A stretch of 64,000 nucleotides of DNA, from the IMG/VR virus record IMGVR_UViG_3300042517_000805, positions 43,145 through 107,144 of that record. The stretch is one strand, 5' to 3'. Under the pieces are notes generated by a model that did no database searches, had not been told where the DNA came from, and was given only the letters and a program-made list of their open reading frames with translations. Positions 1-64,000 of the stretch are shown piece after piece (position 1 is the first letter of the stretch; the number at the start of each line of letters is the position of its first letter). The stretch comes from a virus. The position numbers and the translations under genes are program-made.

Positions 1-1
1 T

Positions 2-301
2 GTGTTTTTACATGTTTTTGCTCAAACGGCTAATCAAAGAAATAATATAATAGATACTTTATTGCTTCAAAAGGATAATAGCTTTTGGTTATATGATGTT
101 AGTGCAGTCGTAAAAAATAATGCTTATCCATTAAGTCGTAATGGAGATATTAATCCTGGCGGACAGAACTATAATACTCTAGGTTCTAACTTTAAGGATC
201 ATTGGAGTACTATTAAAAATGCTACTCTTAGTGAACTAAATAATCTGAGTGCAAGCTTATACAATGGTATAGTTAGATGGTCAGTAGAGATTTTTCCATA
301 A
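2..301 (+). CDS. C-terminal part of a probable tail terminator/completion protein (5' truncated)
   Basis: The frame is open from the window edge, so the true start probably lies upstream; the GTG at position 2 is simply the first possible codon. The visible 99 residues begin in a strand-like segment (VFAQTANQRNNIIDTLL), run through SFWLYDV, and end in a beta-rich tail, VRWSVEIFP. Known biology: tail terminator and head-tail connector proteins are short alpha/beta proteins encoded just before the tail tube gene, and they often carry a similar 'Q-R-(D/N)-x-(I/L)' segment. Position before three tail-tube paralogs and general shape are the only support. No catalytic motif is visible. A neck or baseplate protein is an alternative. 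Confidence 0.35.
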   Translation: MFLHVFAQTANQRNNIIDTLLLQKDNSFWLYDVSAVVKNNAYPLSRNGDINPGGQNYNTLGSNFKDHWSTIKNATLSELNNLSASLYNGIVRWSVEIFP

Positions 302-334
302 TAGATATTTATTCAGGACAAGATAGGAATTATT

Positions 335-1078
335 ATGATTAATACAAAATGTAAAGAATGTATGTTCTCACATTCTGATGGAGAAAAGAACGACAACCCA
401 ATATGCTCTAAGAATATTATAGAACAAATAAAGGACATTAAAAATATTAAACAAGAAGATGGATTCAATATAATAGAAAATTATGCTTGTAGATATGGTT
501 TTTCCAAGCAAATTTATGAACAGCATAAAGAACAGTGGGATCCGCAGGACTTTGAAAATAGAATGTTGGAAAATAGTAGAATAAGGTATTATCTATTATT
601 AGATTGCTATGATCCTGATCTAGATTTTAATCATATATTACAACAGATACCAAAGCTAAATATGCCTCCTAAGTCTGTATCTTTTATGTTTCGGAGTTTA
701 AACTTTAGGCCCTTTGTTCAAGAACATCAAGATTTTTTATTATCTAACTACAAGAATATTCGCTGGAAGGCTCATAACTTTTTGGAAGAAATGTCTTTAG
801 AAGAAGGTATTGATCATATTTTATCTACGAATGCAAAAAATAATGACACATCAATTTTTTTGGTGTATAATGCTAAAGATTTACAATTTCTGGATCGTGA
901 CGTTAACACTATTAACAAAAATATGATTTTATATCAATCACCAATGATAGCGATTATTGACCGCAATAATACATTATATAGATTAGCTATGTCGTTTGAT
1001 AATTATAAAGTGGCTAAAACTTTGGGTCCAAATTTGATCCCAGTACTGACTCAAGAAAGCAACATAGTATACTATTAG
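335..1078 (+). CDS. Unrecognised phage protein with N-terminal cysteine cluster
   Basis: The 247-residue protein begins 33 bp after the previous stop, behind a weak purine-rich site (TAGGAA). I do not recognise a family. The first 55 residues hold a C-x2-C pair (KCKEC), a third Cys in NPICSKN and a fourth in NYACRYG, a spacing that could bind one zinc. The remainder mixes alpha and beta segments. Hydrophobic strands such as SIFLVYNAKD and MIAIIDRNN recall a nucleotide-sugar (Rossmann or GT-A-like) fold, but no DxD motif in the right context is evident. It sits between the putative terminator and tube genes and is probably co-transcribed with them, so a virion or virion-modifying role is possible. 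Function is unknown. Confidence 0.55.
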   Translation: MINTKCKECMFSHSDGEKNDNPICSKNIIEQIKDIKNIKQEDGFNIIENYACRYGFSKQIYEQHKEQWDPQDFENRMLENSRIRYYLLLDCYDPDLDFNHILQQIPKLNMPPKSVSFMFRSLNFRPFVQEHQDFLLSNYKNIRWKAHNFLEEMSLEEGIDHILSTNAKNNDTSIFLVYNAKDLQFLDRDVNTINKNMILYQSPMIAIIDRNNTLYRLAMSFDNYKVAKTLGPNLIPVLTQESNIVYY

Positions 1079-1136
1079 TATTTCATATTATTTGGTGTAA
1101 AGTTCTAATACACGCACAATACAATGGGAGTTTCAA

Positions 1137-2351
1137 ATGTCTATTAATAACAGAGTTTATTACGCATCACAAGCAGTACAACTAAGACCAGTTAGCCCAG
1201 AAGGAACATCATTTGGTTACTGGTATCATCCATTAGCAGTTCAAAGTGTTGGAATGACAACCAACTTCACTACTGAACAAACTTTCCAATTAGGTACAGT
1301 AGAACTTTACGACAATGTTGAAACTATTCCAGAAGTAGAAGTTACAATCAATAAGGTTATTGATAGCACAGCACCCCTTTATCTGATGTGCATGGGTGGA
1401 AGCGCAGGAATACCAGGAGCACAGAATAAATCACTAGTATCATTATCAAATAATAGAGTTCATTTTCGTTTAGGTATTTATGGTGATGATAAGCAATATA
1501 TTTCAGGTAGTGCAGGAAGTAGCGTATTATGCTCTGGCATGTATCTATCCAGTTTTAACTATACCTTTCCAGTTGACGGTAATGCCACAGAAGAGGTTAC
1601 ATTAGTAGGAAATAGCAAGCTATGGAATACTGGCAATATTCCTGGTGTTCAAAGTGCTAATTTTGCTGCTGGAACAATGTTTGCTCCAAATGCTAATATT
1701 GGAGGAATAACTCCTTCACAGAATAGTGGTATTTTGCGCAGGCAATATCTTAATGTTCAAGGGTCTGTTCTTCCAACTGGTAGCGGCGGAATTAGAACCC
1801 CTAATGGATCAAACGTTCTTCCTCACGTTCAAAATATTACCATTAGTTCTGATCTTGGTCGTGAAAGTATTAATCAGTTAGGTAAGTTTGGACCATATTG
1901 TCGTTATGCTACTTTTCCAATTGAAGTAACAAGCGAATTCGAAATTATTGCCCAAGACGGAGACGGAGTAGATGTCAACGACTTCAAGAACGATGTGTTC
2001 TGTGGAACCTTAAAGAAAAATCTAGTATACAAAACCATTAGTGTTGCTATATGTGATGATAATCATACAAACAATAATAATACTATGATTTTTGATCTTG
2101 GAAGTAAAAACACTCTAACATCTGTTAACTATACTGGTGGAGATACCGGCGGCGGTAATGCTACGGTGTCATATAGCTTTAGAAATTTTAATAATTTCTT
2201 CATAAACGCTAGTGGATCATACAGGTCCGGTATTGCTTTTGCCGATAATGGTGGCGCAGTATCTGCTCAGTCTATAGATCTTGTAAACACTGAAGATTCG
2301 GCACCAGTCTCATATTTAGATTATAATTCTGGAGATAATAATAATGTCTAA
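1137..2351 (+). CDS. Tail tube (major tail) protein paralog 1
   Basis: This is the first of three adjacent paralogs. All start with an (N/K)R(V/I)(F/Y)YxSQ segment and share two strongly conserved blocks: VDGNATEEVTLVG (near residue 146 here) and SVNYTGGDTGGGNA (near residue 329), followed by an aromatic strand. The Gly/Asn/Ser/Thr-rich beta composition, the absence of membrane or catalytic motifs, and the location between a terminator-like gene and the chaperone/tape-measure region indicate a tail-tube subunit that stacks as rings around the tape measure. A GGGAG ribosome site precedes the ATG. The last 8 bp overlap the next gene, so translation is probably coupled. A decoration or sheath role for one of the copies cannot be excluded. 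Confidence 0.7.
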   Translation: MSINNRVYYASQAVQLRPVSPEGTSFGYWYHPLAVQSVGMTTNFTTEQTFQLGTVELYDNVETIPEVEVTINKVIDSTAPLYLMCMGGSAGIPGAQNKSLVSLSNNRVHFRLGIYGDDKQYISGSAGSSVLCSGMYLSSFNYTFPVDGNATEEVTLVGNSKLWNTGNIPGVQSANFAAGTMFAPNANIGGITPSQNSGILRRQYLNVQGSVLPTGSGGIRTPNGSNVLPHVQNITISSDLGRESINQLGKFGPYCRYATFPIEVTSEFEIIAQDGDGVDVNDFKNDVFCGTLKKNLVYKTISVAICDDNHTNNNNTMIFDLGSKNTLTSVNYTGGDTGGGNATVSYSFRNFNNFFINASGSYRSGIAFADNGGAVSAQSIDLVNTEDSAPVSYLDYNSGDNNNV

Positions 2352-3582
2352 TAAAAGAATTTTTTACGCTTCACAAAGCATCAACCTTCAGCCTGTATCA
2401 ACTGGCACTGCTAATCCAATAAATTATAGAAACGCTACTCATTATGTGAAGTATGGTGATGGAGATAGTTGGGTTGTTCCACTAGGTTTACAAAGCGCTG
2501 GTGTTTCAACAACGTTCAATTCTGAGCCAGTATCACAACTCGGTACCCTCCAGATTTATGCTCAAACAGAAACTTCTCCAGAAGTTGAAGTTACTTTATC
2601 AAAGATATTAGATGGCACAGCTCCATTATATTCTATTTGTACAGCTAAAGTTGATCCATCTGATGATACAATATTAAGCTCAATCAATGCTGATCTTACT
2701 CAAGTGGCTACTAACATGGTTAATGTTCGCATAGCAGTAGCTAGCGATACGGGTGCAGCAGCAACCGGAACAGCAAAGCACCACACTCTTTGTGAGAGAA
2801 TGTACCTATCCAGCGTTTCTTTCACATTTCCTGTTGACGGAAATGCCACAGAAGAGGTTACGCTTGTTGGAACAAATAAGTCGTGGGGCTCTTCGGTAAC
2901 ATTACCGGGAGATGATACTGCTACTCCTTATGGAACTGGTACTGATGCTATTGTTCGTAGACAATATATTTCAGTAACAGGAACCGCAACATCTGCTACT
3001 CGTGATGAGTATGACAGAATAGACCAAAGCGATCTGCCAGATAATAGTATTTTACCAGTAAAGTTACCTAGATATAGTATTAATGGAGTTAGTCAGCCCC
3101 GCCTACAGAATATTACAGTTAATGCTAGCTTTAATCGTGAAAATATTAATGAGCTCGGTTTCTTTGGTCCATATTACAAATATACAACTTTCCCTCTTGA
3201 AGTTACCAGTGAGTTTGAAGTTATTGCTGTTAGCGGAGACCTCGTCAATGCTAATGATTTTGAATATCAAGACAACGAGGGGAACGCCGCCTCAGCATTC
3301 GATTGCACAACCAAGTATACCAATTTAGCAAATGAAGAAATCGTTATTAAAGTTTGTGGTATTACAACAAATGATTCTTTATATCTTGATCTTGGTAAAA
3401 AGAACAAGCTAACATCTGTTAACTATACCGGAGGAGATACTGGTGGTGGCAATGCTACGATAACTTATAGTTATCAAACATTTAATAAGTTAAACGTAAT
3501 TCCAGTAGGAACATATGCCGAGTATGTTACCCACGACGGATCAACATCAACAACAGCTACACTGCAAAATTATAATTCATAA
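2344..3582 (+). CDS. Tail tube (major tail) protein paralog 2
   Basis: This 412-residue paralog of both neighbours starts inside the end of paralog 1, with a GGAG site 9 bp upstream of the ATG. The VDGNATEEVTLVG block is near residue 164 and the SVNYTGGDTGGGNA block near residue 358. It differs most from the other two: an extra N-terminal insertion (residues about 20-42) before the conserved GLQSAG segment, an Asp/Arg-rich loop around residues 220-235, and a different C-terminus (SYQTFNKLN rather than SFRN-Y/F-N). This divergence suggests a specialised ring, for example at the tail ends or in a repeating hetero-polymer, rather than a simple redundant copy. The tail-tube assignment rests on paralogy and synteny. 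Confidence 0.68.
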   Translation: MSNKRIFYASQSINLQPVSTGTANPINYRNATHYVKYGDGDSWVVPLGLQSAGVSTTFNSEPVSQLGTLQIYAQTETSPEVEVTLSKILDGTAPLYSICTAKVDPSDDTILSSINADLTQVATNMVNVRIAVASDTGAAATGTAKHHTLCERMYLSSVSFTFPVDGNATEEVTLVGTNKSWGSSVTLPGDDTATPYGTGTDAIVRRQYISVTGTATSATRDEYDRIDQSDLPDNSILPVKLPRYSINGVSQPRLQNITVNASFNRENINELGFFGPYYKYTTFPLEVTSEFEVIAVSGDLVNANDFEYQDNEGNAASAFDCTTKYTNLANEEIVIKVCGITTNDSLYLDLGKKNKLTSVNYTGGDTGGGNATITYSYQTFNKLNVIPVGTYAEYVTHDGSTSTTATLQNYNS

Positions 3583-3599
3583 TTATAGGAGATTTTTAA

Positions 3600-4700
3600 A
3601 TGGCGAATAATAATAGAGTTTTTTACGGTTCGCAGGTAGCTCAACTAATGCCAGCCACTACTGGTAATAACTATACTAGATGGTATCAGCCACTAGGCGT
3701 ACAAAGTGTTGGATTCACTAGCACTTTTGAAACAGAACAAACCTTTCAGCTTGGAGCTATTGATATTTATTCCATTGCTGAGAATGTTCCTAATGTTGAA
3801 GCAACAATTTCCAAAGCTTTAGACGGAACATGTCCATTGTACTTAATGTGTATGGGTGGACAAAGTGGAGTTGCTGGTGCAAATCTAACTTCATTTTCAG
3901 CTACAGAAATGAATAATAAGGGTCTTGGTGCTTTAGCAAATAATACTGTTAATTTTAGACTCGGAATATATAATGATACATCTTCTAATGTTGCTGGAAC
4001 AACTAGTGACTGGGTTCTATGCTCAGGAATGTATTTATCAAGTTTAAGCTTTACTTTTCCTGTTGATGGTAATGCAACTGAAGAAGTAACGTTAGTTGGT
4101 AATAATAAAAGATGGAGTCAGAACGGCGGCATAGGAGGCAACATGACTGCCGTTGCTCCAACAGGCGAATATGCTACAGCCAAGAAACTAGCTCGTCGTC
4201 AATTCATTAATGTGAATGGTTCAGTTATGCCAACCGGTAGTGGTGGTCTCCCAACAGGACTAGCTACTAACATGGAATTGCATTTACAAAATATTAGTAT
4301 CAATGCTGATCTTGGAAGAGATCAAATTCTTGAGCTAGGATCATTTGCTCCGTATCATAGATATGCTACATTCCCAATTGAAGTTACTAGCGAATTTGAA
4401 ATTATCGCAACAGAGGGTGACTACGTTAGTGCTAATGACTTCCTATTCCAAAGCGGATGTTCAGTTCGTTACACCAACATTGGCAACTTCCCTATACAGC
4501 TACAAGTATGTGGCAGTGGTACCTCAGATGCTTTAGGCACTTTAGATATTTACCTTGGTAGTGGTAATCAATTAACATCTGTTAATTATACCGGTGGTGA
4601 CACTGGTGGTGGTAATGCGTCAGTTTCATATAGCTTTAGAAATTATAATGATTTCTATATCAAGGCTGTTCATTCGTATTCTGGTGTTCCATCAGTATAA
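3600..4700 (+). CDS. Tail tube (major tail) protein paralog 3
   Basis: At 366 residues this is the shortest of the three. It has the clearest ribosome site of the set, AGGAG ending 8 bp before the ATG, which is compatible with the highest expression and hence with being the principal tube subunit (an inference). Conserved blocks lie near residues 155 (VDGNATEEVTLVG) and 327 (SVNYTGGDTGGGNA). It is closer to paralog 1 than to paralog 2: both share the WY-x-PL-x-VQSVG stretch and end the conserved region in SYSFRN. No extra domain such as a Big_2-type Ig module is visible. It is followed by a short gap and then the 57-codon gene. Confidence 0.7.
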   Translation: MANNNRVFYGSQVAQLMPATTGNNYTRWYQPLGVQSVGFTSTFETEQTFQLGAIDIYSIAENVPNVEATISKALDGTCPLYLMCMGGQSGVAGANLTSFSATEMNNKGLGALANNTVNFRLGIYNDTSSNVAGTTSDWVLCSGMYLSSLSFTFPVDGNATEEVTLVGNNKRWSQNGGIGGNMTAVAPTGEYATAKKLARRQFINVNGSVMPTGSGGLPTGLATNMELHLQNISINADLGRDQILELGSFAPYHRYATFPIEVTSEFEIIATEGDYVSANDFLFQSGCSVRYTNIGNFPIQLQVCGSGTSDALGTLDIYLGSGNQLTSVNYTGGDTGGGNASVSYSFRNYNDFYIKAVHSYSGVPSV

Positions 4701-4776
4701 AGTTGGTTTACTATAAAAGACGAGTGGTTAATTAATTTATCAATATAGACTTATAGGATTAATAAAGGACATAGGA

Positions 4777-4950
4777 ATGGAAGAATTATTGAGTGTGGTT
4801 GGTCGTTTGTATGTTGATATGCTTCATGCACAGAAGTATATTGAGAGTATGCAAAACCAACTCAAAGATAAAGATACGGAAATTATAGCATTAAAATCAA
4901 AATTAGCAGGTTCGCCAAAAGACAAGGATAAAAATGCTGAAGAGGTATGA
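4777..4950 (+). CDS. Small coiled-coil protein (57 aa)
   Basis: A short reading frame begins with ATG behind AAAGGA and ends in a TGA that overlaps the ATG of the next gene (ATGA), the usual sign of translational coupling. The product starts MEELLSVVGRLYVDMLHAQ and continues as a charged amphipathic helix with heptad-like spacing (YIESMQNQLKDKDTEII), then a Lys/Asp-rich tail. There is no cysteine or membrane segment. It lies between the tube genes and the chaperone-like region. A small helical assembly factor is plausible but unproven. The overlapping start/stop and good ribosome site are the main reasons for calling it a real gene. Confidence 0.65.
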   Translation: MEELLSVVGRLYVDMLHAQKYIESMQNQLKDKDTEIIALKSKLAGSPKDKDKNAEEV

Positions 4951-5957
4951 GTCAGGAACTAGAACAGTTTATATATCGTATTATAAGTGGTAAGTTATTA
5001 TTTAATCATAATAATAAGACATATATTCTTGTTCCTCCTAAGCCCATAGTAAAATATAGGGCTAATTTATTATATGTTTCTATCTTAAATGATGAAAAAT
5101 ACAATGAATGGATAAGAGCAGAAAATTTGGATAGATATATGACCTTTTTAGAAGTTTGGAATAATGAGATGACTAGCTTTGTAGAGAGATCAGAGAAGCA
5201 GATAGAGGACTTGAAAGTATCTCTATTCAATAATAGACTTAATAATAAAATGACAACAAGAACTCGTAATCAACTAGCTAATCTCAGAAGAAAACTATCC
5301 GAACTACAACTAATACGACAAACATACTATGCTCAAACCTTAGAGGGTTATGCTGAAAGCATTAAGTATGAGTATATTATTACCAGTACATTATTCTATA
5401 ATAAGAAAAAAGTATTTGGTAAATTTGGATCATTACAAACATCATATCAAGACTTTACATCAGTAGTATCAGAAATCAACACCCATGCTTTGCAAACACC
5501 AGATTATAGAAGAATTGCAAGATCAGAATTATGGAGATCATTTTGGACAATAGATAAAAACAATATTTTTCCTGGGCCAGTTTCATTGTGGACAGAAGAA
5601 CAACGAACATTAGCCGGATATAGTTCCATGTATGATAGTGTACATGAACATCCAGAAAAGCCCAACGACTCAGTAATTGATGATGACGATATGCTTGATG
5701 GTTGGATGATTAGTCAACGTCGCGCTATGGAGAAGAACAAACTACAAGAATCTATGCTTAAAACTAATTCCAAGCTCGGTAAAGCACAAGAAGTATTTAT
5801 CTTTACAGATAACGAGCAAGGAGTCAAAGAGGTTATGGGTATGAATTCAGAAGAGGCAAATTTAGCTATTGCACAACGATCTAACATACTAAATAAAGGG
5901 CAATCAATAGACCATGCCCGCTTGCCAGACGTTCAAAAAGATTTACTAAATAAATAG
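4947..5957 (+). CDS. Putative tail assembly protein, helical, chaperone region
   Basis: The 336-residue protein is not clearly assignable. It starts with a short beta segment (ISGKLLFNHNNKTYIL), then becomes largely helical and highly charged, with a likely coiled coil across residues 75-125 (QIEDLKVSLF to NLRRKLSELQ). The C-terminal third is acidic and polar with a DDDD run. In tailed phages the genes between the tube and the tape measure usually encode tail assembly chaperones that coat the tape measure before tube polymerisation. Position and helical character fit that role, but no frameshift signal typical of the gpG/GT pair was recognised. Its start overlaps the preceding stop by 4 bp. 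Confidence 0.5.
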   Translation: MSQELEQFIYRIISGKLLFNHNNKTYILVPPKPIVKYRANLLYVSILNDEKYNEWIRAENLDRYMTFLEVWNNEMTSFVERSEKQIEDLKVSLFNNRLNNKMTTRTRNQLANLRRKLSELQLIRQTYYAQTLEGYAESIKYEYIITSTLFYNKKKVFGKFGSLQTSYQDFTSVVSEINTHALQTPDYRRIARSELWRSFWTIDKNNIFPGPVSLWTEEQRTLAGYSSMYDSVHEHPEKPNDSVIDDDDMLDGWMISQRRAMEKNKLQESMLKTNSKLGKAQEVFIFTDNEQGVKEVMGMNSEEANLAIAQRSNILNKGQSIDHARLPDVQKDLLNK

Positions 5958-5967
5958 GATATAAAAT

Positions 5968-6255
5968 ATGACAAATTATCAACAGTTACTCTACGACGTA
6001 GAAACAAAGTTCAAAACAACAATGATTGGCTCATTAGCCAGATTTGAAGAAACATTTGGTCATCTATGGGAAGAAGAAGGACCTGATCAGCAAGAATATT
6101 TGGAATCTTGGGAATATACTCGAAATGCTATTCTTAACAACGGGAACAAGCAAATGAGAGCAGCATTAGATGATTTGTCAGACGCTATATTGGGGTCATA
6201 TAAAACAAAATATACTTACAAGTTCAACAATAGGAATCATGGAGATAAACAATGA
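5968..6255 (+). CDS. Conserved-type small phage protein (95 aa)
   Basis: A 95-residue, Trp-containing helical protein. Its pattern of an FEETFGHLW segment followed by W-(E)-YTR-x-AILNxGNKQMR recalls small conserved phage proteins that I cannot attach to a function. It begins 10 bp after the previous stop with AGGA upstream, and its TGA overlaps the ATG of the following gene by 4 bp. It therefore belongs to the tightly packed block that leads to the tape measure, and participation in tail assembly is an inference from position alone. No signal peptide, membrane segment or metal ligands are visible. Confidence 0.55.
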   Translation: MTNYQQLLYDVETKFKTTMIGSLARFEETFGHLWEEEGPDQQEYLESWEYTRNAILNNGNKQMRAALDDLSDAILGSYKTKYTYKFNNRNHGDKQ

Positions 6256-7154
6256 AGACAAAGACTTTCAAGGCCACTATCGACGGTAAGGAAAGAGAAT
6301 TTTTAGTCAAGACACCATCTTTAACTGATCAGAGAGAAGGTCAAAAGGTTTATAATCAAGCCTTTACTGATGCTATCAAGAGTAAAAGTGTTGTTAGGGC
6401 TAAATTAGATGATTTATTAGAAGATCAAGGACTATGGAATGATGAGAAACAGGCTAAGTTCACATCACTACAAAGAGATCTGCTAGACGGTGAAAAAAGA
6501 CTAGCAAAGGGCGGGTTTAGTTTGAACGAAGCCAAAGACCTTGCTATTAAAATGAAGGGCGTAAGAGATGAAATCAGAGATCTAATCAGTGTTAGAACGT
6601 CTTTAGACAACCATAGTGCCGAAGGTCAAGCAGATAATGCTAGATTTAATTATCTGGTATCCGTATGCGTGGTGTATAGTGATAACAAAGAGCCATATTT
6701 TAGGAATATGGAAGACTATTTAAATCGAGCTACTGAAGAAGTTTCTTTATTAGGTGCTCAAAATTTGGCTAACATGATTTATGGATTGGACAATGATTAT
6801 GAGACTAATTTGCCAGAAAATAAATTTTTGAAAAAGTATAGATTCGTTGATGATAAGCTAAGACTAATTGATAAGAAGGGCAGATTGGTAGATGCTGATG
6901 GCAGACTAATAGACAGCAGTGGCAGATTTATTGATGAAGAAGGCAATTTTGTTGATAAATATGGCAATAAGGTTACTTCAGACGGAGATTATATTGTTGA
7001 AACAAAACCGTTTTTGGACGACAATGGAAATCCAGTTGTTCTAGAGGAAGAGAAAACAGATGCACCAGCAACCACTGAGACACCTCCAACACCTCCTCCT
7101 GCCCAACCATCTCCTACAGAGGCTCAACCCCCAGTTCAGCCAACTAATAGTTAG
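6252..7154 (+). CDS. Putative tail assembly chaperone with seven-residue beta repeats and Pro-rich tail
   Basis: The N-terminus (KTFKATIDGKEREFLVKTPS, then a helical region) has the form of phage tail assembly chaperones: a short strand pair followed by helices. Residues 203-251 are a regular seven-residue repeat, including GRLVDAD, GRLIDSS, GRFIDEE, GNFVDKY and GNKVTSD, which should form a compact beta structure. The last 40 residues are Glu/Pro/Thr-rich (PPTPPPAQPSPTEAQPP). It is the last gene before the tape measure, directly where the T-extended chaperone of lambda-like systems sits. A GGAG site lies 7 bp before the ATG, which overlaps the previous TGA. An intrinsic terminator follows 31 bp after the stop. 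Confidence 0.5.
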   Translation: MKTKTFKATIDGKEREFLVKTPSLTDQREGQKVYNQAFTDAIKSKSVVRAKLDDLLEDQGLWNDEKQAKFTSLQRDLLDGEKRLAKGGFSLNEAKDLAIKMKGVRDEIRDLISVRTSLDNHSAEGQADNARFNYLVSVCVVYSDNKEPYFRNMEDYLNRATEEVSLLGAQNLANMIYGLDNDYETNLPENKFLKKYRFVDDKLRLIDKKGRLVDADGRLIDSSGRFIDEEGNFVDKYGNKVTSDGDYIVETKPFLDDNGNPVVLEEEKTDAPATTETPPTPPPAQPSPTEAQPPVQPTNS

Positions 7155-7184
7155 TGTTTTTTGTTTTATCTTGACTCCTAAAAG

Positions 7185-7226
7185 TATTCCCTGCTCAGAC
7201 ATTGTTTTGGGCCGGGAATATTTTTT
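7185..7226 (+). terminator. Rho-independent terminator before the tape-measure gene
   Basis: TATTCCC (7185-7191) pairs with GGGAATA (7214-7220). Inside a single mismatch, GCTCA pairs with TGGGC (7193-7197 with 7208-7212, one G-T pair), leaving a 10-nt loop. Six T residues follow directly. It separates the tube/chaperone block from the tape measure, which would lower tape-measure dosage relative to tube subunits if leaky. Confidence 0.75.
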
Positions 7227-7265
7227 ATTATTACCAATATCCATCTAACTTAATAATATAATTTT

Positions 7266-10200
7266 ATGGCTACAGCTTTTAATTTGACAGCACAACTTAA
7301 TTTACGCGGTCCAAATAATGTTAACAAGATTGTTGGAGACATTAAGAAACAACTATCTGGCATAACTGCTAATGTTAACTTGAAGTTGGACCCTAATGTT
7401 GCCAAGAACGTTAAGGCTCTTGATGCTTCGTTAAAATCGTTAAATTCTACATTATCTAGAACCTCTACGACAGCAACTTCTGCAGCATCTGCGATATCTT
7501 CTTTTGGTAGGGCTGTTAATTCTGTTAGCATAAAAAACATACCGTCACAAATTAATGCCACGGTATCTAGTATGAATAAGCTAAATAAATCTAGCGGAAC
7601 CATTGGACAGTCTTTGAATGAAGCAGCAACGGAGATGCAGGAGTTCGGTAAACAAGCAGGATTAGCAATTAGACGATTTGCTGCATTTACTGCTGTTACT
7701 GGAGTTATTTATAGTTTAACTAATAGTATTAATCAGGGTATTCAGGCTTTTATAGAATATGACAAAGAATTAGTTCGTTTACAACAAGTCACAGGTCAAA
7801 CTGCCGGAGGCTTAAAGCAACTACAAAATTCAATTTCTCAATTAGCAACTGGTTTGGGTGTTAGTTCAAAAGAATTAACAACAGTATCAGTTACACTAGC
7901 ACAAGCCGGTTTAAGTGCAAAAGATACCGAAAGAGCCTTAAGAGCATTAGCATTAAGTTCACTAGCCCCATCATTTGACGACATGAATGAAACGGTAGAA
8001 GGTTCTATTGCTTTGATGAGACAGTTCGGCATTAGTGCTGGACAATTAGAACAAGCCCTAGGTTCTGTCAACGCTGTTGCTGCTGCGTTCGCCGTAGAAG
8101 CCGATGACCTAATTACTGCTATTCAGCGTACCGGCGGTGTGTTTGCTACTGCTAGTAAAGGCGTTAGTGAAGGAACAGATGCTCTTAATGAATTTATCTC
8201 GGTGTTTACTAGCGTGAGAGCAACCACTCGTGAAAGTGCAGAAACTATTGCTACTGGTTTACGTACTATCTTTACACGTATTCAGAGAGGTAGCACAATT
8301 GATGCCCTTAAGGAGTTCGGTGTTACTCTAACAGACTCAGAGGGCAAATTCGTTGGAGCCTATAGAGCCGTACAATTACTAAGTGAAGGATTGTCTAAAC
8401 TAGATCCAAGAGATATTAAATTTTCTAGAATTGTAGAAGAGTTGGGCGGCTTTAGGCAGATTGGTAAAGTTATTCCTCTTATCCAACAGTTTTCTGTTGC
8501 TCAGAACGCTCTTAAGATAGCACAAACAGGACAATCTTCTTTAGCTAAAGATGCAGCAACAGCACAATTGTCATTAGCAAATCAAATTCAAAAAGTTCGT
8601 GAAGAATTCTTTGCGCTGTTTCGTGAAATTGGACAAAGCAAAGGCTTTCAATCCTTACTCACTGGAGTATTAACACTAACAAGAGGACTAATCAAGCTTG
8701 CTGATGTTTCAAAGAGTTTGCTACCTGCGTTGAGTGTCGTTTTAGCATTTAAGGGTGCTAGTGCTTTAACTCAATTTGCTAGCGGTTTCAGCAAGGGTTT
8801 CAGGCCGGGTGGTGGTAAACCAGAAAAAGAAAGACCACGATTCGCAGACGGCGGAAGGGTTAGAAGATTTGCTACTGGTGGTGTAGTGCCCGGTAGTGGT
8901 GACAGAGATACTGTTCCAGCTATGCTAACTCCTGGTGAGTTTGTGGTGAGAAAACAAGCAGTTAAAAGTATTGGAACAGCACATCTACATAGAATAAATA
9001 AGCGAGCTAAGGGTGGCCCAATTACAGTAGAAAAATTAAAAGATATTAATCCCAATGCTGTTCAGCCTGACTATAGAAATACAGAAGAAGCAAAAAATAA
9101 AGTAGGAGAAAAAGACCAAACTTGGAGCACATACAGAGATCAAGGCAGGAGAGGGAAGGTCAGGTCAACAGCTGTTAAATATATGCAGCCAAGAGACGAA
9201 GTATACGGAGATGTAGAATACGTACCTATTCCTGATCCTAATAGGTCAGAAGTTGAAAAATATTTTGGCAAGATAGTTCTTAAAAAAGGAATTAAGTCTA
9301 TCAATCCAAAAGATAAGAGAATAAGTACTGCTTATGAAAATTATGCTCAGGATAAAGTAAAAACAATAGGAGCTCGGTATAGTGGAGATTATGATCCTTT
9401 AGATTTTGAAACCGGAGATGTTAAATTCTATAGTTCTGAAGAAAATATTCAAAAATATGTTTCGATAAATAAAGTTCTTTCAAAAAGACTCAGACATCAA
9501 AATAAAGATAATAGAATTAAATGGCAACCAAACTCTCCAGAACAAAAAGAGTTAGAGCCAACAACAATATATCATCCAACAGACTTAACGGAAAATAATA
9601 ATTTAAAGAAAAGAATTTCAGACTGGATTTTATTATCACAAAATCAAAGAACAACTCAGGCGATTAGAGAGGGTGACTCTTTTAGTTTTGGTGGATTAGT
9701 TCAAAAATTTGCCGAAGGAGGAGAGGCTGCTAGGATTAGGAGAGTTGGAATTATAGATAGTGACGTATTGCGAGATAAGATTAACGCTGAAAAAGTTGCT
9801 CAAGGAATGGAGTCAATCGGATCAGATAGTATACAAGACTATACCATACAACTAGCCAAGCTAGGCGTACAAAAAAGAAAGTCTGGTGACCTCAAAAAGT
9901 TTAGAGTTATTGCTGGAGCTGCTGGTAGTGGAAAGAGCAGCTTAGCTACTGGAGTATCTGCTAATGATAACGCTACTTTGCGAAAAACTATTAGATCTCA
10001 TATTATAACTCCACAAGATCTGGATAGTGTAGATGAAATTTTAACTATCACAGCAAATGTTAGTGATGCAAAATTAGAGGGCTATCTTAGAGATGCAGAT
10101 AGAACATATACCGTCTCATCCTCTACTAAGGCCGAGCAAGATCTAATAAAAAGAAATAAAGAATCCAGAGACATCACTGGACAAGGACTTTACGGCAGAG

Positions 10201-13200
10201 AACCAGGGAAAACAAAGGGCGTTCCTGCAGATTTTGGAGTAGAAGAAGCAACACTAATCGATCAACTAGGATCAAAAAATGTTGTACTAGGAAGAAAAGA
10301 AGATGCTGAAGGTAATCTTACAAATAGATTTAGAAGAAAAAGAGAAGATGAATTACCAGAAATAGTACAAGCAGAAGGCTTCTATACTGGTGGTTTTGCT
10401 CCTCCAACAAGAGGTCACAGAGGCGCTTTTGATACATTGCTAGCAAATGTAATTGCCAAAAATCCAAAGGCAACACTAAAAGATATTTTGGTTTCAGTAG
10501 CTCCTAATGTTGCGATGGTCGAAGGAAAAGAAGGACTAGAGCACGCTGCTAGATATGGTATTTTTGATGCTGATTTTAGATCATTATTAGCAGATGTAAA
10601 CTTTAAAGGAGCTATGATCTCTCAGGATGCACAGTCTACTCCTGGAATACTTCCCAAGGTTATGGAAGTTCCTAGCGAAAACAATCGTAGAAAATTTGCT
10701 CGACTCAAAGGAGCGATGGCTATTACTTCCGGAAAAGAACAGGGAGTTTTAGGAAAATACGAGAGAGCAGGAATTGAGGTTACTGACATTCCAAGAATAG
10801 AGGATATTAGTGCTACTAAAGTAAGAGAATTATTATTTAGTCAAAATTATACTGAACTTGATAAAATAGTTAATCCTGAAGTTGGGGCAATACTTAAAGG
10901 TAATCAACCACAGCTTAAAAATAGATCAGTAATGGTTCCTGTTTTATTAGAAGAGCTTCATAAAGCAGCCGAAGCTAATACTGTTTTAGCTAACCAAAAA
11001 GCAGATGATATACTTGCTAATGCTCCTGGCGGTCCATATGCTAATGTTAGTAAAAAATTAAAAACAGAACACCCAGATATTGCAGCACAAGTTAAGTCTA
11101 TTAGAGAACAAAGAGATCAGTTTAAGAAGTCTATTTCTGGAGCTAAAGCCCATTCTATTATTAGTGAATTAGCAGCTGCCTATCCTGAAATTTATGGTAT
11201 TGATCCTTCTCGTAGAGCAGCAACAGCAGCCGCTAGCATATCAGCAGAAGACGCTAGGTCTCATCTAGGAGATAGAGTAAAATCGCTAGTGTCAGGAAGA
11301 GGCGCAGCAACTCCAGAACCTTCTCTGCTAGAGAGTATCAAGCAAAATGTTACCAAACAATTAGCAATTCCAAAGGGTTCAGGTACTTTACCCACAGACT
11401 CTAAGACAATTACTAGCGCCTTCTTAAATACCAAGATACCGTCTGATCCAACATTCGGTATGTTTTCAGGCAAGACTATAGATCCTGGTATAGTAAAGAA
11501 AGTTTGGAGACAAACATATCCAGGACTATCAGAAGATAAGACAGCAAGCTATATTGCTTTAAAAGAATGGCTAGAAGCACAATATAATACTCGTACCGGC
11601 GCCAAAACTGAAAAACTGTCTCAGGCCATTCAAGAATCTAAAATGGTTGGATTGGTTGGTATGCTACCAATCGGACACGAAAAACTATCTGGCCCATTTA
11701 CATGGATGCTGGGTAAAAATGCTGCTGGCGAGGATGTTTCCGTTACTGCTTCAATTATAGAAAGAGGATTGGGCAAACAATACGAGGAAGAGATTAAAAA
11801 AGCACAGAGTCACGCTGAACAAGGATCAGAACTTCTAGCTTCTGGACTAGCGTCTAAGATGAAAAAACGACCAGAGTCTTTAAGATCTCTTGATAAAGCT
11901 CAGCTTGAAACTTTAGGTCAGGGAAATATTGAAGGAGCATATGTTGAACAGGCATTAGCCAGACTATGGGCCAATTTAGACAATGTTAGTACCAGAACTC
12001 GACCAATAGACTACCCAGACGGTCTCGGAGAATCTGCTGAACTATTTCCTGGCATATCTCCAACTATGCCGACAGAAGTTAAGAGAACAATTAATAGTGA
12101 TAGTAGAAGTGATGCCATAGAAGAATTCCAAAGGTATTTCAGACTTATTCATGCAATACCAGAACCAAAAGCCAAGAAAGAAGCAGTTAAAGCATTAGCT
12201 TCAGGCGGAGAAGTACAAAGATTCATGGCTGGTGGAGTAGCAACCAAAACCAGAAAACCAAAAGAAGTTTTTGGAACTGGAGAAACAGCATTCCCATCAA
12301 GAATATCAAAAAAATATGCCGAAGAACAACATTCAGCTAGTGAAAGCTTAAGAGCTAAATTATCATGGGATAAGTATCCTAAAGATGAAAGAATAATGGT
12401 TAACGAAGATAAGGTACAAGAAGCCTATCAACAACCATTTGATAGAGATAGGTTTACCTCATCATTTAAAGAAAAAATTAGTCGTGACTCGCTCTTTGAG
12501 AGAATGTCAGATTTTGCTAAGTTTATAGGACTGCCACAAGAAGACTTATCTCTAGCACTACCATTACAATTGGATTTTGGAGCAAGCTCAAGAGGGGGTG
12601 GGTTGGGAATGTTCTCTGCTGCTGAATTCGGAAAAGGAGCATCTGGAATTAGGCCATATGAAGGCTATGATCTATCTAAATTTGGATATGGAGAAAAAGA
12701 AAAGCAAGAATCTTATGGATTAGAAAAACTTATAGCAGCAAAAGAAAAAGAAATAAAAAAGATTAGAAAAACTCCTACTGAAACTTTTGATGATGGTAGT
12801 TTCTCTTTTGACAGTGAGGCATTTCAGAAGACTTATATTGAGTTAGATAATCTTAAAAATAGATTTTTTAGATTAAAAGACCTAAAACGTGAAGCAGAAA
12901 AGGCGGCCCTTGCTGAACAAAATACCATTTCCTCAGCTACTGGTCGTGGAACCATCGGCTTTGCTCCTTCTATGGGATATGCTTCCACCACACAGAATCA
13001 CTCGCTATATCATGAAATGACACATCAGCTATTTGAAGGATTAAGAACAAGATCAGCAGAAAGCTTTACTAAATATAGAGATAGAGTATCGTCTTTATTC
13101 TCTGGAGATAATGACGATTTAGCAGATGCTTTTGACTCTTTAACGGCAGTAACAGCAGGCGGCGGATATACTAGTGCTGATGTTGTATATGGTAGAAGTT

Positions 13201-16200
13201 ATAAGTCAAATAACTTAAGTCAAATACTTTCAAGCTATTATCGTCAGAATCTTGATTCTTCTAGGGGCACTACTCCTATTCCTGAAGATATAACAAAAAA
13301 TCTTGCTAGTTTAAGTACTCAAAGTACAGCTGCTAAAAGAGCTAGAGAGTATAGGCCAATAAATCCTCAAGTTAACGAAGCTTTACTTCAAGGAGGTGCT
13401 AAGTTTGGAATGACTCAAGAGAAGATTAATAGAATGGAAGATAATGGTAAAGAAGAATTCTTAACAACTTTAATAGAAAAAGCTCCTCAGCTTGATCAAA
13501 ATTTACAAGGGATTTTAGATTCTACCTTAACAGAACTATTAAGTGGTGCTGGAATTCAAAGACAAAAATATGCTTCAGGAGGCAAAGCTTCAAGAAGAGT
13601 AGACTTTGAAGCCGGAGTAGGGCAGTCACCATTCGGAGGTTCGGTATCAAAAAGATTAAGTCAATCCATTTACAATCTGCAAAAGAACACCGGACTAAGT
13701 GATTCAGAATTCAATGAAATTAAAAAGACGGCAGATACATACGGATACAATGAAGAAGAATTTAAAGAATATTTAGCAAAAAGAATACAAGAGAAGAAGA
13801 ACAAAGAGGGGTTAAGAACTAATCCATCAGCACTAGCACAGCAGTTGATGCCACAAACAAGGGTGTCAACACCTAGACAGCTAGCATTAGCACAAGCATT
13901 AAAAGACACCTCTAATGATATCGGATATAGACCATCTACTTTAGAAACAATAGCTCAAGCAAGAACAGACGTTGGTAACGCTACTAGATATGCCGTCGGC
14001 GGTATTGCTAAAGTTGGCAAGAAGGAAGACAAACAGTACGGTCAAATTAGCATCACTGAAGACGCCGGAATGATTAATGTTGGATATCAAAAGGGTGATA
14101 ATAGACAAGGATATGCTACTGGTTACAAGATGAGGAATAATCTATATTATGTTGGATTGTCTAAAGCGACAAAAGGCTATGGACCAAGATTGTATGACGT
14201 ACTGATGGAAGCTGTAACAGAAAAGGGCGCCATGCTGACATCCGATAGGTCATCAGTCAGTGAGGATGCAAAACGAGTATGGGAATATTATTTTAAAAAT
14301 AGGGGTGATGTTAAGAAAACTCCACTTAAACCATCTGATTGGACTGTTAATTCGAATTTAATAGATCCAAAACTTTACGGCAAAAAAGAAACTTGGCCCC
14401 CAGCAACTGATCCAGCTTGGACATTACAGACAGGTTATAGTAAATCTCCTAAATTAATAACTAATACTAATGAGGTTATAAGAAAGAGATCAGGTGGTCG
14501 CCTTAGTTTTGAAACTGGTGGCACTGTTCCAGCTTTAGTTAGTAATGGAGAAGCTTATATTCCTCCTAAGATTGCTAAAAGAATTGGTTATAGTAATCTT
14601 AATCGTATGAATCAAGCTGACCGTAACGGAATGAGCAAGTTCTCTAGTGGTGGTATTAGTGTGTTTAAAGGCCCTGGTACCGGTACTAGCGATAGCATTC
14701 CTGCTAATTTGCCAGTTGGTAGTTTTATTCTTAGAGAGAAAGCTACTAAGGCTTTGGGTTTTAATAAAGGAGGTGCTGTACCAGCACAAAGATTTGCTAC
14801 TGGAGGTGGCGTAACAAGCATGATTATGGAATGGCTGTCATCAGACATGACTGCTAGAACCAAACCCAAAATGGCTCCAAGACCTGATGTTGTAAACAGG
14901 GCGAGTGTTGTTGCTTCTAATGATACCACCAAAGCTTTAGATATTCTTGTTAAATCTCTTAATCAATTAGGTTTAAGTGCTGCTAATTCTGCAGATATTT
15001 TAAATAAGGGTGGGCAAGTTAGTTATAAAACTATACAAAAGGCTTTAGCTGAAGATATTAAAAGATTAAAAATTTCAGGAGCAAGCATACAAAGCATAGT
15101 TGCAGCAGAAACTACACTTGCTAATATTCGTAAAAAGAGTAAAGAAGAAGTTACTAAACAAAAAAATATACAAGGATTAACCAGTGCTAGAGGCAACTCT
15201 TCTACTAAGATTGTTGGAGGTCAAACAATTGGGGACCTACAAGCTGGTTCTGGTGCTGGACAACAAGCAATAGAGACACAAGCCCAGATGCTTGCTGCAG
15301 CAAGAATCAGAAGAAGAGGAGGAAAGGTAACAGAAAAACAACGATCTGAAATAATGGAATCATCGTACATTGATTCTGCTTCTAGAATTACTGGAATTAA
15401 AAAGAAAGAATTTAAAGCTGCTGGAATTAGTGGTGGAGATATTCAAAAATATATAGCTGAATCCATGAAGGATCGCAAGAGCTTGGCGCAGATGGATAAG
15501 CAGCTAATAGCACTCAAAACTAATGAGTTGACGAATAGCGCTGCCTACATAGCCGCCTCTAACGCAGAACAAAAAAGAATGTTGACAGAAGTTCAACAAG
15601 CAACGAAAGAAGAAATATCAACTCGCAGAAAGATTATCAACGATCTAGCTGCTCAAAATGGAACTAAGGGAGTTGGTGCTGCTGGGTTGAGAGATACTAG
15701 AAATAGTCCCATACTTAATCAGATAAAAGGATTTATAAAATCTCCTGGTAAAGTGATGGGTGGAATATCTGCTGCTGCTGGACTAACTGCTGGTGCTTCT
15801 GATATGATTGCGAAAAATATTTATAATATGAGCACAACAGAAGGCCAAGGTAAAGCAGCAAAAACATCAGCAGCTATTCAATCTTCTGGTACAATTCTTA
15901 GCACCGGAATGGCAGCAGCATCACAGATGGCAGCTATACCAGTTATTGGTCCCTATGTTGCTGCTCTTACTGCTGTTGGAACAGCTGCTGCGGCTGCTGC
16001 TGATTATTTTTATGATTTTACCGGTGCTCAAAAGGCTGCCACAGTAGAATTTGAAAGATCAGTAAGAGCTAAAGAAATTGGAATTGCTATGGATGGTTTG
16101 GATAGAGCATTCCAAAATTTTGAAAAAGATATGGGTAATATAACCTTACAAAAGGCTCTAGAACAAGCTATTGGTAATACTTCTTCTTTACAAATTAAAG

Positions 16201-19200
16201 ATAATATGGCAGAAAGAGATAATGCCAAAGCAGAGTTTTCTCTAAAGAATAGAAGTTGGTCGGATATTTTTAGTGGTAACTTTAAGGGTTCTGCGCAGAT
16301 GGATGCTCTTGAACAAGGAGCTATGGATAGTGAAATGTCTCAAAAATTATCGCCAATATCCGATAAGGCTATGGCGTTATATGATAAACAAATTAGTAGC
16401 GGAAAAAGTATAGAAGATATTGTTAATAATGTTCGCACAGGAAATAAAGACGCTGTTAATGCTGGCGCTGCCGTTGCTTTTAATGCTAATCCCAAATTGT
16501 GGTCAGAGTTAGAACAAAAGGTTAAAGCATCAGGAGACGCTTCAGAAGCTAATGTTCTGAAGATTAAACGAGGAATTGTTGCTAGAGAACTCTTAACCAA
16601 TGCAGAATTACAAGCAGCTGTAAAGAGATCCAAATTAGAAAGAGATATGGAGGCTTCTAATAGAGCTGGTCGTAGATTAGCTGAGACTTTTGATCATATA
16701 AGTGAAACTATTGATCAGTCAATTCAGAGAATGCAACGAGAGTCTGAAATTCGTCAAGCACAAGCTAATGACAGAGTAGAAGCTAGAAGAGGAAATGCCG
16801 GTTTTGATGAAAGAGCTGTTAATAATAGAAACGTTGGAGTATTAACAAATCCAAAAGCATACCAAAATGATCCTAGACGCATAGAAGAAGCTATTAGAGC
16901 AGGAAGCAGTGGTATGTCCCCAGAGCTTGCTCAAAAAATGGCTGGCGGAGCTAGACTAGAAGCTACTTTGCCTAATGTAATGAGAAATGCGATATCTACA
17001 GAACTTAAGAGTAATGCTAGTTTAGGTCTTGATGAAGCAGCTGATGCTGCCAGAAGAAAGGGAACAGAAGCGATTAGAAATTCTGGATTATCAGAAGCTG
17101 ATCAAAAAGTTGCTATAGATAAATTAAACGCAAGAATAGAAGATGAAAAAAAGAAAGTACAAGATAATGAAAAGGGAACCCCAGCAGAACAAGTTGATTC
17201 TTTTACTGACTCTATAAGTGATCTTGGTCCAGAAATAGCTAATATATTTGGTAATGCAGGCAAAAAATTAGATGATATTATCCAAGCCAGACAAGGAATC
17301 TATGATACTTTTGCAAAGAATCTTCAAGCCGCTTCAGAAGCTGCTAAAAAAGCACGAGAATTTTTCAGTAAAGCAAGAGATATAAGATATGACGCTGGAA
17401 TGGACTTGAGAGAAGCCCAAACTGGCGTAGGAGAAAGCTTCTCTGAGGCAAAAGCTAAATCTGATAGTAGTATTGCAAGATTAACTGGCGGGGTTACTGA
17501 TCCTCAAGCTATTGGTAGAAATATTGATGCTTTAATGGCACGGCGTGACCAGCAAATGAAGGATAGGGATGCTGCACTATCAAATCCCAATTTAACACAA
17601 GATCAACAGAAAGATGCTGCGACTAAATTTGCTAAAGATATTCAGGCTACTAATAATGCATTAAACGATAATAGAGAAGCATTAGACAAGTTGGCTAATA
17701 GCGCTGAAGTAGCGCAAAAAGCTCTAGACGAAGTTAAGAATATTAGAGGATTACAACAAGATAGAGAAAACTTTGTTAATCAATTGCTTACAAACACTCC
17801 AGAAGAAGCAGACAAACTTAATCAAACCTTTATTAGACTTCAGCGCAACTTGTCTGGTGGATTAAATAATGCCTCTAATCAAAGAGATGCCCGCAATGCT
17901 TTTAATGATACATTACGTCGCACAGGAAATCTGAGAGAAGCTACTCGCGCCGGAAATACTGTATTAGCAGACCAAAGAAAACAAACCCTTCAGTTGATGC
18001 AAGATCCTGGATTTAGGGGCATGATGACCCTTAATATGAAGAACCAGGGAATGAATGATCAACAGATAGACAAGCGATTCAGAGACCAAGAAGGTATGTT
18101 GATGCAGCAAATGGCTATTGAGAGTGGATTGATCAATAATCCAATGGTTAGACAAGCCCTTGCTGCAAAACAAGACCCTAATGCTGATCCGGCCATGAAA
18201 CGTGCTGCCGATCAATTCTTGCAGGCCACTGGTTTACAGGCCAAAGCTTCTGAGGAACAAGGTCGATTAGAATTAGCTAATGTACAGAACTTGCTCGTAA
18301 CAGCTACCGACGAATTAAGAATGTCTATAGATACCTTAACAACAACCATTAATGGTTCGTTGGGTAAAGATGGAGAAAGAGTTCCCGGTGTTGCTGGGCC
18401 TGTGGTTCCTGTTCCAGCCGGGGCCAGAGGGGTGGCGAGACCACCTCGTCCCATGGCTACTGGTGGAAAAGTTAAGACTCAGTATGCTAGTACTGGTCAA
18501 TTAATAGACTTTTCTCCCAAGGGGACTGATACTGTTCCTGCCATGTTAACTCCTGGAGAATTTGTTGTTAATGCCAGATCGACCGCCAAACATCTACCAT
18601 TACTAAAAGCTATTAATAGTGGGGCTGGAGTTGATGCTACTTCTAACATGAGTAAAGGTGGAGTTGTTTATTTGGATAATGGTGGATTAATAGACGAGTT
18701 TAGAAAAATAGATGCTAATAAATCCAATTTTTTAGAAGTTGGCGAAATAGATCTTAAAATGATTCAATTATTAGATAGAGATAAAGATAATAAAGTTTCC
18801 TTTGGAGAATATTCTTCAAGAGTAAAGAGCGATGGTAGTAGTGGATCTTCAAGATCTGGTTCAGGATCATCGGTTAAGAGTGGATTTAAAGCTCAAGATA
18901 TGAGTTTTGAACAGTACTATAATAATAGAGCACAAAAATATGCAAAAAGATATCAAGGTACTGGAGACGAAGTACCAAGAGACACAGATAAATTCGCTAA
19001 CGGAGGTATGGTTACTCCATATTATTTAGCAGAAGGAACAAATAGACCGCTATCACGACCCGTTATGGTAGCACTACCTCCCAAAAAAGATCCTATTGAG
19101 ACTGCAAGAGCTGCTCGTAAACAAGGAGTACCAACTAAGAGAAGGCCATCTTTAGTTCCTGGAGATCCTAGAGCAAAAGATGCTGAACCTAGCTTTTTTA

Positions 19201-22200
19201 GATTAGACCTCAATGAAGACGGTATTTTGGACAGAAAAGAAGGATATCCATACCAAGACTTAGATAAAGATAAAGATGGAAATATAACACAAGAGGAATG
19301 GAAAAATAATGTATTAGCACGAGCAAAGGTTCGTAAGCTAGAAAATACCATAAAAATAATTGAAAAAGAAATAGCTGAAGGAAAACCTGTTCCTGTAAAC
19401 TTTGAAGCAATGAAAAGAACACTAGGTTTCGCCAAAATAGATGCAGGTATGGCCGCTGCTCCTGGTGACAATAAGGCTTTTATCGCTAGACAAAAACGTA
19501 TTGATGATAATATGAATAAAAGATTATTGGGGGGTGGTTCTATTAATAATCCTGATGGTTCTTATGTTTTTAATAGAGAACTTAATAAGATTTATGATCG
19601 TAGATCAGCTTTTGAAGAAGAAAGAAGAGCACAGAGAGCTAAGGACGAAAACGCAACGGACGAAGAAATATTTGATCGCACAGTAGAGGCCTATGGGGCT
19701 GGAGACTCTAACTATTGGCGCAACAGTATGGGAGTCACCGAACTGCCAAATGTTTATGATAATTCTAGAACTTTAGACGTTATTCGCAATGAGAGTGATC
19801 TCTCCAGTAAGGGAGATCCTAATGGAGAAAAAACTAGAGCATATATAGACGGATATATACAATCACAAGGAGCAAGACAACAAGCGGACAGAGTGGCTCG
19901 TGGTATTGGGGCAGAGATTGATTCTCCAGATATTGCCGTAACAGGAACTCAGGGACCAGTAGATAATCTTAACTATTTAATAGACCAAAAAGAAAAGGGC
20001 AGAGTAGCAGAAAAAGCAGCAAGAGACGAAAACTTTAAACAAGAGAATAAAAATAGAGAAGGCGCTGATGCAAGACAGGCAAAATTGGATCAAAGAGATA
20101 AAGAACTAGGTATAGATACTAGCGGCATTAATCGAGATATATATGAGAGTGGTGGAGGTTTTTCAAATCAGCCAGGAAGTGGCAGAAAAGTTACGATAGA
20201 AGAACAAAAACAAAGAAAAAGAGAAAAGGCTATAGCTGCTAGGTTTTCATTTACAGATAAAACAGGTAAATACTCCACTACTGGAACTATTGACAAAGTG
20301 GATTTTGAAAAAGGTACTGTTAGAATAGCTAAAATTGATCCAAAAACTGGTGAGCCTATTACTAGAACCGTTCCGGTTTTTGCCGATGGCCAAACAGAAG
20401 AAGAGATTAAAGCTTCTGGTAGAGATCCCGAAAGATTTAAGGTTGGAGAGAAAGAAGAACAAGTATACACTACTGTACCCCTAGACAAACTTAGTGACCA
20501 GTCCAGAGACAAGGCCAGATCCCATGGTTTGGAAAAAGAAGCAGACAAAGCCAAGGCTGGTGAAAACTTCTCAATAGGGGAGGCTACTGGCAAAAAGCGT
20601 ACAATATCTGGTAAAATATTCAGAGTAGACGAAAAGGCCGGAACAGCTGTCGTACAAAGAGATAGTGGTAAGCTGGTCACTATACCATTAGAGAAACTTG
20701 CTCCAGAGTCTAGAAATATAGCACTAGATCAAGCCAAGACAGCTACTACTGTTACTGATTTAACGCAGAAACAAATGGATGCTGATGTTGGTAATATTGA
20801 TGTTACTTCATCATTACCAGAACCACCAATTCCATTAGCTGAAGACTTTACTGATAGAGCAAATGAAGTTCGTCAAGAGACGATGAATAATGCTGCTTTA
20901 GAACAGACAAAGATGGATCAGTTGCCGATGATGTCTGAGCCGGTACCAACTTCGGGCACTATTGATCCTATTACTGGCAAGGTTGTTGGAAATAATGTTT
21001 CTATGGACTTGAATCCAGATGGAACTCGTACACCAGAACAATTAAACATATTAAGTCAGCAAGCTACCAGAGATGCCGATAGGCGTAATTCTAACGCAAG
21101 ATATGAGGAGCTTAGAGGTCGATCAAAAGCAGAGGATGCATACGACAGATCATGGCTTGGAGAAAACTGGCCCAAAGAATGGGGAGGAGTACAAAAACCA
21201 AAACGAAGATTAACTACAAAAGAACTAGAAGAACTTGGAGCGATGGAAAGCGAGAGAGGTGTTCCTGCATTATCAAGATTAGGAGCTAATACACGAGCAG
21301 AACAAACAAGAAGATCAGCAGGATTAGACGAAGCACAAATTGAAAGTTTGAGTCAACAAAAAACAGAACAGTTTAAAGCTGAACTTGAGAAAAAAAATGA
21401 CGCAGAAGGTGGGGTGGCTGTTGGACTAGCTGCTCAAAGAGCAGTAGTTCCATTATTGGCTGGTGCTACAGCTATTGCCGCCGCTCCTGCTTTAGTTCCA
21501 GCAGGAATAATTGGGGCTGGACTTACTATTGCTGGGGGTGTTACTGCTAGTTTGGGCGCTAATAAATTACAAGATATGGCATTAGAAGGTACGGATTTTG
21601 ATAAGAGACAAAGAGAATTGGCAGAAAAAAGGCCAGGAGCAACTGCTGTTGGTTCTTTATTGCCAGGATTACTAACGGGCAATCCACTGACTGGTGCAAC
21701 CACTATGGGTCGAGCACTAGCAACAAGAGCTGCTAGCGGAGCTACTGAAGCAGCATTAGGGGCCGGTATCAGAGGAGCAACTAGTGGTGGGGATTTTGGT
21801 ACTTATGAAGATTTCCGGAATGACTTTCTTTCTGGAGTTATTCTTCCAACGTCTAATTTTGGAAGTAAGGGATCCAGAAATTATAGTCGTCCAGAAGGTC
21901 CAGCAAAACCTACGTCTTTAAAGGATGTTGCAGCAACAGTTAGAGATGAACAACTAGCAATCAGAGAAGAAAACGTTCTTGCTGGTAATGAGAGAATAGC
22001 AACTAAACGAAAACAAGACGAAGTTAGAAAAGCGGCACAAGCAGAACAAAGAATCAAAGATGAAGTAGAAGCAGTGAAAGAATCAGGAAGAGAAAAGGCT
22101 GTTTTTGATTTTATGAAGCCACTCATTACTCGTCCAGATAAGAGTAATAGCCCTATAGTAAAGGGCGTAGCAGACATGGTACTTAATCATCATAGAGATT

Positions 22201-25200
22201 TGATGGCTAGAGTAAAATCTAAGGATATATTAGAAAAAGGTCGTGGTCTGAATGATGAGCAGATTACAACACAGCTTACAGATGCTGGAATAGATCCTGA
22301 ACGAGCAGCAGCTATAGTTAGAAAAAGAACAGAAGCCAATAATAAAGCACAATCTGATCTTGCTTTGGAAAGAGGAACAAGAAGAGCGGAAGCTAAAGAG
22401 AGACTAGATGCTGAATATAGAAAAGAAGTTGAAGGAGTTACAGATCCTAAAGAAACAGCAAAAATAAAGGCTAGATTCCAAGAACAATTAAATAAAGAAG
22501 CTTCTTTGATTGATGTCGATATTAACGACAAGACGTCAGCAAATAAAGCCGGTATAACAGTTCAAGAGCTGAAACAACAAAGAGCAGCAGAAGCTCAAGC
22601 CAAAGATAAAGCAGAGTCTGATAAACTAATACAAGAGTTTGATTCTACTCTAGGATCAAGTAAGCCAACAACTATTGATAATCTTCCTATGGGAGAACCT
22701 CTTGATTTAGGTGTGGACCCGCTTGCGCCAATAACATCTGCCAAAGATAATGCTGCTACTACGGCAGCTAGTACAAAACCAGTCGATGCTGCAACAGTAG
22801 CAGCAAAAAACCAGACAGTAGTCAAGGCAGCAGAACAAGAAAATACATCTTCGCTACAAACATCAGCGATACCGCAGCCCAAACCCTATAATCCTACAGA
22901 TTATCCTATTATGGATAGTATTATGAGAGGAGGAAAGAACGGCCATTATGGTCCGATGGGTACTACTAATATAACAGGTAAACAAAATATTCATGGAATA
23001 AGCGGATGGAAAACTAGACTCATACCAAAAGACGACGCGTCTGCAGCAAAAATTAAAGAATTTTTAGATACTCATCCAGATATAGGGGAATATAAGTTAG
23101 CATTAAATGAGGGACCAGTACCAGTATTTAGTGTCTATTTCAAAAAGGGCACCAAAGATGAAGCACTATCTTTTGCACAAGCTAGTGAAAAAGGACTAAA
23201 AGATAGTTTAGATCCTCGTTTATATCAGGGTGCTGATACTCTGCTAGAAGGGACAAATATTTCCGCAAGATTTGATGCTAGAGATCTAAAGTATGAATCA
23301 GCATCATCAATTATAGATAGACAACTAGAGAATTCTCCTTTTAGTAGAGGATTTTTAAAAGCTGAAGAACTGAATCTACAAATACCTGCATCAAATACGG
23401 CAGCTGGGTCAACGGCTAGCAGAGCAATGCCAAGCATTACTGCTGGCACCAGAGGAGTACCAGATACTGGGTATGTTGATTGGTTAAAAACAAAAAAGTT
23501 TTTGGCGAAAGATCCTAAAAAGATAGCTAGTCTAGATGCAGAGATACAAAGAGCTACTAACGTAGCAGATGATTGGCTAAAAGAAAATATGTCAGACCTC
23601 TACAGCTCATCTGCTGAACGAACAACTAGAGAATCAACTACTCAAACCGGTGGGGTAAAACCACAACAACAAGCAGTAGTTGAAACAGCAATCAGAGATG
23701 CCACAAGCACACCAACCAAATCCGGTTTTGTTCGAGACAAATCGTTATCGACAGACAAAGTAGATGATCTAGCTTCTGCCGGATTTGGAGTTATAAGTCC
23801 AGACCAAGAAGTAGAAAGTGTTATAAGAGGAGCAAGAGAAAATTCTCTTGGCGTTTTAACTAAACCAGCAGCGTTATTACAGCCAGAAACATACCAAAAA
23901 TATGCAGACCAACTATTAGAACTAGAAAAATCAGGAAAAATAAAAATAACCAAAGGCGCTTCATTTGGTACTAGTGGCCAACCAAGTATATTTGTAGGAA
24001 AACCAGAAAATGTAGATACTCTTGCAAAAGCTTTTGAATCTGAAACAGCAAGAACACGAGAAATGGGGGTTCCAGCATCAGATGAATTTCACGAAACGGT
24101 AGGAAAGGCACTAGGATATAGTAAAGATAGTAGAGAACTATTTAGATTAAGAAAAGATTGGGATAAAGCAGGATTAGATATAGATACTATTCAAGATAGA
24201 TTACAAACTAGCCGTGGTGCTGCTGCTAGATATATGGTATCAGAAATTAATAAGGCCAAAGAACAAGCATCAGTCGAGCAAGGAGTAAAAGAATCAACAA
24301 ACCCGCCCATCAAACCTCCTATTGATGGAGATGAATTTGAATTAGGAAACTTGGGAGATGAAACCCCAGAAGAAAAGGCTCGACTAGACGCACTATATCC
24401 TCCGGGTTCTGAGGGATTTTTGGGCCCAATAAAGCCAGATAATGTATTACCTGAAGCAAGAGCAGAATCACAAGCTCGCACAGTCGAAACCAAACCATCC
24501 TCTTTTGAACAAAATCCAGAAGACTTTACAAAGCTTATTGATGAAACTCTTTCTCCATTCCCAGAAGACTTTTTCCCAGATGGTTCTTCAAAACCAAATG
24601 CTAGAGTAGAAGCAGAAATTGATAGTAATACAGTAAACGCTTCTTCTCCAGAAGCTTTAAAAGCCTCTGCAGAAGCTCAACAAAAACTAGCAGCACAAAA
24701 ATTAGCAGCAAAATCTCCAGAACAAATATCTGTAGAAAAAACATATGGTCCTTTATATAGAGAAGCTAAAAAAGCCAACGATACAGCAGAGATGGCCAGA
24801 ATACGATCAGAAGCTAATGCAGAATTTAAGAAACGCTCTCAAGAAGCTTCAACCAGAGCTGAAGATAAAAAGAATAGTTTCCTTCCTGTTATGGGTAAGG
24901 TCTTAAAGATAGCTGCCCCCATTGGAACTGCTATAGGTTATGGATTAGGATCATTATTAACCAGGGATAAGAGAAAAGAAGAACCTCAAGATCCAGCCTC
25001 TAAACTAAAAAATGCCTCTAGTTTACAGGAAGTCTACGATTTAATAAGCGCAAACGATAGGGGAACAAAAGGCTTTAGCGCAGTAGAAATTGCCATGAAG
25101 CTTAGAGAAATAGACCCTAAAGCATATGACAAGAGCGGTGATGAGTATGTTAATCTAGGAGAATTGGCAGGAATGCCAGATAGTGCATATGATGCATACT

Positions 25201-26630
25201 TAGACAGATTGAAAGACAGGGCAGCAACAGCAAAACCCGTCAACTATCCAGATGTTCCATCTTTAGACAAAGATAAAAATATTAAACCATCTTTTGGCGC
25301 ATATATACCATCTCTAGAGAGTACAATGGCTCCTCAACAGTATGGGGCCGGAGTTTATCAGGGTCCGTCATCCATGCCCACATTTGATTTAACAAAAACT
25401 AAGACCGATGCTGCAGCAATGCCAGAAGTTAATGTCAAAGATAATAATGCTGCTCCGATGCCAGGAACTAAGAAACCAGTAAAGAAAGCTCTCGGGGGTT
25501 TAATCTATGCTTCTGAAGGAATGAAGATTCCTAGACCTAATACAATACTATCTAGTTCACAATCTAATAGTGGACTATATGATAGATATGCCTCTTCAGT
25601 ATCACAACCAATAGATATTGGCAAGTCTTCAGAAAATTCTTTTTCAAGATATATAAAATCTGGTGGTAGAAGAATGTCTGACAACGTCGAGGTTAGACCC
25701 AAATTAACAACAGATGAAGTACTACAGTATTTTGAAAACAAAGAAGCAAAAGAACGTCGTGAAGGTGCTCCTCCTGCTGGCGGTAGGGTTCAATATGCAA
25801 CTGGTGGAATAGTATACGCAAATAATGGAGCACTAATAAATGCCCAACCAATGGGAACTGACACTGTTCCAGCAATGTTAACTCCTGGCGAGTTTGTTGT
25901 CAAAAAAGAACAAGCTCAAAAACACGCTCCAATACTACATGCTATAAATAGTGGAGCATATAGTAGGGGTGGTATTGTTAATTATTTGGCTAATGGTGGT
26001 GTTGTTAATCCAAACTATTTATCGTATGGCGGTTATCCCGACATGGGAGATTTACAAAATCGTCGCAATCCTTTAAAGGAGATGAGTCAGAGAGTAGCCG
26101 AATATAATGCTTCTATGGCTCCTCAACCAGTACCAATGCCCGCTCCAGCACCGGTTCAAGCACCCTCTCCAGCACCAGCGGGTGGTGTATCTAGTAATGT
26201 TGGTATAGATGTAGCTAATTTACAGTCCATAGTAACTAATTTGCAGAAAACGGTCAATGACTTTGGAGCATCGATACCTTCACTTTCACAAGTGGCAGAA
26301 AGTATGAATACTGGTTTTAGTTCTTTCGTAACAGGAGGATCCCAAATAGGACAAATGTTAAATAGCGCTACAGCGGGTCTACAACAAGTTAATCTTCCTG
26401 ATAGGATTAGACTAGAAGGTTCAGTAAGCAATAACGTAAATATTAACGGTGCTGAAGCAGCCGCTAGAGTTATGGATACTATGGGTGGGGCTATTCAACA
26501 GGGAGCAAATGAACAAATAGGCAGATTCGCAGGAGCTATTAATCGAGGTATTGGTAATTTGGGTGAAGGAGCATTAGGTCCAGATACTGGTCAAATTATG
26601 GGTCAAATAGGTGGTTCAAATTATGTTTAA
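7266..26630 (+). CDS. Giant tail tape-measure protein (6454 aa) with multiple enzyme-like inserts
   Basis: Sets tail length, lies in the tube lumen and is expelled at infection. Residues 130-470 match the TP901-type tape-measure core (EYDKELVRLQQVTGQ, the GGFRQIGKVIP region). A TPGEFVV motif recurs near residues 553, 3756 and 6200, with a degenerate copy near 2420-2500, each beside Gly-rich linkers. Between them lie a P-loop (GAAGSGKSS, 884), a nucleotidyltransferase-like domain (PTRGH 1047-1051, ISATKVRE 1181), HEMTH (1916), an acetyltransferase-like segment (about 2255-2370), EF-hand pairs (3812 and 3976), and two SHD1-like modules (4325 and 4432). Hydrophobic stretches lie at about 2825-2920, 4718-4769 and 5870-5900. 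No clear Shine-Dalgarno precedes the ATG. The domain mix resembles phage 'polyvalent proteins'. Confidence 0.9.
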   Translation: MATAFNLTAQLNLRGPNNVNKIVGDIKKQLSGITANVNLKLDPNVAKNVKALDASLKSLNSTLSRTSTTATSAASAISSFGRAVNSVSIKNIPSQINATVSSMNKLNKSSGTIGQSLNEAATEMQEFGKQAGLAIRRFAAFTAVTGVIYSLTNSINQGIQAFIEYDKELVRLQQVTGQTAGGLKQLQNSISQLATGLGVSSKELTTVSVTLAQAGLSAKDTERALRALALSSLAPSFDDMNETVEGSIALMRQFGISAGQLEQALGSVNAVAAAFAVEADDLITAIQRTGGVFATASKGVSEGTDALNEFISVFTSVRATTRESAETIATGLRTIFTRIQRGSTIDALKEFGVTLTDSEGKFVGAYRAVQLLSEGLSKLDPRDIKFSRIVEELGGFRQIGKVIPLIQQFSVAQNALKIAQTGQSSLAKDAATAQLSLANQIQKVREEFFALFREIGQSKGFQSLLTGVLTLTRGLIKLADVSKSLLPALSVVLAFKGASALTQFASGFSKGFRPGGGKPEKERPRFADGGRVRRFATGGVVPGSGDRDTVPAMLTPGEFVVRKQAVKSIGTAHLHRINKRAKGGPITVEKLKDINPNAVQPDYRNTEEAKNKVGEKDQTWSTYRDQGRRGKVRSTAVKYMQPRDEVYGDVEYVPIPDPNRSEVEKYFGKIVLKKGIKSINPKDKRISTAYENYAQDKVKTIGARYSGDYDPLDFETGDVKFYSSEENIQKYVSINKVLSKRLRHQNKDNRIKWQPNSPEQKELEPTTIYHPTDLTENNNLKKRISDWILLSQNQRTTQAIREGDSFSFGGLVQKFAEGGEAARIRRVGIIDSDVLRDKINAEKVAQGMESIGSDSIQDYTIQLAKLGVQKRKSGDLKKFRVIAGAAGSGKSSLATGVSANDNATLRKTIRSHIITPQDLDSVDEILTITANVSDAKLEGYLRDADRTYTVSSSTKAEQDLIKRNKESRDITGQGLYGREPGKTKGVPADFGVEEATLIDQLGSKNVVLGRKEDAEGNLTNRFRRKREDELPEIVQAEGFYTGGFAPPTRGHRGAFDTLLANVIAKNPKATLKDILVSVAPNVAMVEGKEGLEHAARYGIFDADFRSLLADVNFKGAMISQDAQSTPGILPKVMEVPSENNRRKFARLKGAMAITSGKEQGVLGKYERAGIEVTDIPRIEDISATKVRELLFSQNYTELDKIVNPEVGAILKGNQPQLKNRSVMVPVLLEELHKAAEANTVLANQKADDILANAPGGPYANVSKKLKTEHPDIAAQVKSIREQRDQFKKSISGAKAHSIISELAAAYPEIYGIDPSRRAATAAASISAEDARSHLGDRVKSLVSGRGAATPEPSLLESIKQNVTKQLAIPKGSGTLPTDSKTITSAFLNTKIPSDPTFGMFSGKTIDPGIVKKVWRQTYPGLSEDKTASYIALKEWLEAQYNTRTGAKTEKLSQAIQESKMVGLVGMLPIGHEKLSGPFTWMLGKNAAGEDVSVTASIIERGLGKQYEEEIKKAQSHAEQGSELLASGLASKMKKRPESLRSLDKAQLETLGQGNIEGAYVEQALARLWANLDNVSTRTRPIDYPDGLGESAELFPGISPTMPTEVKRTINSDSRSDAIEEFQRYFRLIHAIPEPKAKKEAVKALASGGEVQRFMAGGVATKTRKPKEVFGTGETAFPSRISKKYAEEQHSASESLRAKLSWDKYPKDERIMVNEDKVQEAYQQPFDRDRFTSSFKEKISRDSLFERMSDFAKFIGLPQEDLSLALPLQLDFGASSRGGGLGMFSAAEFGKGASGIRPYEGYDLSKFGYGEKEKQESYGLEKLIAAKEKEIKKIRKTPTETFDDGSFSFDSEAFQKTYIELDNLKNRFFRLKDLKREAEKAALAEQNTISSATGRGTIGFAPSMGYASTTQNHSLYHEMTHQLFEGLRTRSAESFTKYRDRVSSLFSGDNDDLADAFDSLTAVTAGGGYTSADVVYGRSYKSNNLSQILSSYYRQNLDSSRGTTPIPEDITKNLASLSTQSTAAKRAREYRPINPQVNEALLQGGAKFGMTQEKINRMEDNGKEEFLTTLIEKAPQLDQNLQGILDSTLTELLSGAGIQRQKYASGGKASRRVDFEAGVGQSPFGGSVSKRLSQSIYNLQKNTGLSDSEFNEIKKTADTYGYNEEEFKEYLAKRIQEKKNKEGLRTNPSALAQQLMPQTRVSTPRQLALAQALKDTSNDIGYRPSTLETIAQARTDVGNATRYAVGGIAKVGKKEDKQYGQISITEDAGMINVGYQKGDNRQGYATGYKMRNNLYYVGLSKATKGYGPRLYDVLMEAVTEKGAMLTSDRSSVSEDAKRVWEYYFKNRGDVKKTPLKPSDWTVNSNLIDPKLYGKKETWPPATDPAWTLQTGYSKSPKLITNTNEVIRKRSGGRLSFETGGTVPALVSNGEAYIPPKIAKRIGYSNLNRMNQADRNGMSKFSSGGISVFKGPGTGTSDSIPANLPVGSFILREKATKALGFNKGGAVPAQRFATGGGVTSMIMEWLSSDMTARTKPKMAPRPDVVNRASVVASNDTTKALDILVKSLNQLGLSAANSADILNKGGQVSYKTIQKALAEDIKRLKISGASIQSIVAAETTLANIRKKSKEEVTKQKNIQGLTSARGNSSTKIVGGQTIGDLQAGSGAGQQAIETQAQMLAAARIRRRGGKVTEKQRSEIMESSYIDSASRITGIKKKEFKAAGISGGDIQKYIAESMKDRKSLAQMDKQLIALKTNELTNSAAYIAASNAEQKRMLTEVQQATKEEISTRRKIINDLAAQNGTKGVGAAGLRDTRNSPILNQIKGFIKSPGKVMGGISAAAGLTAGASDMIAKNIYNMSTTEGQGKAAKTSAAIQSSGTILSTGMAAASQMAAIPVIGPYVAALTAVGTAAAAAADYFYDFTGAQKAATVEFERSVRAKEIGIAMDGLDRAFQNFEKDMGNITLQKALEQAIGNTSSLQIKDNMAERDNAKAEFSLKNRSWSDIFSGNFKGSAQMDALEQGAMDSEMSQKLSPISDKAMALYDKQISSGKSIEDIVNNVRTGNKDAVNAGAAVAFNANPKLWSELEQKVKASGDASEANVLKIKRGIVARELLTNAELQAAVKRSKLERDMEASNRAGRRLAETFDHISETIDQSIQRMQRESEIRQAQANDRVEARRGNAGFDERAVNNRNVGVLTNPKAYQNDPRRIEEAIRAGSSGMSPELAQKMAGGARLEATLPNVMRNAISTELKSNASLGLDEAADAARRKGTEAIRNSGLSEADQKVAIDKLNARIEDEKKKVQDNEKGTPAEQVDSFTDSISDLGPEIANIFGNAGKKLDDIIQARQGIYDTFAKNLQAASEAAKKAREFFSKARDIRYDAGMDLREAQTGVGESFSEAKAKSDSSIARLTGGVTDPQAIGRNIDALMARRDQQMKDRDAALSNPNLTQDQQKDAATKFAKDIQATNNALNDNREALDKLANSAEVAQKALDEVKNIRGLQQDRENFVNQLLTNTPEEADKLNQTFIRLQRNLSGGLNNASNQRDARNAFNDTLRRTGNLREATRAGNTVLADQRKQTLQLMQDPGFRGMMTLNMKNQGMNDQQIDKRFRDQEGMLMQQMAIESGLINNPMVRQALAAKQDPNADPAMKRAADQFLQATGLQAKASEEQGRLELANVQNLLVTATDELRMSIDTLTTTINGSLGKDGERVPGVAGPVVPVPAGARGVARPPRPMATGGKVKTQYASTGQLIDFSPKGTDTVPAMLTPGEFVVNARSTAKHLPLLKAINSGAGVDATSNMSKGGVVYLDNGGLIDEFRKIDANKSNFLEVGEIDLKMIQLLDRDKDNKVSFGEYSSRVKSDGSSGSSRSGSGSSVKSGFKAQDMSFEQYYNNRAQKYAKRYQGTGDEVPRDTDKFANGGMVTPYYLAEGTNRPLSRPVMVALPPKKDPIETARAARKQGVPTKRRPSLVPGDPRAKDAEPSFFRLDLNEDGILDRKEGYPYQDLDKDKDGNITQEEWKNNVLARAKVRKLENTIKIIEKEIAEGKPVPVNFEAMKRTLGFAKIDAGMAAAPGDNKAFIARQKRIDDNMNKRLLGGGSINNPDGSYVFNRELNKIYDRRSAFEEERRAQRAKDENATDEEIFDRTVEAYGAGDSNYWRNSMGVTELPNVYDNSRTLDVIRNESDLSSKGDPNGEKTRAYIDGYIQSQGARQQADRVARGIGAEIDSPDIAVTGTQGPVDNLNYLIDQKEKGRVAEKAARDENFKQENKNREGADARQAKLDQRDKELGIDTSGINRDIYESGGGFSNQPGSGRKVTIEEQKQRKREKAIAARFSFTDKTGKYSTTGTIDKVDFEKGTVRIAKIDPKTGEPITRTVPVFADGQTEEEIKASGRDPERFKVGEKEEQVYTTVPLDKLSDQSRDKARSHGLEKEADKAKAGENFSIGEATGKKRTISGKIFRVDEKAGTAVVQRDSGKLVTIPLEKLAPESRNIALDQAKTATTVTDLTQKQMDADVGNIDVTSSLPEPPIPLAEDFTDRANEVRQETMNNAALEQTKMDQLPMMSEPVPTSGTIDPITGKVVGNNVSMDLNPDGTRTPEQLNILSQQATRDADRRNSNARYEELRGRSKAEDAYDRSWLGENWPKEWGGVQKPKRRLTTKELEELGAMESERGVPALSRLGANTRAEQTRRSAGLDEAQIESLSQQKTEQFKAELEKKNDAEGGVAVGLAAQRAVVPLLAGATAIAAAPALVPAGIIGAGLTIAGGVTASLGANKLQDMALEGTDFDKRQRELAEKRPGATAVGSLLPGLLTGNPLTGATTMGRALATRAASGATEAALGAGIRGATSGGDFGTYEDFRNDFLSGVILPTSNFGSKGSRNYSRPEGPAKPTSLKDVAATVRDEQLAIREENVLAGNERIATKRKQDEVRKAAQAEQRIKDEVEAVKESGREKAVFDFMKPLITRPDKSNSPIVKGVADMVLNHHRDLMARVKSKDILEKGRGLNDEQITTQLTDAGIDPERAAAIVRKRTEANNKAQSDLALERGTRRAEAKERLDAEYRKEVEGVTDPKETAKIKARFQEQLNKEASLIDVDINDKTSANKAGITVQELKQQRAAEAQAKDKAESDKLIQEFDSTLGSSKPTTIDNLPMGEPLDLGVDPLAPITSAKDNAATTAASTKPVDAATVAAKNQTVVKAAEQENTSSLQTSAIPQPKPYNPTDYPIMDSIMRGGKNGHYGPMGTTNITGKQNIHGISGWKTRLIPKDDASAAKIKEFLDTHPDIGEYKLALNEGPVPVFSVYFKKGTKDEALSFAQASEKGLKDSLDPRLYQGADTLLEGTNISARFDARDLKYESASSIIDRQLENSPFSRGFLKAEELNLQIPASNTAAGSTASRAMPSITAGTRGVPDTGYVDWLKTKKFLAKDPKKIASLDAEIQRATNVADDWLKENMSDLYSSSAERTTRESTTQTGGVKPQQQAVVETAIRDATSTPTKSGFVRDKSLSTDKVDDLASAGFGVISPDQEVESVIRGARENSLGVLTKPAALLQPETYQKYADQLLELEKSGKIKITKGASFGTSGQPSIFVGKPENVDTLAKAFESETARTREMGVPASDEFHETVGKALGYSKDSRELFRLRKDWDKAGLDIDTIQDRLQTSRGAAARYMVSEINKAKEQASVEQGVKESTNPPIKPPIDGDEFELGNLGDETPEEKARLDALYPPGSEGFLGPIKPDNVLPEARAESQARTVETKPSSFEQNPEDFTKLIDETLSPFPEDFFPDGSSKPNARVEAEIDSNTVNASSPEALKASAEAQQKLAAQKLAAKSPEQISVEKTYGPLYREAKKANDTAEMARIRSEANAEFKKRSQEASTRAEDKKNSFLPVMGKVLKIAAPIGTAIGYGLGSLLTRDKRKEEPQDPASKLKNASSLQEVYDLISANDRGTKGFSAVEIAMKLREIDPKAYDKSGDEYVNLGELAGMPDSAYDAYLDRLKDRAATAKPVNYPDVPSLDKDKNIKPSFGAYIPSLESTMAPQQYGAGVYQGPSSMPTFDLTKTKTDAAAMPEVNVKDNNAAPMPGTKKPVKKALGGLIYASEGMKIPRPNTILSSSQSNSGLYDRYASSVSQPIDIGKSSENSFSRYIKSGGRRMSDNVEVRPKLTTDEVLQYFENKEAKERREGAPPAGGRVQYATGGIVYANNGALINAQPMGTDTVPAMLTPGEFVVKKEQAQKHAPILHAINSGAYSRGGIVNYLANGGVVNPNYLSYGGYPDMGDLQNRRNPLKEMSQRVAEYNASMAPQPVPMPAPAPVQAPSPAPAGGVSSNVGIDVANLQSIVTNLQKTVNDFGASIPSLSQVAESMNTGFSSFVTGGSQIGQMLNSATAGLQQVNLPDRIRLEGSVSNNVNINGAEAAARVMDTMGGAIQQGANEQIGRFAGAINRGIGNLGEGALGPDTGQIMGQIGGSNYV
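7653..8675 (+). other. TP901-type tape-measure core domain (residues ~130-470)
   Basis: The helical, Gln/Ala/Ser-rich segment contains the family-typical order: membrane-like AAFTAVTGVIYSL, then EYDKELVRLQQVTGQ, GLGVSSKELTTVSVTLAQAG, then the RTIFTRIQRGS and GGFRQIGKVIP segments. This is the part of the protein that identifies it as a tape measure. Confidence 0.85.
9723..10370 (+). other. P-loop kinase-like region inside the tape measure (residues ~820-1035)
   Basis: A strand, FRVIAGAAG, leads into a Walker A motif GAAGSGKSS at residues 884-892. A polar helical region with DAKLEGYLRDADRTY follows. Zeta-toxin-like or other small-molecule kinases have this N-terminal arrangement. A Walker B motif was not assigned with confidence. 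It directly precedes the nucleotidyltransferase-like domain. Confidence 0.55.
10371..10910 (+). other. Cytidylyltransferase-superfamily-like domain in the tape measure (residues ~1036-1215)
   Basis: The opening GFYTGGFAPPTRGHRGAFD has the layout of the (H/T)xGH signature of adenylyl/cytidylyltransferases. About 130 residues later comes ISATKVRELL, the family's second signature (ISSTxxR), correctly placed before a C-terminal helix and a VNPEVGAIL segment. Both substrate-contact motifs are intact, so activity is possible. The substrate cannot be read from the sequence. Confidence 0.65.
12483..13545 (+). other. Zinc metallopeptidase-like domain in the tape measure (residues ~1740-2090)
   Basis: SLYHEMTHQLFEG places an HExxH motif at residues 1916-1920, preceded by a Gly-rich region (PLQLDFGASSRGGG) and a strand before the helix, as in the metallopeptidase domains of polyvalent phage proteins. 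The third metal ligand was not identified with certainty. This could be an active protease or a structural remnant. Confidence 0.55.
14022..14375 (+). other. GNAT-acetyltransferase-like segment in the tape measure (residues ~2253-2370)
   Basis: Beta strands (SITEDAGMINVGYQ, NNLYYVGLSKA) lead to KGYGPRLYDVLMEAV, which has the position of the acetyl-CoA pyrophosphate loop plus helix, then AKRVWEYYFKNRG near the end. This order is that of short phage-type acetyltransferases. The loop deviates from the canonical Q/R-x-x-G-x-G/A. Confidence 0.4.
18699..18824 (+). other. EF-hand pair 1 in the tape measure (residues ~3812-3853)
   Basis: Two calcium-loop candidates, DANKSNFLEVGE and DRDKDNKVSFGE, are each 12 residues with acidic residues at positions 1 and 12 and a hydrophobic residue at position 8. 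They are separated by a short helix. The second loop is near-canonical. Confidence 0.65.
19191..19325 (+). other. EF-hand pair 2 in the tape measure (residues ~3976-4020)
   Basis: The loops DLNEDGILDRKE and DKDKDGNITQEE both have Asp at 1, Asp/Asn at 3 and 5, Gly at 6 and Glu at 12. They are flanked by aromatic helix residues (FFRL, EEW). This is a near-canonical calcium-binding pair. Confidence 0.75.
20238..20738 (+). other. Tandem SHD1-like beta modules in the tape measure (residues ~4325-4491)
   Basis: Two related units share an opening strand (FTDKTGKYSTTGTIDKVD; GKKRTISGKIFRVDEKAG), a central strand, and a closing (V/I)PL-(D/E)-KL block (TVPLDKLSDQSRD; TIPLEKLAPESRN). The layout matches SLA1-homology-domain-1 (SHD1) modules, which are frequent in Planctomycetes proteins. 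Confidence 0.5.
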
Positions 26631-26650
26631 TCAATATATGAGAATTTATT

Positions 26651-29600
26651 ATGGCAAATAAACTGGTAAAAGTTTTTGATAATATAGGATTTAATTTTCA
26701 AACCATTAATGGTAAGATTAGTCCTATAAAAATCCTATCTGGATTTAATGGATTAAACCAAAATCATGTCGGGTACTATATACCATATATTTGTCGTAAC
26801 AAAAAACTAGGCCTATTAGAAATTGGTATAGGAGATGTTCAAAATGATGATACCGGCAATGTAGTAATTAATAAGCATAAAATAGTAGTATCTTCAAACA
26901 ATAATAATGATGTTAACTTTGGTAACGAAAAAGATAATGAGTTTTTTGTTTTTGCTAATCAAAATATCTTTAATAGCAGTATCAGCAATGTTGTGGTAAT
27001 AGATTCAAATACGGTCATAGACAACGTATCCGCTATCTATTTAGCAGATTGCTCGAATCAACCAATATCTGTTACACTACCAGAAATATCAAACTCAGAG
27101 AATATTGTATTAGAATTTAAAAATATTTCACCAAATTATAATTTATCTATTAGAGACAGTAAGGATGGTTCGGTATCGATATTAGACGATCAAAAGAGCT
27201 ATGCTAAACTAGTTCCAACTAATGATTCTTGGGTGTCTTTGGCGGACAATAATACAGAATACGTTGGCATCCAATCATCAGACCAGCAGATCTCTGCTCA
27301 AAGTTCTCCAACAGGAGACGACTTTTCACTACAATACAAAGAAGGTAGCGACCTTGTTGGGTCTAATATTTACTGGGATTCAGTTAATAACGACTTATTA
27401 TTAGGCGCAGACAATAGTACTGACGCTTACTCAGTTATTCCAACATCTGGTAATAGGCCTCTATATATTAATCAGAAAAAATTAAATAGCGATTTTGTTG
27501 TTTATGGTAGTGGTAATAGGAATTTATTCTTTTCTTATGATGGTAGATTAGGTTTGAATATGCCTTCGGGATCTCGACCATCTACTATATTTCATATTGT
27601 AAATACCGTATGTCAAGAAGGTCTCAGACTAGAAAATCGTAACGCTTGTCACCCAGCAGATATCACTTTATTTCATAAGCCTAACTCGGCTATCAACAAT
27701 GGATCTGTTGTATCACAAATTAACTTGGCTGGTAAAAATACTAGTGGTAATAAAGTAGACTACGGAGCTATAGAAGCACTAGCAATTAATACCACATCAT
27801 CTCTAGAAGAAGGTGGACTACAATTTAAGATTGCTGCCGCATCTACCGGAATAAAAGTTTTTGATAGTAATTATTCAGCCACTACAGTGGGTTATAGCGG
27901 AAATAATTTAACTATTAATCGCACAGGATCAACAGTGGTAAGAAATAACAGTGCCGCTGTTAGTTTATCTTCTAATAGTGTGAATATAAGTGGATCATCA
28001 GTAGCCTTAAGTGCACCTAGTCTAGTATTTGGTAATGCCTCATCCTCCATCAGTGCTCCTGGTGCTATCTCTGCTGGAGCAATATCTGCAACGTCATTAC
28101 AGTCAAATAATATAGTCGCCCCAAATATTGGTAGTGGTAGCTTTATTACTACTAACGGAAATAATCAATTAGTCGGCAGTACCACAATGTCTGTTAATTC
28201 TTTGGGCACCTTAAATCTCCCTATTGCATCAAATAAACTATTGCAAACTACTACTAATGGTGCAATTACTGGTATTTATTCTACGGATGACTATTTCAGA
28301 ACAGACGGAGATATTGTCTGGAATAAGTATACGCACAGACTAGTTTCTGCTTGTTTGAAGCAGATAACATTTATTAATCCTGTTTCTGTTGAAGAATATA
28401 GTATTGGGGATCAATTAGCAGTAGTGTTATCGTCATCTACTGTTTATAGAAGAATTGTAGATGTTTATATTAATAACAATCTTATTACTGGACTATTAGT
28501 TGATCAAGATGTCTCGTCCTCAGATGTTGACGGTATAACAGTATACTCTGTTACTAAGGGTGGATATCTTGATATGCAAATATCTACCGAGGGTGGAGTA
28601 ATATCTGACTCTACAAAAAATGTTTTAAGTGCTAGAGCAGGAACAAGCACAACATTTAATACATTACAAAAAGATATAGATTTTTCTGTATACGGTATAG
28701 ACTCTGTTCCAGCTTTAAAGGTTAAAGCCAATTCTGGTAAAATCAGTATCATTTCTGGCATGTATCGACCATTTTCGCCCAAGCATGAATTGCCCGCATT
28801 TCCAATTGTGGTAACTACTGGCGGCGTTGGTTTATCTAATCTATATTCTTCAGCTAATTTTAATTATAGTAATACTCAGAATCTATTTTCTGGTATAGTA
28901 TCTGATGTTGGGTCTAATGGATTGCCTTCTCATTATGGAACGTATGATCAGAACGGTAATGCTTCGGAATGGGTAGAAAAACCATACATGCTAGAAAGTA
29001 GAGATAAAGAAGAATACGCTGCTGGTGGTTCGTATTCTACTTCAAATGCTTTAGGAGGAAGCGGTCTCAAACATATTGAGACGTTAACAAGAGCATCTGG
29101 CTATTCTTACGTTGGTTTTAGAGTTGCTTCTCTCTACAACACAACAGACCCAACAACCATCTCTTCAACAGACCAACTATCTATGAGTTTTGTTGGCGTT
29201 ATTGATCCTCAAAATACCGAAGACGTTTCTACAACATATATAAAAAATGGTGAAACATTTAATTCAATAATTATTAATAACCTTGGTGTTGTTGATAATA
29301 TGTATAGAATTGGTAGATATGAAGTAACTAATAAACAATACTGTCGATTCCTAAATGCTGTGGCTAAAAATAACGATAGAGGCTTGTATGACTCTAGAAT
29401 GAGCAGTCAAAATGTTGGTGGTATTAGTCGAATATTTGATGCAGAGTATATCTATACTACTAAGCCTAATATGGACAATAAGCCCGTATTATTTGTAAAC
29501 TATTTAAGTGTTATAAGGTTTATAAATTGGCTTCATAATGGAGCTTCTGTAACTATTAGTGAGTCAAATATTGACTATAATTTGGATATGGGTGCATATT

Positions 29601-30160
29601 CCATAATACCTATTGGTACAGACTCATATAATGTTGTTCAATCCTCTTATAGAAAATACTGGCTACCTAATCTAAATGAGTGGCATAAAGCGGCTTATTT
29701 TGAACCAGTAGATGTTAATGCTTATACTGGAACATCAACCGTAATGGTTAAGAGAGAAGATCCTTATCTTGTTGCCTCTGGTCTAGATTCAGACACTAAT
29801 AAATTTAAGGAATTATTTGCGAATTTAAGTGTTAGTGGATGGTTATATGTTGATCATTTAATTGTCGGAGACGGAACAATACGGTCATCCAAGAGATTTA
29901 CTGGACTAATTCCATCTACTGGTACTACTACTAATACTCAAAATGTCACAACACAAACTACTAATAATATTAATTTGCCACCAACCTCATTGGACGATAT
30001 TATTAATAGCGATAATAATGCTGTAGAAACAACAGCTTCAACAGTATCTGTTGGAACTAGCATATCTGGTATCCCACTAAGAAGAGCTCAAGATACTGAT
30101 TGTGTTGAAAATCCACCTTGGTTCTGCAATCCTAATAATACTGGTCCAAGTTTATTTTAG
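26651..30160 (+). CDS. Tail fibre/adhesin with a circularly permuted FGE-type domain (1169 aa)
   Basis: The N-terminal 450 residues are Asn/Ser-rich beta structure with fibre-like strand repeats (residues 400-520 contain many ISGSSVALSAPS-type segments), suggesting a fibrous shaft. Residues about 600-700 contain a VTKGGYLDMQ module shared with the next gene. Residues about 730-1020 are a formylglycine-generating-enzyme (C-type-lectin) fold in permuted order: YGTYDQNGNASEW, GGSYS and YVGFRVA come first, then YEVTNKQYCRFLN, INWLHNG and YWLPNLNEWHKAAYF. Catalytic cysteines of true FGEs are not evident, so it should bind rather than oxidise. It directly follows the tape measure, with only a weak ribosome site. 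A virion surface location is inferred. Confidence 0.7.
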   Translation: MANKLVKVFDNIGFNFQTINGKISPIKILSGFNGLNQNHVGYYIPYICRNKKLGLLEIGIGDVQNDDTGNVVINKHKIVVSSNNNNDVNFGNEKDNEFFVFANQNIFNSSISNVVVIDSNTVIDNVSAIYLADCSNQPISVTLPEISNSENIVLEFKNISPNYNLSIRDSKDGSVSILDDQKSYAKLVPTNDSWVSLADNNTEYVGIQSSDQQISAQSSPTGDDFSLQYKEGSDLVGSNIYWDSVNNDLLLGADNSTDAYSVIPTSGNRPLYINQKKLNSDFVVYGSGNRNLFFSYDGRLGLNMPSGSRPSTIFHIVNTVCQEGLRLENRNACHPADITLFHKPNSAINNGSVVSQINLAGKNTSGNKVDYGAIEALAINTTSSLEEGGLQFKIAAASTGIKVFDSNYSATTVGYSGNNLTINRTGSTVVRNNSAAVSLSSNSVNISGSSVALSAPSLVFGNASSSISAPGAISAGAISATSLQSNNIVAPNIGSGSFITTNGNNQLVGSTTMSVNSLGTLNLPIASNKLLQTTTNGAITGIYSTDDYFRTDGDIVWNKYTHRLVSACLKQITFINPVSVEEYSIGDQLAVVLSSSTVYRRIVDVYINNNLITGLLVDQDVSSSDVDGITVYSVTKGGYLDMQISTEGGVISDSTKNVLSARAGTSTTFNTLQKDIDFSVYGIDSVPALKVKANSGKISIISGMYRPFSPKHELPAFPIVVTTGGVGLSNLYSSANFNYSNTQNLFSGIVSDVGSNGLPSHYGTYDQNGNASEWVEKPYMLESRDKEEYAAGGSYSTSNALGGSGLKHIETLTRASGYSYVGFRVASLYNTTDPTTISSTDQLSMSFVGVIDPQNTEDVSTTYIKNGETFNSIIINNLGVVDNMYRIGRYEVTNKQYCRFLNAVAKNNDRGLYDSRMSSQNVGGISRIFDAEYIYTTKPNMDNKPVLFVNYLSVIRFINWLHNGASVTISESNIDYNLDMGAYSIIPIGTDSYNVVQSSYRKYWLPNLNEWHKAAYFEPVDVNAYTGTSTVMVKREDPYLVASGLDSDTNKFKELFANLSVSGWLYVDHLIVGDGTIRSSKRFTGLIPSTGTTTNTQNVTTQTTNNINLPPTSLDDIINSDNNAVETTASTVSVGTSISGIPLRRAQDTDCVENPPWFCNPNNTGPSLF

Positions 30161-30179
30161 AAAAAATTAAGGAATAATT

Positions 30180-32672
30180 ATGAGTACGCCATGGTACACA
30201 ATATTCGGTCCTAGGTCTTGGCCAGGAGTAGAAATCAATACCGGCAATAAAAAGATAGATGCCGTATACTATAATTTATTGAGCAACAACAATGTTCAGT
30301 TAGCTGCTAGCGGAGTTATGTGGCTAGTTGCTGGTACTGGGATTAGAATGATTACTCCTGGTTATGTTGATGTTAGTGGGCTAAGAGCACATACTCTCCT
30401 TTTTAAGGACTCAAAGAGAATTGACAATAGTGGAAATATTATACCAACATATAGTGGAAGTATAGGATCTGTAGCATATAAATACGATGATCATAATCTT
30501 GCTGGTATTCCTAGTGACGAATTAGTGTATAATAGCGGTCTTGGTAAGTTAACTATGCCATCTAAAGACATTGGTTTATTATATGTCAGTAGAGGTAATG
30601 TTGACGATGGAGCAGCCCCAACAAAAGAGTTTGGCTCATTCTCAGATATTGTTCCAGTGCCAAGAAAAGTTATTACAAGTACAGAGCCGGGTGTTCCTCC
30701 AACAATTATTCCTTCTTATGTTGCTGTAAATACTCATGCTATATTTAGTAGCGGAGTATCTATTTATCCTAATTTAGAAAGCTATAAAGGAAGCATTCTG
30801 ACCCATATGGGTTCTGGTAATAAGGTAGAGTGGACAAGTGCTCCGTATTTGAAAGCAGATGGAGCAACGTGGACTAGATTTCCAAAGAGGCCAATATATA
30901 TTGATGGAGACAGAGTAATCTTCTATACAACAAGGCCTTCGTGGGCGCAAGACTGGGTTAATAGTCCAACACTTGAAAGTCTGGCAACAGAATTTGGCAA
31001 TGGCGAAGATACCATAGAACTAATAACATCGCTAGATAGATCTGTTACACATGTGAAGTTCGCAACAACTATTCTCTACGGTGTTGGAGATGTTCAGTCA
31101 GGAGATGGTCCAGATTTATTAACTCCACTCAACTCGCTATTTACTCCTGTAACATTTACAGATCCTGACGAAACAGACCCAGACGCTCCGCAAGCAGCAG
31201 GATATGCTGTTAAAATTTGTAGTCCAAAACCTTGGGATGGCTCATCATCAAAAGTTGATGTTAATGGATATGCGTTTTCTGTTACCAAGGGCGCTTATCT
31301 AAGTATGCAACTATCTCCAGATGCTACCGATAGATTTAATTGTATTGATAATTTCCCTAATAGTCCATTTAGATTTAAGCCAAGTACATCTAATAATATC
31401 AGTATAAGGCCTAATGTTAATACTGGTTTTAATTTACTAGCAGAGAATATTGACTTTATGGTTTTTGGCCAGCGGAAGACAAGCTTTAATAATTATGAAG
31501 AAGGAGTATTTGGTCTAGATAATAGTCTAACTCCAACTGGTTTGACACCAGCTTTTAAGGTAGATGCTAATATTCCTAATGCCGCAAGTGGCAGTATAGA
31601 GTCTGGCATTTATTATATTAAATATTTAGATAGAGCAAGACTAAATCCTTCTGGATGGAATTATGATACTAATCCCAAGATTACGATAAACGCTAACTCT
31701 GCACATAGGATATCGTCGTTAGCTACTGGCATTAATACTGGGTTGGGATTATATGCTGATTTAACAGTAAGCGGAATAACATATAGTACTCAGGTTATGG
31801 CTGATAAAATTTTCTTGAATCCTAAGCCAACAGATGACAACTCTAGTATTTATATTGCTAATTCTTTACTTACTCTTGATAGGTCTGGTAGGATTATTTC
31901 TCGTATTCCAAGACAAAATCCAACAGTCCCATCAGCACCAAGTGGCATAAGGTTAGACCCAGGTCACACCAACGGTATAGGCAACACAGAAGTTTCTCTA
32001 GTATGGACAGCACCAGAAAGCGACGGTAGAAGTGCTTTATTAGACTATGTTTTACAATTTTCTAGTAATAATGGAGAAACGTGGACAGACTTACCCAATA
32101 ATTTATATAGTATAGATAGAGCATCAGATATTACTCCATTAGCAACAATTGTTGGACTATCTCCATTAGTCTCATACCGATTCAGAGTGGCTGCACAAAA
32201 CGGTATTGGCCTTGGAGATTACTCAAATGCTTCAACTTCAATTACTCCTGGTTCTGAAGTTCCAAAACGACCAGATAGTTTAGTTGCTAGTAGAGCATTT
32301 GATGAAACTTTGTATTCAAACATAACGCTATCTTGGGATGCTCCTCAAGCAGGAGCAGACGATGTATTAGGATATGTTATTGAAGAATCAACAGACAATG
32401 GAGCCACTTGGCAATATTATAACCTTCTAACTGCCTTAATATCTTCAACGTCAGAATTAATATCTGGAACTGAGTCTGCGTTAGATTATGCTTATAGAGT
32501 ATCAGCATGGAATTCTTATGGTCAAAGTGCTTTCTCTTATGTTTATGTTCAAGGTAATGTTATTGACGAAGTTGATCCAGAAGAAGCTGCTAGACAAGAA
32601 GAAAAAGCTAATGACGTTTTAAGTAATTGGGATTTCGGTAAAGTACTATTCACAGGAGTATGCCCCACATGA
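30180..32672 (+). CDS. Tail protein with two C-terminal fibronectin type III domains (830 aa)
   Basis: The product starts MSTPWYTIFGPRSWPG behind AAGGAA. The first 560 residues are beta-rich and Gly/Ser/Asn-rich. A segment at residues about 365-475 (VTKGAYLSMQ to PAFKVDA) repeats a module of the preceding fibre gene. Residues about 583-688 and 693-794 are FN3 domains: PSAPSGIRLD, VSLVWTAPESDG, YRFRVAAQNGIG; then KRPDSLVASR, ITLSWDAPQ, YAYRVSAWNSYGQS. FN3 domains are common on phage tails and are thought to bind surface carbohydrates. The C-terminal 35 residues are charged and helical. The last 4 bp overlap the start chosen for the following gene. Confidence 0.7.
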   Translation: MSTPWYTIFGPRSWPGVEINTGNKKIDAVYYNLLSNNNVQLAASGVMWLVAGTGIRMITPGYVDVSGLRAHTLLFKDSKRIDNSGNIIPTYSGSIGSVAYKYDDHNLAGIPSDELVYNSGLGKLTMPSKDIGLLYVSRGNVDDGAAPTKEFGSFSDIVPVPRKVITSTEPGVPPTIIPSYVAVNTHAIFSSGVSIYPNLESYKGSILTHMGSGNKVEWTSAPYLKADGATWTRFPKRPIYIDGDRVIFYTTRPSWAQDWVNSPTLESLATEFGNGEDTIELITSLDRSVTHVKFATTILYGVGDVQSGDGPDLLTPLNSLFTPVTFTDPDETDPDAPQAAGYAVKICSPKPWDGSSSKVDVNGYAFSVTKGAYLSMQLSPDATDRFNCIDNFPNSPFRFKPSTSNNISIRPNVNTGFNLLAENIDFMVFGQRKTSFNNYEEGVFGLDNSLTPTGLTPAFKVDANIPNAASGSIESGIYYIKYLDRARLNPSGWNYDTNPKITINANSAHRISSLATGINTGLGLYADLTVSGITYSTQVMADKIFLNPKPTDDNSSIYIANSLLTLDRSGRIISRIPRQNPTVPSAPSGIRLDPGHTNGIGNTEVSLVWTAPESDGRSALLDYVLQFSSNNGETWTDLPNNLYSIDRASDITPLATIVGLSPLVSYRFRVAAQNGIGLGDYSNASTSITPGSEVPKRPDSLVASRAFDETLYSNITLSWDAPQAGADDVLGYVIEESTDNGATWQYYNLLTALISSTSELISGTESALDYAYRVSAWNSYGQSAFSYVYVQGNVIDEVDPEEAARQEEKANDVLSNWDFGKVLFTGVCPT

Positions 32673-33238
32673 GCCTTTTATTATTCAAAAGAGACGAAAC
32701 AGGATTAGGCCACCCAGCACCAGAGCAATTATCTATTGGAGAAATTGTTATTAATAGTGTTACTGGTAAGTTATATACCAAGCTAGTAGATGGTTCTGTT
32801 ATAGAATTTATAGGACAAAAAATTTGCTTTGATCCTCTTCCAGAAATATTAACATATTATGAAAATGCTCTTATTTCTAATGATATAGTGAATAGTTTTT
32901 GTTGCACTGGTGCGTTATTAGAATTTGAGGTTAAAAAATTAAAGTTAGAGCCGTCCCCGTATTCTTTTAGATTAACAGAACTAACAAGTAATGCTGCTCC
33001 ACAAGATATTGCTATACAGGATGCCAAATTTTCAGTGTATACAGAATCCACTCCAGCTGTACCACCAAGTACAACTCCAACTTCTATAACCTATAGAAAA
33101 GCTATTGTGCCAATTAATTTAGCAATAACTCTAAATACCCAAGGTATTAGTTTATTTAAATTTGCTGTTATAGGAGATCCTGGTAGACCACCACTAATAG
33201 AAAAAATTATCACCATCAGATGCCAAGAAGCCGTATAG
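32669..33238 (+). CDS. Small tail protein with Mtd-N-like motif (189 aa)
   Basis: I chose the ATG at 32669 rather than the one at 32660. It overlaps the previous TGA as ATGA and leaves 11 bp to the GGAG, whereas the earlier ATG would leave only 2 bp. The N-terminus PEQLSIGEIVINSVTGKLY, followed by a D-G-S-V-I-E-F strand, matches the short trimerising motif found at the start of many phage receptor-binding proteins (the Mtd N-terminal type, 'L-x-x-GE-x-x-x-N-x-x-(D)-GK-L-Y'). The rest is beta-rich with two adjacent cysteines (FCCTG). It may be an adaptor that attaches a fibre to the tail, or a short fibre. Neighbours on both sides are structural. Confidence 0.6.
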   Translation: MSLLLFKRDETGLGHPAPEQLSIGEIVINSVTGKLYTKLVDGSVIEFIGQKICFDPLPEILTYYENALISNDIVNSFCCTGALLEFEVKKLKLEPSPYSFRLTELTSNAAPQDIAIQDAKFSVYTESTPAVPPSTTPTSITYRKAIVPINLAITLNTQGISLFKFAVIGDPGRPPLIEKIITIRCQEAV

Positions 33239-33248
33239 GATAACTCTT

Positions 33249-34136
33249 ATGATAAATACTATTAATCATAGTTTAGAAGAAGGCGAGGCCGGATTATTGC
33301 TTCGCTTTAATGTTGACTTAGCACAGCTCAAAAAAAGAGATCAGTATATTGTACAGTTTGACTCTCCGGTTTCTTTACCATATGATCCTCCTATTTCTCT
33401 GTCCTATACGCCAGATCCTCCGTCATATTCTATTATTAATAGTGGAGGAATTATTCCTCAAATTTTTGTTAAGATCAAATCTCTTCATAGAGCAGAGACT
33501 AAGACCTTGCTTAGATTAACTATTAAAGATATCTATAATACTATATTGTATGTTGATTACTTATTAATAATTTGCTCTCCACAGTCTACACTTAAATTTG
33601 AAGCATCACTACTACCATCAAATATCTCAGGAAATGTTGGAGATAATGGTGGTAGTAAAATAAAGTTAGCACAACCCAATACCATTAGATTAGATGTTGG
33701 AATGTCAGTTACCGGTCCTGGTCTATCAAGTACTATATCTTATGCTATCAAGAGAATAGAAACTGCTGATACTATTGAATTAGATAAATTAGTACCAACA
33801 TTTGACAACAGAACAATAAGTGGAACATTTACTTTTACCAGAACCACAGGATGCGTAGACCCTAGCTCATTGGCGCTAAGGTCATCTCAGCCAGTATATA
33901 CGATCTTAGATTTTAGTAATAATTGGACATATGAAATTGGTAATAGAATTATTGCTCAATTTATTGTGGAAAATAAAGAAGATAATTTAGATACTATAGT
34001 ATTATTGCCAATTAAAAATGCTTCTTTATTAAATAATCCTGATAACTCGGCTGCTATACCAAGTGTTTCCATAATTAAGGCTGGTGGCAGAGTTATGAAT
34101 GATTCTCAGTGTTTATCTGGACTGGTTTTTAGTTAA
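33249..34136 (+). CDS. Unrecognised beta-rich tail protein (295 aa)
   Basis: It starts 10 bp after the previous stop with AGGAT upstream. The protein is dominated by short strands separated by Pro, Asn and Ser. Residues about 125-200 (SNISGNVGDNGGSKIKL through TFTRTTG) look like one beta-sandwich. Two single cysteines and a final NDSQCLSG are the only others visible. There is no match to the Cys-rich Ig-like repeat of the next three genes, although the first third (LLRFNVDL, YIVQFDSP) has a similar sandwich character. It is co-oriented and closely spaced within the fibre/adhesin block, and an accessory virion surface protein is the likeliest reading. Confidence 0.55.
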   Translation: MINTINHSLEEGEAGLLLRFNVDLAQLKKRDQYIVQFDSPVSLPYDPPISLSYTPDPPSYSIINSGGIIPQIFVKIKSLHRAETKTLLRLTIKDIYNTILYVDYLLIICSPQSTLKFEASLLPSNISGNVGDNGGSKIKLAQPNTIRLDVGMSVTGPGLSSTISYAIKRIETADTIELDKLVPTFDNRTISGTFTFTRTTGCVDPSSLALRSSQPVYTILDFSNNWTYEIGNRIIAQFIVENKEDNLDTIVLLPIKNASLLNNPDNSAAIPSVSIIKAGGRVMNDSQCLSGLVFS

Positions 34137-34165
34137 TTGACAAATAGCATGGTGTAATTAATTAT
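34137..34165 (+). promoter_or_regulatory. Candidate sigma70-like promoter
   Basis: TTGACA at 34137-34142 is a perfect -35 consensus. After 17 bp comes AATTAT (34160-34165), a 4-of-6 match to the -10 box. It lies in the 55-bp gap before the Ig-like repeat genes. In an AT-rich genome this may be chance. Confidence 0.25.
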
Positions 34166-34191
34166 GAGTTTCCATATTTTGAGTAAATAAT

Positions 34192-35391
34192 ATGATTATA
34201 AATAGCCAATTTTTTATTACATACTACATCGGCCAAGAACCTCTGCCGCTTAAAACCATACCAGCGTCTTTGGCTCCTAATAGTATCGGACGCATAGAGT
34301 ACGACACTTTTATGCAGGCCATAGACACTATTTATGGAAGTCAGACTCTTGATGGTTCTATACCTAAATTTTGGACAAGAAGAACCCAGGCTGTTGATAT
34401 ACTAGGAAATATTAAATACTTTTATGAGCCACACCCAGATTCTACATTATCACAATTAGATAGTAAGTCATCTTATTATTTTATTGTTAGAGACACTACA
34501 GCAATTCCTGTGAGAGTTCCTTCTATTGGTGGGCTGTTATTAGGATTTACAGACGCTAATAAGCTACCCAACGTACTAGCAGAAAGCATACCAAATACTA
34601 AACTCTCTGATGATAGTAAATACTCATTCTCTCCAAGGATTGAAAATTTACAGCCTTATGAAGAATATAAATATGAGTTTAAAACAGTTAATGCAAATTG
34701 GCCGGTAAGCATTAGCACAATATCCGGTATAATCAAACCGTCAACAGATAAAATTTCAATTCAAAGTAATGTTGGTTTTTGTCCCAGTACTGGCAATTGT
34801 GACACTAATGTTATGCCCTTTTCATTACCAGAAGTGTGTGCTCTTTCTAGTTCTGACAATAAGAGCATCACAATGCAGCTATCAGTAGTTCCACTGTCCT
34901 ATGTCGGCATGGAGGTATTAAGTAATCAGTTTACTGTTGAATGTCAAGACTGTTTACCCAAACCGTTCATAGCAATTTCTGGGAAATCTCCCTCTTTGGT
35001 GCTAGAGCCTGTAGCAGACGATGCCGAGCCCGCATCATATTCTTTTGAATTGATTACTAAGAATTTAGAATTAGACAAAGAATATTCTTATAGTATTGAA
35101 GTATTAAGATCAGAGTGGCCTTTTGTATTTACCAATCCAACATCTGGCAATATTACGGTAAAATCATCAACAGATAAGCCTCTATTAGATGGTAAAATGT
35201 TTTTCTGTCCAGCAACAGGGCTATGTCCACCAAATACAAATGGTGTCCTCCCCTATACTGTTCCATCATATCCAAAGTTTTTAACTGGAGCAGCAACCTA
35301 TAGTGTTACTCTAAGGGCTGTATTAGATTCTTCTGAGTGCGACACAGAAACTGTGTATAGTTTACCCATCACCATATCTTATAAAAATTAA
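34192..35391 (+). CDS. Adhesin-type protein with two Cys-rich Ig-like repeats (399 aa)
   Basis: The first 135 residues form a unique N-terminal domain (FFITYYIGQEPLPLK and onwards), perhaps an anchor. Two repeat units of about 115-130 residues follow. Each reads: a YxYxF strand, NWPV or EWPF, SG-x-I, FCP-(S/A)-TG-(N/L)-C, VLPY or VMPF, and an end strand closing with V-x-C-x-DCLP. The second copy has lost its final CxxC and ends in ITISYKN. Paired cysteines inside each unit could form disulphides on the extracellular virion. This is the first of three consecutive genes built from the same unit. The upstream region is a 55-bp gap with a promoter-like sequence. Binding function is an inference from architecture. 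Confidence 0.65.
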   Translation: MIINSQFFITYYIGQEPLPLKTIPASLAPNSIGRIEYDTFMQAIDTIYGSQTLDGSIPKFWTRRTQAVDILGNIKYFYEPHPDSTLSQLDSKSSYYFIVRDTTAIPVRVPSIGGLLLGFTDANKLPNVLAESIPNTKLSDDSKYSFSPRIENLQPYEEYKYEFKTVNANWPVSISTISGIIKPSTDKISIQSNVGFCPSTGNCDTNVMPFSLPEVCALSSSDNKSITMQLSVVPLSYVGMEVLSNQFTVECQDCLPKPFIAISGKSPSLVLEPVADDAEPASYSFELITKNLELDKEYSYSIEVLRSEWPFVFTNPTSGNITVKSSTDKPLLDGKMFFCPATGLCPPNTNGVLPYTVPSYPKFLTGAATYSVTLRAVLDSSECDTETVYSLPITISYKN

Positions 35392-38300
35392 ATTATCATG
35401 AGTACAGAAAATTATCCATCAAACGATCCCAGACTTGAGAGTTTAGCTGATACTAACCCGTCTCCTTCGGTACCGCCAACACCAACTGAAAATCATATCA
35501 GAGACGTTGCTCTTTCAGTAAAGGGATTAATTAAAAGATTGGAATATAAATATGTTGTAGAGAGTCTTGGGGCCAACTGGCCCGTAGCTATTGTTCCTGT
35601 GTCCGGATCTTTTGTAGCAGAGTCGAAGACAGAAACACTTAATGTCAAAGCTATTTTTTGTCCCAACTTTATTTTATGTCCATCTGGTAGTGCTGATGTT
35701 CTTCCATATAATCGTAATTATAGTTATGGAGTAGAAAATAAATTATTATTCACAACTATCAGGCTTAAAGTTTCAGAGCTAGATTCAAATACTGACTTTA
35801 TATACGGTACCCCAGTAGCTTTGTCATGTGCTAATTGTCTGCCTGAAGTTGGTCCCAAAATAACATTACCTGATAGTATAACCCTTGATAATAAAACCCA
35901 AAACAGTATTATGGTTAGTGGACTAGCTAGTGGCATATCTCCAGACACCCGGTATTCTTATCGTTATAAAGTATTAGACGCAACATGGCCAGTTTCGCTT
36001 TATCCTTTAAGTGGAACTATTAAGAGCGCCACAGAAACAGTATCTGTACCAAGTCAATTAGTGTTTTGTGAAACATCAGGAAATTATCAAACTGACATGT
36101 GTGGAACTCCTAAAGAAAAGAGAGCAACACTAAGCTTAGAACTAACACCATTAGCAGCAGATACTGAAACAGTATCGATTCTATCTGTTAATAGTAGTAA
36201 AATTATTAGTAACGATATGATTGCGAATTGTGATGATTGTATTCCGTATCCAGAATTACAAATATCAGCCTCACCATTAAATACTAGTAAATCTGATAGA
36301 ATTAGTATTAGCGGATCCATAAAAAATCTGAAAGTAAACCATCTATATAACTATAGTTTAGAAAATATTGATTCTAATTGGCCATTATATGTCGGATCCA
36401 GATCAGGAACAATAACACCAACATCGCCTGAAGATATATCTCTGAGTTTTGTCGGAGAATTTTGCAAAACGCCAGCTCTTTGTCCTTCTGGATCATCGGC
36501 TGTAATACCATATTCTACAGTTGTTAATGGTACTAACGCCTATACGTCATTTAAGCTTAAGCTGGTTGACCCGGCGATTACAGGCTCCTATTATAGTAAT
36601 AACATTAGGGTCTACTGTAGCGACTGCTCTCAGAGTTTTATGCCTGTTTTAGTATCATCCCAGGTTTCAGATAACCCCACTTGTTAATAAGGTATAATAA
36701 ATGTCAAATGTTAAAAGCATAGGAATTAAAGTTAGTGGATTAAGTCCACTAGATACATATAATTATACATTTTCAAATAAGGGAGGAAATTGGCCAGTTA
36801 AACTATCTCCATTATCTGGATCTTTCAAGTCCAATTCTATAGGCAACGTATATGAGATTAGATCATATGTAGAATTTTGTGCAACAACGGGGCTATGTCC
36901 TCCGGGAGCAACTAACGTTTTATACAATGCTCCATATATTGATAGTAATGCTGGTGCCTCTGTAGACAGAACAACACTGTATTCTGTAATAGGCTTATCT
37001 CTAGTATCAGCAGCAACGTCTGAAAAAGTCTTAGATACTCAAGCACTAATAGAGTGCGAAAATTGCTTACCAAACATCTCTCTAACAGCAGAAGAAAATA
37101 TCGTGTTAGATGAGTCATCATTAAATACCAGACAAATAGCTACAGCAGTCAATGGTTTGATTCCCAACCAATCTTATACATATGTCTTTACATCAATCGA
37201 TAGTAATTGGCCAGTAAAAGTAACTCCAGTTTCTGGCACTATTCGCTCATCAGCCGATTCTGCTAATATTAAGAGTCTAGTAACTCTTTGTGCCAATTCT
37301 GGAGATTGTGCTAATGGATTGTTTTTTGTTCCAACACAAAATTGTGATGCTGGTCAGAGCCCGTTCTCAGCTATCAAGCTTACAGTATCTCCAGTAAATA
37401 GTAGCCTACAAGAGCCCGTATCCGCTGATTTTACCGTATCTTGTGATAATTGTATTCCTAAATTATCATTAATTTTACCATCTACCGTTAAACTTGATAG
37501 ATTATCTAAGAATAAAACTTCTATAAATTTAGTAGCATCCAATCTTAAGCTTGGAAAACAATATGTTTATCATATTAATAGTGTAGATGCTAATTGGCCA
37601 GCTATTGTTACCCCCATTAGTGGTAAGCTAACTGCACATTATGATAGTATGAACATCCCACTGACTGTTACATTATGTCCATCAACAGGACTATGCCCAT
37701 CAGCCAGCAGCGACGTAATAGACTATAGTATAGACAGTAACTGCTTATTAGGCTATTCAAATATGGAGAGGTATGTTAGATTTAATGCTGATATTTCTGG
37801 AAATGAGTGTGATAGCGGATACGACAAAACCTATAGCAATGATGTAACGGTATCTTGTGTTGATTGTTTGCCAAGAGCCAAAGTCTCTATTCCAAGCATA
37901 ATGCTCTTATCTTCTGAGGATAAAAACGTAAATACCTTTACTTCTGATATAACCGATCTAGCTCCTGGACAAAAATATGAATATTCATTTAAATCAGTAG
38001 ATAGTAACTGGCCCACACTGGTATATCCTATAACTGGTATTATTAGCACAGAATCAACATCAATATCATTATCATCTAGAATAACATTTTGCAGATCAAC
38101 GGGTCTATGTGAGAATGCTGAAAATCTTTTAGATTATACCTTTGATAATAGCAGTTTATATAGTGAGGGTCTTGAGAGATATTCTTCCATCGTTTTAGAG
38201 ATTAAACCAGTAGACTGTTCATCTATACCGGTTTCTACAAGCAATACCATGCTAGTTAGATGTGACGGCTGTTTGCCAGTAGCATCTCTAACTCACTCAT

Positions 38301-39012
38301 CCAATAGTGCTATTCTCTCTAGTCCAGGAATAAACAGATTCCAACTATCAACATCTGCTCAAAACCTAATTCCCGGAGAAACTTATTCATACGGAGTTAA
38401 CTATGTTGATAGTAACTGGCCAACAATTGTGTCTAAACAATCTGGTGAATTTGTAGCTGTATCTTCTAATAAAAATATCTTAACTGAATTGCAGTTCTGT
38501 TTTCCTAGCGGTACTTGTTCTCAAAATCCTGTTGATGTGATGCCATATAGAGTTAGTCCGATTACTGCTAATACTAATAAATATGCTGTTATTAATCTTT
38601 CTATTACTGACACTACTAGCTCAAGTAGTCCTACTATTAGCGATGACTTCACACTAACCTGTTCAAATTGCCTACCAAATATTAATTACACTATGGCATT
38701 TTCTGGCAGTCCAACATTAGTACTACCAAGCAATTGTTGTTCTGGTAATCAAGTTATGAGAGTAAATATTGGCGGAGCTATTGCTGGAGATATTCATAAT
38801 TATGTTCTATCTTCATCTTCTCCAAACGTATCATTCATGCCAACCAGCGGACAGATAATTTTCAAACAAGGCGGTTCTGGTACTATTGTTAGCATGATGA
38901 GCACATCACTAAGTAGTGAAACATCAGCAATAGCACAATGCAAGTTAACTAATGTTAGTTCTAATATTGAGACTGTAGACTTTTTGGTTATCAAATGCGG
39001 AACGAATGCCTG
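34620..39012 (+). repeat. Three-gene array of ~11 Cys-rich Ig-like protein repeats
   Basis: Two, three and six copies of one 115-130-residue unit lie in consecutive genes, interrupted only by stop/start junctions and the short leader of the second gene. Key conserved features are NWP, SG, FC-x5-C, and C-x2-C followed by (L/I)P. A further degenerate copy lies in the next gene (about 40050-40310). Confidence 0.75.
35398..36687 (+). CDS. Adhesin-type protein with three Cys-rich Ig-like repeats (429 aa)
   Basis: Only 6 bp separate it from the previous gene and no Shine-Dalgarno is evident, so coupled translation is likely. After a Pro/Ser-rich leader of about 35 residues come three units. Each carries the YxYxx-(x)n-NWP or TWP block, an SG-x-(I/F) turn, an FC...C pair and a terminal C-x-(N/D)-C (SCANCLPE, NCDDCIPY, YCSDCSQS). 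The middle unit has an altered loop (NYQTDMCGTPKEKR) in place of GLCP. There is no signal peptide or membrane anchor, which is expected for a virion protein assembled in the cytoplasm rather than a secreted cell adhesin. Confidence 0.65.
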   Translation: MSTENYPSNDPRLESLADTNPSPSVPPTPTENHIRDVALSVKGLIKRLEYKYVVESLGANWPVAIVPVSGSFVAESKTETLNVKAIFCPNFILCPSGSADVLPYNRNYSYGVENKLLFTTIRLKVSELDSNTDFIYGTPVALSCANCLPEVGPKITLPDSITLDNKTQNSIMVSGLASGISPDTRYSYRYKVLDATWPVSLYPLSGTIKSATETVSVPSQLVFCETSGNYQTDMCGTPKEKRATLSLELTPLAADTETVSILSVNSSKIISNDMIANCDDCIPYPELQISASPLNTSKSDRISISGSIKNLKVNHLYNYSLENIDSNWPLYVGSRSGTITPTSPEDISLSFVGEFCKTPALCPSGSSAVIPYSTVVNGTNAYTSFKLKLVDPAITGSYYSNNIRVYCSDCSQSFMPVLVSSQVSDNPTC

Positions 39013-39016
39013 CTAA
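36701..39016 (+). CDS. Adhesin-type protein with six Cys-rich Ig-like repeats (771 aa)
   Basis: This is the largest of the three-gene set. Five full units end in ECENCLPN, SCDNCIPK, SCVDCLPR, RCDGCLPV and TCSNCLPN. Each contains NWP(V/A/T) followed by SG or TG, and a C-x5-C pair such as CPSTGLC or CRSTGLC. The sixth, terminal unit is degenerate: it lacks NWP and the C-x5-C, and ends IKCGTNAC. The product starts directly within the first unit, without a leader domain, so it resembles an extension of the preceding gene. A weak AAGGT site lies upstream. A rod of Ig-like domains on the virion is the simplest structural reading. Confidence 0.65.
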   Translation: MSNVKSIGIKVSGLSPLDTYNYTFSNKGGNWPVKLSPLSGSFKSNSIGNVYEIRSYVEFCATTGLCPPGATNVLYNAPYIDSNAGASVDRTTLYSVIGLSLVSAATSEKVLDTQALIECENCLPNISLTAEENIVLDESSLNTRQIATAVNGLIPNQSYTYVFTSIDSNWPVKVTPVSGTIRSSADSANIKSLVTLCANSGDCANGLFFVPTQNCDAGQSPFSAIKLTVSPVNSSLQEPVSADFTVSCDNCIPKLSLILPSTVKLDRLSKNKTSINLVASNLKLGKQYVYHINSVDANWPAIVTPISGKLTAHYDSMNIPLTVTLCPSTGLCPSASSDVIDYSIDSNCLLGYSNMERYVRFNADISGNECDSGYDKTYSNDVTVSCVDCLPRAKVSIPSIMLLSSEDKNVNTFTSDITDLAPGQKYEYSFKSVDSNWPTLVYPITGIISTESTSISLSSRITFCRSTGLCENAENLLDYTFDNSSLYSEGLERYSSIVLEIKPVDCSSIPVSTSNTMLVRCDGCLPVASLTHSSNSAILSSPGINRFQLSTSAQNLIPGETYSYGVNYVDSNWPTIVSKQSGEFVAVSSNKNILTELQFCFPSGTCSQNPVDVMPYRVSPITANTNKYAVINLSITDTTSSSSPTISDDFTLTCSNCLPNINYTMAFSGSPTLVLPSNCCSGNQVMRVNIGGAIAGDIHNYVLSSSSPNVSFMPTSGQIIFKQGGSGTIVSMMSTSLSSETSAIAQCKLTNVSSNIETVDFLVIKCGTNAC

Positions 39017-39043
39017 TTATATAGACACAAGAGGATTTTGATA

Positions 39044-42000
39044 ATGCTAGATATTATAGGATTAAATTCCGCAAACTATAACAATTGTATAGAATGGAGA
39101 TATATCCCAGGAGATTTAACTACTGTTGGATATAACGGAGGTCCAAGTCAATACAATACATATGATCAGTCTGGTAATATCTGGGAGTGGACAGAAGAGT
39201 TTGATACTATCAGTGTTGGCGGAAACGATTACTATTATAGAAGAATTCGAGGAGGTTCTTTTAGGGATAGTGCTCAAACTTTATCTTCTTTGTATACTCA
39301 TTCAAGACATATTCCCGGTAGTGCCGAAGCAGACAATAATCTTGTTATTAAGGATAATATTGGTTTTAGGTTGATTTCTAGTGGAAATCCTTTATCTCTA
39401 CAGCATTTTGTTAATGTTGGAGATATCAACAATTCTCCTCTGGTATTGACCGGAGATTATGCTGGTTCATATGGTTCTGTTAATTACGAGTATTTAATAA
39501 ATCAAATACCTGTAACTAATGATGATTATGTAGTTTTTTTAAATACTGTTGATTCTAATGGGACTAGGATTCAACTAAGCGAAACCTTCAATGCCTCTGG
39601 TCAATCTACTGCAAATAATCAAAATGTATTATATCATTTTTATATGTCTTCTGATCAAAGAGGTGGCATAGAGTTTAATAGTGGTGAAGTTGTTGGTAGA
39701 AAATATAAATCTAAAAGTAATATGGGCAATAAGCCTGTAAATTTTATTACTTGGTATATGGCTGCAAGTTATTGCAACTGGCTACATAACAAGGTTTCTG
39801 ATCCAGATACTACCACAACTAATACGGGGGCTTATGACTTATCGTTAGATGATAATCTTATAGTTCGCGCTAATGATAGTTATTATAGCTTGCCGTCGGA
39901 CAATGAATGGTTCAAAGCCGCTTATTACAAGGGCGGTTCATCAGATGCCGGTTATTGGACTTATGCAACAAGGTCAGATTCTGATCCAACATGTATTGAT
40001 GTTGACGAAAACGGAATAGGCCCATGGCAAAAATCTCAAGATTATGTTAGTATACCATTAAATAATTTGGTTATCGGTAATAGTTATACTGTTAATTTCG
40101 AAATATCAAAAACATCACCGTATTCTGTAGATCTAGATAAGAATAGCTATTCTTTCATCGCTTCTGCTCCTACTGAGAGTGTTGTTGTTTGTGTCACTAA
40201 ATATTTAATAGTAGATTTTGCTATTATAATATACTCATTAACAAATAATAATTCTGGACTACTTGAATCTGTTGATTCTGTAGTTTTACAATGCTCTTCT
40301 AGAAATTCTTGTAAACTTACTCGCACCCCAACTCCTACTAAAACTGTTACTCCAACACCAGCAGCTAGTCAGAGTCCTACTCCAACAATAACTCCTACTC
40401 CGTCGAGAACTCCAACAATAACGCCAACAATTACAGTTACCTCAACTGCTACTCCAACAGTTACTCGAACAGTAACGCCCACCCCGTCTCTTACAGCTTC
40501 TGAAACTGCTACTCCGACAGCCACAAGAACATCCACTCCCACGCCAACACCAACAATTACTGTAACAAGAACAGTAACCCCAACCATAACAGTAACTAGA
40601 AGCGAAACACCAACTCCAACAGTAACTAAAACAACAACACCAACTCCAACAGTAACTAAAACAACAACACCAACCCCAGCAGCTAGTCAAACACCAACGC
40701 CAACTGTTACTCCAACAATAACAGCATCTAGAACCCCAACCACTACAGCTACTCCAACCATTACCATTACTCCTAGTATTACTATAACTAGAAGCGAAAC
40801 ACCGACTCCAACAGTTACTAGAACAAATACTAGAACTCCAACAGTAACACCATCAGTAACAGCTTCATTAACTCCAACTATAACAGTAACTAAAACAACA
40901 ACACCAACAGTTACTCCAACAGTCACCCCTACTCCATCAAGACCATTTGCTTTTGTCAGCACATGGAATACATTAAGTACTAGTACTGGTAGTAGTACGA
41001 CTAGTCGAATTAAACTACCATTAATATTAGGTGGTACTTATAACTTTATTGTTAACTGGGGAGATGGAAATAGTAATAATATAACATCTTGGAACCAATC
41101 CGAGGTGACTCATACGTATGCTAGTACTGGTATTAAAACCATAACTATTACTGGAACTATCAAAGGATGGGAATTTAATAATAGTGGAGATAGATTAAAG
41201 ATTACTAATATTAGCAATTGGGGTCCGTTGGATATGAATGTGACTGGCAGTTCCAGAAACTTTAATGGTTGTGCTAATTTAAATATTACTACTGGAGGAT
41301 CTCCAGTTATGCCAACCAATTGTACTGGTATGTTTGAGGGTTGTAGTGCTCTTGTTGGAGTTGGCATTAACGATTTTAATATGGCGACCGTAACCAATAC
41401 TTCATATATGTTCTCTTCTTGTTCGCTTTTTAATGCTCCAATTAATAATTGGAATACTAGTAGCGTAACTAATATGAGTGGCATGTTCTTTGAAGCTATT
41501 AGCTTTAATCAGCAAATAGGAACTTGGAATACTAGTAGAGTTACTAATATGAGCAGCATGTTTAATGGGGCTTCAGGTTTTAATCAGCCATTAAATACTT
41601 GGAATACTTCAGCAGTAACTAATATGAGTAGCATGTTTACTAGTACAGGGCAGTATAATCAAAGCATGAGCAGTTGGGACACCAGCAAGGTTACTAATAT
41701 GAGTAGCATGTTTCTCAATGCTTTATCTTTTAATCAAGATATTAGTATGTGGAATATATCATTAGTGGTATCTATGAATGATATGTTAAGAGGTACCAGT
41801 TTTAATCAAACCAACTACCATGCTTTACTTACTTCTTGGGGTAGTAGTACTACCCCCACTCAAAACAATGTTACTCTTGCTGTTGATCAAGAATATTCTT
41901 CAATAAATGCTACAATAGTAAGTAGAAGACTATATTTAATAAATACTAAGGGTTGGAATATTATTGATTATGGTAATGAAACTAGTATGATAGTTAGATA

Positions 42001-42790
42001 TAATAGTACAAATATTACTTGGCAGGTTAATAACGGTTGGCAATGGACGAATGAATTATACTCTATATTAAAACCACAAAATGATACCATAGTAGAAGTT
42101 AACTGGGGAAATGGACAAAATTTTGTATATAATTCGAGTAATGCTATATTAGCAGGAGTCTATTCTCCTACTTATGCTGCTAGTACTACATATACCATTA
42201 GAATAACAAAAAGGAGTGGTACTGGACTTATTGAACTTGGCCCTTCTGCAAATCATACTGCCGGTCAGACGTATGGTATGCCACAATATTATACTCCATT
42301 TCAAAATAGCGTAACTGCCATAGATAGATTTGGTAGTAATATTAAACTTAGATCTGGAGAAAATCACTTCGCCTATTATAATAATCTGGTTTCTGTTTCT
42401 AGTACGGACGCACCTATTAATCCATCAGATAATTCCTACCGTAATATCTTTCTTAACTGTTCAAACTTTGTTGGAACTGGTTTGAACAATTGGAATACTA
42501 GCTCTATAACTAATATGTTTGGTGCATTTCAGAATAATTCTAGTTTCACTTTTGATTTGAGAAACTGGAATTTATCTAATGTTACAGATATGGGTCAGAT
42601 GCTGTTGAACGCTACTAGTTTTGGTACCGGCAACTACAGTTTTCTGTTGCAGCACTTAAATGACAATAATACTAAAAATAATGTTCCTTTAAGAAGTAGT
42701 TCTAGATATTTTAATCAAGCCAGCGTAACTTCTGCAAGAGCGTCTTTGGTGGCAAGAGGATGGACTATTATCGATTTAGGAGCAATATAA
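39044..42790 (+). CDS. Mosaic adhesin: permuted FGE domain, Ig-like unit, Thr/Pro stalk, BspA-like repeats (1248 aa)
   Basis: The ATG at 39044 was preferred over an in-frame TTG two codons upstream because GAGG lies 9 bp before it. Residues 1-320 are a circularly permuted FGE-type fold (YDQSGNIWEW near 39, RGGSF near 70, GFRL near 107, then PVTNDDYVVFLN near 155, CNWLHNK near 245, DNEWFKAAYY near 287, GYWTYATRSDSDP at its end). Residues 335-425 are a degenerate Ig-like unit ending CSSRNSC. Residues 426-632 are a Thr/Pro stalk. A PKD-like segment (VNWGDGNSN, THTYASTG) follows, then DUF285/BspA-like repeats with an exact 25-residue period, then a second, related WGNGQN plus DUF285-like set to the end. 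It is a multi-domain surface-binding virion protein by inference. Confidence 0.75.
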   Translation: MLDIIGLNSANYNNCIEWRYIPGDLTTVGYNGGPSQYNTYDQSGNIWEWTEEFDTISVGGNDYYYRRIRGGSFRDSAQTLSSLYTHSRHIPGSAEADNNLVIKDNIGFRLISSGNPLSLQHFVNVGDINNSPLVLTGDYAGSYGSVNYEYLINQIPVTNDDYVVFLNTVDSNGTRIQLSETFNASGQSTANNQNVLYHFYMSSDQRGGIEFNSGEVVGRKYKSKSNMGNKPVNFITWYMAASYCNWLHNKVSDPDTTTTNTGAYDLSLDDNLIVRANDSYYSLPSDNEWFKAAYYKGGSSDAGYWTYATRSDSDPTCIDVDENGIGPWQKSQDYVSIPLNNLVIGNSYTVNFEISKTSPYSVDLDKNSYSFIASAPTESVVVCVTKYLIVDFAIIIYSLTNNNSGLLESVDSVVLQCSSRNSCKLTRTPTPTKTVTPTPAASQSPTPTITPTPSRTPTITPTITVTSTATPTVTRTVTPTPSLTASETATPTATRTSTPTPTPTITVTRTVTPTITVTRSETPTPTVTKTTTPTPTVTKTTTPTPAASQTPTPTVTPTITASRTPTTTATPTITITPSITITRSETPTPTVTRTNTRTPTVTPSVTASLTPTITVTKTTTPTVTPTVTPTPSRPFAFVSTWNTLSTSTGSSTTSRIKLPLILGGTYNFIVNWGDGNSNNITSWNQSEVTHTYASTGIKTITITGTIKGWEFNNSGDRLKITNISNWGPLDMNVTGSSRNFNGCANLNITTGGSPVMPTNCTGMFEGCSALVGVGINDFNMATVTNTSYMFSSCSLFNAPINNWNTSSVTNMSGMFFEAISFNQQIGTWNTSRVTNMSSMFNGASGFNQPLNTWNTSAVTNMSSMFTSTGQYNQSMSSWDTSKVTNMSSMFLNALSFNQDISMWNISLVVSMNDMLRGTSFNQTNYHALLTSWGSSTTPTQNNVTLAVDQEYSSINATIVSRRLYLINTKGWNIIDYGNETSMIVRYNSTNITWQVNNGWQWTNELYSILKPQNDTIVEVNWGNGQNFVYNSSNAILAGVYSPTYAASTTYTIRITKRSGTGLIELGPSANHTAGQTYGMPQYYTPFQNSVTAIDRFGSNIKLRSGENHFAYYNNLVSVSSTDAPINPSDNSYRNIFLNCSNFVGTGLNNWNTSSITNMFGAFQNNSSFTFDLRNWNLSNVTDMGQMLLNATSFGTGNYSFLLQHLNDNNTKNNVPLRSSSRYFNQASVTSARASLVARGWTIIDLGAI
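40321..40938 (+). repeat. Thr/Pro-rich stalk-encoding low-complexity repeat
   Basis: About 205 residues are composed almost only of T, P, V, I, S, A, K and R in short motifs such as TPTPTVTKTTTP. They encode a rigid extended linker between the FGE/Ig-like head and the BspA-like head. Confidence 0.85.
40611..40670 (+). repeat. Exact 30-bp tandem duplication in the stalk
   Basis: Bases 40611-40640 are repeated identically at 40641-40670. Identity at the DNA level, while other repeats in the stalk differ at synonymous sites, points to recent slippage or unequal exchange. Confidence 0.9.
41447..41821 (+). repeat. 75-bp-period BspA/DUF285 repeats
   Basis: Units start at 41447, 41522, 41597, 41672 and 41747, exactly 75 bp (25 residues) apart. 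The pattern is W-(N/D)-T-S-x-V-T-N-M-S-(S/G)-M-F, then about four variable residues, then (F/Y)-N-Q. The last unit is degenerate (SLVVSMNDML). Confidence 0.85.
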
Positions 42791-43236
42791 TGAGATTAAT
42801 AAACAATATTAGCAAATACATGTATTACTATATATCGGAGAATCAAAGCTACGGGTTTCTTAATTTTGGACAACAACTAGAGACAAATAAAAATATTGTT
42901 TCTTTTTTATCAGTTGAAGAATGGAAAAATCATATTAATACTGAACTAGCAACAGATATTTGGCTGAATGAAGATTTAAAAAAGGAACTAGAAGAGCAAA
43001 CTAAAGATACAGCAAAACATAGCGATGTTGGATATTTAACAGCTTACAACTTTAGACTACCAGTAAATGAAGAAACTGATTCTAAGCTTAATCAACTATT
43101 ATCGTCCAACACAGATCCTGTGCGGATAACTGCTATGTCGGGTGACGTTTATACTCTAAGCAAAGCCGATCTAATATCTTTGATTGATCAATATACAAAA
43201 GACAAACCCTTATATCTAGCTATGGTAGAGAAATAA
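42790..43236 (+). CDS. Putative tail-fibre assembly-type protein (148 aa)
   Basis: I place the start at the ATG at 42790, which shares one base with the preceding TAA (TAATG). An in-frame ATG 30 bp upstream lies inside the adhesin gene and has no better ribosome site. The product is soluble and largely helical, with WKNHINTELATDIW and an acidic helix, then LNQLLSSNTDPVRITAMSG and a C-terminal helix. Its size and location between two adhesin genes resemble small fibre-assembly chaperones (DUF4376-like organisation), which typically follow the fibre they help to fold. No diagnostic motif confirms this, so the role is an inference. Confidence 0.5.
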   Translation: MRLINNISKYMYYYISENQSYGFLNFGQQLETNKNIVSFLSVEEWKNHINTELATDIWLNEDLKKELEEQTKDTAKHSDVGYLTAYNFRLPVNEETDSKLNQLLSSNTDPVRITAMSGDVYTLSKADLISLIDQYTKDKPLYLAMVEK

Positions 43237-43237
43237 T

Positions 43238-44788
43238 ATGTTATTAACTTGCAATAGTGCTAATTACGGAAGCAGAGCAGACTGGAATACGTTAGATGGC
43301 AACGTATCAACAGTTGGCTCTAATGGTAAAAGTAGCTACTATGGCACTTTTGATCAAACTGGAAATGTTAATGAGCTATTAGACACTATTAGCGGTAGCT
43401 ATCCTGTGGTCCGTGGAGGCTCTTTTAATAACGACCAAACCTATCTAACTAAAACATGGTTTAGCACCCAGGCTCTGGATGGGAAAAGTAGCAATATAGG
43501 ATTCAGAATAGCAAAAGCATCTTCAAGCATAGATTCCACAAACTACGTATTAGTTGAAAATGCTGAAAATAATGGAGATAGTAGCAATAATGATTTTGGT
43601 AGAGTTAATTATAGTTATCAAATAAAAAAATATTTAGTAACAAATAGTGAATATGTAGAGTTTTTGAATGCCATTTCTACTAAACCAAATGGATTAGAAT
43701 TATGGCGTGCTGATATGGGAGACCCTAATAGGAGAGGTGGTATAAGCCGCACTTTAGTTAACACATCATATGTCTATGCCGCTCTGCCAAACATGGGAAA
43801 CAAGCCAGTCAATTATATCAATTGGTTTAATGCTGTTAGGTACATCAACTGGCTTCATAATGGTAAGCTTACTGGAACACCAACAGCTGGAACCACAGAA
43901 AGTGGTGTTTATACATTATCTAATAATATAATTCAGGGTACTAATAAGCCATCACCAGCTAATAAAAATTCATACTGGCTTCCTTCTGAAGATGAGTGGT
44001 ATAAAGCAGCATACTATGACCCTAATAAAAACGGACTTGGTTTACCAGGATACTGGACTTATGCAACAATGTCTGATTCTGTTCCTGATGCTGCTGTTGT
44101 TGATGCGGCAGGAACAGCAAACAATACATATAGTAATCCTAATATTTGTATTAGCCCCACACCAACCCCAACAGTTACGCCGTCTATTACGGCGTCTCCA
44201 ACAGTTACTCCTAGTATAACGGTGTCGTTATCTTCAACAGCAACTGTTACTCCAACAGTAACTCCAACTATAACTATTACATCTAGTGTTACTCCTACTA
44301 AAACACCTACTAAAACACCAACCATGACTCGCAGTTTAACTCCAACACCAAGCCTAACTGCTAGTGTTAGTCCTAGTATTACTGTTTCAATATCTCCGAC
44401 CAGAACCCCTACAATGACTAGGACTCTAACTCCAACAGTTACTCCTACTGCTAGTGTCACGGTTACTCCTTCAAAAAGTTTATGTGCTCAGAAGAAATTA
44501 GGAGAATTATTATATCAAAGTGCTGTTTATGTAAATGATGACATTCAAGTATTACATAAAGGATTTTTATTACAAGGTAAATTATCTCCAAACGTTAGTT
44601 TACTATCTGAGCAACCTAATGCTTCTCCAACGCCGACCAATACTGTTAGTCCAACGAATACTCCAACCATAACAGTTACCAGAACGTTAACGGCAACCCC
44701 TACCCTAACTAGAACATTAACGCCAACTCCTACCACAACAAGTACACTGACACCAACACCAACTCCTACTCCGTCATCTAGCGGTTAG
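43238..44788 (+). CDS. Adhesin with circularly permuted FGE domain and two Thr/Pro stalks (516 aa)
   Basis: Residues 1-285 repeat the permuted FGE order: YGTFDQTGNVNELL near 35, VVRGGSF near 57, NIGFRIA near 86, YLVTNSEYVEFLN near 130, YINWLHNG near 200, YWLPSEDEWYKAAYYDP near 247, GYWTYATMSDSVPD at the end. Thr/Pro stalks occupy residues about 306-413 and 463-515. Between them is a 45-residue insert (SLCAQKKLGELLYQS, then VNDDIQVLHKGFLL) with one Cys. Unlike its larger relative, it ends in the stalk with no distal head. The stalk may therefore be the anchor and the FGE fold the exposed head. It begins 1 bp after the putative fibre-assembly gene's stop. Confidence 0.7.
   Translation: MLLTCNSANYGSRADWNTLDGNVSTVGSNGKSSYYGTFDQTGNVNELLDTISGSYPVVRGGSFNNDQTYLTKTWFSTQALDGKSSNIGFRIAKASSSIDSTNYVLVENAENNGDSSNNDFGRVNYSYQIKKYLVTNSEYVEFLNAISTKPNGLELWRADMGDPNRRGGISRTLVNTSYVYAALPNMGNKPVNYINWFNAVRYINWLHNGKLTGTPTAGTTESGVYTLSNNIIQGTNKPSPANKNSYWLPSEDEWYKAAYYDPNKNGLGLPGYWTYATMSDSVPDAAVVDAAGTANNTYSNPNICISPTPTPTVTPSITASPTVTPSITVSLSSTATVTPTVTPTITITSSVTPTKTPTKTPTMTRSLTPTPSLTASVSPSITVSISPTRTPTMTRTLTPTVTPTASVTVTPSKSLCAQKKLGELLYQSAVYVNDDIQVLHKGFLLQGKLSPNVSLLSEQPNASPTPTNTVSPTNTPTITVTRTLTATPTLTRTLTPTPTTTSTLTPTPTPTPSSSG
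44155..44478 (+). repeat. Thr/Pro-rich stalk repeat, first block
   Basis: About 108 residues of short TPTVTPS, TPTKTPTKT and SVSPSITVS motifs. This is DNA low complexity rather than exact tandem copies. Confidence 0.8.
44624..44784 (+). repeat. Thr/Pro-rich stalk repeat, second block at the C-terminus
   Basis: About 53 residues of TPTNT, TVTRTLTATPTLT and TPTPTPTPS motifs run to the stop codon, after a 45-residue non-repetitive insert. Confidence 0.8.
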
Positions 44789-44813
44789 TATTTATACAAG
44801 GACTTAGGACTTT

Positions 44814-46844
44814 ATGGTATATTCTCAAGACTTTTTAGACGCTACATTAGATAATATTAATAATATAACAGCTATGACTGCAGGATCAACATCGAATGGT
44901 CCGGTCGTACAGGTGTTGTTCAATGGTAGCGGGGTTCATAGTGTGGGCGGACCAACACCATTTGTTGAAATATCAACATCTGTTGAAAGCAATTCTGTTG
45001 GTATTCCAGAATCAACAACTACCAAAATAACACTAACTGGTAAAATTGTTAGACCACAAGCAGCTAGTGCCACAGGTAGTGGTATTAGTCATGTATTGAG
45101 CGGTATTAAGGGTTTAGAGAATTTATTTAAACCAGATTCTTTTGGTAACTTTGAAATTACATGTAATTCTAGTAGTGCTGGATCAAGTTCATCTACTCCT
45201 AGTAATCTTTATGGTATTAGTGGAGTTAAGGTTGTTAGTATAGATATTGGTAAAACTAGTGATAATTGGGTACAGACAGCTGACTATACGATAGTATTAG
45301 AAGGATACAAAAGCGCAATATCAGGTTATTCTGTAAAGGGATTAGTCGATTCATGGAGTGTAGAATCATTAGAAGACTATACATATAGTAATTTTACAAT
45401 TAATGGAATAACACAAAAACTAGAATATCATAACCCCAACTTAAAACCGACAGCACCATCACCTAGTGCTCCACAACCAGTTCAAACCCAATCTGGAGGA
45501 TCTAGTGGAGGAATGAGTCCGAATATTAATAATGCTACATTAAATGTTGTTAGTATTCCACAATTTAAAGTTAGTCATACTGTTAGCGCGATTGGAATAC
45601 CAAGTGGCACTGGTTCTAATACTGGTTTAATGAATTCGGTCTATTTAAATGCTAAAAACTGGGTAGAATCTAGACTAAATCTTAGTTTAACAGCCAATAC
45701 CAGCATCCCTAGTGGCGTAATTTCTCTTAACGGATCGTCTACCCCTCCGTATCATTTAGCTACAGGATATCTATATAATCATATTCGTAATACTAATTTT
45801 AGTATAATGGAAGGCAAATATGAAGTAGTAGATAATTGGATAGCTATGCCAACAGGTATTGGTTTCGTAGAAGACTACTCTATAGATATGTCTACTGACG
45901 AAAAATATCTTCATACTATTAGTGTTAAAGGAGAAATTAGAGGATTATCTTTAGGCGGTCTTTTTGGTGGTTCTGGTCATACTCATGTGACTACAGGAAA
46001 TCAGATTAATATTCCTCTGATAACAGGATATGGAGGAACCGCAGGTGGTGCACTAAGTCATACTGTTCCAGATGTTACACCATTAACAGGAAGTCAAGCA
46101 GGAACTATAACATCAAATAAATATCAAAACGCATTAAGTGGATGGATATATGATATTAAACCATATTTATATCGTAGAGCTTGCGTAGCTATGAGTACTG
46201 CTGATAGAACTGTTGGATATGTTGCTCCATACAGCGTCGGCTCGGCTGCTCAACCACCCAATAATCCTGTTTATGCTAAGCACGGTTTATTAAATATTAT
46301 TCCAGTATCAACTTCAGAATCTCATAATACTCGTAAAGGTACTATTTCTTATTCTTATGATTTTAATAATAAGTTCACTATGATTAGTGGAGTAATTGCA
46401 GAAAGCGTAAACATAGAAGATAGTGGTCCGGTTGATGTTATAGGAGAAGCTTTCGTATTAGGTCGTGCTCTTGGGCCGGTTTTACAAAACCTTGGAACAA
46501 AAACCACAGCAAAAAAGAGCGTATCTATAGAAGTTACTGTTGTTCCACCATCTAGTTTGGCCGGATTTTTCATGCAGAATAATGTTTGTCCATTGTGGAC
46601 AGGAGGAACAATATTTACTACTATTACAGGCATATTGGAGGCTTTAAAACCATTCGGAGATAGAGCATCATCATTTATTGGAAGTTCTGCTGTTACTCGT
46701 GTGGGAAGCGCAACCAACGCCGAGGGACAAGTATTCGTATCTCAAGACAACCAAAGTTGGGATCCTACTAATGGGAAATATGTTCGCTCTGTTGCTTGGA
46801 ATTATCAACAATGTACAAATTCTAGGAACTGGTTAAATCACTAA
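44814..46844 (+). CDS. Large tail-tip/distal-tail-type structural protein (676 aa)
   Basis: The ATG follows TAGGAC by a few bases. The protein is beta-rich with two similar halves. Strands such as TTTKITLTGKIVRP and NWVQTADYTIVLEGY in the first half, and FVEDYSIDMSTDEKYLHTIS in the second, alternate with Gly/Ser/Pro linkers (PSAPQPVQTQSGGSSGG near residue 225). A hydrophobic Gly/Thr stretch lies around 395-430. Its place immediately before the giant hub-type protein, and its alternating sandwich style, fit a distal tail or tip-assembly protein. No enzymatic motif is visible. Assignment is by context, with moderate certainty that it is virion structural. Confidence 0.55.
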   Translation: MVYSQDFLDATLDNINNITAMTAGSTSNGPVVQVLFNGSGVHSVGGPTPFVEISTSVESNSVGIPESTTTKITLTGKIVRPQAASATGSGISHVLSGIKGLENLFKPDSFGNFEITCNSSSAGSSSSTPSNLYGISGVKVVSIDIGKTSDNWVQTADYTIVLEGYKSAISGYSVKGLVDSWSVESLEDYTYSNFTINGITQKLEYHNPNLKPTAPSPSAPQPVQTQSGGSSGGMSPNINNATLNVVSIPQFKVSHTVSAIGIPSGTGSNTGLMNSVYLNAKNWVESRLNLSLTANTSIPSGVISLNGSSTPPYHLATGYLYNHIRNTNFSIMEGKYEVVDNWIAMPTGIGFVEDYSIDMSTDEKYLHTISVKGEIRGLSLGGLFGGSGHTHVTTGNQINIPLITGYGGTAGGALSHTVPDVTPLTGSQAGTITSNKYQNALSGWIYDIKPYLYRRACVAMSTADRTVGYVAPYSVGSAAQPPNNPVYAKHGLLNIIPVSTSESHNTRKGTISYSYDFNNKFTMISGVIAESVNIEDSGPVDVIGEAFVLGRALGPVLQNLGTKTTAKKSVSIEVTVVPPSSLAGFFMQNNVCPLWTGGTIFTTITGILEALKPFGDRASSFIGSSAVTRVGSATNAEGQVFVSQDNQSWDPTNGKYVRSVAWNYQQCTNSRNWLNH

Positions 46845-46846
46845 TT

Positions 46847-49800
46847 ATGCCAACAAGACCGTGTAGTTCTGAACCTAAACAGATTGCTCAAACATTATTT
46901 TTAGGAGCTAGCGTAGCCAGCTATAGCACTAATATTGGTTGGGGTAGTCAACCATCTCAAATTACTGTTAATCTTATAGAGGATGAAGTTGCACCAAAAT
47001 GTTTGCCAAATACGAATGGAAATCCTACTGGTCAAACATATAATCAGTTTGTTGCGTCGTCTCATGGCAGTACAGATGATCATTATCATACTTGTGCTGG
47101 TGCGAGTAACATTGATTGTTATATTGACAAGTATACTGGAGCAGCCGCTACTTCAACTACTCCTGTTGAAAATCGTATTTTACCAGGAAAAGTTTACTAT
47201 AATTTAGACTCTACTACTGGCACCTTAAAATCTCGCTATTGGAAAAAGCCAGATCCAGGATTTTTTGGAAATAGCACAAAAATAGACAGAGCAGGAGCTG
47301 ATCAAACTGCTGGAACAATAACCTATAAATATGATATTATTGATACTCCTGTTTATTTTAAAATGGGTAATTTTACTTTTGGTGGTTTTGTACAATCTTG
47401 GTCAAGAAATTTAAATAGTGGAGGAAAACAATACAGTGTTATAATTAATGGTCCATCAGCTATTTTAAAATCTTGTTATGTCATAGTAGATAAATTTACT
47501 GGAGCTATTTTTAGCAGAAACACAAATTCATATTATGGTACTCCTAAAAATTATACCAAAGTTAATTCTGATGTTACTTATGATAGTACCCTTTTACAAA
47601 GGGGGATTTTGCCTAATGTTTTTAATGCTTATGGTTTTTTAGAGTCTTTTGGAATAAATAGCTTTGGTGGTTCTGGCAAAAACGAAAATGGTATTAGTAT
47701 CAACTATATTTTAGGGGCACTATCAGTATTAACATCAGTTGCTCCAGGAACTAGTCAAACATTATGGGCTACTGGAACAGTTCTACCACGATCAGCCTTT
47801 TCACCATTTGGACGAATAGTGTCAAAATGTATGGCAAAAGACAAAGCAGATACTGAGTTATATGACAATATAACAAATGGTTTTTCTTCATTTGGAGTTA
47901 TTCCACCCCAACCGGCTAACATGGGCGCTCCTAATACTGAAGGTCGTGATAGATGTCAATTTGTTTTGGATTTAAATGATCTAATTTACTCAGATACTAA
48001 CAGAACAATCAAAAGACTTCCGGATGATATTAGAATAACTGGGCCAGTAATGAGTATCATGGACCTGATCGATACTGTTGCTGAAAAAACAGGACAAGAC
48101 ATTTTTATAGAAATGGTTCCCACTATTTTTAATAGTGTTGTTACCCATGTTATTAAAGTCAAGACTATATCTCGTTTACAACAACCTAGGCCCAACATTA
48201 TTGAAAACACAATAAAAAAAATGGAATGTGAGGGATATTATATATCCTCAAACTCTTTTGGAAAAGAAAAAAATGAAACTCCAGCACGAGCCATGATTAT
48301 TGGTGGACAACAACAAAGGTTATATCAGGTTAAAAGCTATAGATTAGCATATTCTCAATCTAATTTTATTTATAATCCTAAAACTGGTTCTTTTGTCAAC
48401 TATAGAGTATATAACCAGCCAGTTACTACTGCTTCTTCATTAGCACCATTTAATAATGCTAATCAGTATGGTCATGGGAAAATAAAACCTGCAAATTTTT
48501 GTACTACTCGTAATAAGCCGTTAACAGATTATCTAAATAGCGACTACGATTTTTCTTATCACGATATTGTTAACGACGAAGATAAGATTGTTGGAGCATC
48601 GGCTACTTTTACGTCTGGAGATAGTACATGGGCAGATACAAACGAAACAGGTAGTGGACTAAATTGCATTCACGGTAATTATGCTAGCACTATAAAACTA
48701 AGACCTAACAATGCTCCGACCGCAAGTGAAGATAGATGGATACCATTATATATGGATACTATCTGTCCATTTTTTGGATTTGTGAACGACGACACTGCTA
48801 CAATTTCTGTTAATTCAACAAATTCTGATACAAATACTGATCAGAGAAGAATTCGTCCAGTATGGTTAGATGCATGGACCGGACAAATCAATGTTGTAAT
48901 CAATGTTAGCGAATTACCAGAACTAAACGTAAGTTTAACCAAAGCTAGTCTTGGCTCAAGTTTTACCCTACCATATAGCAACACCCGTTCTATACCCGGT
49001 GGGCAAAAAATATTTAATAGTACCGGAGAACTTAGTTCTCTACCAAATACTGAATATTTTTATATCACAGAATCTGAAATAAGAGCAGCATTAGCTGGTT
49101 TTGATAATTTTTTAGTTTATTGTTTATCTAAAACATACAAGCCAGATCTTATAGAAATGGTTAGAAGGGCGTATTTTTTACAAACAAAAAACAAACTTAC
49201 AGGATTGGGAGTTAGTGCTGCTGAAGCTGATTCAATAGCACATAAAGAAACAGATTGGTATTGGAAATTAATGGGTGGGAATATAGGCGGCGACTCATTA
49301 TATCCAGTGCCTATTAGTCCAGATAAAAGCGATGGAAGTCAGTATATTCAAGAAAAGGCATTACAAGATCTAAAGTTATTACATAAATTTGTAAGCGAAG
49401 TTGGTAAGCATTATGGTAAAAAATACATGGTTACAGCATGGAATTTACAAGCTTATAAAGACGAAAGTTTATTTGGCGCTGCTTTTAGTACAACCCAGGG
49501 ATATGGTTATATTTTTTCTGGAGATGGTAAGCTAACATATAACTATACTCCAACCAACGATGGAGCTTGGGAAGAATATGGTAATATTATTGATGATAGT
49601 ATTGTTGTTGGAAGTCCAGAGTGGTATTCTATAACAGATGAACAGGGAAAAATTAAGCCATTACTAGGATATAATAATAATTATAATTTTGATCATGTTA
49701 GATATGCAAAATGTGTAACTGCTAATAATGCTAATTTTAGGAATGTCAACAATGAGTGGAATCAGTCAAAAGCTAATCCATATTTTAGCTTTAATACTTG

Positions 49801-52800
49801 GCTTACTTTACAAGAGGCTAAGAGAACAAATTGTTCTGACACTTATGTTTTCCCATCATTGGATACATCGTCATTATCTAGTTCTGATTATATTGTGGTT
49901 AATCAAAAGGGCCAACAAACAGCTACTCATAGTATTGTGCCGAGAAATGCTGGCGGATCATTTGGCACAATCACATTAAGCAACGAGCTGCGTTCTTATA
50001 ATGCTTGGGGAGAGGAGCTTAAAACAAGAAACTCAGATGGGGCAGCGGTGCCGTTACCAAAATCTAAAATATATCTACCAACAACAGTAGAAGAAGATTA
50101 TGTTTTCTTGGACCCTGTAAATAGAGAGTATGCAAAAATACTTATTGATTCTCCTGGTTTAAATCTATATTTATCTAGTGAGGAAAATGCAAAAGATCCC
50201 AACAGAACAGTAATTGCTAATGTTGCGGCAGAAGATCTTATTGTTTATTTAAAAACCCACTCAGTTTATGATTATGAGTGGATAAGGTTCATGTTGAGTT
50301 ATATTGTTCCTATGAGTCCTACTCAGACAATTTTGGGAGGAGATATATTGTATGGCACCTTAGCTGCTTCCAGTAATACTACGGCTAATAATGTTGAACT
50401 AGCGCCCAAAGCTGCTCACCCATTTTTTGCAGCAATACCTATTAAGTCAAATGTATGTGTTTATGGTCCATGGACAAATTATCCAAACATATTAGGAACG
50501 GCTATTTTCCCCACGGCTTCCAGTTTTGATCAAAGTACTTCTCTGCCACCCACCTGCACAGTTAGTACTTTTTCTACAACAGCAGACGCAGCAGGGAAAG
50601 CAGTTAATAATATGATTACTGCTACTGAAATTGAGGTTCAGGATGATTTTGTGCCATGGAACTATGGAGGTATGTATAATCTAGATATTGCAGCATTTAA
50701 AGAGATTGAAACCAAGGTTAATTATCAGACTATCATAGAGACCGCACAGGTAGAAATGCCAGGACTCCCATTATTTAATTTGGGCGGATCTTTCGTTTAT
50801 GCCAATATAAACCTAAATTATCAAACATTAACAACCGGCACTTTTGCCTATACCCAAACTACCTATAATCCATCTGTTTTGGTTGATTTAACATATGCTG
50901 GCGGTACTATGGTTTATAATCCTAATTCAACTAGCGATGTCACTTTCGCATATGCTGTTATAGACCTAAAACAAAATACTGGTTATACTGAAGGTCCAAT
51001 TATTAGCAGTATTCAAACTTCTATTGGACAACAGGGTATTAGCACAACATATACGTTTAGAACATATACTAGAAAAATTGGATTGTTCAATAAAGAAGAA
51101 AATGATCGATTAAAAAAATTAGCTAAAATAAACATGCAAAGAAATAAACAAATAGCTAATCTTAGTGTTCAAATGCAAAACATTAAGCAACAACAGCTTA
51201 AATTCATGACCGACGAAAGACTTAATAAAGCAGAGTTTGGTAGTGGGGACTTATCATCCAAACTATATGGTTGGAGTCCTAGCATGGTTATTATTGCACA
51301 AGCTAGGCCCTATATCGAAGAACCATTAAGAACTCCTAAATATATTGAAGACTTTACTTTAAATAGCAATCCCGGAGGTTTGGGTACTCAACCAGGAACC
51401 CCTACTAACTGGAATGTGCCACACGGAAGTGATGATGGAGATTCGTCATCAGAAAAACAAGGATTTTTAACAACTAGTAATAATGACACTTTTTTAAAGA
51501 GTACTGGACGCATTACTTCTACAGTTCAACTCTATGAAAGAAAAGAAGTTAATGGACAGCTAGACAAAGATTATGGTATGCAATCTGCTATGAGTTTGGA
51601 TGGACTATTATCTCCAATATCTTTTTATCCAACAGATAAAAATGCAACGTTTAATTACTCATTACACGATACTGCTCGATGTCCATTTTGCAAAGGAACC
51701 AAAATTAGAAAAATTGAGCTTGTTCATTATGTAAGTGATGGAACAAAAAGCAAAGGAATCATAGATATAACATGCGACAAATGCACATATCTGAATAAAA
51801 AATTAAATGCTGTTTTGAATGTGGAAAATAGTGATGTTCCAATTAATCTAATTACTTTAAATCCTATTGTTGTTCCAAAAGGAGAATTTAAGAATAGCAA
51901 TAGTCAGAATTATAGCGGCAACCATCCTGATAATTTACATGGAGACCTATCTAATGTCGGAGGATATAGTGGCAAAACAAGATATTTCAGAGACAGATTA
52001 CGACATTGTATAGAAATTGTAGCAAGAGGGTCTGTTCCTCAGTCAAAAGCCGGGTATGCTTTAGAAACTAGCCGTAACGTTAATGAGGCTAGTAGCAATA
52101 TTACTACTGATAAATATAATTTAGATTATCATCATCAAGATATTATGCTTAGTCATATGAGAAGTAAATATGGAGATAATATTAATAATACTTTAGTACA
52201 TGAAACTAATCAAAGATTTATTGGTTTGCGTGGTCCTCTAGTATTACATTCTTGGGGATATGATCAAGATGGATATCCAGCCCCAAATGCTTCTGACGAA
52301 CCATATGAATTTGACTCTTATGGTCGTCCTATGAGATTTAAGATAAAGATTAATCGTGGAACAACGCCTAAAAAATATAAATCACTAAATATTGGAGATG
52401 CTTTTTCATTATCAGCAGCAAATACAGAACCTATCTATGCTAAAACGTTTAATAGACAATATATTCCAAGTACAGTATCAGACAATACTGATGTTTATCC
52501 TGTAGAAGTAACAAATGACTTGAGGGTTAATGGCGGGTTTGATCCCGCTCAAGGATATACTGGAGATATTATTGGTAAAACACAAAAGTGGAACGGTAGC
52601 CGTTGGAGTGACAAGGTTGTTACTAATGACTTTTATTTAAACTGGGCAGAAAGACCCGATTTGTGGAAAGTTGGTCCAATTGATTTAGTGTGGGACGAAG
52701 AAAGAAAAGTTTGGGCTGGAGGTAGCGGAGGAGAGGAGTTAATGCCTCCATACGTTATGACGAACAGTAATGACATTAGTTCACTAGATGACTTTTTAAA

Positions 52801-53260
52801 AAAACGCAAAAAGAAAAAGGCCTCATACCAGCATATTTATGCAACACTAGAAGAAGATTTAATTAAACAAACAGATTTTGATGAAACTTATGCTACAAGA
52901 GCTTTTATTGATGATATAGAATATTCGAAAGATCCATTGCTTAGTGGATATAGGCGCTTAATATATATTAAAGATAAATGTGGATATACTGCTCCAAGAG
53001 GAACAAAGCTTCTGTGCAGATATAATAGAATCACTGGATTTTATGAACCAATCAGTAAACCTGTTATTATGGCTAAAGGATCAATCGCTAGCAGCAACAA
53101 AGCAACAATAGAGTTACACTATGTTCAAGGCAGAAGATCAAGCACAGTACCAACAGTTTTGATGGACTATACAAACCCAATGGCATTTACAACAAACACA
53201 GGATCAGTAGGAATGTTTACTTTTATTAATGGAATGTGGACTTTAATTTCTATCAAATAA
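46847..53260 (+). CDS. Giant tail hub/tip protein with internal zinc ribbon (2137 aa)
   Basis: It starts 2 bp after the preceding stop. Residues about 385-480 (CQFVLDLNDLIYS, DIRITGPVMSIMDLIDTVA, VIKVKTISRLQQPRP) resemble the hub region of tail-tip proteins, where an interior barrel meets the tube. Near residues 1380-1410, GPIISSIQTSIGQQG leads to a threaded strand and then a coiled coil at about 1415-1453 (NKEENDRLKKLAKINM and onwards). A zinc ribbon is visible with Cys at 1612, 1615, 1643 and 1646 (CPFC and CDKC). The remainder is mosaic alpha/beta. The window has no separate gpJ-like gene, so this protein and the next probably make the tail tip. Confidence 0.55.
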   Translation: MPTRPCSSEPKQIAQTLFLGASVASYSTNIGWGSQPSQITVNLIEDEVAPKCLPNTNGNPTGQTYNQFVASSHGSTDDHYHTCAGASNIDCYIDKYTGAAATSTTPVENRILPGKVYYNLDSTTGTLKSRYWKKPDPGFFGNSTKIDRAGADQTAGTITYKYDIIDTPVYFKMGNFTFGGFVQSWSRNLNSGGKQYSVIINGPSAILKSCYVIVDKFTGAIFSRNTNSYYGTPKNYTKVNSDVTYDSTLLQRGILPNVFNAYGFLESFGINSFGGSGKNENGISINYILGALSVLTSVAPGTSQTLWATGTVLPRSAFSPFGRIVSKCMAKDKADTELYDNITNGFSSFGVIPPQPANMGAPNTEGRDRCQFVLDLNDLIYSDTNRTIKRLPDDIRITGPVMSIMDLIDTVAEKTGQDIFIEMVPTIFNSVVTHVIKVKTISRLQQPRPNIIENTIKKMECEGYYISSNSFGKEKNETPARAMIIGGQQQRLYQVKSYRLAYSQSNFIYNPKTGSFVNYRVYNQPVTTASSLAPFNNANQYGHGKIKPANFCTTRNKPLTDYLNSDYDFSYHDIVNDEDKIVGASATFTSGDSTWADTNETGSGLNCIHGNYASTIKLRPNNAPTASEDRWIPLYMDTICPFFGFVNDDTATISVNSTNSDTNTDQRRIRPVWLDAWTGQINVVINVSELPELNVSLTKASLGSSFTLPYSNTRSIPGGQKIFNSTGELSSLPNTEYFYITESEIRAALAGFDNFLVYCLSKTYKPDLIEMVRRAYFLQTKNKLTGLGVSAAEADSIAHKETDWYWKLMGGNIGGDSLYPVPISPDKSDGSQYIQEKALQDLKLLHKFVSEVGKHYGKKYMVTAWNLQAYKDESLFGAAFSTTQGYGYIFSGDGKLTYNYTPTNDGAWEEYGNIIDDSIVVGSPEWYSITDEQGKIKPLLGYNNNYNFDHVRYAKCVTANNANFRNVNNEWNQSKANPYFSFNTWLTLQEAKRTNCSDTYVFPSLDTSSLSSSDYIVVNQKGQQTATHSIVPRNAGGSFGTITLSNELRSYNAWGEELKTRNSDGAAVPLPKSKIYLPTTVEEDYVFLDPVNREYAKILIDSPGLNLYLSSEENAKDPNRTVIANVAAEDLIVYLKTHSVYDYEWIRFMLSYIVPMSPTQTILGGDILYGTLAASSNTTANNVELAPKAAHPFFAAIPIKSNVCVYGPWTNYPNILGTAIFPTASSFDQSTSLPPTCTVSTFSTTADAAGKAVNNMITATEIEVQDDFVPWNYGGMYNLDIAAFKEIETKVNYQTIIETAQVEMPGLPLFNLGGSFVYANINLNYQTLTTGTFAYTQTTYNPSVLVDLTYAGGTMVYNPNSTSDVTFAYAVIDLKQNTGYTEGPIISSIQTSIGQQGISTTYTFRTYTRKIGLFNKEENDRLKKLAKINMQRNKQIANLSVQMQNIKQQQLKFMTDERLNKAEFGSGDLSSKLYGWSPSMVIIAQARPYIEEPLRTPKYIEDFTLNSNPGGLGTQPGTPTNWNVPHGSDDGDSSSEKQGFLTTSNNDTFLKSTGRITSTVQLYERKEVNGQLDKDYGMQSAMSLDGLLSPISFYPTDKNATFNYSLHDTARCPFCKGTKIRKIELVHYVSDGTKSKGIIDITCDKCTYLNKKLNAVLNVENSDVPINLITLNPIVVPKGEFKNSNSQNYSGNHPDNLHGDLSNVGGYSGKTRYFRDRLRHCIEIVARGSVPQSKAGYALETSRNVNEASSNITTDKYNLDYHHQDIMLSHMRSKYGDNINNTLVHETNQRFIGLRGPLVLHSWGYDQDGYPAPNASDEPYEFDSYGRPMRFKIKINRGTTPKKYKSLNIGDAFSLSAANTEPIYAKTFNRQYIPSTVSDNTDVYPVEVTNDLRVNGGFDPAQGYTGDIIGKTQKWNGSRWSDKVVTNDFYLNWAERPDLWKVGPIDLVWDEERKVWAGGSGGEELMPPYVMTNSNDISSLDDFLKKRKKKKASYQHIYATLEEDLIKQTDFDETYATRAFIDDIEYSKDPLLSGYRRLIYIKDKCGYTAPRGTKLLCRYNRITGFYEPISKPVIMAKGSIASSNKATIELHYVQGRRSSTVPTVLMDYTNPMAFTTNTGSVGMFTFINGMWTLISIK

Positions 53261-53263
53261 TCA

Positions 53264-56200
53264 ATGCTATCATCTAGACTAATAGATACGACTGATAAAT
53301 GTAATATTATTCAAACATCGTTAATAGACGACTTGTACCCATATACAATATCTTCTGATGGATCCACTATTGACTATAGTAGTGCGACTCCTCCATTAAG
53401 TCCTAGTCAGACAATATCTTACAATAGGCTGCCAGCAATAGGAACTTTAGCGACTCAGTCTTATTCAGATATTAATAGCGATGGTATGGTCGATTGTTGG
53501 TTACCAGTTATAGTAGATAGTGATACCTATGTTGATAATAAGATGCTCTCTGATGATGGTAGCTATGCAAACGCTAATCCTGCTTTGTCAAGTGGTCGTT
53601 TGGGAATAGAAAACTTTCTGTCTTTTACTCCAAATTTTCGTAATTTTTCTAGTCCTGGACAAATGTCGATTGATTGGTTGTTGAATCGTCACAATATACC
53701 ATATGCTGTATACTATGGCATAATGTGCTGGGTCAGACGTAATGGTACTGCTAATGTTATGACCATAGGGGGTTCTTCAGCAAAACTAGAAACATTCCCT
53801 AAAGGAACAAGACTAAAACATTCATCAAGACCAAATGATATATTAATTAAAATTGATAATAATACACTATATCTTGTTAATAGTCAAAGATATACTATTG
53901 GTACATCAATAACATATAATGATGAAAACACCTTTATACTTGAAGCTGGTACTATATCTCCTGATAGTTATTCATTAGCAGATAAAACAATAAGAGAAAC
54001 ATGGACATCGTCATCCACCACAACCTCAACAGAAAATGTTGATGGTTTTTCAATATCTGGCTTAACTAATAATGTTAGACTATGGATTCCCGACGGAGAT
54101 TGTATTTTTTACTATGAATCAGACTCAGAAAAAACAATAGCAGAACTTGCTGGTGTGCCAACAAATGGTTTCATTTCTCCTTGCTTAACAAGATATTATA
54201 CTAATATATATCGCATATTAACATTAGATCAACCAAGAAGTTTTGCCAGAAAGAATTTGAAAACTTCGAGATGTTATAGAAAATTAGCCCATGCACTAAG
54301 CACTAGTCCATTTATTGGGGAGTTTGCCATAAGAGCACTAGATTGCAGTACTGTCAAAACTATTGTTAACACATATATAGCCGACAGTGCATCGTCAAAT
54401 AATATTGATAGAGAAAAAACTCTTTTAAAAACCGCACTTAAAGATATTAGCTTATATTTACAAAAAACAATAACAACTGGCAGTGGAACCTCTAATACTG
54501 GAGTATATGTCGATACTAAGCCTTCCCCATATAGTTTAAATAATAATTTAATATGTAATAAAAATCAGCTATTTAATAAACTAATAACAAAATATGGTGC
54601 AAGCCTTTTGATATCGTCCGGTCCTGCCACAATCAGCGCAAAGAGTTCTTTGTTTAAAGATAATTCTGGAGTAGCAATTACTCAGGGTATGGATTACTAT
54701 TGTCCTAAAAATACTACTAATTCCATAATATCTAATAATCAAAAAATAGTTTATGATGGTACCACAATACAAACAGTAATGAGTAGTACAAACTCTAGCA
54801 TATCTATACGAGATACCGTTAGTGGAAGAGAAACCGTATCGATACCACTTTATGATATGGCAAAACCAGATGTCAATGGAAATAGTACTTTGTTTCGTCC
54901 AAAACTAACTCATTTAGGCTATATTGATAGACAATTTATGTCCAATGGAGCGTTATACAATCCAGAGAACAATTTGAGTAATCGTAGTTTGGTATACAAG
55001 TATGCTATGAAAACTAATTCTTTTTTAGATGAGTCAGCAACTCTTAAGCCAGATCCATCTTTAGTAAAAGGAGAAGAAGCCGGTCCAGAATTAGATGCTA
55101 TGGATTTGGTATTAAACGTAAGAGATACAGACAGCTTATTGTTGCCTGAGCCGTATGTAGAGAATCAGATGTCTTTTTATTGGGAAAAACTATCTGGCCC
55201 AGAAGAATGTGAATTTATAGAGAACAATGGAGGATTTACTAATACCGCTAGACCCTCCAATACTACTGCTAATAGTAGATATATACAGCTTAAAATTAAA
55301 AATTGTGGTAAATATATTCTACAATGTACTATTAATTCTCCCTTTGGAACATTTAAAAAACAAAAGACGATTTATGTCTATGATGGTGCTGATCTGATGG
55401 AGCAGCGATTTGCTATTAGTGGAGGAGGATATAGAGTAGCATATGTGAATAATCAGATGGTCAATCAATGGTATGACCAAAATACTCAAACATGGAGTCT
55501 TGTTCCAACCATAGCAGCGAATAACCCAGAATTTCAACCTATCTATATTAATAAAGACAATTTAAGAGTGAGATGTAGTAAATTTAATAGGGTTGCTATT
55601 AGTCAGATAGGTGCGGTATTTGTTCCAATTAGTACGGGTTTTACAGTTAGGGAATTTATTGGGATGATAGGATCAGTACCTGAAACAGAGGTTGTTAAAT
55701 TAGATGAGCTGTATAAATTCTCAACAAAAAGAGCATTTACACAAACAGCCTCTGCAAATTTAAGCATAACTTATAATTTAGAATCTAACACAATAGCCAA
55801 AATTTCATCAATATATATTGAAAAAATACGAAGTAATATCTCTGGATGTGAACAGTGCTATAGTTTGTATGAGCCTAAATTACGAGCAGTAAAAACTATG
55901 GTATTTACCGGCGCTAGTAGAGTTAGGGCTGTTAGGTATAGTCGTATTAATAAAGCCCCAGAGGGTTTCTTGTTCTATAAATATAAAAGTCAGGCCGGAC
56001 CAGGACTAATATCTGCTGCTACGATTGAGACGGTAAGTTTTGGATATCCAGATATAACAACAGCACAATCTCCACCCGTAAAAACATACGGAGGGTATAA
56101 TAATAATGTTATTAATAGTTTTAATATTCAAAATAATATTAATAGCACTGTTTATAGCTCTACCATTCCTGGTTTATCAAGGCCAACATCAAATACTGGA

Positions 56201-59200
56201 GATTCTATATCGTTGGCTGCCGCACAACCATCAACACTCCCTCCTGTAACGGGTTTTCCTTTGGATGCGGTTAATGATCAAAGTTCAGCTAAGCACAAAC
56301 TATGTTATCAACGACAATTGCCATATGTTGGCGGTGGGCCTATAACATTTAATAAAGGAGTTTTACACCCCAACAGCGGATGGATACCACATACCTCTAG
56401 TGATTATGCTATTCACGCTAATCGTAGTAGTGTTTTAAAATTTAATCCAGGAGCCAGAAGCACCTTTAGTTTTATTGGTCCAAAATTATCTAATATTAGC
56501 TCAACATCGGCAAATATTTCTGATAATGTTGTTGAGCCAAATACTTTGTCTAGCTCTGTTGAACTAAGAATAGCTCCAAATGTTCAATGGAACCCCGCAT
56601 GCGAATGTGAAGCAAGTGAGGGGGCTGATATAGAACTGTATAACAATAATCAAAAGCATAAAGAGTCTATCGATACAACAACAAATAGATCATCTCATGG
56701 TTATAGATACTTGAACGGAGGACAACCAAAACCGATAGAACGAACAGCACTAACTAATGAAGCAACATATAATGATGAATTTGGAACAGATCAGGACGAT
56801 GATACTTTTACGTATTCTTTTGCTGTAACCGGACCAGCATCAGTACCCAGCGAAGTTAATGGTAGCGACGGCAAAAAACATTTACGAATTCCAACGGTAC
56901 AAGATTTTGGCATAAAAGATATTGAGGTCAAGCTAAATTTTTTGAACTATATCAATACTAAAAATCTCGTGATATGGCTTGAAGTTCAGCCTGATGGTAC
57001 AGAGTTGCGGTCTCGCAAAGCGAATAACTTGGGAATATATCCTTCTCCAATAAGGGCTTCGCAAAAATTTTTAGATCAAACTATTCCATCTCCCATTGTT
57101 TCTGGAACTTCGTATCAACCAGGGTCGTCTTCTTCTCTACTATATAATAATATTCCCAATACTAAAATAGCAAATTATTTAGATGGTTTACTTAATGCTG
57201 AAAATGATGTTCCTGGTGGACCATTAAGGCTATTATTATTGAATCAAGAACATATAGAAAATAATGGATATAATTTTAGCGTTAAATTTACTGACAATGC
57301 TTCTAAATATAATGTTCTATATGATCAAAATATCGTAACTGGAACACCAGCAACTACAGCAACATTCTTTCCATTAAACCAGCTCGCAGACATAGATAAA
57401 CAACAAAATATAATTAGACATAACGGAACAGTTAAACCATCCCTAGCAGCCAATTCATACTCTGATAGACAATCTTGTGAATTTAGTAAAGTCTTGCGAA
57501 ATAATAGATTAAATATTACAGCAGCTAGTTTTAGCAAATTCAATACTAACACTTTATTTAGAAACACCCCTCCAGAAACTGGTCCTTGTTCAGAACGATC
57601 ACCAAAACAAAAACAAGGAGACTTGAACGGTGCTACAAAATTCACTTTAAAAATAATGGTGCTAGATGAAACAGACGACCTGTCTCCTAATGATACTTTG
57701 ATAAATAACCAATATCTAACAGGATTATCATCTTCATCAAAAACACAAAGCTCTACTGATATTTTCAACTCTTTGTGTAATTGGGAGCTGATACTACATG
57801 TCGGGGATGTTCCAAAGTTTGTTCCACATACTAATCCGAACTTGGCTTCTTATGGAAATTGTGATGTCTTATCTTTATTAGACTATGATAAAAATTTAAA
57901 ATATCCAGGGTATAGCTTCATTGCTGATTTAACAAATTATCAACACTTATTGCCATTAGCAAATATTGACGCTCCAAATACTGCGATAGCAGATACTTCT
58001 TTATGCTTAACTAGCAAAAATGATCCAGTGGGCAGAGGTTTTGTTGTTAGGCCTGTAGAATTTCCTTCATATGCTATTGTACAGATTGTGGCGTCGTTGA
58101 TACCATCTACTACTGGAACTCTTATAGGAACAGCCACAACCCCAGGATTAGGATATGGTCAAGGATTTAATGCTATTATTAGTTGGTTTGGAGAAAGTAG
58201 ATTTTTAAGCAATCTAGAAGATTCTGGTAGACAAATTTTTACACAGTCATATACTAAATATCCGTTTGGGTCTTCGGAAAAAATTCTACTCAATGTCAAA
58301 AAACCAGACTCACTATGGTATTCATTAGAAGCGACTATAATGAAATATCATAATACTCCGATTCTTCAGTTAAAAAAACACAACTATGTTAAAGTTCAAA
58401 GAGGAGTCAGCAAATACGCCACAGAATTTGGTTTTGGTATAGTTAGTGAATATCAAGAACTAATAGATTTAAAGAATATACCAGAAATTTCCTTGTCTTG
58501 CGATGGAACTCTACCATTTCCAGCGGCTAGTATCACATATCCTACAACCAACTATGGTAATCGTATTATTAATTATGGAGATTTAGTTAATGTTACTGTT
58601 ACTGGTTGTCCAGCTGGTACTGCTAGTAACGATGGTCTGTATGTTACACTAGATACTGGATGGACTAAAATTACTGATCAGTCCATAGAGAATCTAACAA
58701 AGTCAATCTCCTTTTTAAAACATAATTCAGTATTGTCTTATAGTAATAGCTTATTTTATAATGGATTAAATACAGACATAACAGCTTCTAAGGTTATAAT
58801 TTGCCCTACTCGTATACCATATGATATATTTCTGGTTGGAGATACAGTAGAGTGCTATTCAAAAGACGATAGACTATTATCTTCTGGGGGCAGTATAACT
58901 ACTGTTAATATCGTTAAAAAAGGACTAATAAATAAGAATAACAAACTATACTCTGTTTTTGTATTAAATGCCGCCATCACTAACCAAGACACTATCTCGC
59001 CCACTTCTGCAACAAATACATTACTAGTATACTCTAACAATACAACTAAAGAAAATAGAATTAGTAAGGATTATAATGCGTGGGGACTTGATTCTAATGG
59101 ATATATTAAGGAAACTCCTCCATATGCTGGGTTTTCTGCTCATAGTGTTGGTTCTTACGGTAATATGTCTCCTTTTGTTAACAAGAATTTATTAGATAAA

Positions 59201-61246
59201 AATTTTAGATATAACTCACTACAGGCAGCACACAATATCTTAAATAATCATGAAAATGATAAAATTCAAAAAAATAAATTGATTGTATATAATTATAGTA
59301 ATGGTTCTCTTTCTGGAATATCTGCTTTTTCTAATGATATGGCCTGTGGATTTTCGTATAATGAAAATGATTTATACGATAGTTCTATTTTTCAAACTAA
59401 AACTTCTAATGTAGCTATTGCTCCTGAAAACACAAGACAAGTGGATGGCGATTTTAGTAATTTGTCAGATAGTTTATTTGAGCAAATTAAAAATACAACA
59501 GGATACAATGAAACCAATTATTCTTTTATGTATGTTAGAACCTCATCCTCATCAACAAATCGTGCAGCTGCTACAATTCCATTATCAGGATACGTTACAA
59601 TAGAGAACAATTATGAAGAGTACGTGCCTATTAAATTTGTAGACTTAACTAATATTATATCAAGATTAGCTACTATAGATACATTAAAGATACAGACAAC
59701 ACTAGAAAATATTGTTGGAGACGAGAGTCAAACTTCTACTATTCTTGCGTCTTCAAATATTAAATATATAGAAAAGCATATGAACAAGTTGGTCAAAGAC
59801 GATCCTAGTAGTTGTCATAGACCCGGAGCTGTTATAGCTGATTGTCCAAAATTAAGAACCCAAACGAAACTCAATAAACTATATGTAGAGCGGACAGATC
59901 TGATTAAATTATTAGAGCAGCAAGCTGTTCAATCTGCGTCGATAACATATTTTGACGATTCTGGGAATAGACAAACAAGTACTGGCACAATTATTGCAGA
60001 GAGTAGTAGTTCTATCTCTTTAGACACTAGTGGAGGCATAACAAAAATTGCTAAATCTAGTATTATTAATACAGACACAGAATATGGCTTAGCTAGATCT
60101 TTTACAAGAAAAGACCTGTTAGCAGCAGACCATATGCATAAGGTATCGTCGGATATTTTACCCAAAATAGAACCAGTGATAACTACTAATACTGACAGTA
60201 GCATAAATATACAATATTCTGGGGTTAATCTTAATCATTATTGGATTAATATTGACCCAAAACAATCTTGTGTTTTAGATTTTACTAGTAATCCTAAAGT
60301 ATTAGACTCTACAGAATATTTTTGTATAGAAGCCAATGTATCTAGCATGAATGCATTTGGTAGTACAGTGGTTGCAAATAATAACGTATGTCCAGATTTT
60401 GCTTCCAAAGAAAATGTTCCACAATTTCCAAGCGACGCTATCGGAGATGAGGGGTTTTCTTCGGCAGTATATAGGACATATAAATATACTATTCCTTTCA
60501 ATACTGTTGAAAGAAACAAAACAGCATTGTCGCGTGAATATCCGGCGATTACTGGTTGGACTAAATATACCAAAGAAAGATTTTTTAATATAAACGCTGA
60601 TAATAGCTTAGGCATTGGTGGAGCTGGGGATGAGACAACTGTACAGTCTAAAGAAACATATTGGATACCACTAATTAATAATACTCCAACCCATAATGAT
60701 GGTTCGGCAGATACTCAGTCTGTTCCGGGAATCCCACAATGCCAAACTGATTCTCCTAGTCCTCCTGGGTTTGGTTTAATTGGTTCTGCATTTTCTGGAG
60801 GACTTGTGATTGGTGGAGGAAGGGTCGGAACTAGCACCAGAGTACAAAATATTTTCAATCTAGACGACATAACCTCTATTGATGTTCAAATTAAGAGAAT
60901 ACCAAGAATGTTAAGAGGTTGCGATATACTAGGAACAGTATATAGATATGGTAATCGCAACATATTTAGACAACAATCATCATCTAATCCTAGAGTACCT
61001 TTTGAAGTAGATGGAATTGGATTGAATGGACCAATAAATAACGGACTATACTGCTGGATTTGTCTGCAACAGAGACTATCAGATAATAGTCTAAGATACG
61101 CTCCCCTTCCTCCTTTTTTTCAACATCAAAACGAAATGATATTTAGGAGCTTTTTTGGTAGTATAGATAGGATAGAGAATAGAACAGATCTTATGGTACC
61201 CTATTACCCATGGGAGCTTATTCCTTATGAGTATTCAAGAAGTTGA
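53264..61246 (+). CDS. Giant tail-tip/baseplate-type structural protein (2660 aa)
   Basis: It begins 3 bp after the previous stop without an obvious Shine-Dalgarno, so expression is probably coupled. A single calcium-loop-like DINSDGMVD lies near residue 69. Residues about 620-710 form a PKD/Ig-like segment ending in YILQCTINSPFGTFKKQ and YVYDG. The rest is a long Ser/Asn/Thr-rich beta protein with scattered Cys, for instance CEQCYSLYEP near 860. No catalytic motif was recognised. Its size and its pairing with the hub-type giant suggest a tip scaffold or central fibre. It ends with a Tyr/Pro-rich segment and overlaps the small zinc-type gene by 20 bp. Confidence 0.5.
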   Translation: MLSSRLIDTTDKCNIIQTSLIDDLYPYTISSDGSTIDYSSATPPLSPSQTISYNRLPAIGTLATQSYSDINSDGMVDCWLPVIVDSDTYVDNKMLSDDGSYANANPALSSGRLGIENFLSFTPNFRNFSSPGQMSIDWLLNRHNIPYAVYYGIMCWVRRNGTANVMTIGGSSAKLETFPKGTRLKHSSRPNDILIKIDNNTLYLVNSQRYTIGTSITYNDENTFILEAGTISPDSYSLADKTIRETWTSSSTTTSTENVDGFSISGLTNNVRLWIPDGDCIFYYESDSEKTIAELAGVPTNGFISPCLTRYYTNIYRILTLDQPRSFARKNLKTSRCYRKLAHALSTSPFIGEFAIRALDCSTVKTIVNTYIADSASSNNIDREKTLLKTALKDISLYLQKTITTGSGTSNTGVYVDTKPSPYSLNNNLICNKNQLFNKLITKYGASLLISSGPATISAKSSLFKDNSGVAITQGMDYYCPKNTTNSIISNNQKIVYDGTTIQTVMSSTNSSISIRDTVSGRETVSIPLYDMAKPDVNGNSTLFRPKLTHLGYIDRQFMSNGALYNPENNLSNRSLVYKYAMKTNSFLDESATLKPDPSLVKGEEAGPELDAMDLVLNVRDTDSLLLPEPYVENQMSFYWEKLSGPEECEFIENNGGFTNTARPSNTTANSRYIQLKIKNCGKYILQCTINSPFGTFKKQKTIYVYDGADLMEQRFAISGGGYRVAYVNNQMVNQWYDQNTQTWSLVPTIAANNPEFQPIYINKDNLRVRCSKFNRVAISQIGAVFVPISTGFTVREFIGMIGSVPETEVVKLDELYKFSTKRAFTQTASANLSITYNLESNTIAKISSIYIEKIRSNISGCEQCYSLYEPKLRAVKTMVFTGASRVRAVRYSRINKAPEGFLFYKYKSQAGPGLISAATIETVSFGYPDITTAQSPPVKTYGGYNNNVINSFNIQNNINSTVYSSTIPGLSRPTSNTGDSISLAAAQPSTLPPVTGFPLDAVNDQSSAKHKLCYQRQLPYVGGGPITFNKGVLHPNSGWIPHTSSDYAIHANRSSVLKFNPGARSTFSFIGPKLSNISSTSANISDNVVEPNTLSSSVELRIAPNVQWNPACECEASEGADIELYNNNQKHKESIDTTTNRSSHGYRYLNGGQPKPIERTALTNEATYNDEFGTDQDDDTFTYSFAVTGPASVPSEVNGSDGKKHLRIPTVQDFGIKDIEVKLNFLNYINTKNLVIWLEVQPDGTELRSRKANNLGIYPSPIRASQKFLDQTIPSPIVSGTSYQPGSSSSLLYNNIPNTKIANYLDGLLNAENDVPGGPLRLLLLNQEHIENNGYNFSVKFTDNASKYNVLYDQNIVTGTPATTATFFPLNQLADIDKQQNIIRHNGTVKPSLAANSYSDRQSCEFSKVLRNNRLNITAASFSKFNTNTLFRNTPPETGPCSERSPKQKQGDLNGATKFTLKIMVLDETDDLSPNDTLINNQYLTGLSSSSKTQSSTDIFNSLCNWELILHVGDVPKFVPHTNPNLASYGNCDVLSLLDYDKNLKYPGYSFIADLTNYQHLLPLANIDAPNTAIADTSLCLTSKNDPVGRGFVVRPVEFPSYAIVQIVASLIPSTTGTLIGTATTPGLGYGQGFNAIISWFGESRFLSNLEDSGRQIFTQSYTKYPFGSSEKILLNVKKPDSLWYSLEATIMKYHNTPILQLKKHNYVKVQRGVSKYATEFGFGIVSEYQELIDLKNIPEISLSCDGTLPFPAASITYPTTNYGNRIINYGDLVNVTVTGCPAGTASNDGLYVTLDTGWTKITDQSIENLTKSISFLKHNSVLSYSNSLFYNGLNTDITASKVIICPTRIPYDIFLVGDTVECYSKDDRLLSSGGSITTVNIVKKGLINKNNKLYSVFVLNAAITNQDTISPTSATNTLLVYSNNTTKENRISKDYNAWGLDSNGYIKETPPYAGFSAHSVGSYGNMSPFVNKNLLDKNFRYNSLQAAHNILNNHENDKIQKNKLIVYNYSNGSLSGISAFSNDMACGFSYNENDLYDSSIFQTKTSNVAIAPENTRQVDGDFSNLSDSLFEQIKNTTGYNETNYSFMYVRTSSSSTNRAAATIPLSGYVTIENNYEEYVPIKFVDLTNIISRLATIDTLKIQTTLENIVGDESQTSTILASSNIKYIEKHMNKLVKDDPSSCHRPGAVIADCPKLRTQTKLNKLYVERTDLIKLLEQQAVQSASITYFDDSGNRQTSTGTIIAESSSSISLDTSGGITKIAKSSIINTDTEYGLARSFTRKDLLAADHMHKVSSDILPKIEPVITTNTDSSINIQYSGVNLNHYWINIDPKQSCVLDFTSNPKVLDSTEYFCIEANVSSMNAFGSTVVANNNVCPDFASKENVPQFPSDAIGDEGFSSAVYRTYKYTIPFNTVERNKTALSREYPAITGWTKYTKERFFNINADNSLGIGGAGDETTVQSKETYWIPLINNTPTHNDGSADTQSVPGIPQCQTDSPSPPGFGLIGSAFSGGLVIGGGRVGTSTRVQNIFNLDDITSIDVQIKRIPRMLRGCDILGTVYRYGNRNIFRQQSSSNPRVPFEVDGIGLNGPINNGLYCWICLQQRLSDNSLRYAPLPPFFQHQNEMIFRSFFGSIDRIENRTDLMVPYYPWELIPYEYSRS

Positions 61247-61634
61247 CAACTCTTGGTTTTGTACTTTTATTGAAGCTGGTTTAGACACTTATATATGTTC
61301 TAAATGTGGAACCAGAATAATGTCAGATGATGGACCACCCCCACTTATGTGCAGTATGCCTTCTGTCAAAACAGATCAAGAACAGTTAGCATCATTTTCC
61401 ACAAAAGTTAAAAGCTTCATTAATGCAGCATCGGAGCATTTACAAAATGGAGCAAAACTCTGCTCTGATGAACAGATAGAACAAAGATATAGAATATGCC
61501 ATGGTTGTGAGCATTTTATCAACTCTTCTTGCAATAAGTGTGGATGTCCTATTGTTCGCAATAAAAGATTTATCAGCAAACTATCTTGGGCTTCTTCCGA
61601 ATGTCCAGTCGGCAAATGGGGGAAAGAGGATTAA
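61227..61634 (+). CDS. Small Cys-rich (zinc-binding type) phage protein (135 aa)
   Basis: It overlaps the previous gene by 20 bp, with GGAG 11 bp before the ATG. Two metal-site candidates are visible: an N-terminal YICSKCGTRI with a later C (PLMCSM), and a C-terminal set RICHGCEHF, SCNKCGCPIV and SECPVGKW. The C-terminal arrangement, ending in CP-x-GKW, recurs in small phage and bacterial proteins of unknown function. A helical linker with SFSTKVKSFINAASEHL separates the two. As the last plus-strand gene before a convergent operon, it may act in tail maturation or be a regulator. Function is not known. Confidence 0.6.
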   Translation: MSIQEVDNSWFCTFIEAGLDTYICSKCGTRIMSDDGPPPLMCSMPSVKTDQEQLASFSTKVKSFINAASEHLQNGAKLCSDEQIEQRYRICHGCEHFINSSCNKCGCPIVRNKRFISKLSWASSECPVGKWGKED

Positions 61635-61647
61635 CTCTTCTTCCCCG
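61617..61647. terminator. Inverted repeat at the convergent stop codons, possible bidirectional terminator
   Basis: GGGGGAAAGAG (61618-61628) faces CTCTTCTTCCCC (61635-61646) around a TTAA that carries both stop codons. The arms pair with a short bulge. No T-run follows on either strand, so terminator function is uncertain. Confidence 0.3.
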
Positions 61648-61978
61648 CCTTGCCCTCTGCTTGATCTTTGGACCATTTATGCCAACCCTTGTTAGGCAGT
61701 ATTGTTCCGTTATCATCTTTCCTCTTTGGAAATAATGTTCCACCCTTTTTGTGTTGACCAAAAGCAAGAATTGCTCCACAGTCTGCACAGCGAAGTTCAT
61801 AATAATCATTACCTTCAACGTTTCTAACGATAAATCTTAAATTGGTTGAAGAACACAAGCCACACTTTTCTTCTGCAAAAATTTCTTGAATTACGGCTAG
61901 TTCCTTAAAAACTTCTTTTTGGCCAGAACCTTCTAATTCAAAGGTTAGTTTATCACTAGCTTTATATATTACTTTCAT
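61631..61978 (-). CDS. Zinc-ribbon protein of the recombination-gene neighbourhood (115 aa)
   Basis: The ATG at 61978 was preferred to a TTG four codons upstream because it lies 2 bp after the preceding gene's stop, with GGAAA upstream. The N-terminal 40 residues form a helix/strand pair. The core is CGLCSSTNLRFI followed by YYELRCADCGAILAFGQHK, a C-x2-C plus C-x2-C zinc ribbon. Then come GGTLFPKR and a Trp-rich GWHKW end with a basic tail. Ribbon proteins of this form are found next to single-strand annealing proteins in phage genomes and probably bind DNA. The stop shares 4 bp with the stop of the plus-strand gene. Confidence 0.6.
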   Translation of the reverse strand: MKVIYKASDKLTFELEGSGQKEVFKELAVIQEIFAEEKCGLCSSTNLRFIVRNVEGNDYYELRCADCGAILAFGQHKKGGTLFPKRKDDNGTILPNKGWHKWSKDQAEGKAGKKS

Positions 61979-61980
61979 AA

Positions 61981-62727
61981 CTATTTCCAATCTTTAGAAT
62001 ACCCAACAATACTATTCGATATCTCATTGGTGTTCTGCTGATACTTAGACAATAGCCTAATTACAGTTACAGCATCCTCATGAGAGATTCCGTAAATATT
62101 GTCAGTTGGTAGTTGATTATCTGAGAAAAGCCTCATTACATTAATATTAAGTCTCTGGGCCATAACGTCAATGAAATTAATCTGATTATTACTAATCTTA
62201 GAAACAGTGTTTAAATCAGGATTATCTTCAATTTCCTTAGATATTTCTTCAGCAGCAACTACTTTCCTGAGTCTCAATGCTCTACGAAGTGCCCTACCCT
62301 CTGCCCTAGTTTCAGCAACAGCTACCGGATGGTTGCGATATATCTTGTCGCAATTACCCCAATAAACGTCCGCAGCGCCGTCAACAGTCACAGTATTTAA
62401 ATCCTGTGTGTCACTTGACTGGTTTTTTAAAAGATAGCTTATAGAATGAATAACGGTGGCTCTTTTTTCATTGTCTGGACTGGGGGCTTGAGCAACCGCA
62501 CTGGTTGACGATATTACCTGACAATTTAAGGCCAATTCAAAAATACGACGCAAACCATCTGTAGTAGGATTGCCAGAAATTTTCTCATCATCAGATAAAA
62601 GACCTAGTACATAATCTGTCCATTCTAGATCGGTAATCTTAGGCAACGCTACAACATCACTTTCGGGAGTTGGTGCTACTTTGTTTTCTACTTCTTTGTC
62701 CTTGCTCTTATCAACCTTGGCCATCAT
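61981..62727 (-). CDS. Putative single-strand annealing/recombination protein (248 aa)
   Basis: The start is a double ATG behind GAGGAC, 3 bp after the upstream nuclease-like gene. The central block, VYWGNCDKIYRNHPVAVAET followed by RAEGRALRRALRL, resembles the ETRA-x-GRALR element of phage annealing proteins of the Rad52/Sak and Erf types. The N-terminal 40 residues are charged and disordered, and the C-terminus is helical (NFIDVMAQRLNIN onward). Adjacency to a zinc ribbon and a PD-(D/E)XK nuclease supports a role in recombination or replication. I cannot decide which annealase family, and a replication-accessory role is an alternative. Confidence 0.45.
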   Translation of the reverse strand: MMAKVDKSKDKEVENKVAPTPESDVVALPKITDLEWTDYVLGLLSDDEKISGNPTTDGLRRIFELALNCQVISSTSAVAQAPSPDNEKRATVIHSISYLLKNQSSDTQDLNTVTVDGAADVYWGNCDKIYRNHPVAVAETRAEGRALRRALRLRKVVAAEEISKEIEDNPDLNTVSKISNNQINFIDVMAQRLNINVMRLFSDNQLPTDNIYGISHEDAVTVIRLLSKYQQNTNEISNSIVGYSKDWK

Positions 62728-62730
62728 AAA

Positions 62731-63528
62731 TTAGTCCTCTATAGTTAGAATTAATGGTATTTTAGATTGCTCACAAGATTTAATTGCTTGTAATAATCTC
62801 TCTAAGATAATTGTTCCTCTAGCATTTGAAAAATCTTTTGTTTGTTTGATTCTGATCAGATGCCACCCCTTACCAGTGATTAGTCCTTCTTTCTTTTTAT
62901 CGTACTTTATATTTCTGCTCAGAGATTGCTCTCCCCACACTGGCTCAAAATGAGAAGGGCCGTCAACCTCAATAGCTGTACCAATACTAGGCAGGAACAG
63001 GTCGATCTGCAACTTGGTGGTAACAAGAGACTGTTCCTTATGAAACTCCACATGTAAACCAGAAGATAGCAGGTTCTTTAGTAAGAATTTTTCTAATTTT
63101 GATCCAACTTTACTAGATTGTCTTATAGCAACAATAGCTGCTTGTTGCATATTTTCTTTTTGATTATGGTCTAATTTTTCCCAATTGGCTTTTGCTTTAG
63201 CTTTACGAGATTCTAATTCAGAAGCATCCAATGACTCCCATGAATTAAGAACACCCATACCAATTTTATTTTTAATTTCTAACGATCTCTCTTGACCCTT
63301 TGTGGGATGCTTGTGTTTTCCTGTATTTAGAGCATTTTTTTGAGCGTCTGACTTATTGCGAATTGTTATTTGAAATCTTTTAGCATCTCTTCTAACCTTA
63401 TTTGCATAAGTTGACCATGCTGTAGCAATGTCAGCAAAGCTTTTATTCAATTCTTCATACCATGTTCTGATAATCTTCTCTTTTTCTTTATCAGATAAAT
63501 TGTCATATATATTTTGAGAGTTCTTCAT
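62731..63528 (-). CDS. DUF559/Vsr-like PD-(D/E)XK endonuclease with N-terminal DNA-binding region (265 aa)
   Basis: The C-terminal half has the nuclease pattern: a helix with FLLKNLLSSG, QIDLFLP (catalytic Asp), TAIEVDGPSHF (E-x-D), then KKEGLITGKGWHLIRIK, in which Lys and Trp sit as in Vsr/DUF559 enzymes. The N-terminal half resembles a helix-turn-helix (FADIATAWSTYANKVRRDAK) followed by a NUMOD-like basic region, HKHPTKGQERSLEIKNKIG and WESLDASELESRK. This combination occurs in phage homing-type endonucleases, but no interrupted host gene is visible here. A recombination or Holliday-junction-type role beside the annealing gene is equally possible. The ATG has GGAG 11 bp upstream. Confidence 0.6.
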   Translation of the reverse strand: MKNSQNIYDNLSDKEKEKIIRTWYEELNKSFADIATAWSTYANKVRRDAKRFQITIRNKSDAQKNALNTGKHKHPTKGQERSLEIKNKIGMGVLNSWESLDASELESRKAKAKANWEKLDHNQKENMQQAAIVAIRQSSKVGSKLEKFLLKNLLSSGLHVEFHKEQSLVTTKLQIDLFLPSIGTAIEVDGPSHFEPVWGEQSLSRNIKYDKKKEGLITGKGWHLIRIKQTKDFSNARGTIILERLLQAIKSCEQSKIPLILTIED

Positions 63529-63961
63529 AAGTAAATTGCTCCACTGTGGCTATTGGGCGTTTCCAACACATAGAATATAGGTCGTTTAGAACTGGACTGG
63601 TTACAATTATATCAAGATTCTCTTGCTCATAAATAGATCTCCACTGTTCATACATTCCGGTATTGGTTTGTGTCCAATGGGTATCAGATGTAAATAGTAT
63701 ACGCTTGCTAATATTTGGGAATTGATTACTCAGAATAACACTAGGCATATCAAATAGTATTAGTTTTCCATCAAAAAACTGTGCTTGTTGAAGATGAAAA
63801 ATTGGAACATTAAAAGTGTTACTTTTTTCCGAATAACTATTGAACACTACATGTTGCTGGTATGGGCGACGTTTAATAAATTGTTCTACAGTATTTAGAA
63901 TACTGTCATAAGTCTTGTTATTTAAAAGCTTTATTAAGACAAATCCTATATCTTCATTCAT
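63503..63961 (-). CDS. Unrecognised phage protein, alpha/beta (152 aa)
   Basis: This is the first visible gene of the minus-strand operon. It overlaps the nuclease-like gene by 26 bp, indicating coupled translation. The product alternates hydrophobic strands (HVVFNSYSE, KLILFDMPSVIL, KRILFTSDTHW, LDIIVTSPV) with helices in a Rossmann-like rhythm, as in nucleotide-sugar-binding enzymes. No DxD, P-loop or metal motif is clear, so I do not assign an activity. AAGAGAG upstream of the ATG may serve as ribosome site. The promoter, if any, lies beyond the window end. Confidence 0.55.
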   Translation of the reverse strand: MNEDIGFVLIKLLNNKTYDSILNTVEQFIKRRPYQQHVVFNSYSEKSNTFNVPIFHLQQAQFFDGKLILFDMPSVILSNQFPNISKRILFTSDTHWTQTNTGMYEQWRSIYEQENLDIIVTSPVLNDLYSMCWKRPIATVEQFTYEELSKYI

Positions 63962-64000
63962 AGTTTAAATAACTCTCTTAAAAATTTGTTATACGTAATA

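What the first reader, a model, noticed from the sequence alone, without database searches (positions are those of the whole stretch)
7266..26630. Tape-measure protein that is also a multi-enzyme 'polyvalent' carrier
One reading frame joins a TP901-type tape-measure core to a P-loop region, a nucleotidyltransferase-like domain, an HExxH metallopeptidase-like domain, an acetyltransferase-like segment, EF-hands and SHD1-like modules. Polyvalent proteins (large phage proteins bundling such domains, thought to be delivered with the DNA) are described, but fusion of this set into a tape measure would make the tail lumen a delivery vehicle for effectors. This is the best candidate here for an undescribed system.
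Basis: partly seen in the sequence, partly recalled or inferred. Interest (0 to 1): 0.9.

Follow-up and report, generated by a model that had tools for sequence, protein, structure and literature searches.

The report
Phage tail ruler carrying swappable enzymes
In a family of very large uncultured phages, the giant protein that sets tail length and is expected to be pushed into the bacterium first also carries a stretch into which different enzymes are swapped like cassettes, which suggests that the tail itself delivers the phage's first-strike tools.

Summary
The 6454-aa frame (7266-26630) is real and intact, and recurs in other records. Its N-terminus is a TP901-type tape measure. EF-hands are borderline; SHD1 was not found.

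Sixty-three related tape measures from viral contigs show the slot is general: 139-2229 aa in 56 closed slots, 26 module orders plus five slots without a recognised module. Modules (of 64): PD-(D/E)XK-like 56, HAD 26, kinase+nucleotidyltransferase 19, zincin 12, ADP-ribosyltransferase 11 (my profile; Pfam finds 8 of 60 slots), GNAT 7. A linker, GGx[VI]QKFxxGG, often precedes modules. The window's P-loop-to-zincin block was exchanged recently with a relative whose tape core is only 66% identical; cores at least 95% identical carry different cargo. In six 223-244 kb records, matches to the window's modules lie only in the tape-measure frame.

Best explanation: the tape measure is an effector carrier, ejected ahead of the DNA. 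Delivery and activity are inferred. It is a new variant of polyvalent proteins; my searches found no isolate with this cargo and no report of it.

The parts
7266..26630 (+). tape measure/cargo carrier frame, 6454 aa
   Evidence: identical in G001, 6560-aa homologue in two more records
7710..8717 (+). TP901-type tape-measure core (aa 149-484)
   Evidence: TIGR01760 4e-26; PF10145 3.5e-21; PHROG tape measures
8865..9014 (+). first TPGEFV motif unit (aa 534-583), left border of the cargo slot
   Evidence: matches short stretches in phage records; repeated in relatives
9690..9722 (+). linker GGLVQKFAEGG (aa 809-819)
   Evidence: linker pattern 82 times in slots, shuffled mean 0.01; identity to the homologue rises from here over aa 810-860
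9738..10292 (+). P-loop kinase-like domain (aa 825-1009)
   Evidence: Walker A kept in 17 of 19
10377..10961 (+). nucleotidyltransferase/adenylyltransferase-fold domain (aa 1038-1232)
   Evidence: VIA Z 13.6, all 50 rows adenylyltransferases; T/HxGH in 16 of 19, [IF]S[AG]TxxR in 19 of 19
11007..11822 (+). helical segment that follows the kinase+nucleotidyltransferase module in some relatives (aa 1248-1519)
   Evidence: 13 of 64, partial in several; helical model
11919..12140 (+). PD-(D/E)XK-like motif domain (aa 1552-1625)
   Evidence: 56 of 64; E 54/60, D 60/60, D/E 59/60, K 46/60
12204..12236 (+). linker GGEVQRFMAGG (aa 1647-1657)
12195..13583 (+). zincin-like metallopeptidase module (aa 1644-2106), HEMTH at 13011-13025
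   Evidence: 12 of 64; HExTH and GK[EQ]EFLTT in 12 of 12
13983..14498 (+). GNAT-like acetyltransferase domain (aa 2240-2411)
   Evidence: 7 of 64
14502..14672 (+). second TPGE-like motif unit (aa 2413-2469), right border of the slot
14583..18545 (+). conserved rod region used as anchor (aa 2440-3760)
18756..18818 (+). EF-hand-like motif (aa 3831-3851)
   Evidence: EF-hand_1 28.2 bits, 21.3; cut-off 25.4
19257..19307 (+). EF-hand-like motif (aa 3998-4014)
   Evidence: EF-hand_5 25.2 bits and 24.2, below the cut-off of 25.9
18546..25748 (+). second variable stretch (aa 3761-6161), mostly unassigned
   Evidence: 15-52% identity to the homologue in 100-aa bins from 3701 to 6101; no enzyme family in Pfam

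Best explanation
The protein is the tail tape measure of a jumbo-size phage. Between its core and its rod it carries a slot for enzyme cassettes. In this copy the slot holds a kinase-like and nucleotidyltransferase pair, a PD-(D/E)XK-like domain, a zincin-like protease and a GNAT-like domain. Shown by sequence and models: one intact frame, enzyme folds or motifs, purifying selection, cassette exchange, and many alternative cargo sets in relatives. Inferred: the cargo rides in the tail tube (perhaps loosely folded), is ejected with the tape measure ahead of the DNA, refolds in the cell and acts as first-minutes effectors (macromolecule modification, NAD/nucleotide chemistry, nucleic-acid processing). 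The zincin or another protease may cut the modules apart.
For: Tape core over curated cut-offs. Adenylyltransferase fold with Z 13.6 and all 50 listed rows of that kind; acyltransferase top rows; zeta-toxin kinases among Foldseek's first four. Pfam's cytidyltransferase-related HIGH_NTase1_ass in 7 of 31 slots of relatives, best E 0.00035. Slot of 139-2229 aa in 56 closed slots at the same place, 26 module orders plus five empty. ADP-ribosyltransferase family in 8 of 60 slots, best E 3e-15. HAD motifs in 26 of 26 (DFDxTL by eye). aa 830-2110 is 84-89% identical to the homologue, with fourfold-site differences of 0.29-0.34 against 0.45-0.65 in the nine other stretches, dN/dS 0.12-0.17. Right edge of the block at a YASGG motif near aa 2105; left edge rises over aa 810-860, starting at a linker. 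Window and L023: core 90.6%, kinase module 39.0%; window and L050: core 65.7%, kinase module 87.0%. Matches to the window's modules lie only in the tape frame in six large records, five of which have any; the same for the ADP-ribosyltransferase family, 3 of 7 records. Tape measures are described as cargo ejected from the tube lumen (PMC13277306, passages).
Against: No virion or activity data. Globular domains would have to fit a narrow tube or be unfolded. Pfam finds nothing at E 0.01 in the window's own slot. The PD-(D/E)XK-like and zincin-like assignments rest on motifs. Foldseek gives no match at E 0.001 or better for either model, and the GNAT Z is below 8, with unrelated helical chains at Z 6.8 on another part of the model. 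Five closed slots carry no module recognised here, so cargo is not essential. The K of the PD-(D/E)XK-like motif is T in 14 of 60, two kinase modules lack Walker A and three lack T/HxGH, so some cassettes may be inactive. Two of the 11 ADP-ribosyltransferases counted by my profile (L036, L094) had no Pfam match at E 0.01.
Confidence: 0.72

Rival explanations
1. Polyprotein: the frame is cut in the producing cell (perhaps by its own zincin), so that the enzymes act there or are packed in the head, and the tail holds only the tape part.
For: Zincin-like domain in the window; linkers between modules; zincin processing is a theme of polyvalent proteins (PMC5512222, abstract passage).
Against: Zincin found in 12 of 64 while some recognised module occurs in 57 of 64; the rod lies C-terminal of the slot, so cutting out the slot would split the ruler.
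Confidence: 0.14
2. Structural padding: the modules are degenerate enzyme folds kept as spacers that tune tail length.
For: Slot length varies widely; some motifs are lost.
Against: Catalytic motifs kept in most copies; dN/dS 0.12-0.17 in the exchanged block; relatives with cores at least 95% identical have different domain types.
Confidence: 0.08
3. Selfish cassettes: the PD-(D/E)XK-like nuclease drives its own spread into tape-measure genes, as homing nucleases do.
For: The nuclease-like domain is the commonest module (56 of 64) and the blocks recombine.
Against: The domain is part of the coding frame; it sits beside many enzymes unrelated to mobility; K is lost in 14 of 60. Inteins and introns were not searched for.
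Confidence: 0.06

Closest known systems
Polyvalent proteins of phages and conjugative elements (Iyer et al. 2017, PMC5512222; passages seen, abstract in part)
   Same: Large proteins bundling many enzyme domains (ART, zincins, kinase-like) encoded beside virion genes and thought to be delivered with DNA.
   Different: Here the carrier is a TP901 tape measure. The word 'tape' does not occur in the main text of that paper. Cargo sits in a defined slot, often between short linkers.
Tape-measure-related effectors of contractile injection systems, Sle1 and Tme (PMC13277306; outline, abstract and passages seen)
   Same: Tape-measure-like protein with a variable functional domain loaded in a tube.
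   Different: Those serve bacterial nanomachines and Sle1 has one C-terminal functional domain. Here it is a phage genome-delivery tail with up to five recognised modules behind the core.
Virion-packaged ARTs and MuF-fused effectors (PMC9503650; passages seen, abstract in part)
   Same: ADP-ribosyltransferases packaged and deployed on entry.
   Different: Those are described as head-packaged or MuF-fused; 'tape' does not occur in the main text. Here ART modules lie in the tape measure of relatives, not of the window itself.
Tape measures with peptidoglycan hydrolase motifs (TM4; recalled, and cited in PMC12619734, passage)
   Same: Enzyme motif in a tape measure.
   Different: Those act on the cell wall during entry; here the enzymes look like cytoplasmic kinds and are interchangeable.

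Membership tests
TP901-type tail tape measure protein | profile match over curated cut-off | tested here: met
   TIGR01760 91.9 against 28.8 bits; PF10145 76.4 against 33.2
TP901-type tail tape measure protein | sets tail length, lies in the tail tube | not testable with these tools
   no virion available
Polyvalent protein | several unrelated enzyme domains in one large protein | tested here: met
   with the caveats given for each domain
Polyvalent protein | encoded beside virion genes | tested here: met
   the frame is itself a tape measure; downstream ORF 30180-32672 matches minor tail proteins, 5.2e-9
Polyvalent protein | delivered with the DNA | not testable with these tools
   needs virions and infection assays
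Nucleotidyltransferase (PPAT/NMNAT) superfamily | T/HxGH and ISxTxxR motifs on the Rossmann-like fold | tested here: met
   (Z 13.6, rmsd 2.6, 141 aligned); the motif definitions are recalled
Nucleotidyltransferase (PPAT/NMNAT) superfamily | substrate (NMN, phosphopantetheine or other) | not testable with these tools
   PPAT and NMNAT rows are tied within 1 Z
Zeta-toxin-like kinase | P-loop kinase fold of that family | tested here: inconclusive
   Foldseek prob 0.92 and 0.80, E 0.011 and 0.031; no Pfam match over a cut-off
Zincin metallopeptidase | HExxH and a third ligand | tested here: inconclusive
   HExTH and GK[EQ]EFLTT in 12 of 12; that the conserved E is the third ligand is inferred
Zincin metallopeptidase | zincin fold | tested here: inconclusive
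   no zincin among the listed fold matches
GNAT acetyltransferase | GNAT fold | tested here: met
   top rows Z 7.5 (105 aligned, rmsd 3.1) and 7.3; 19 of 50 rows lie on this part, nearly all acyl- or acetyltransferases. Z is below 8; Foldseek's own acetyltransferase matches have E 0.47 or worse
PD-(D/E)XK nuclease superfamily | E, D and (D/E)xK motif | tested here: met
   60 copies; K absent in 14; the motif definition is recalled
PD-(D/E)XK nuclease superfamily | core fold | tested here: inconclusive
   the region is modelled with low confidence
SHD1 domain | Pfam match | tested here: not met
   none at E 10 on aa 4301-4600
CIS effector of the Sle1/Tme kind | association with a DUF4157 core domain or a CIS gene cluster | not tested
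   the frame lies in a virus record

The most novel reading that the evidence does not exclude
A lineage of jumbo-size phages has turned its tail ruler into a re-armable injector. GGx[VI]QKFxxGG linkers serve both as recombination joints and as cut sites, so that enzyme cassettes are swapped between phages in nature and released one by one in the host after ejection. That would make the tail lumen, not the head, the delivery route for an anti-defence and takeover arsenal.
Probability: 0.33. Interest if true: 0.93.

Novelty: new variant of a known kind. Interest (0 to 1): 0.83.

Why it matters
Tape measures are treated as rulers and membrane channels. If they also carry interchangeable enzymes, many uncultured large phages bring effectors into the cell before any gene is read, and the slot becomes a place to look for counter-defence enzymes. 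It would link phage tails to contractile injection systems, whose tape-measure-like effectors may then have direct phage counterparts. It also asks a testable question: does the slot count towards tail length?

Tried and rejected
Assembly artefact: rejected, since the same frame occurs in other records. Isolate relatives: tblastn of aa 1-3000 found 21 phage records matching only the tape core or the TPGEFV unit; aa 601-2400, and two pieces of relatives' slots, found none in 50,697 records. Bacterial contigs: 40 stretches matched a pattern and none encoded a relative of the core, so no host could be named. Early searches of viral contigs with slot pieces found 3, 3, 1 and 6 loci. Sheath families PF04984 and PF17482 gave no match in 7 records, so the tail may be non-contractile, or the sheath divergent. 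Reverse transcriptase for a diversity-generating element beside the FGE-sulfatase ORFs: none in 3 records. C-terminal variable stretch: no enzyme family in the window or in three relatives. Sequence search of solved structures gave weak hits: NMN/NaMN adenylyltransferases E 0.044 and 0.064, NadR 0.3, UPF0348 0.00097 over 39 profile positions, UvrA 0.0032 over 22; designed armadillo proteins, from 7.5e-5, I took as helical chance matches. The second alignment gave one weak unrelated hit. Pfam on single window modules gave only matches below cut-off: SMC_N 0.003 for the P-loop, Acetyltransf_16 0.24 for the GNAT part, none sensible for the zincin part. The moraphage paper (PMC12619734, passages) was checked because its authors found no tape measure; no link was tested.

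Choices: one search kept the best 80 of 131 relatives; 81 sequences with the window were reduced to 64 by dropping 17 whose first 1000 aa were identical to, or contained in, another. The 64 are not evenly sampled: they were chosen by core similarity. Pfam was run on 60 of the 64 slots (L059, L061, L065 and L087 left out). Five short ADP-ribosyltransferase profile matches (under 150 aa, several of them linker) were dropped before counting 11 of 64; the profile was seeded with flanks that include linkers. GNAT-profile matches under 120 aa (TPGE motif only) were dropped before counting 7. That all 26 HAD modules have DFDxTL is by eye, whose first regular expression missed five; the other two HAD patterns were loose. 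The linker count uses slots widened by 80 aa before and 30 after. An alignment sets some left-flank residues of the window against the relative's ADP-ribosyltransferase cassette; those rows are not real homology. Architecture counts give 27 classes of which one is 'none'.

Full report
The observation. The frame from 7266 to 26630 is a single open frame of 6454 aa. The same protein is found letter for letter in a 243.8-kb record, which may be the same virus population, and a 6560-aa homologue lies unbroken in two more records. Its first 500 residues match tape measures: TIGR01760 91.9 bits, PF10145 76.4 bits, both well over their cut-offs, and several PHROG tape-measure families. The window is part of a 107-kb virus record.

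The cargo. Two AlphaFold models were made from alignments of locus proteins. For aa 822-1640 (mean pLDDT 74.8), model residues 213-397 have the adenylyltransferase fold: all 50 rows listed by VIA-align are PPAT, NMNAT, NadM or NadD, best Z 13.6 with 141 residues aligned at 2.6 A. Foldseek lists NadM first (prob 1.00, E 0.0039) and zeta-toxin kinases at prob 0.92 and 0.80. I take the latter for the P-loop half, though the aligned range was not shown. For aa 1644-2425 (mean pLDDT 71.7), the last part matches acyl-CoA N-acyltransferases (Z 7.5 and 7.3). Nineteen of the 50 rows lie there, nearly all acyl- or acetyltransferases; the Z is below the tool's caution line of 8. The zincin-like part gave no zincin match, but HExTH and a downstream GK[EQ]EFLTT are kept in 12 of 12 copies. 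Between them lies a short domain, aa 1552-1625. In 60 copies from 56 tape measures it keeps E (54), D (60), D/E (59) and K (46) in the spacing that I recall for PD-(D/E)XK nucleases. EF-hand-like motifs further on are borderline. SHD1 was not found. Pfam itself names no family at E 0.01 in the window's slot, so these calls rest on folds, motifs and relatives.

The slot. A search with the tape core found 131 related loci in viral contigs, of which 80 were kept; 64 non-identical proteins, the window included, were compared. Between a first and a second TPGE-like motif unit (or the start of the rod) each has an insert. In the 56 closed cases it is 139 to 2229 aa long, median 770. Profiles built from the window and from L023 found: PD-(D/E)XK-like domain 56 of 64, HAD 26, kinase+nucleotidyltransferase 19, zincin 12, kinase-fold-like module 2 (that last label is from motifs seen by eye), GNAT 7, ADP-ribosyltransferase 11. 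Collapsed to 56 groups at 95% core identity the counts are 48, 24, 16, 10, 2, 7 and 11. Pfam independently names ADP-ribosyltransferase exoenzyme domains in 8 of 60 slots (best E 3e-15). It gives no such match in two slots that my profile counts, L036 and L094. It also names a cytidyltransferase-related family in 7 of 31 and a staphylococcal-nuclease domain in one; ART-PolyVal is hit in one below its cut-off. There are 26 module orders and five empty slots among the 56 closed ones, with the zincin before or after the kinase module. Seven of 64 have no recognised module; two of these seven have slots cut off by the contig end.

Exchange. Compared with the 6560-aa homologue, aa 830-2110 is 84-89% identical with 0.29-0.34 of fourfold sites changed, while the nine other stretches have 0.45-0.65 changed, so this block has a younger common ancestor than the rest of the gene. 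Its dN/dS is 0.12 to 0.17. The block ends at the motif YASGG near aa 2105 on the right; on the left, identity rises over aa 810-860, starting at the linker at 809-819. The window and L023 share 90.6% of the tape core but 39.0% of the kinase module; the window and L050 share 65.7% and 87.0%. Proteins of one 95% core group carry different cargo: HAD plus PD-(D/E)XK-like in L077 and L079 against kinase module plus PD-(D/E)XK-like in L083; ART (my profile) at the end in L042 against zincin at the start in L048; GNAT present in L049 and absent in L051. The homologue L010 carries an ADP-ribosyltransferase between two linkers at 841 and 1019, where the window has one linker.

Linkers. Position four, left free in the pattern, is V or I in 79 of 82. 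Twelve of 19 kinase modules start within 10 aa of a linker (random mean 0.3, maximum 3 in 2000 draws).

Specificity. In six records of 223-244 kb the profiles of both halves of the window's cargo match only inside frames of 5079 to 7737 aa that hold the tape measures: 6 places for the first half in 5 of 6 records and 3 places for the second half in 3 of 6. The same holds for PF03496: 3 places in 3 of 7 records. G004 gave no match in any of these. The HAD module was not tested in this way.

Mechanism. Shown: one frame, enzyme folds or motifs, purifying selection, exchange. From the literature: tape measures are ejected from the tail lumen, and a tape-measure-like effector is thought to adapt to the lumen and refold afterwards (PMC13277306, passages). 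Large virion proteins with ART, GNAT and zincin domains are thought to be injected (PMC5512222 and PMC7824862, passages). Inferred: the slot modules travel the same way and act at once in the cell. Because the kinase and nucleotidyltransferase stand together as they do, in the other order, in NadR (recalled), NAD or nucleotide repair against NAD-depleting defence is a natural first test. Phage NAD-restoring pathways are known (PMC12774641, abstract start in the search listing).

Novelty. Neither the polyvalent-protein paper nor the NAD-ADPr survey contains the word 'tape' in its main text. The jumbo-phage survey uses 'tape measure' once, for the conduit. Library searches with tape measure and polyvalent protein, ADP-ribosyltransferase, enzymatic domain, effector domain, multidomain or cargo, toxin domain, modular or variable region, and lumen showed no title or abstract start that reports enzyme cassettes in phage tape measures; the lists were capped, between 5 and 20 papers each. 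Most subscription papers are not held and supplements were not read. I file it as a new variant of a known kind.

Noticed in passing
window 26651-30160, 39038-42790, 43238-44788: Three ORFs behind the tape measure carry FGE-sulfatase (formylglycine-generating-enzyme-like) domains, E 9e-13 to 9e-15; one also has DUF285 repeats (1.9e-66). They may be receptor-binding or display proteins; no reverse transcriptase was found.
   Followed up: partly
window 46847-53260 and 53264-61246: Two very long adjacent ORFs of 2137 and 2660 aa without any Pfam match at E 0.01.
   Followed up: no
L105 (G006), L107 (G005): Tape-measure frames of relatives reach 7737 and 5392 aa; the C-terminal parts scanned show no Pfam family at E 0.01.
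   Followed up: partly
L034 aa 3255-3386: A second, partial copy of the P-loop module lies behind the rod, in the second variable stretch, hinting at a second cargo slot.
   Followed up: no
window 8865-9014 and relatives: A TPGEFV motif unit of about 50 aa recurs several times per tape measure and also matches short stretches in phage records of Gordonia, Synechococcus and marine origin; its function is unknown to me.
   Followed up: partly
L023 aa 827-1052, L085 aa 982-1213: A module with motifs like a protein-kinase or aminoglycoside-kinase fold (by eye) in two slots only.
   Followed up: no
window 21333-21578: aa 4690-4771 weakly match a holin family (E 0.0011, below cut-off), possibly a membrane-spanning stretch of the tape measure.
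   Followed up: no
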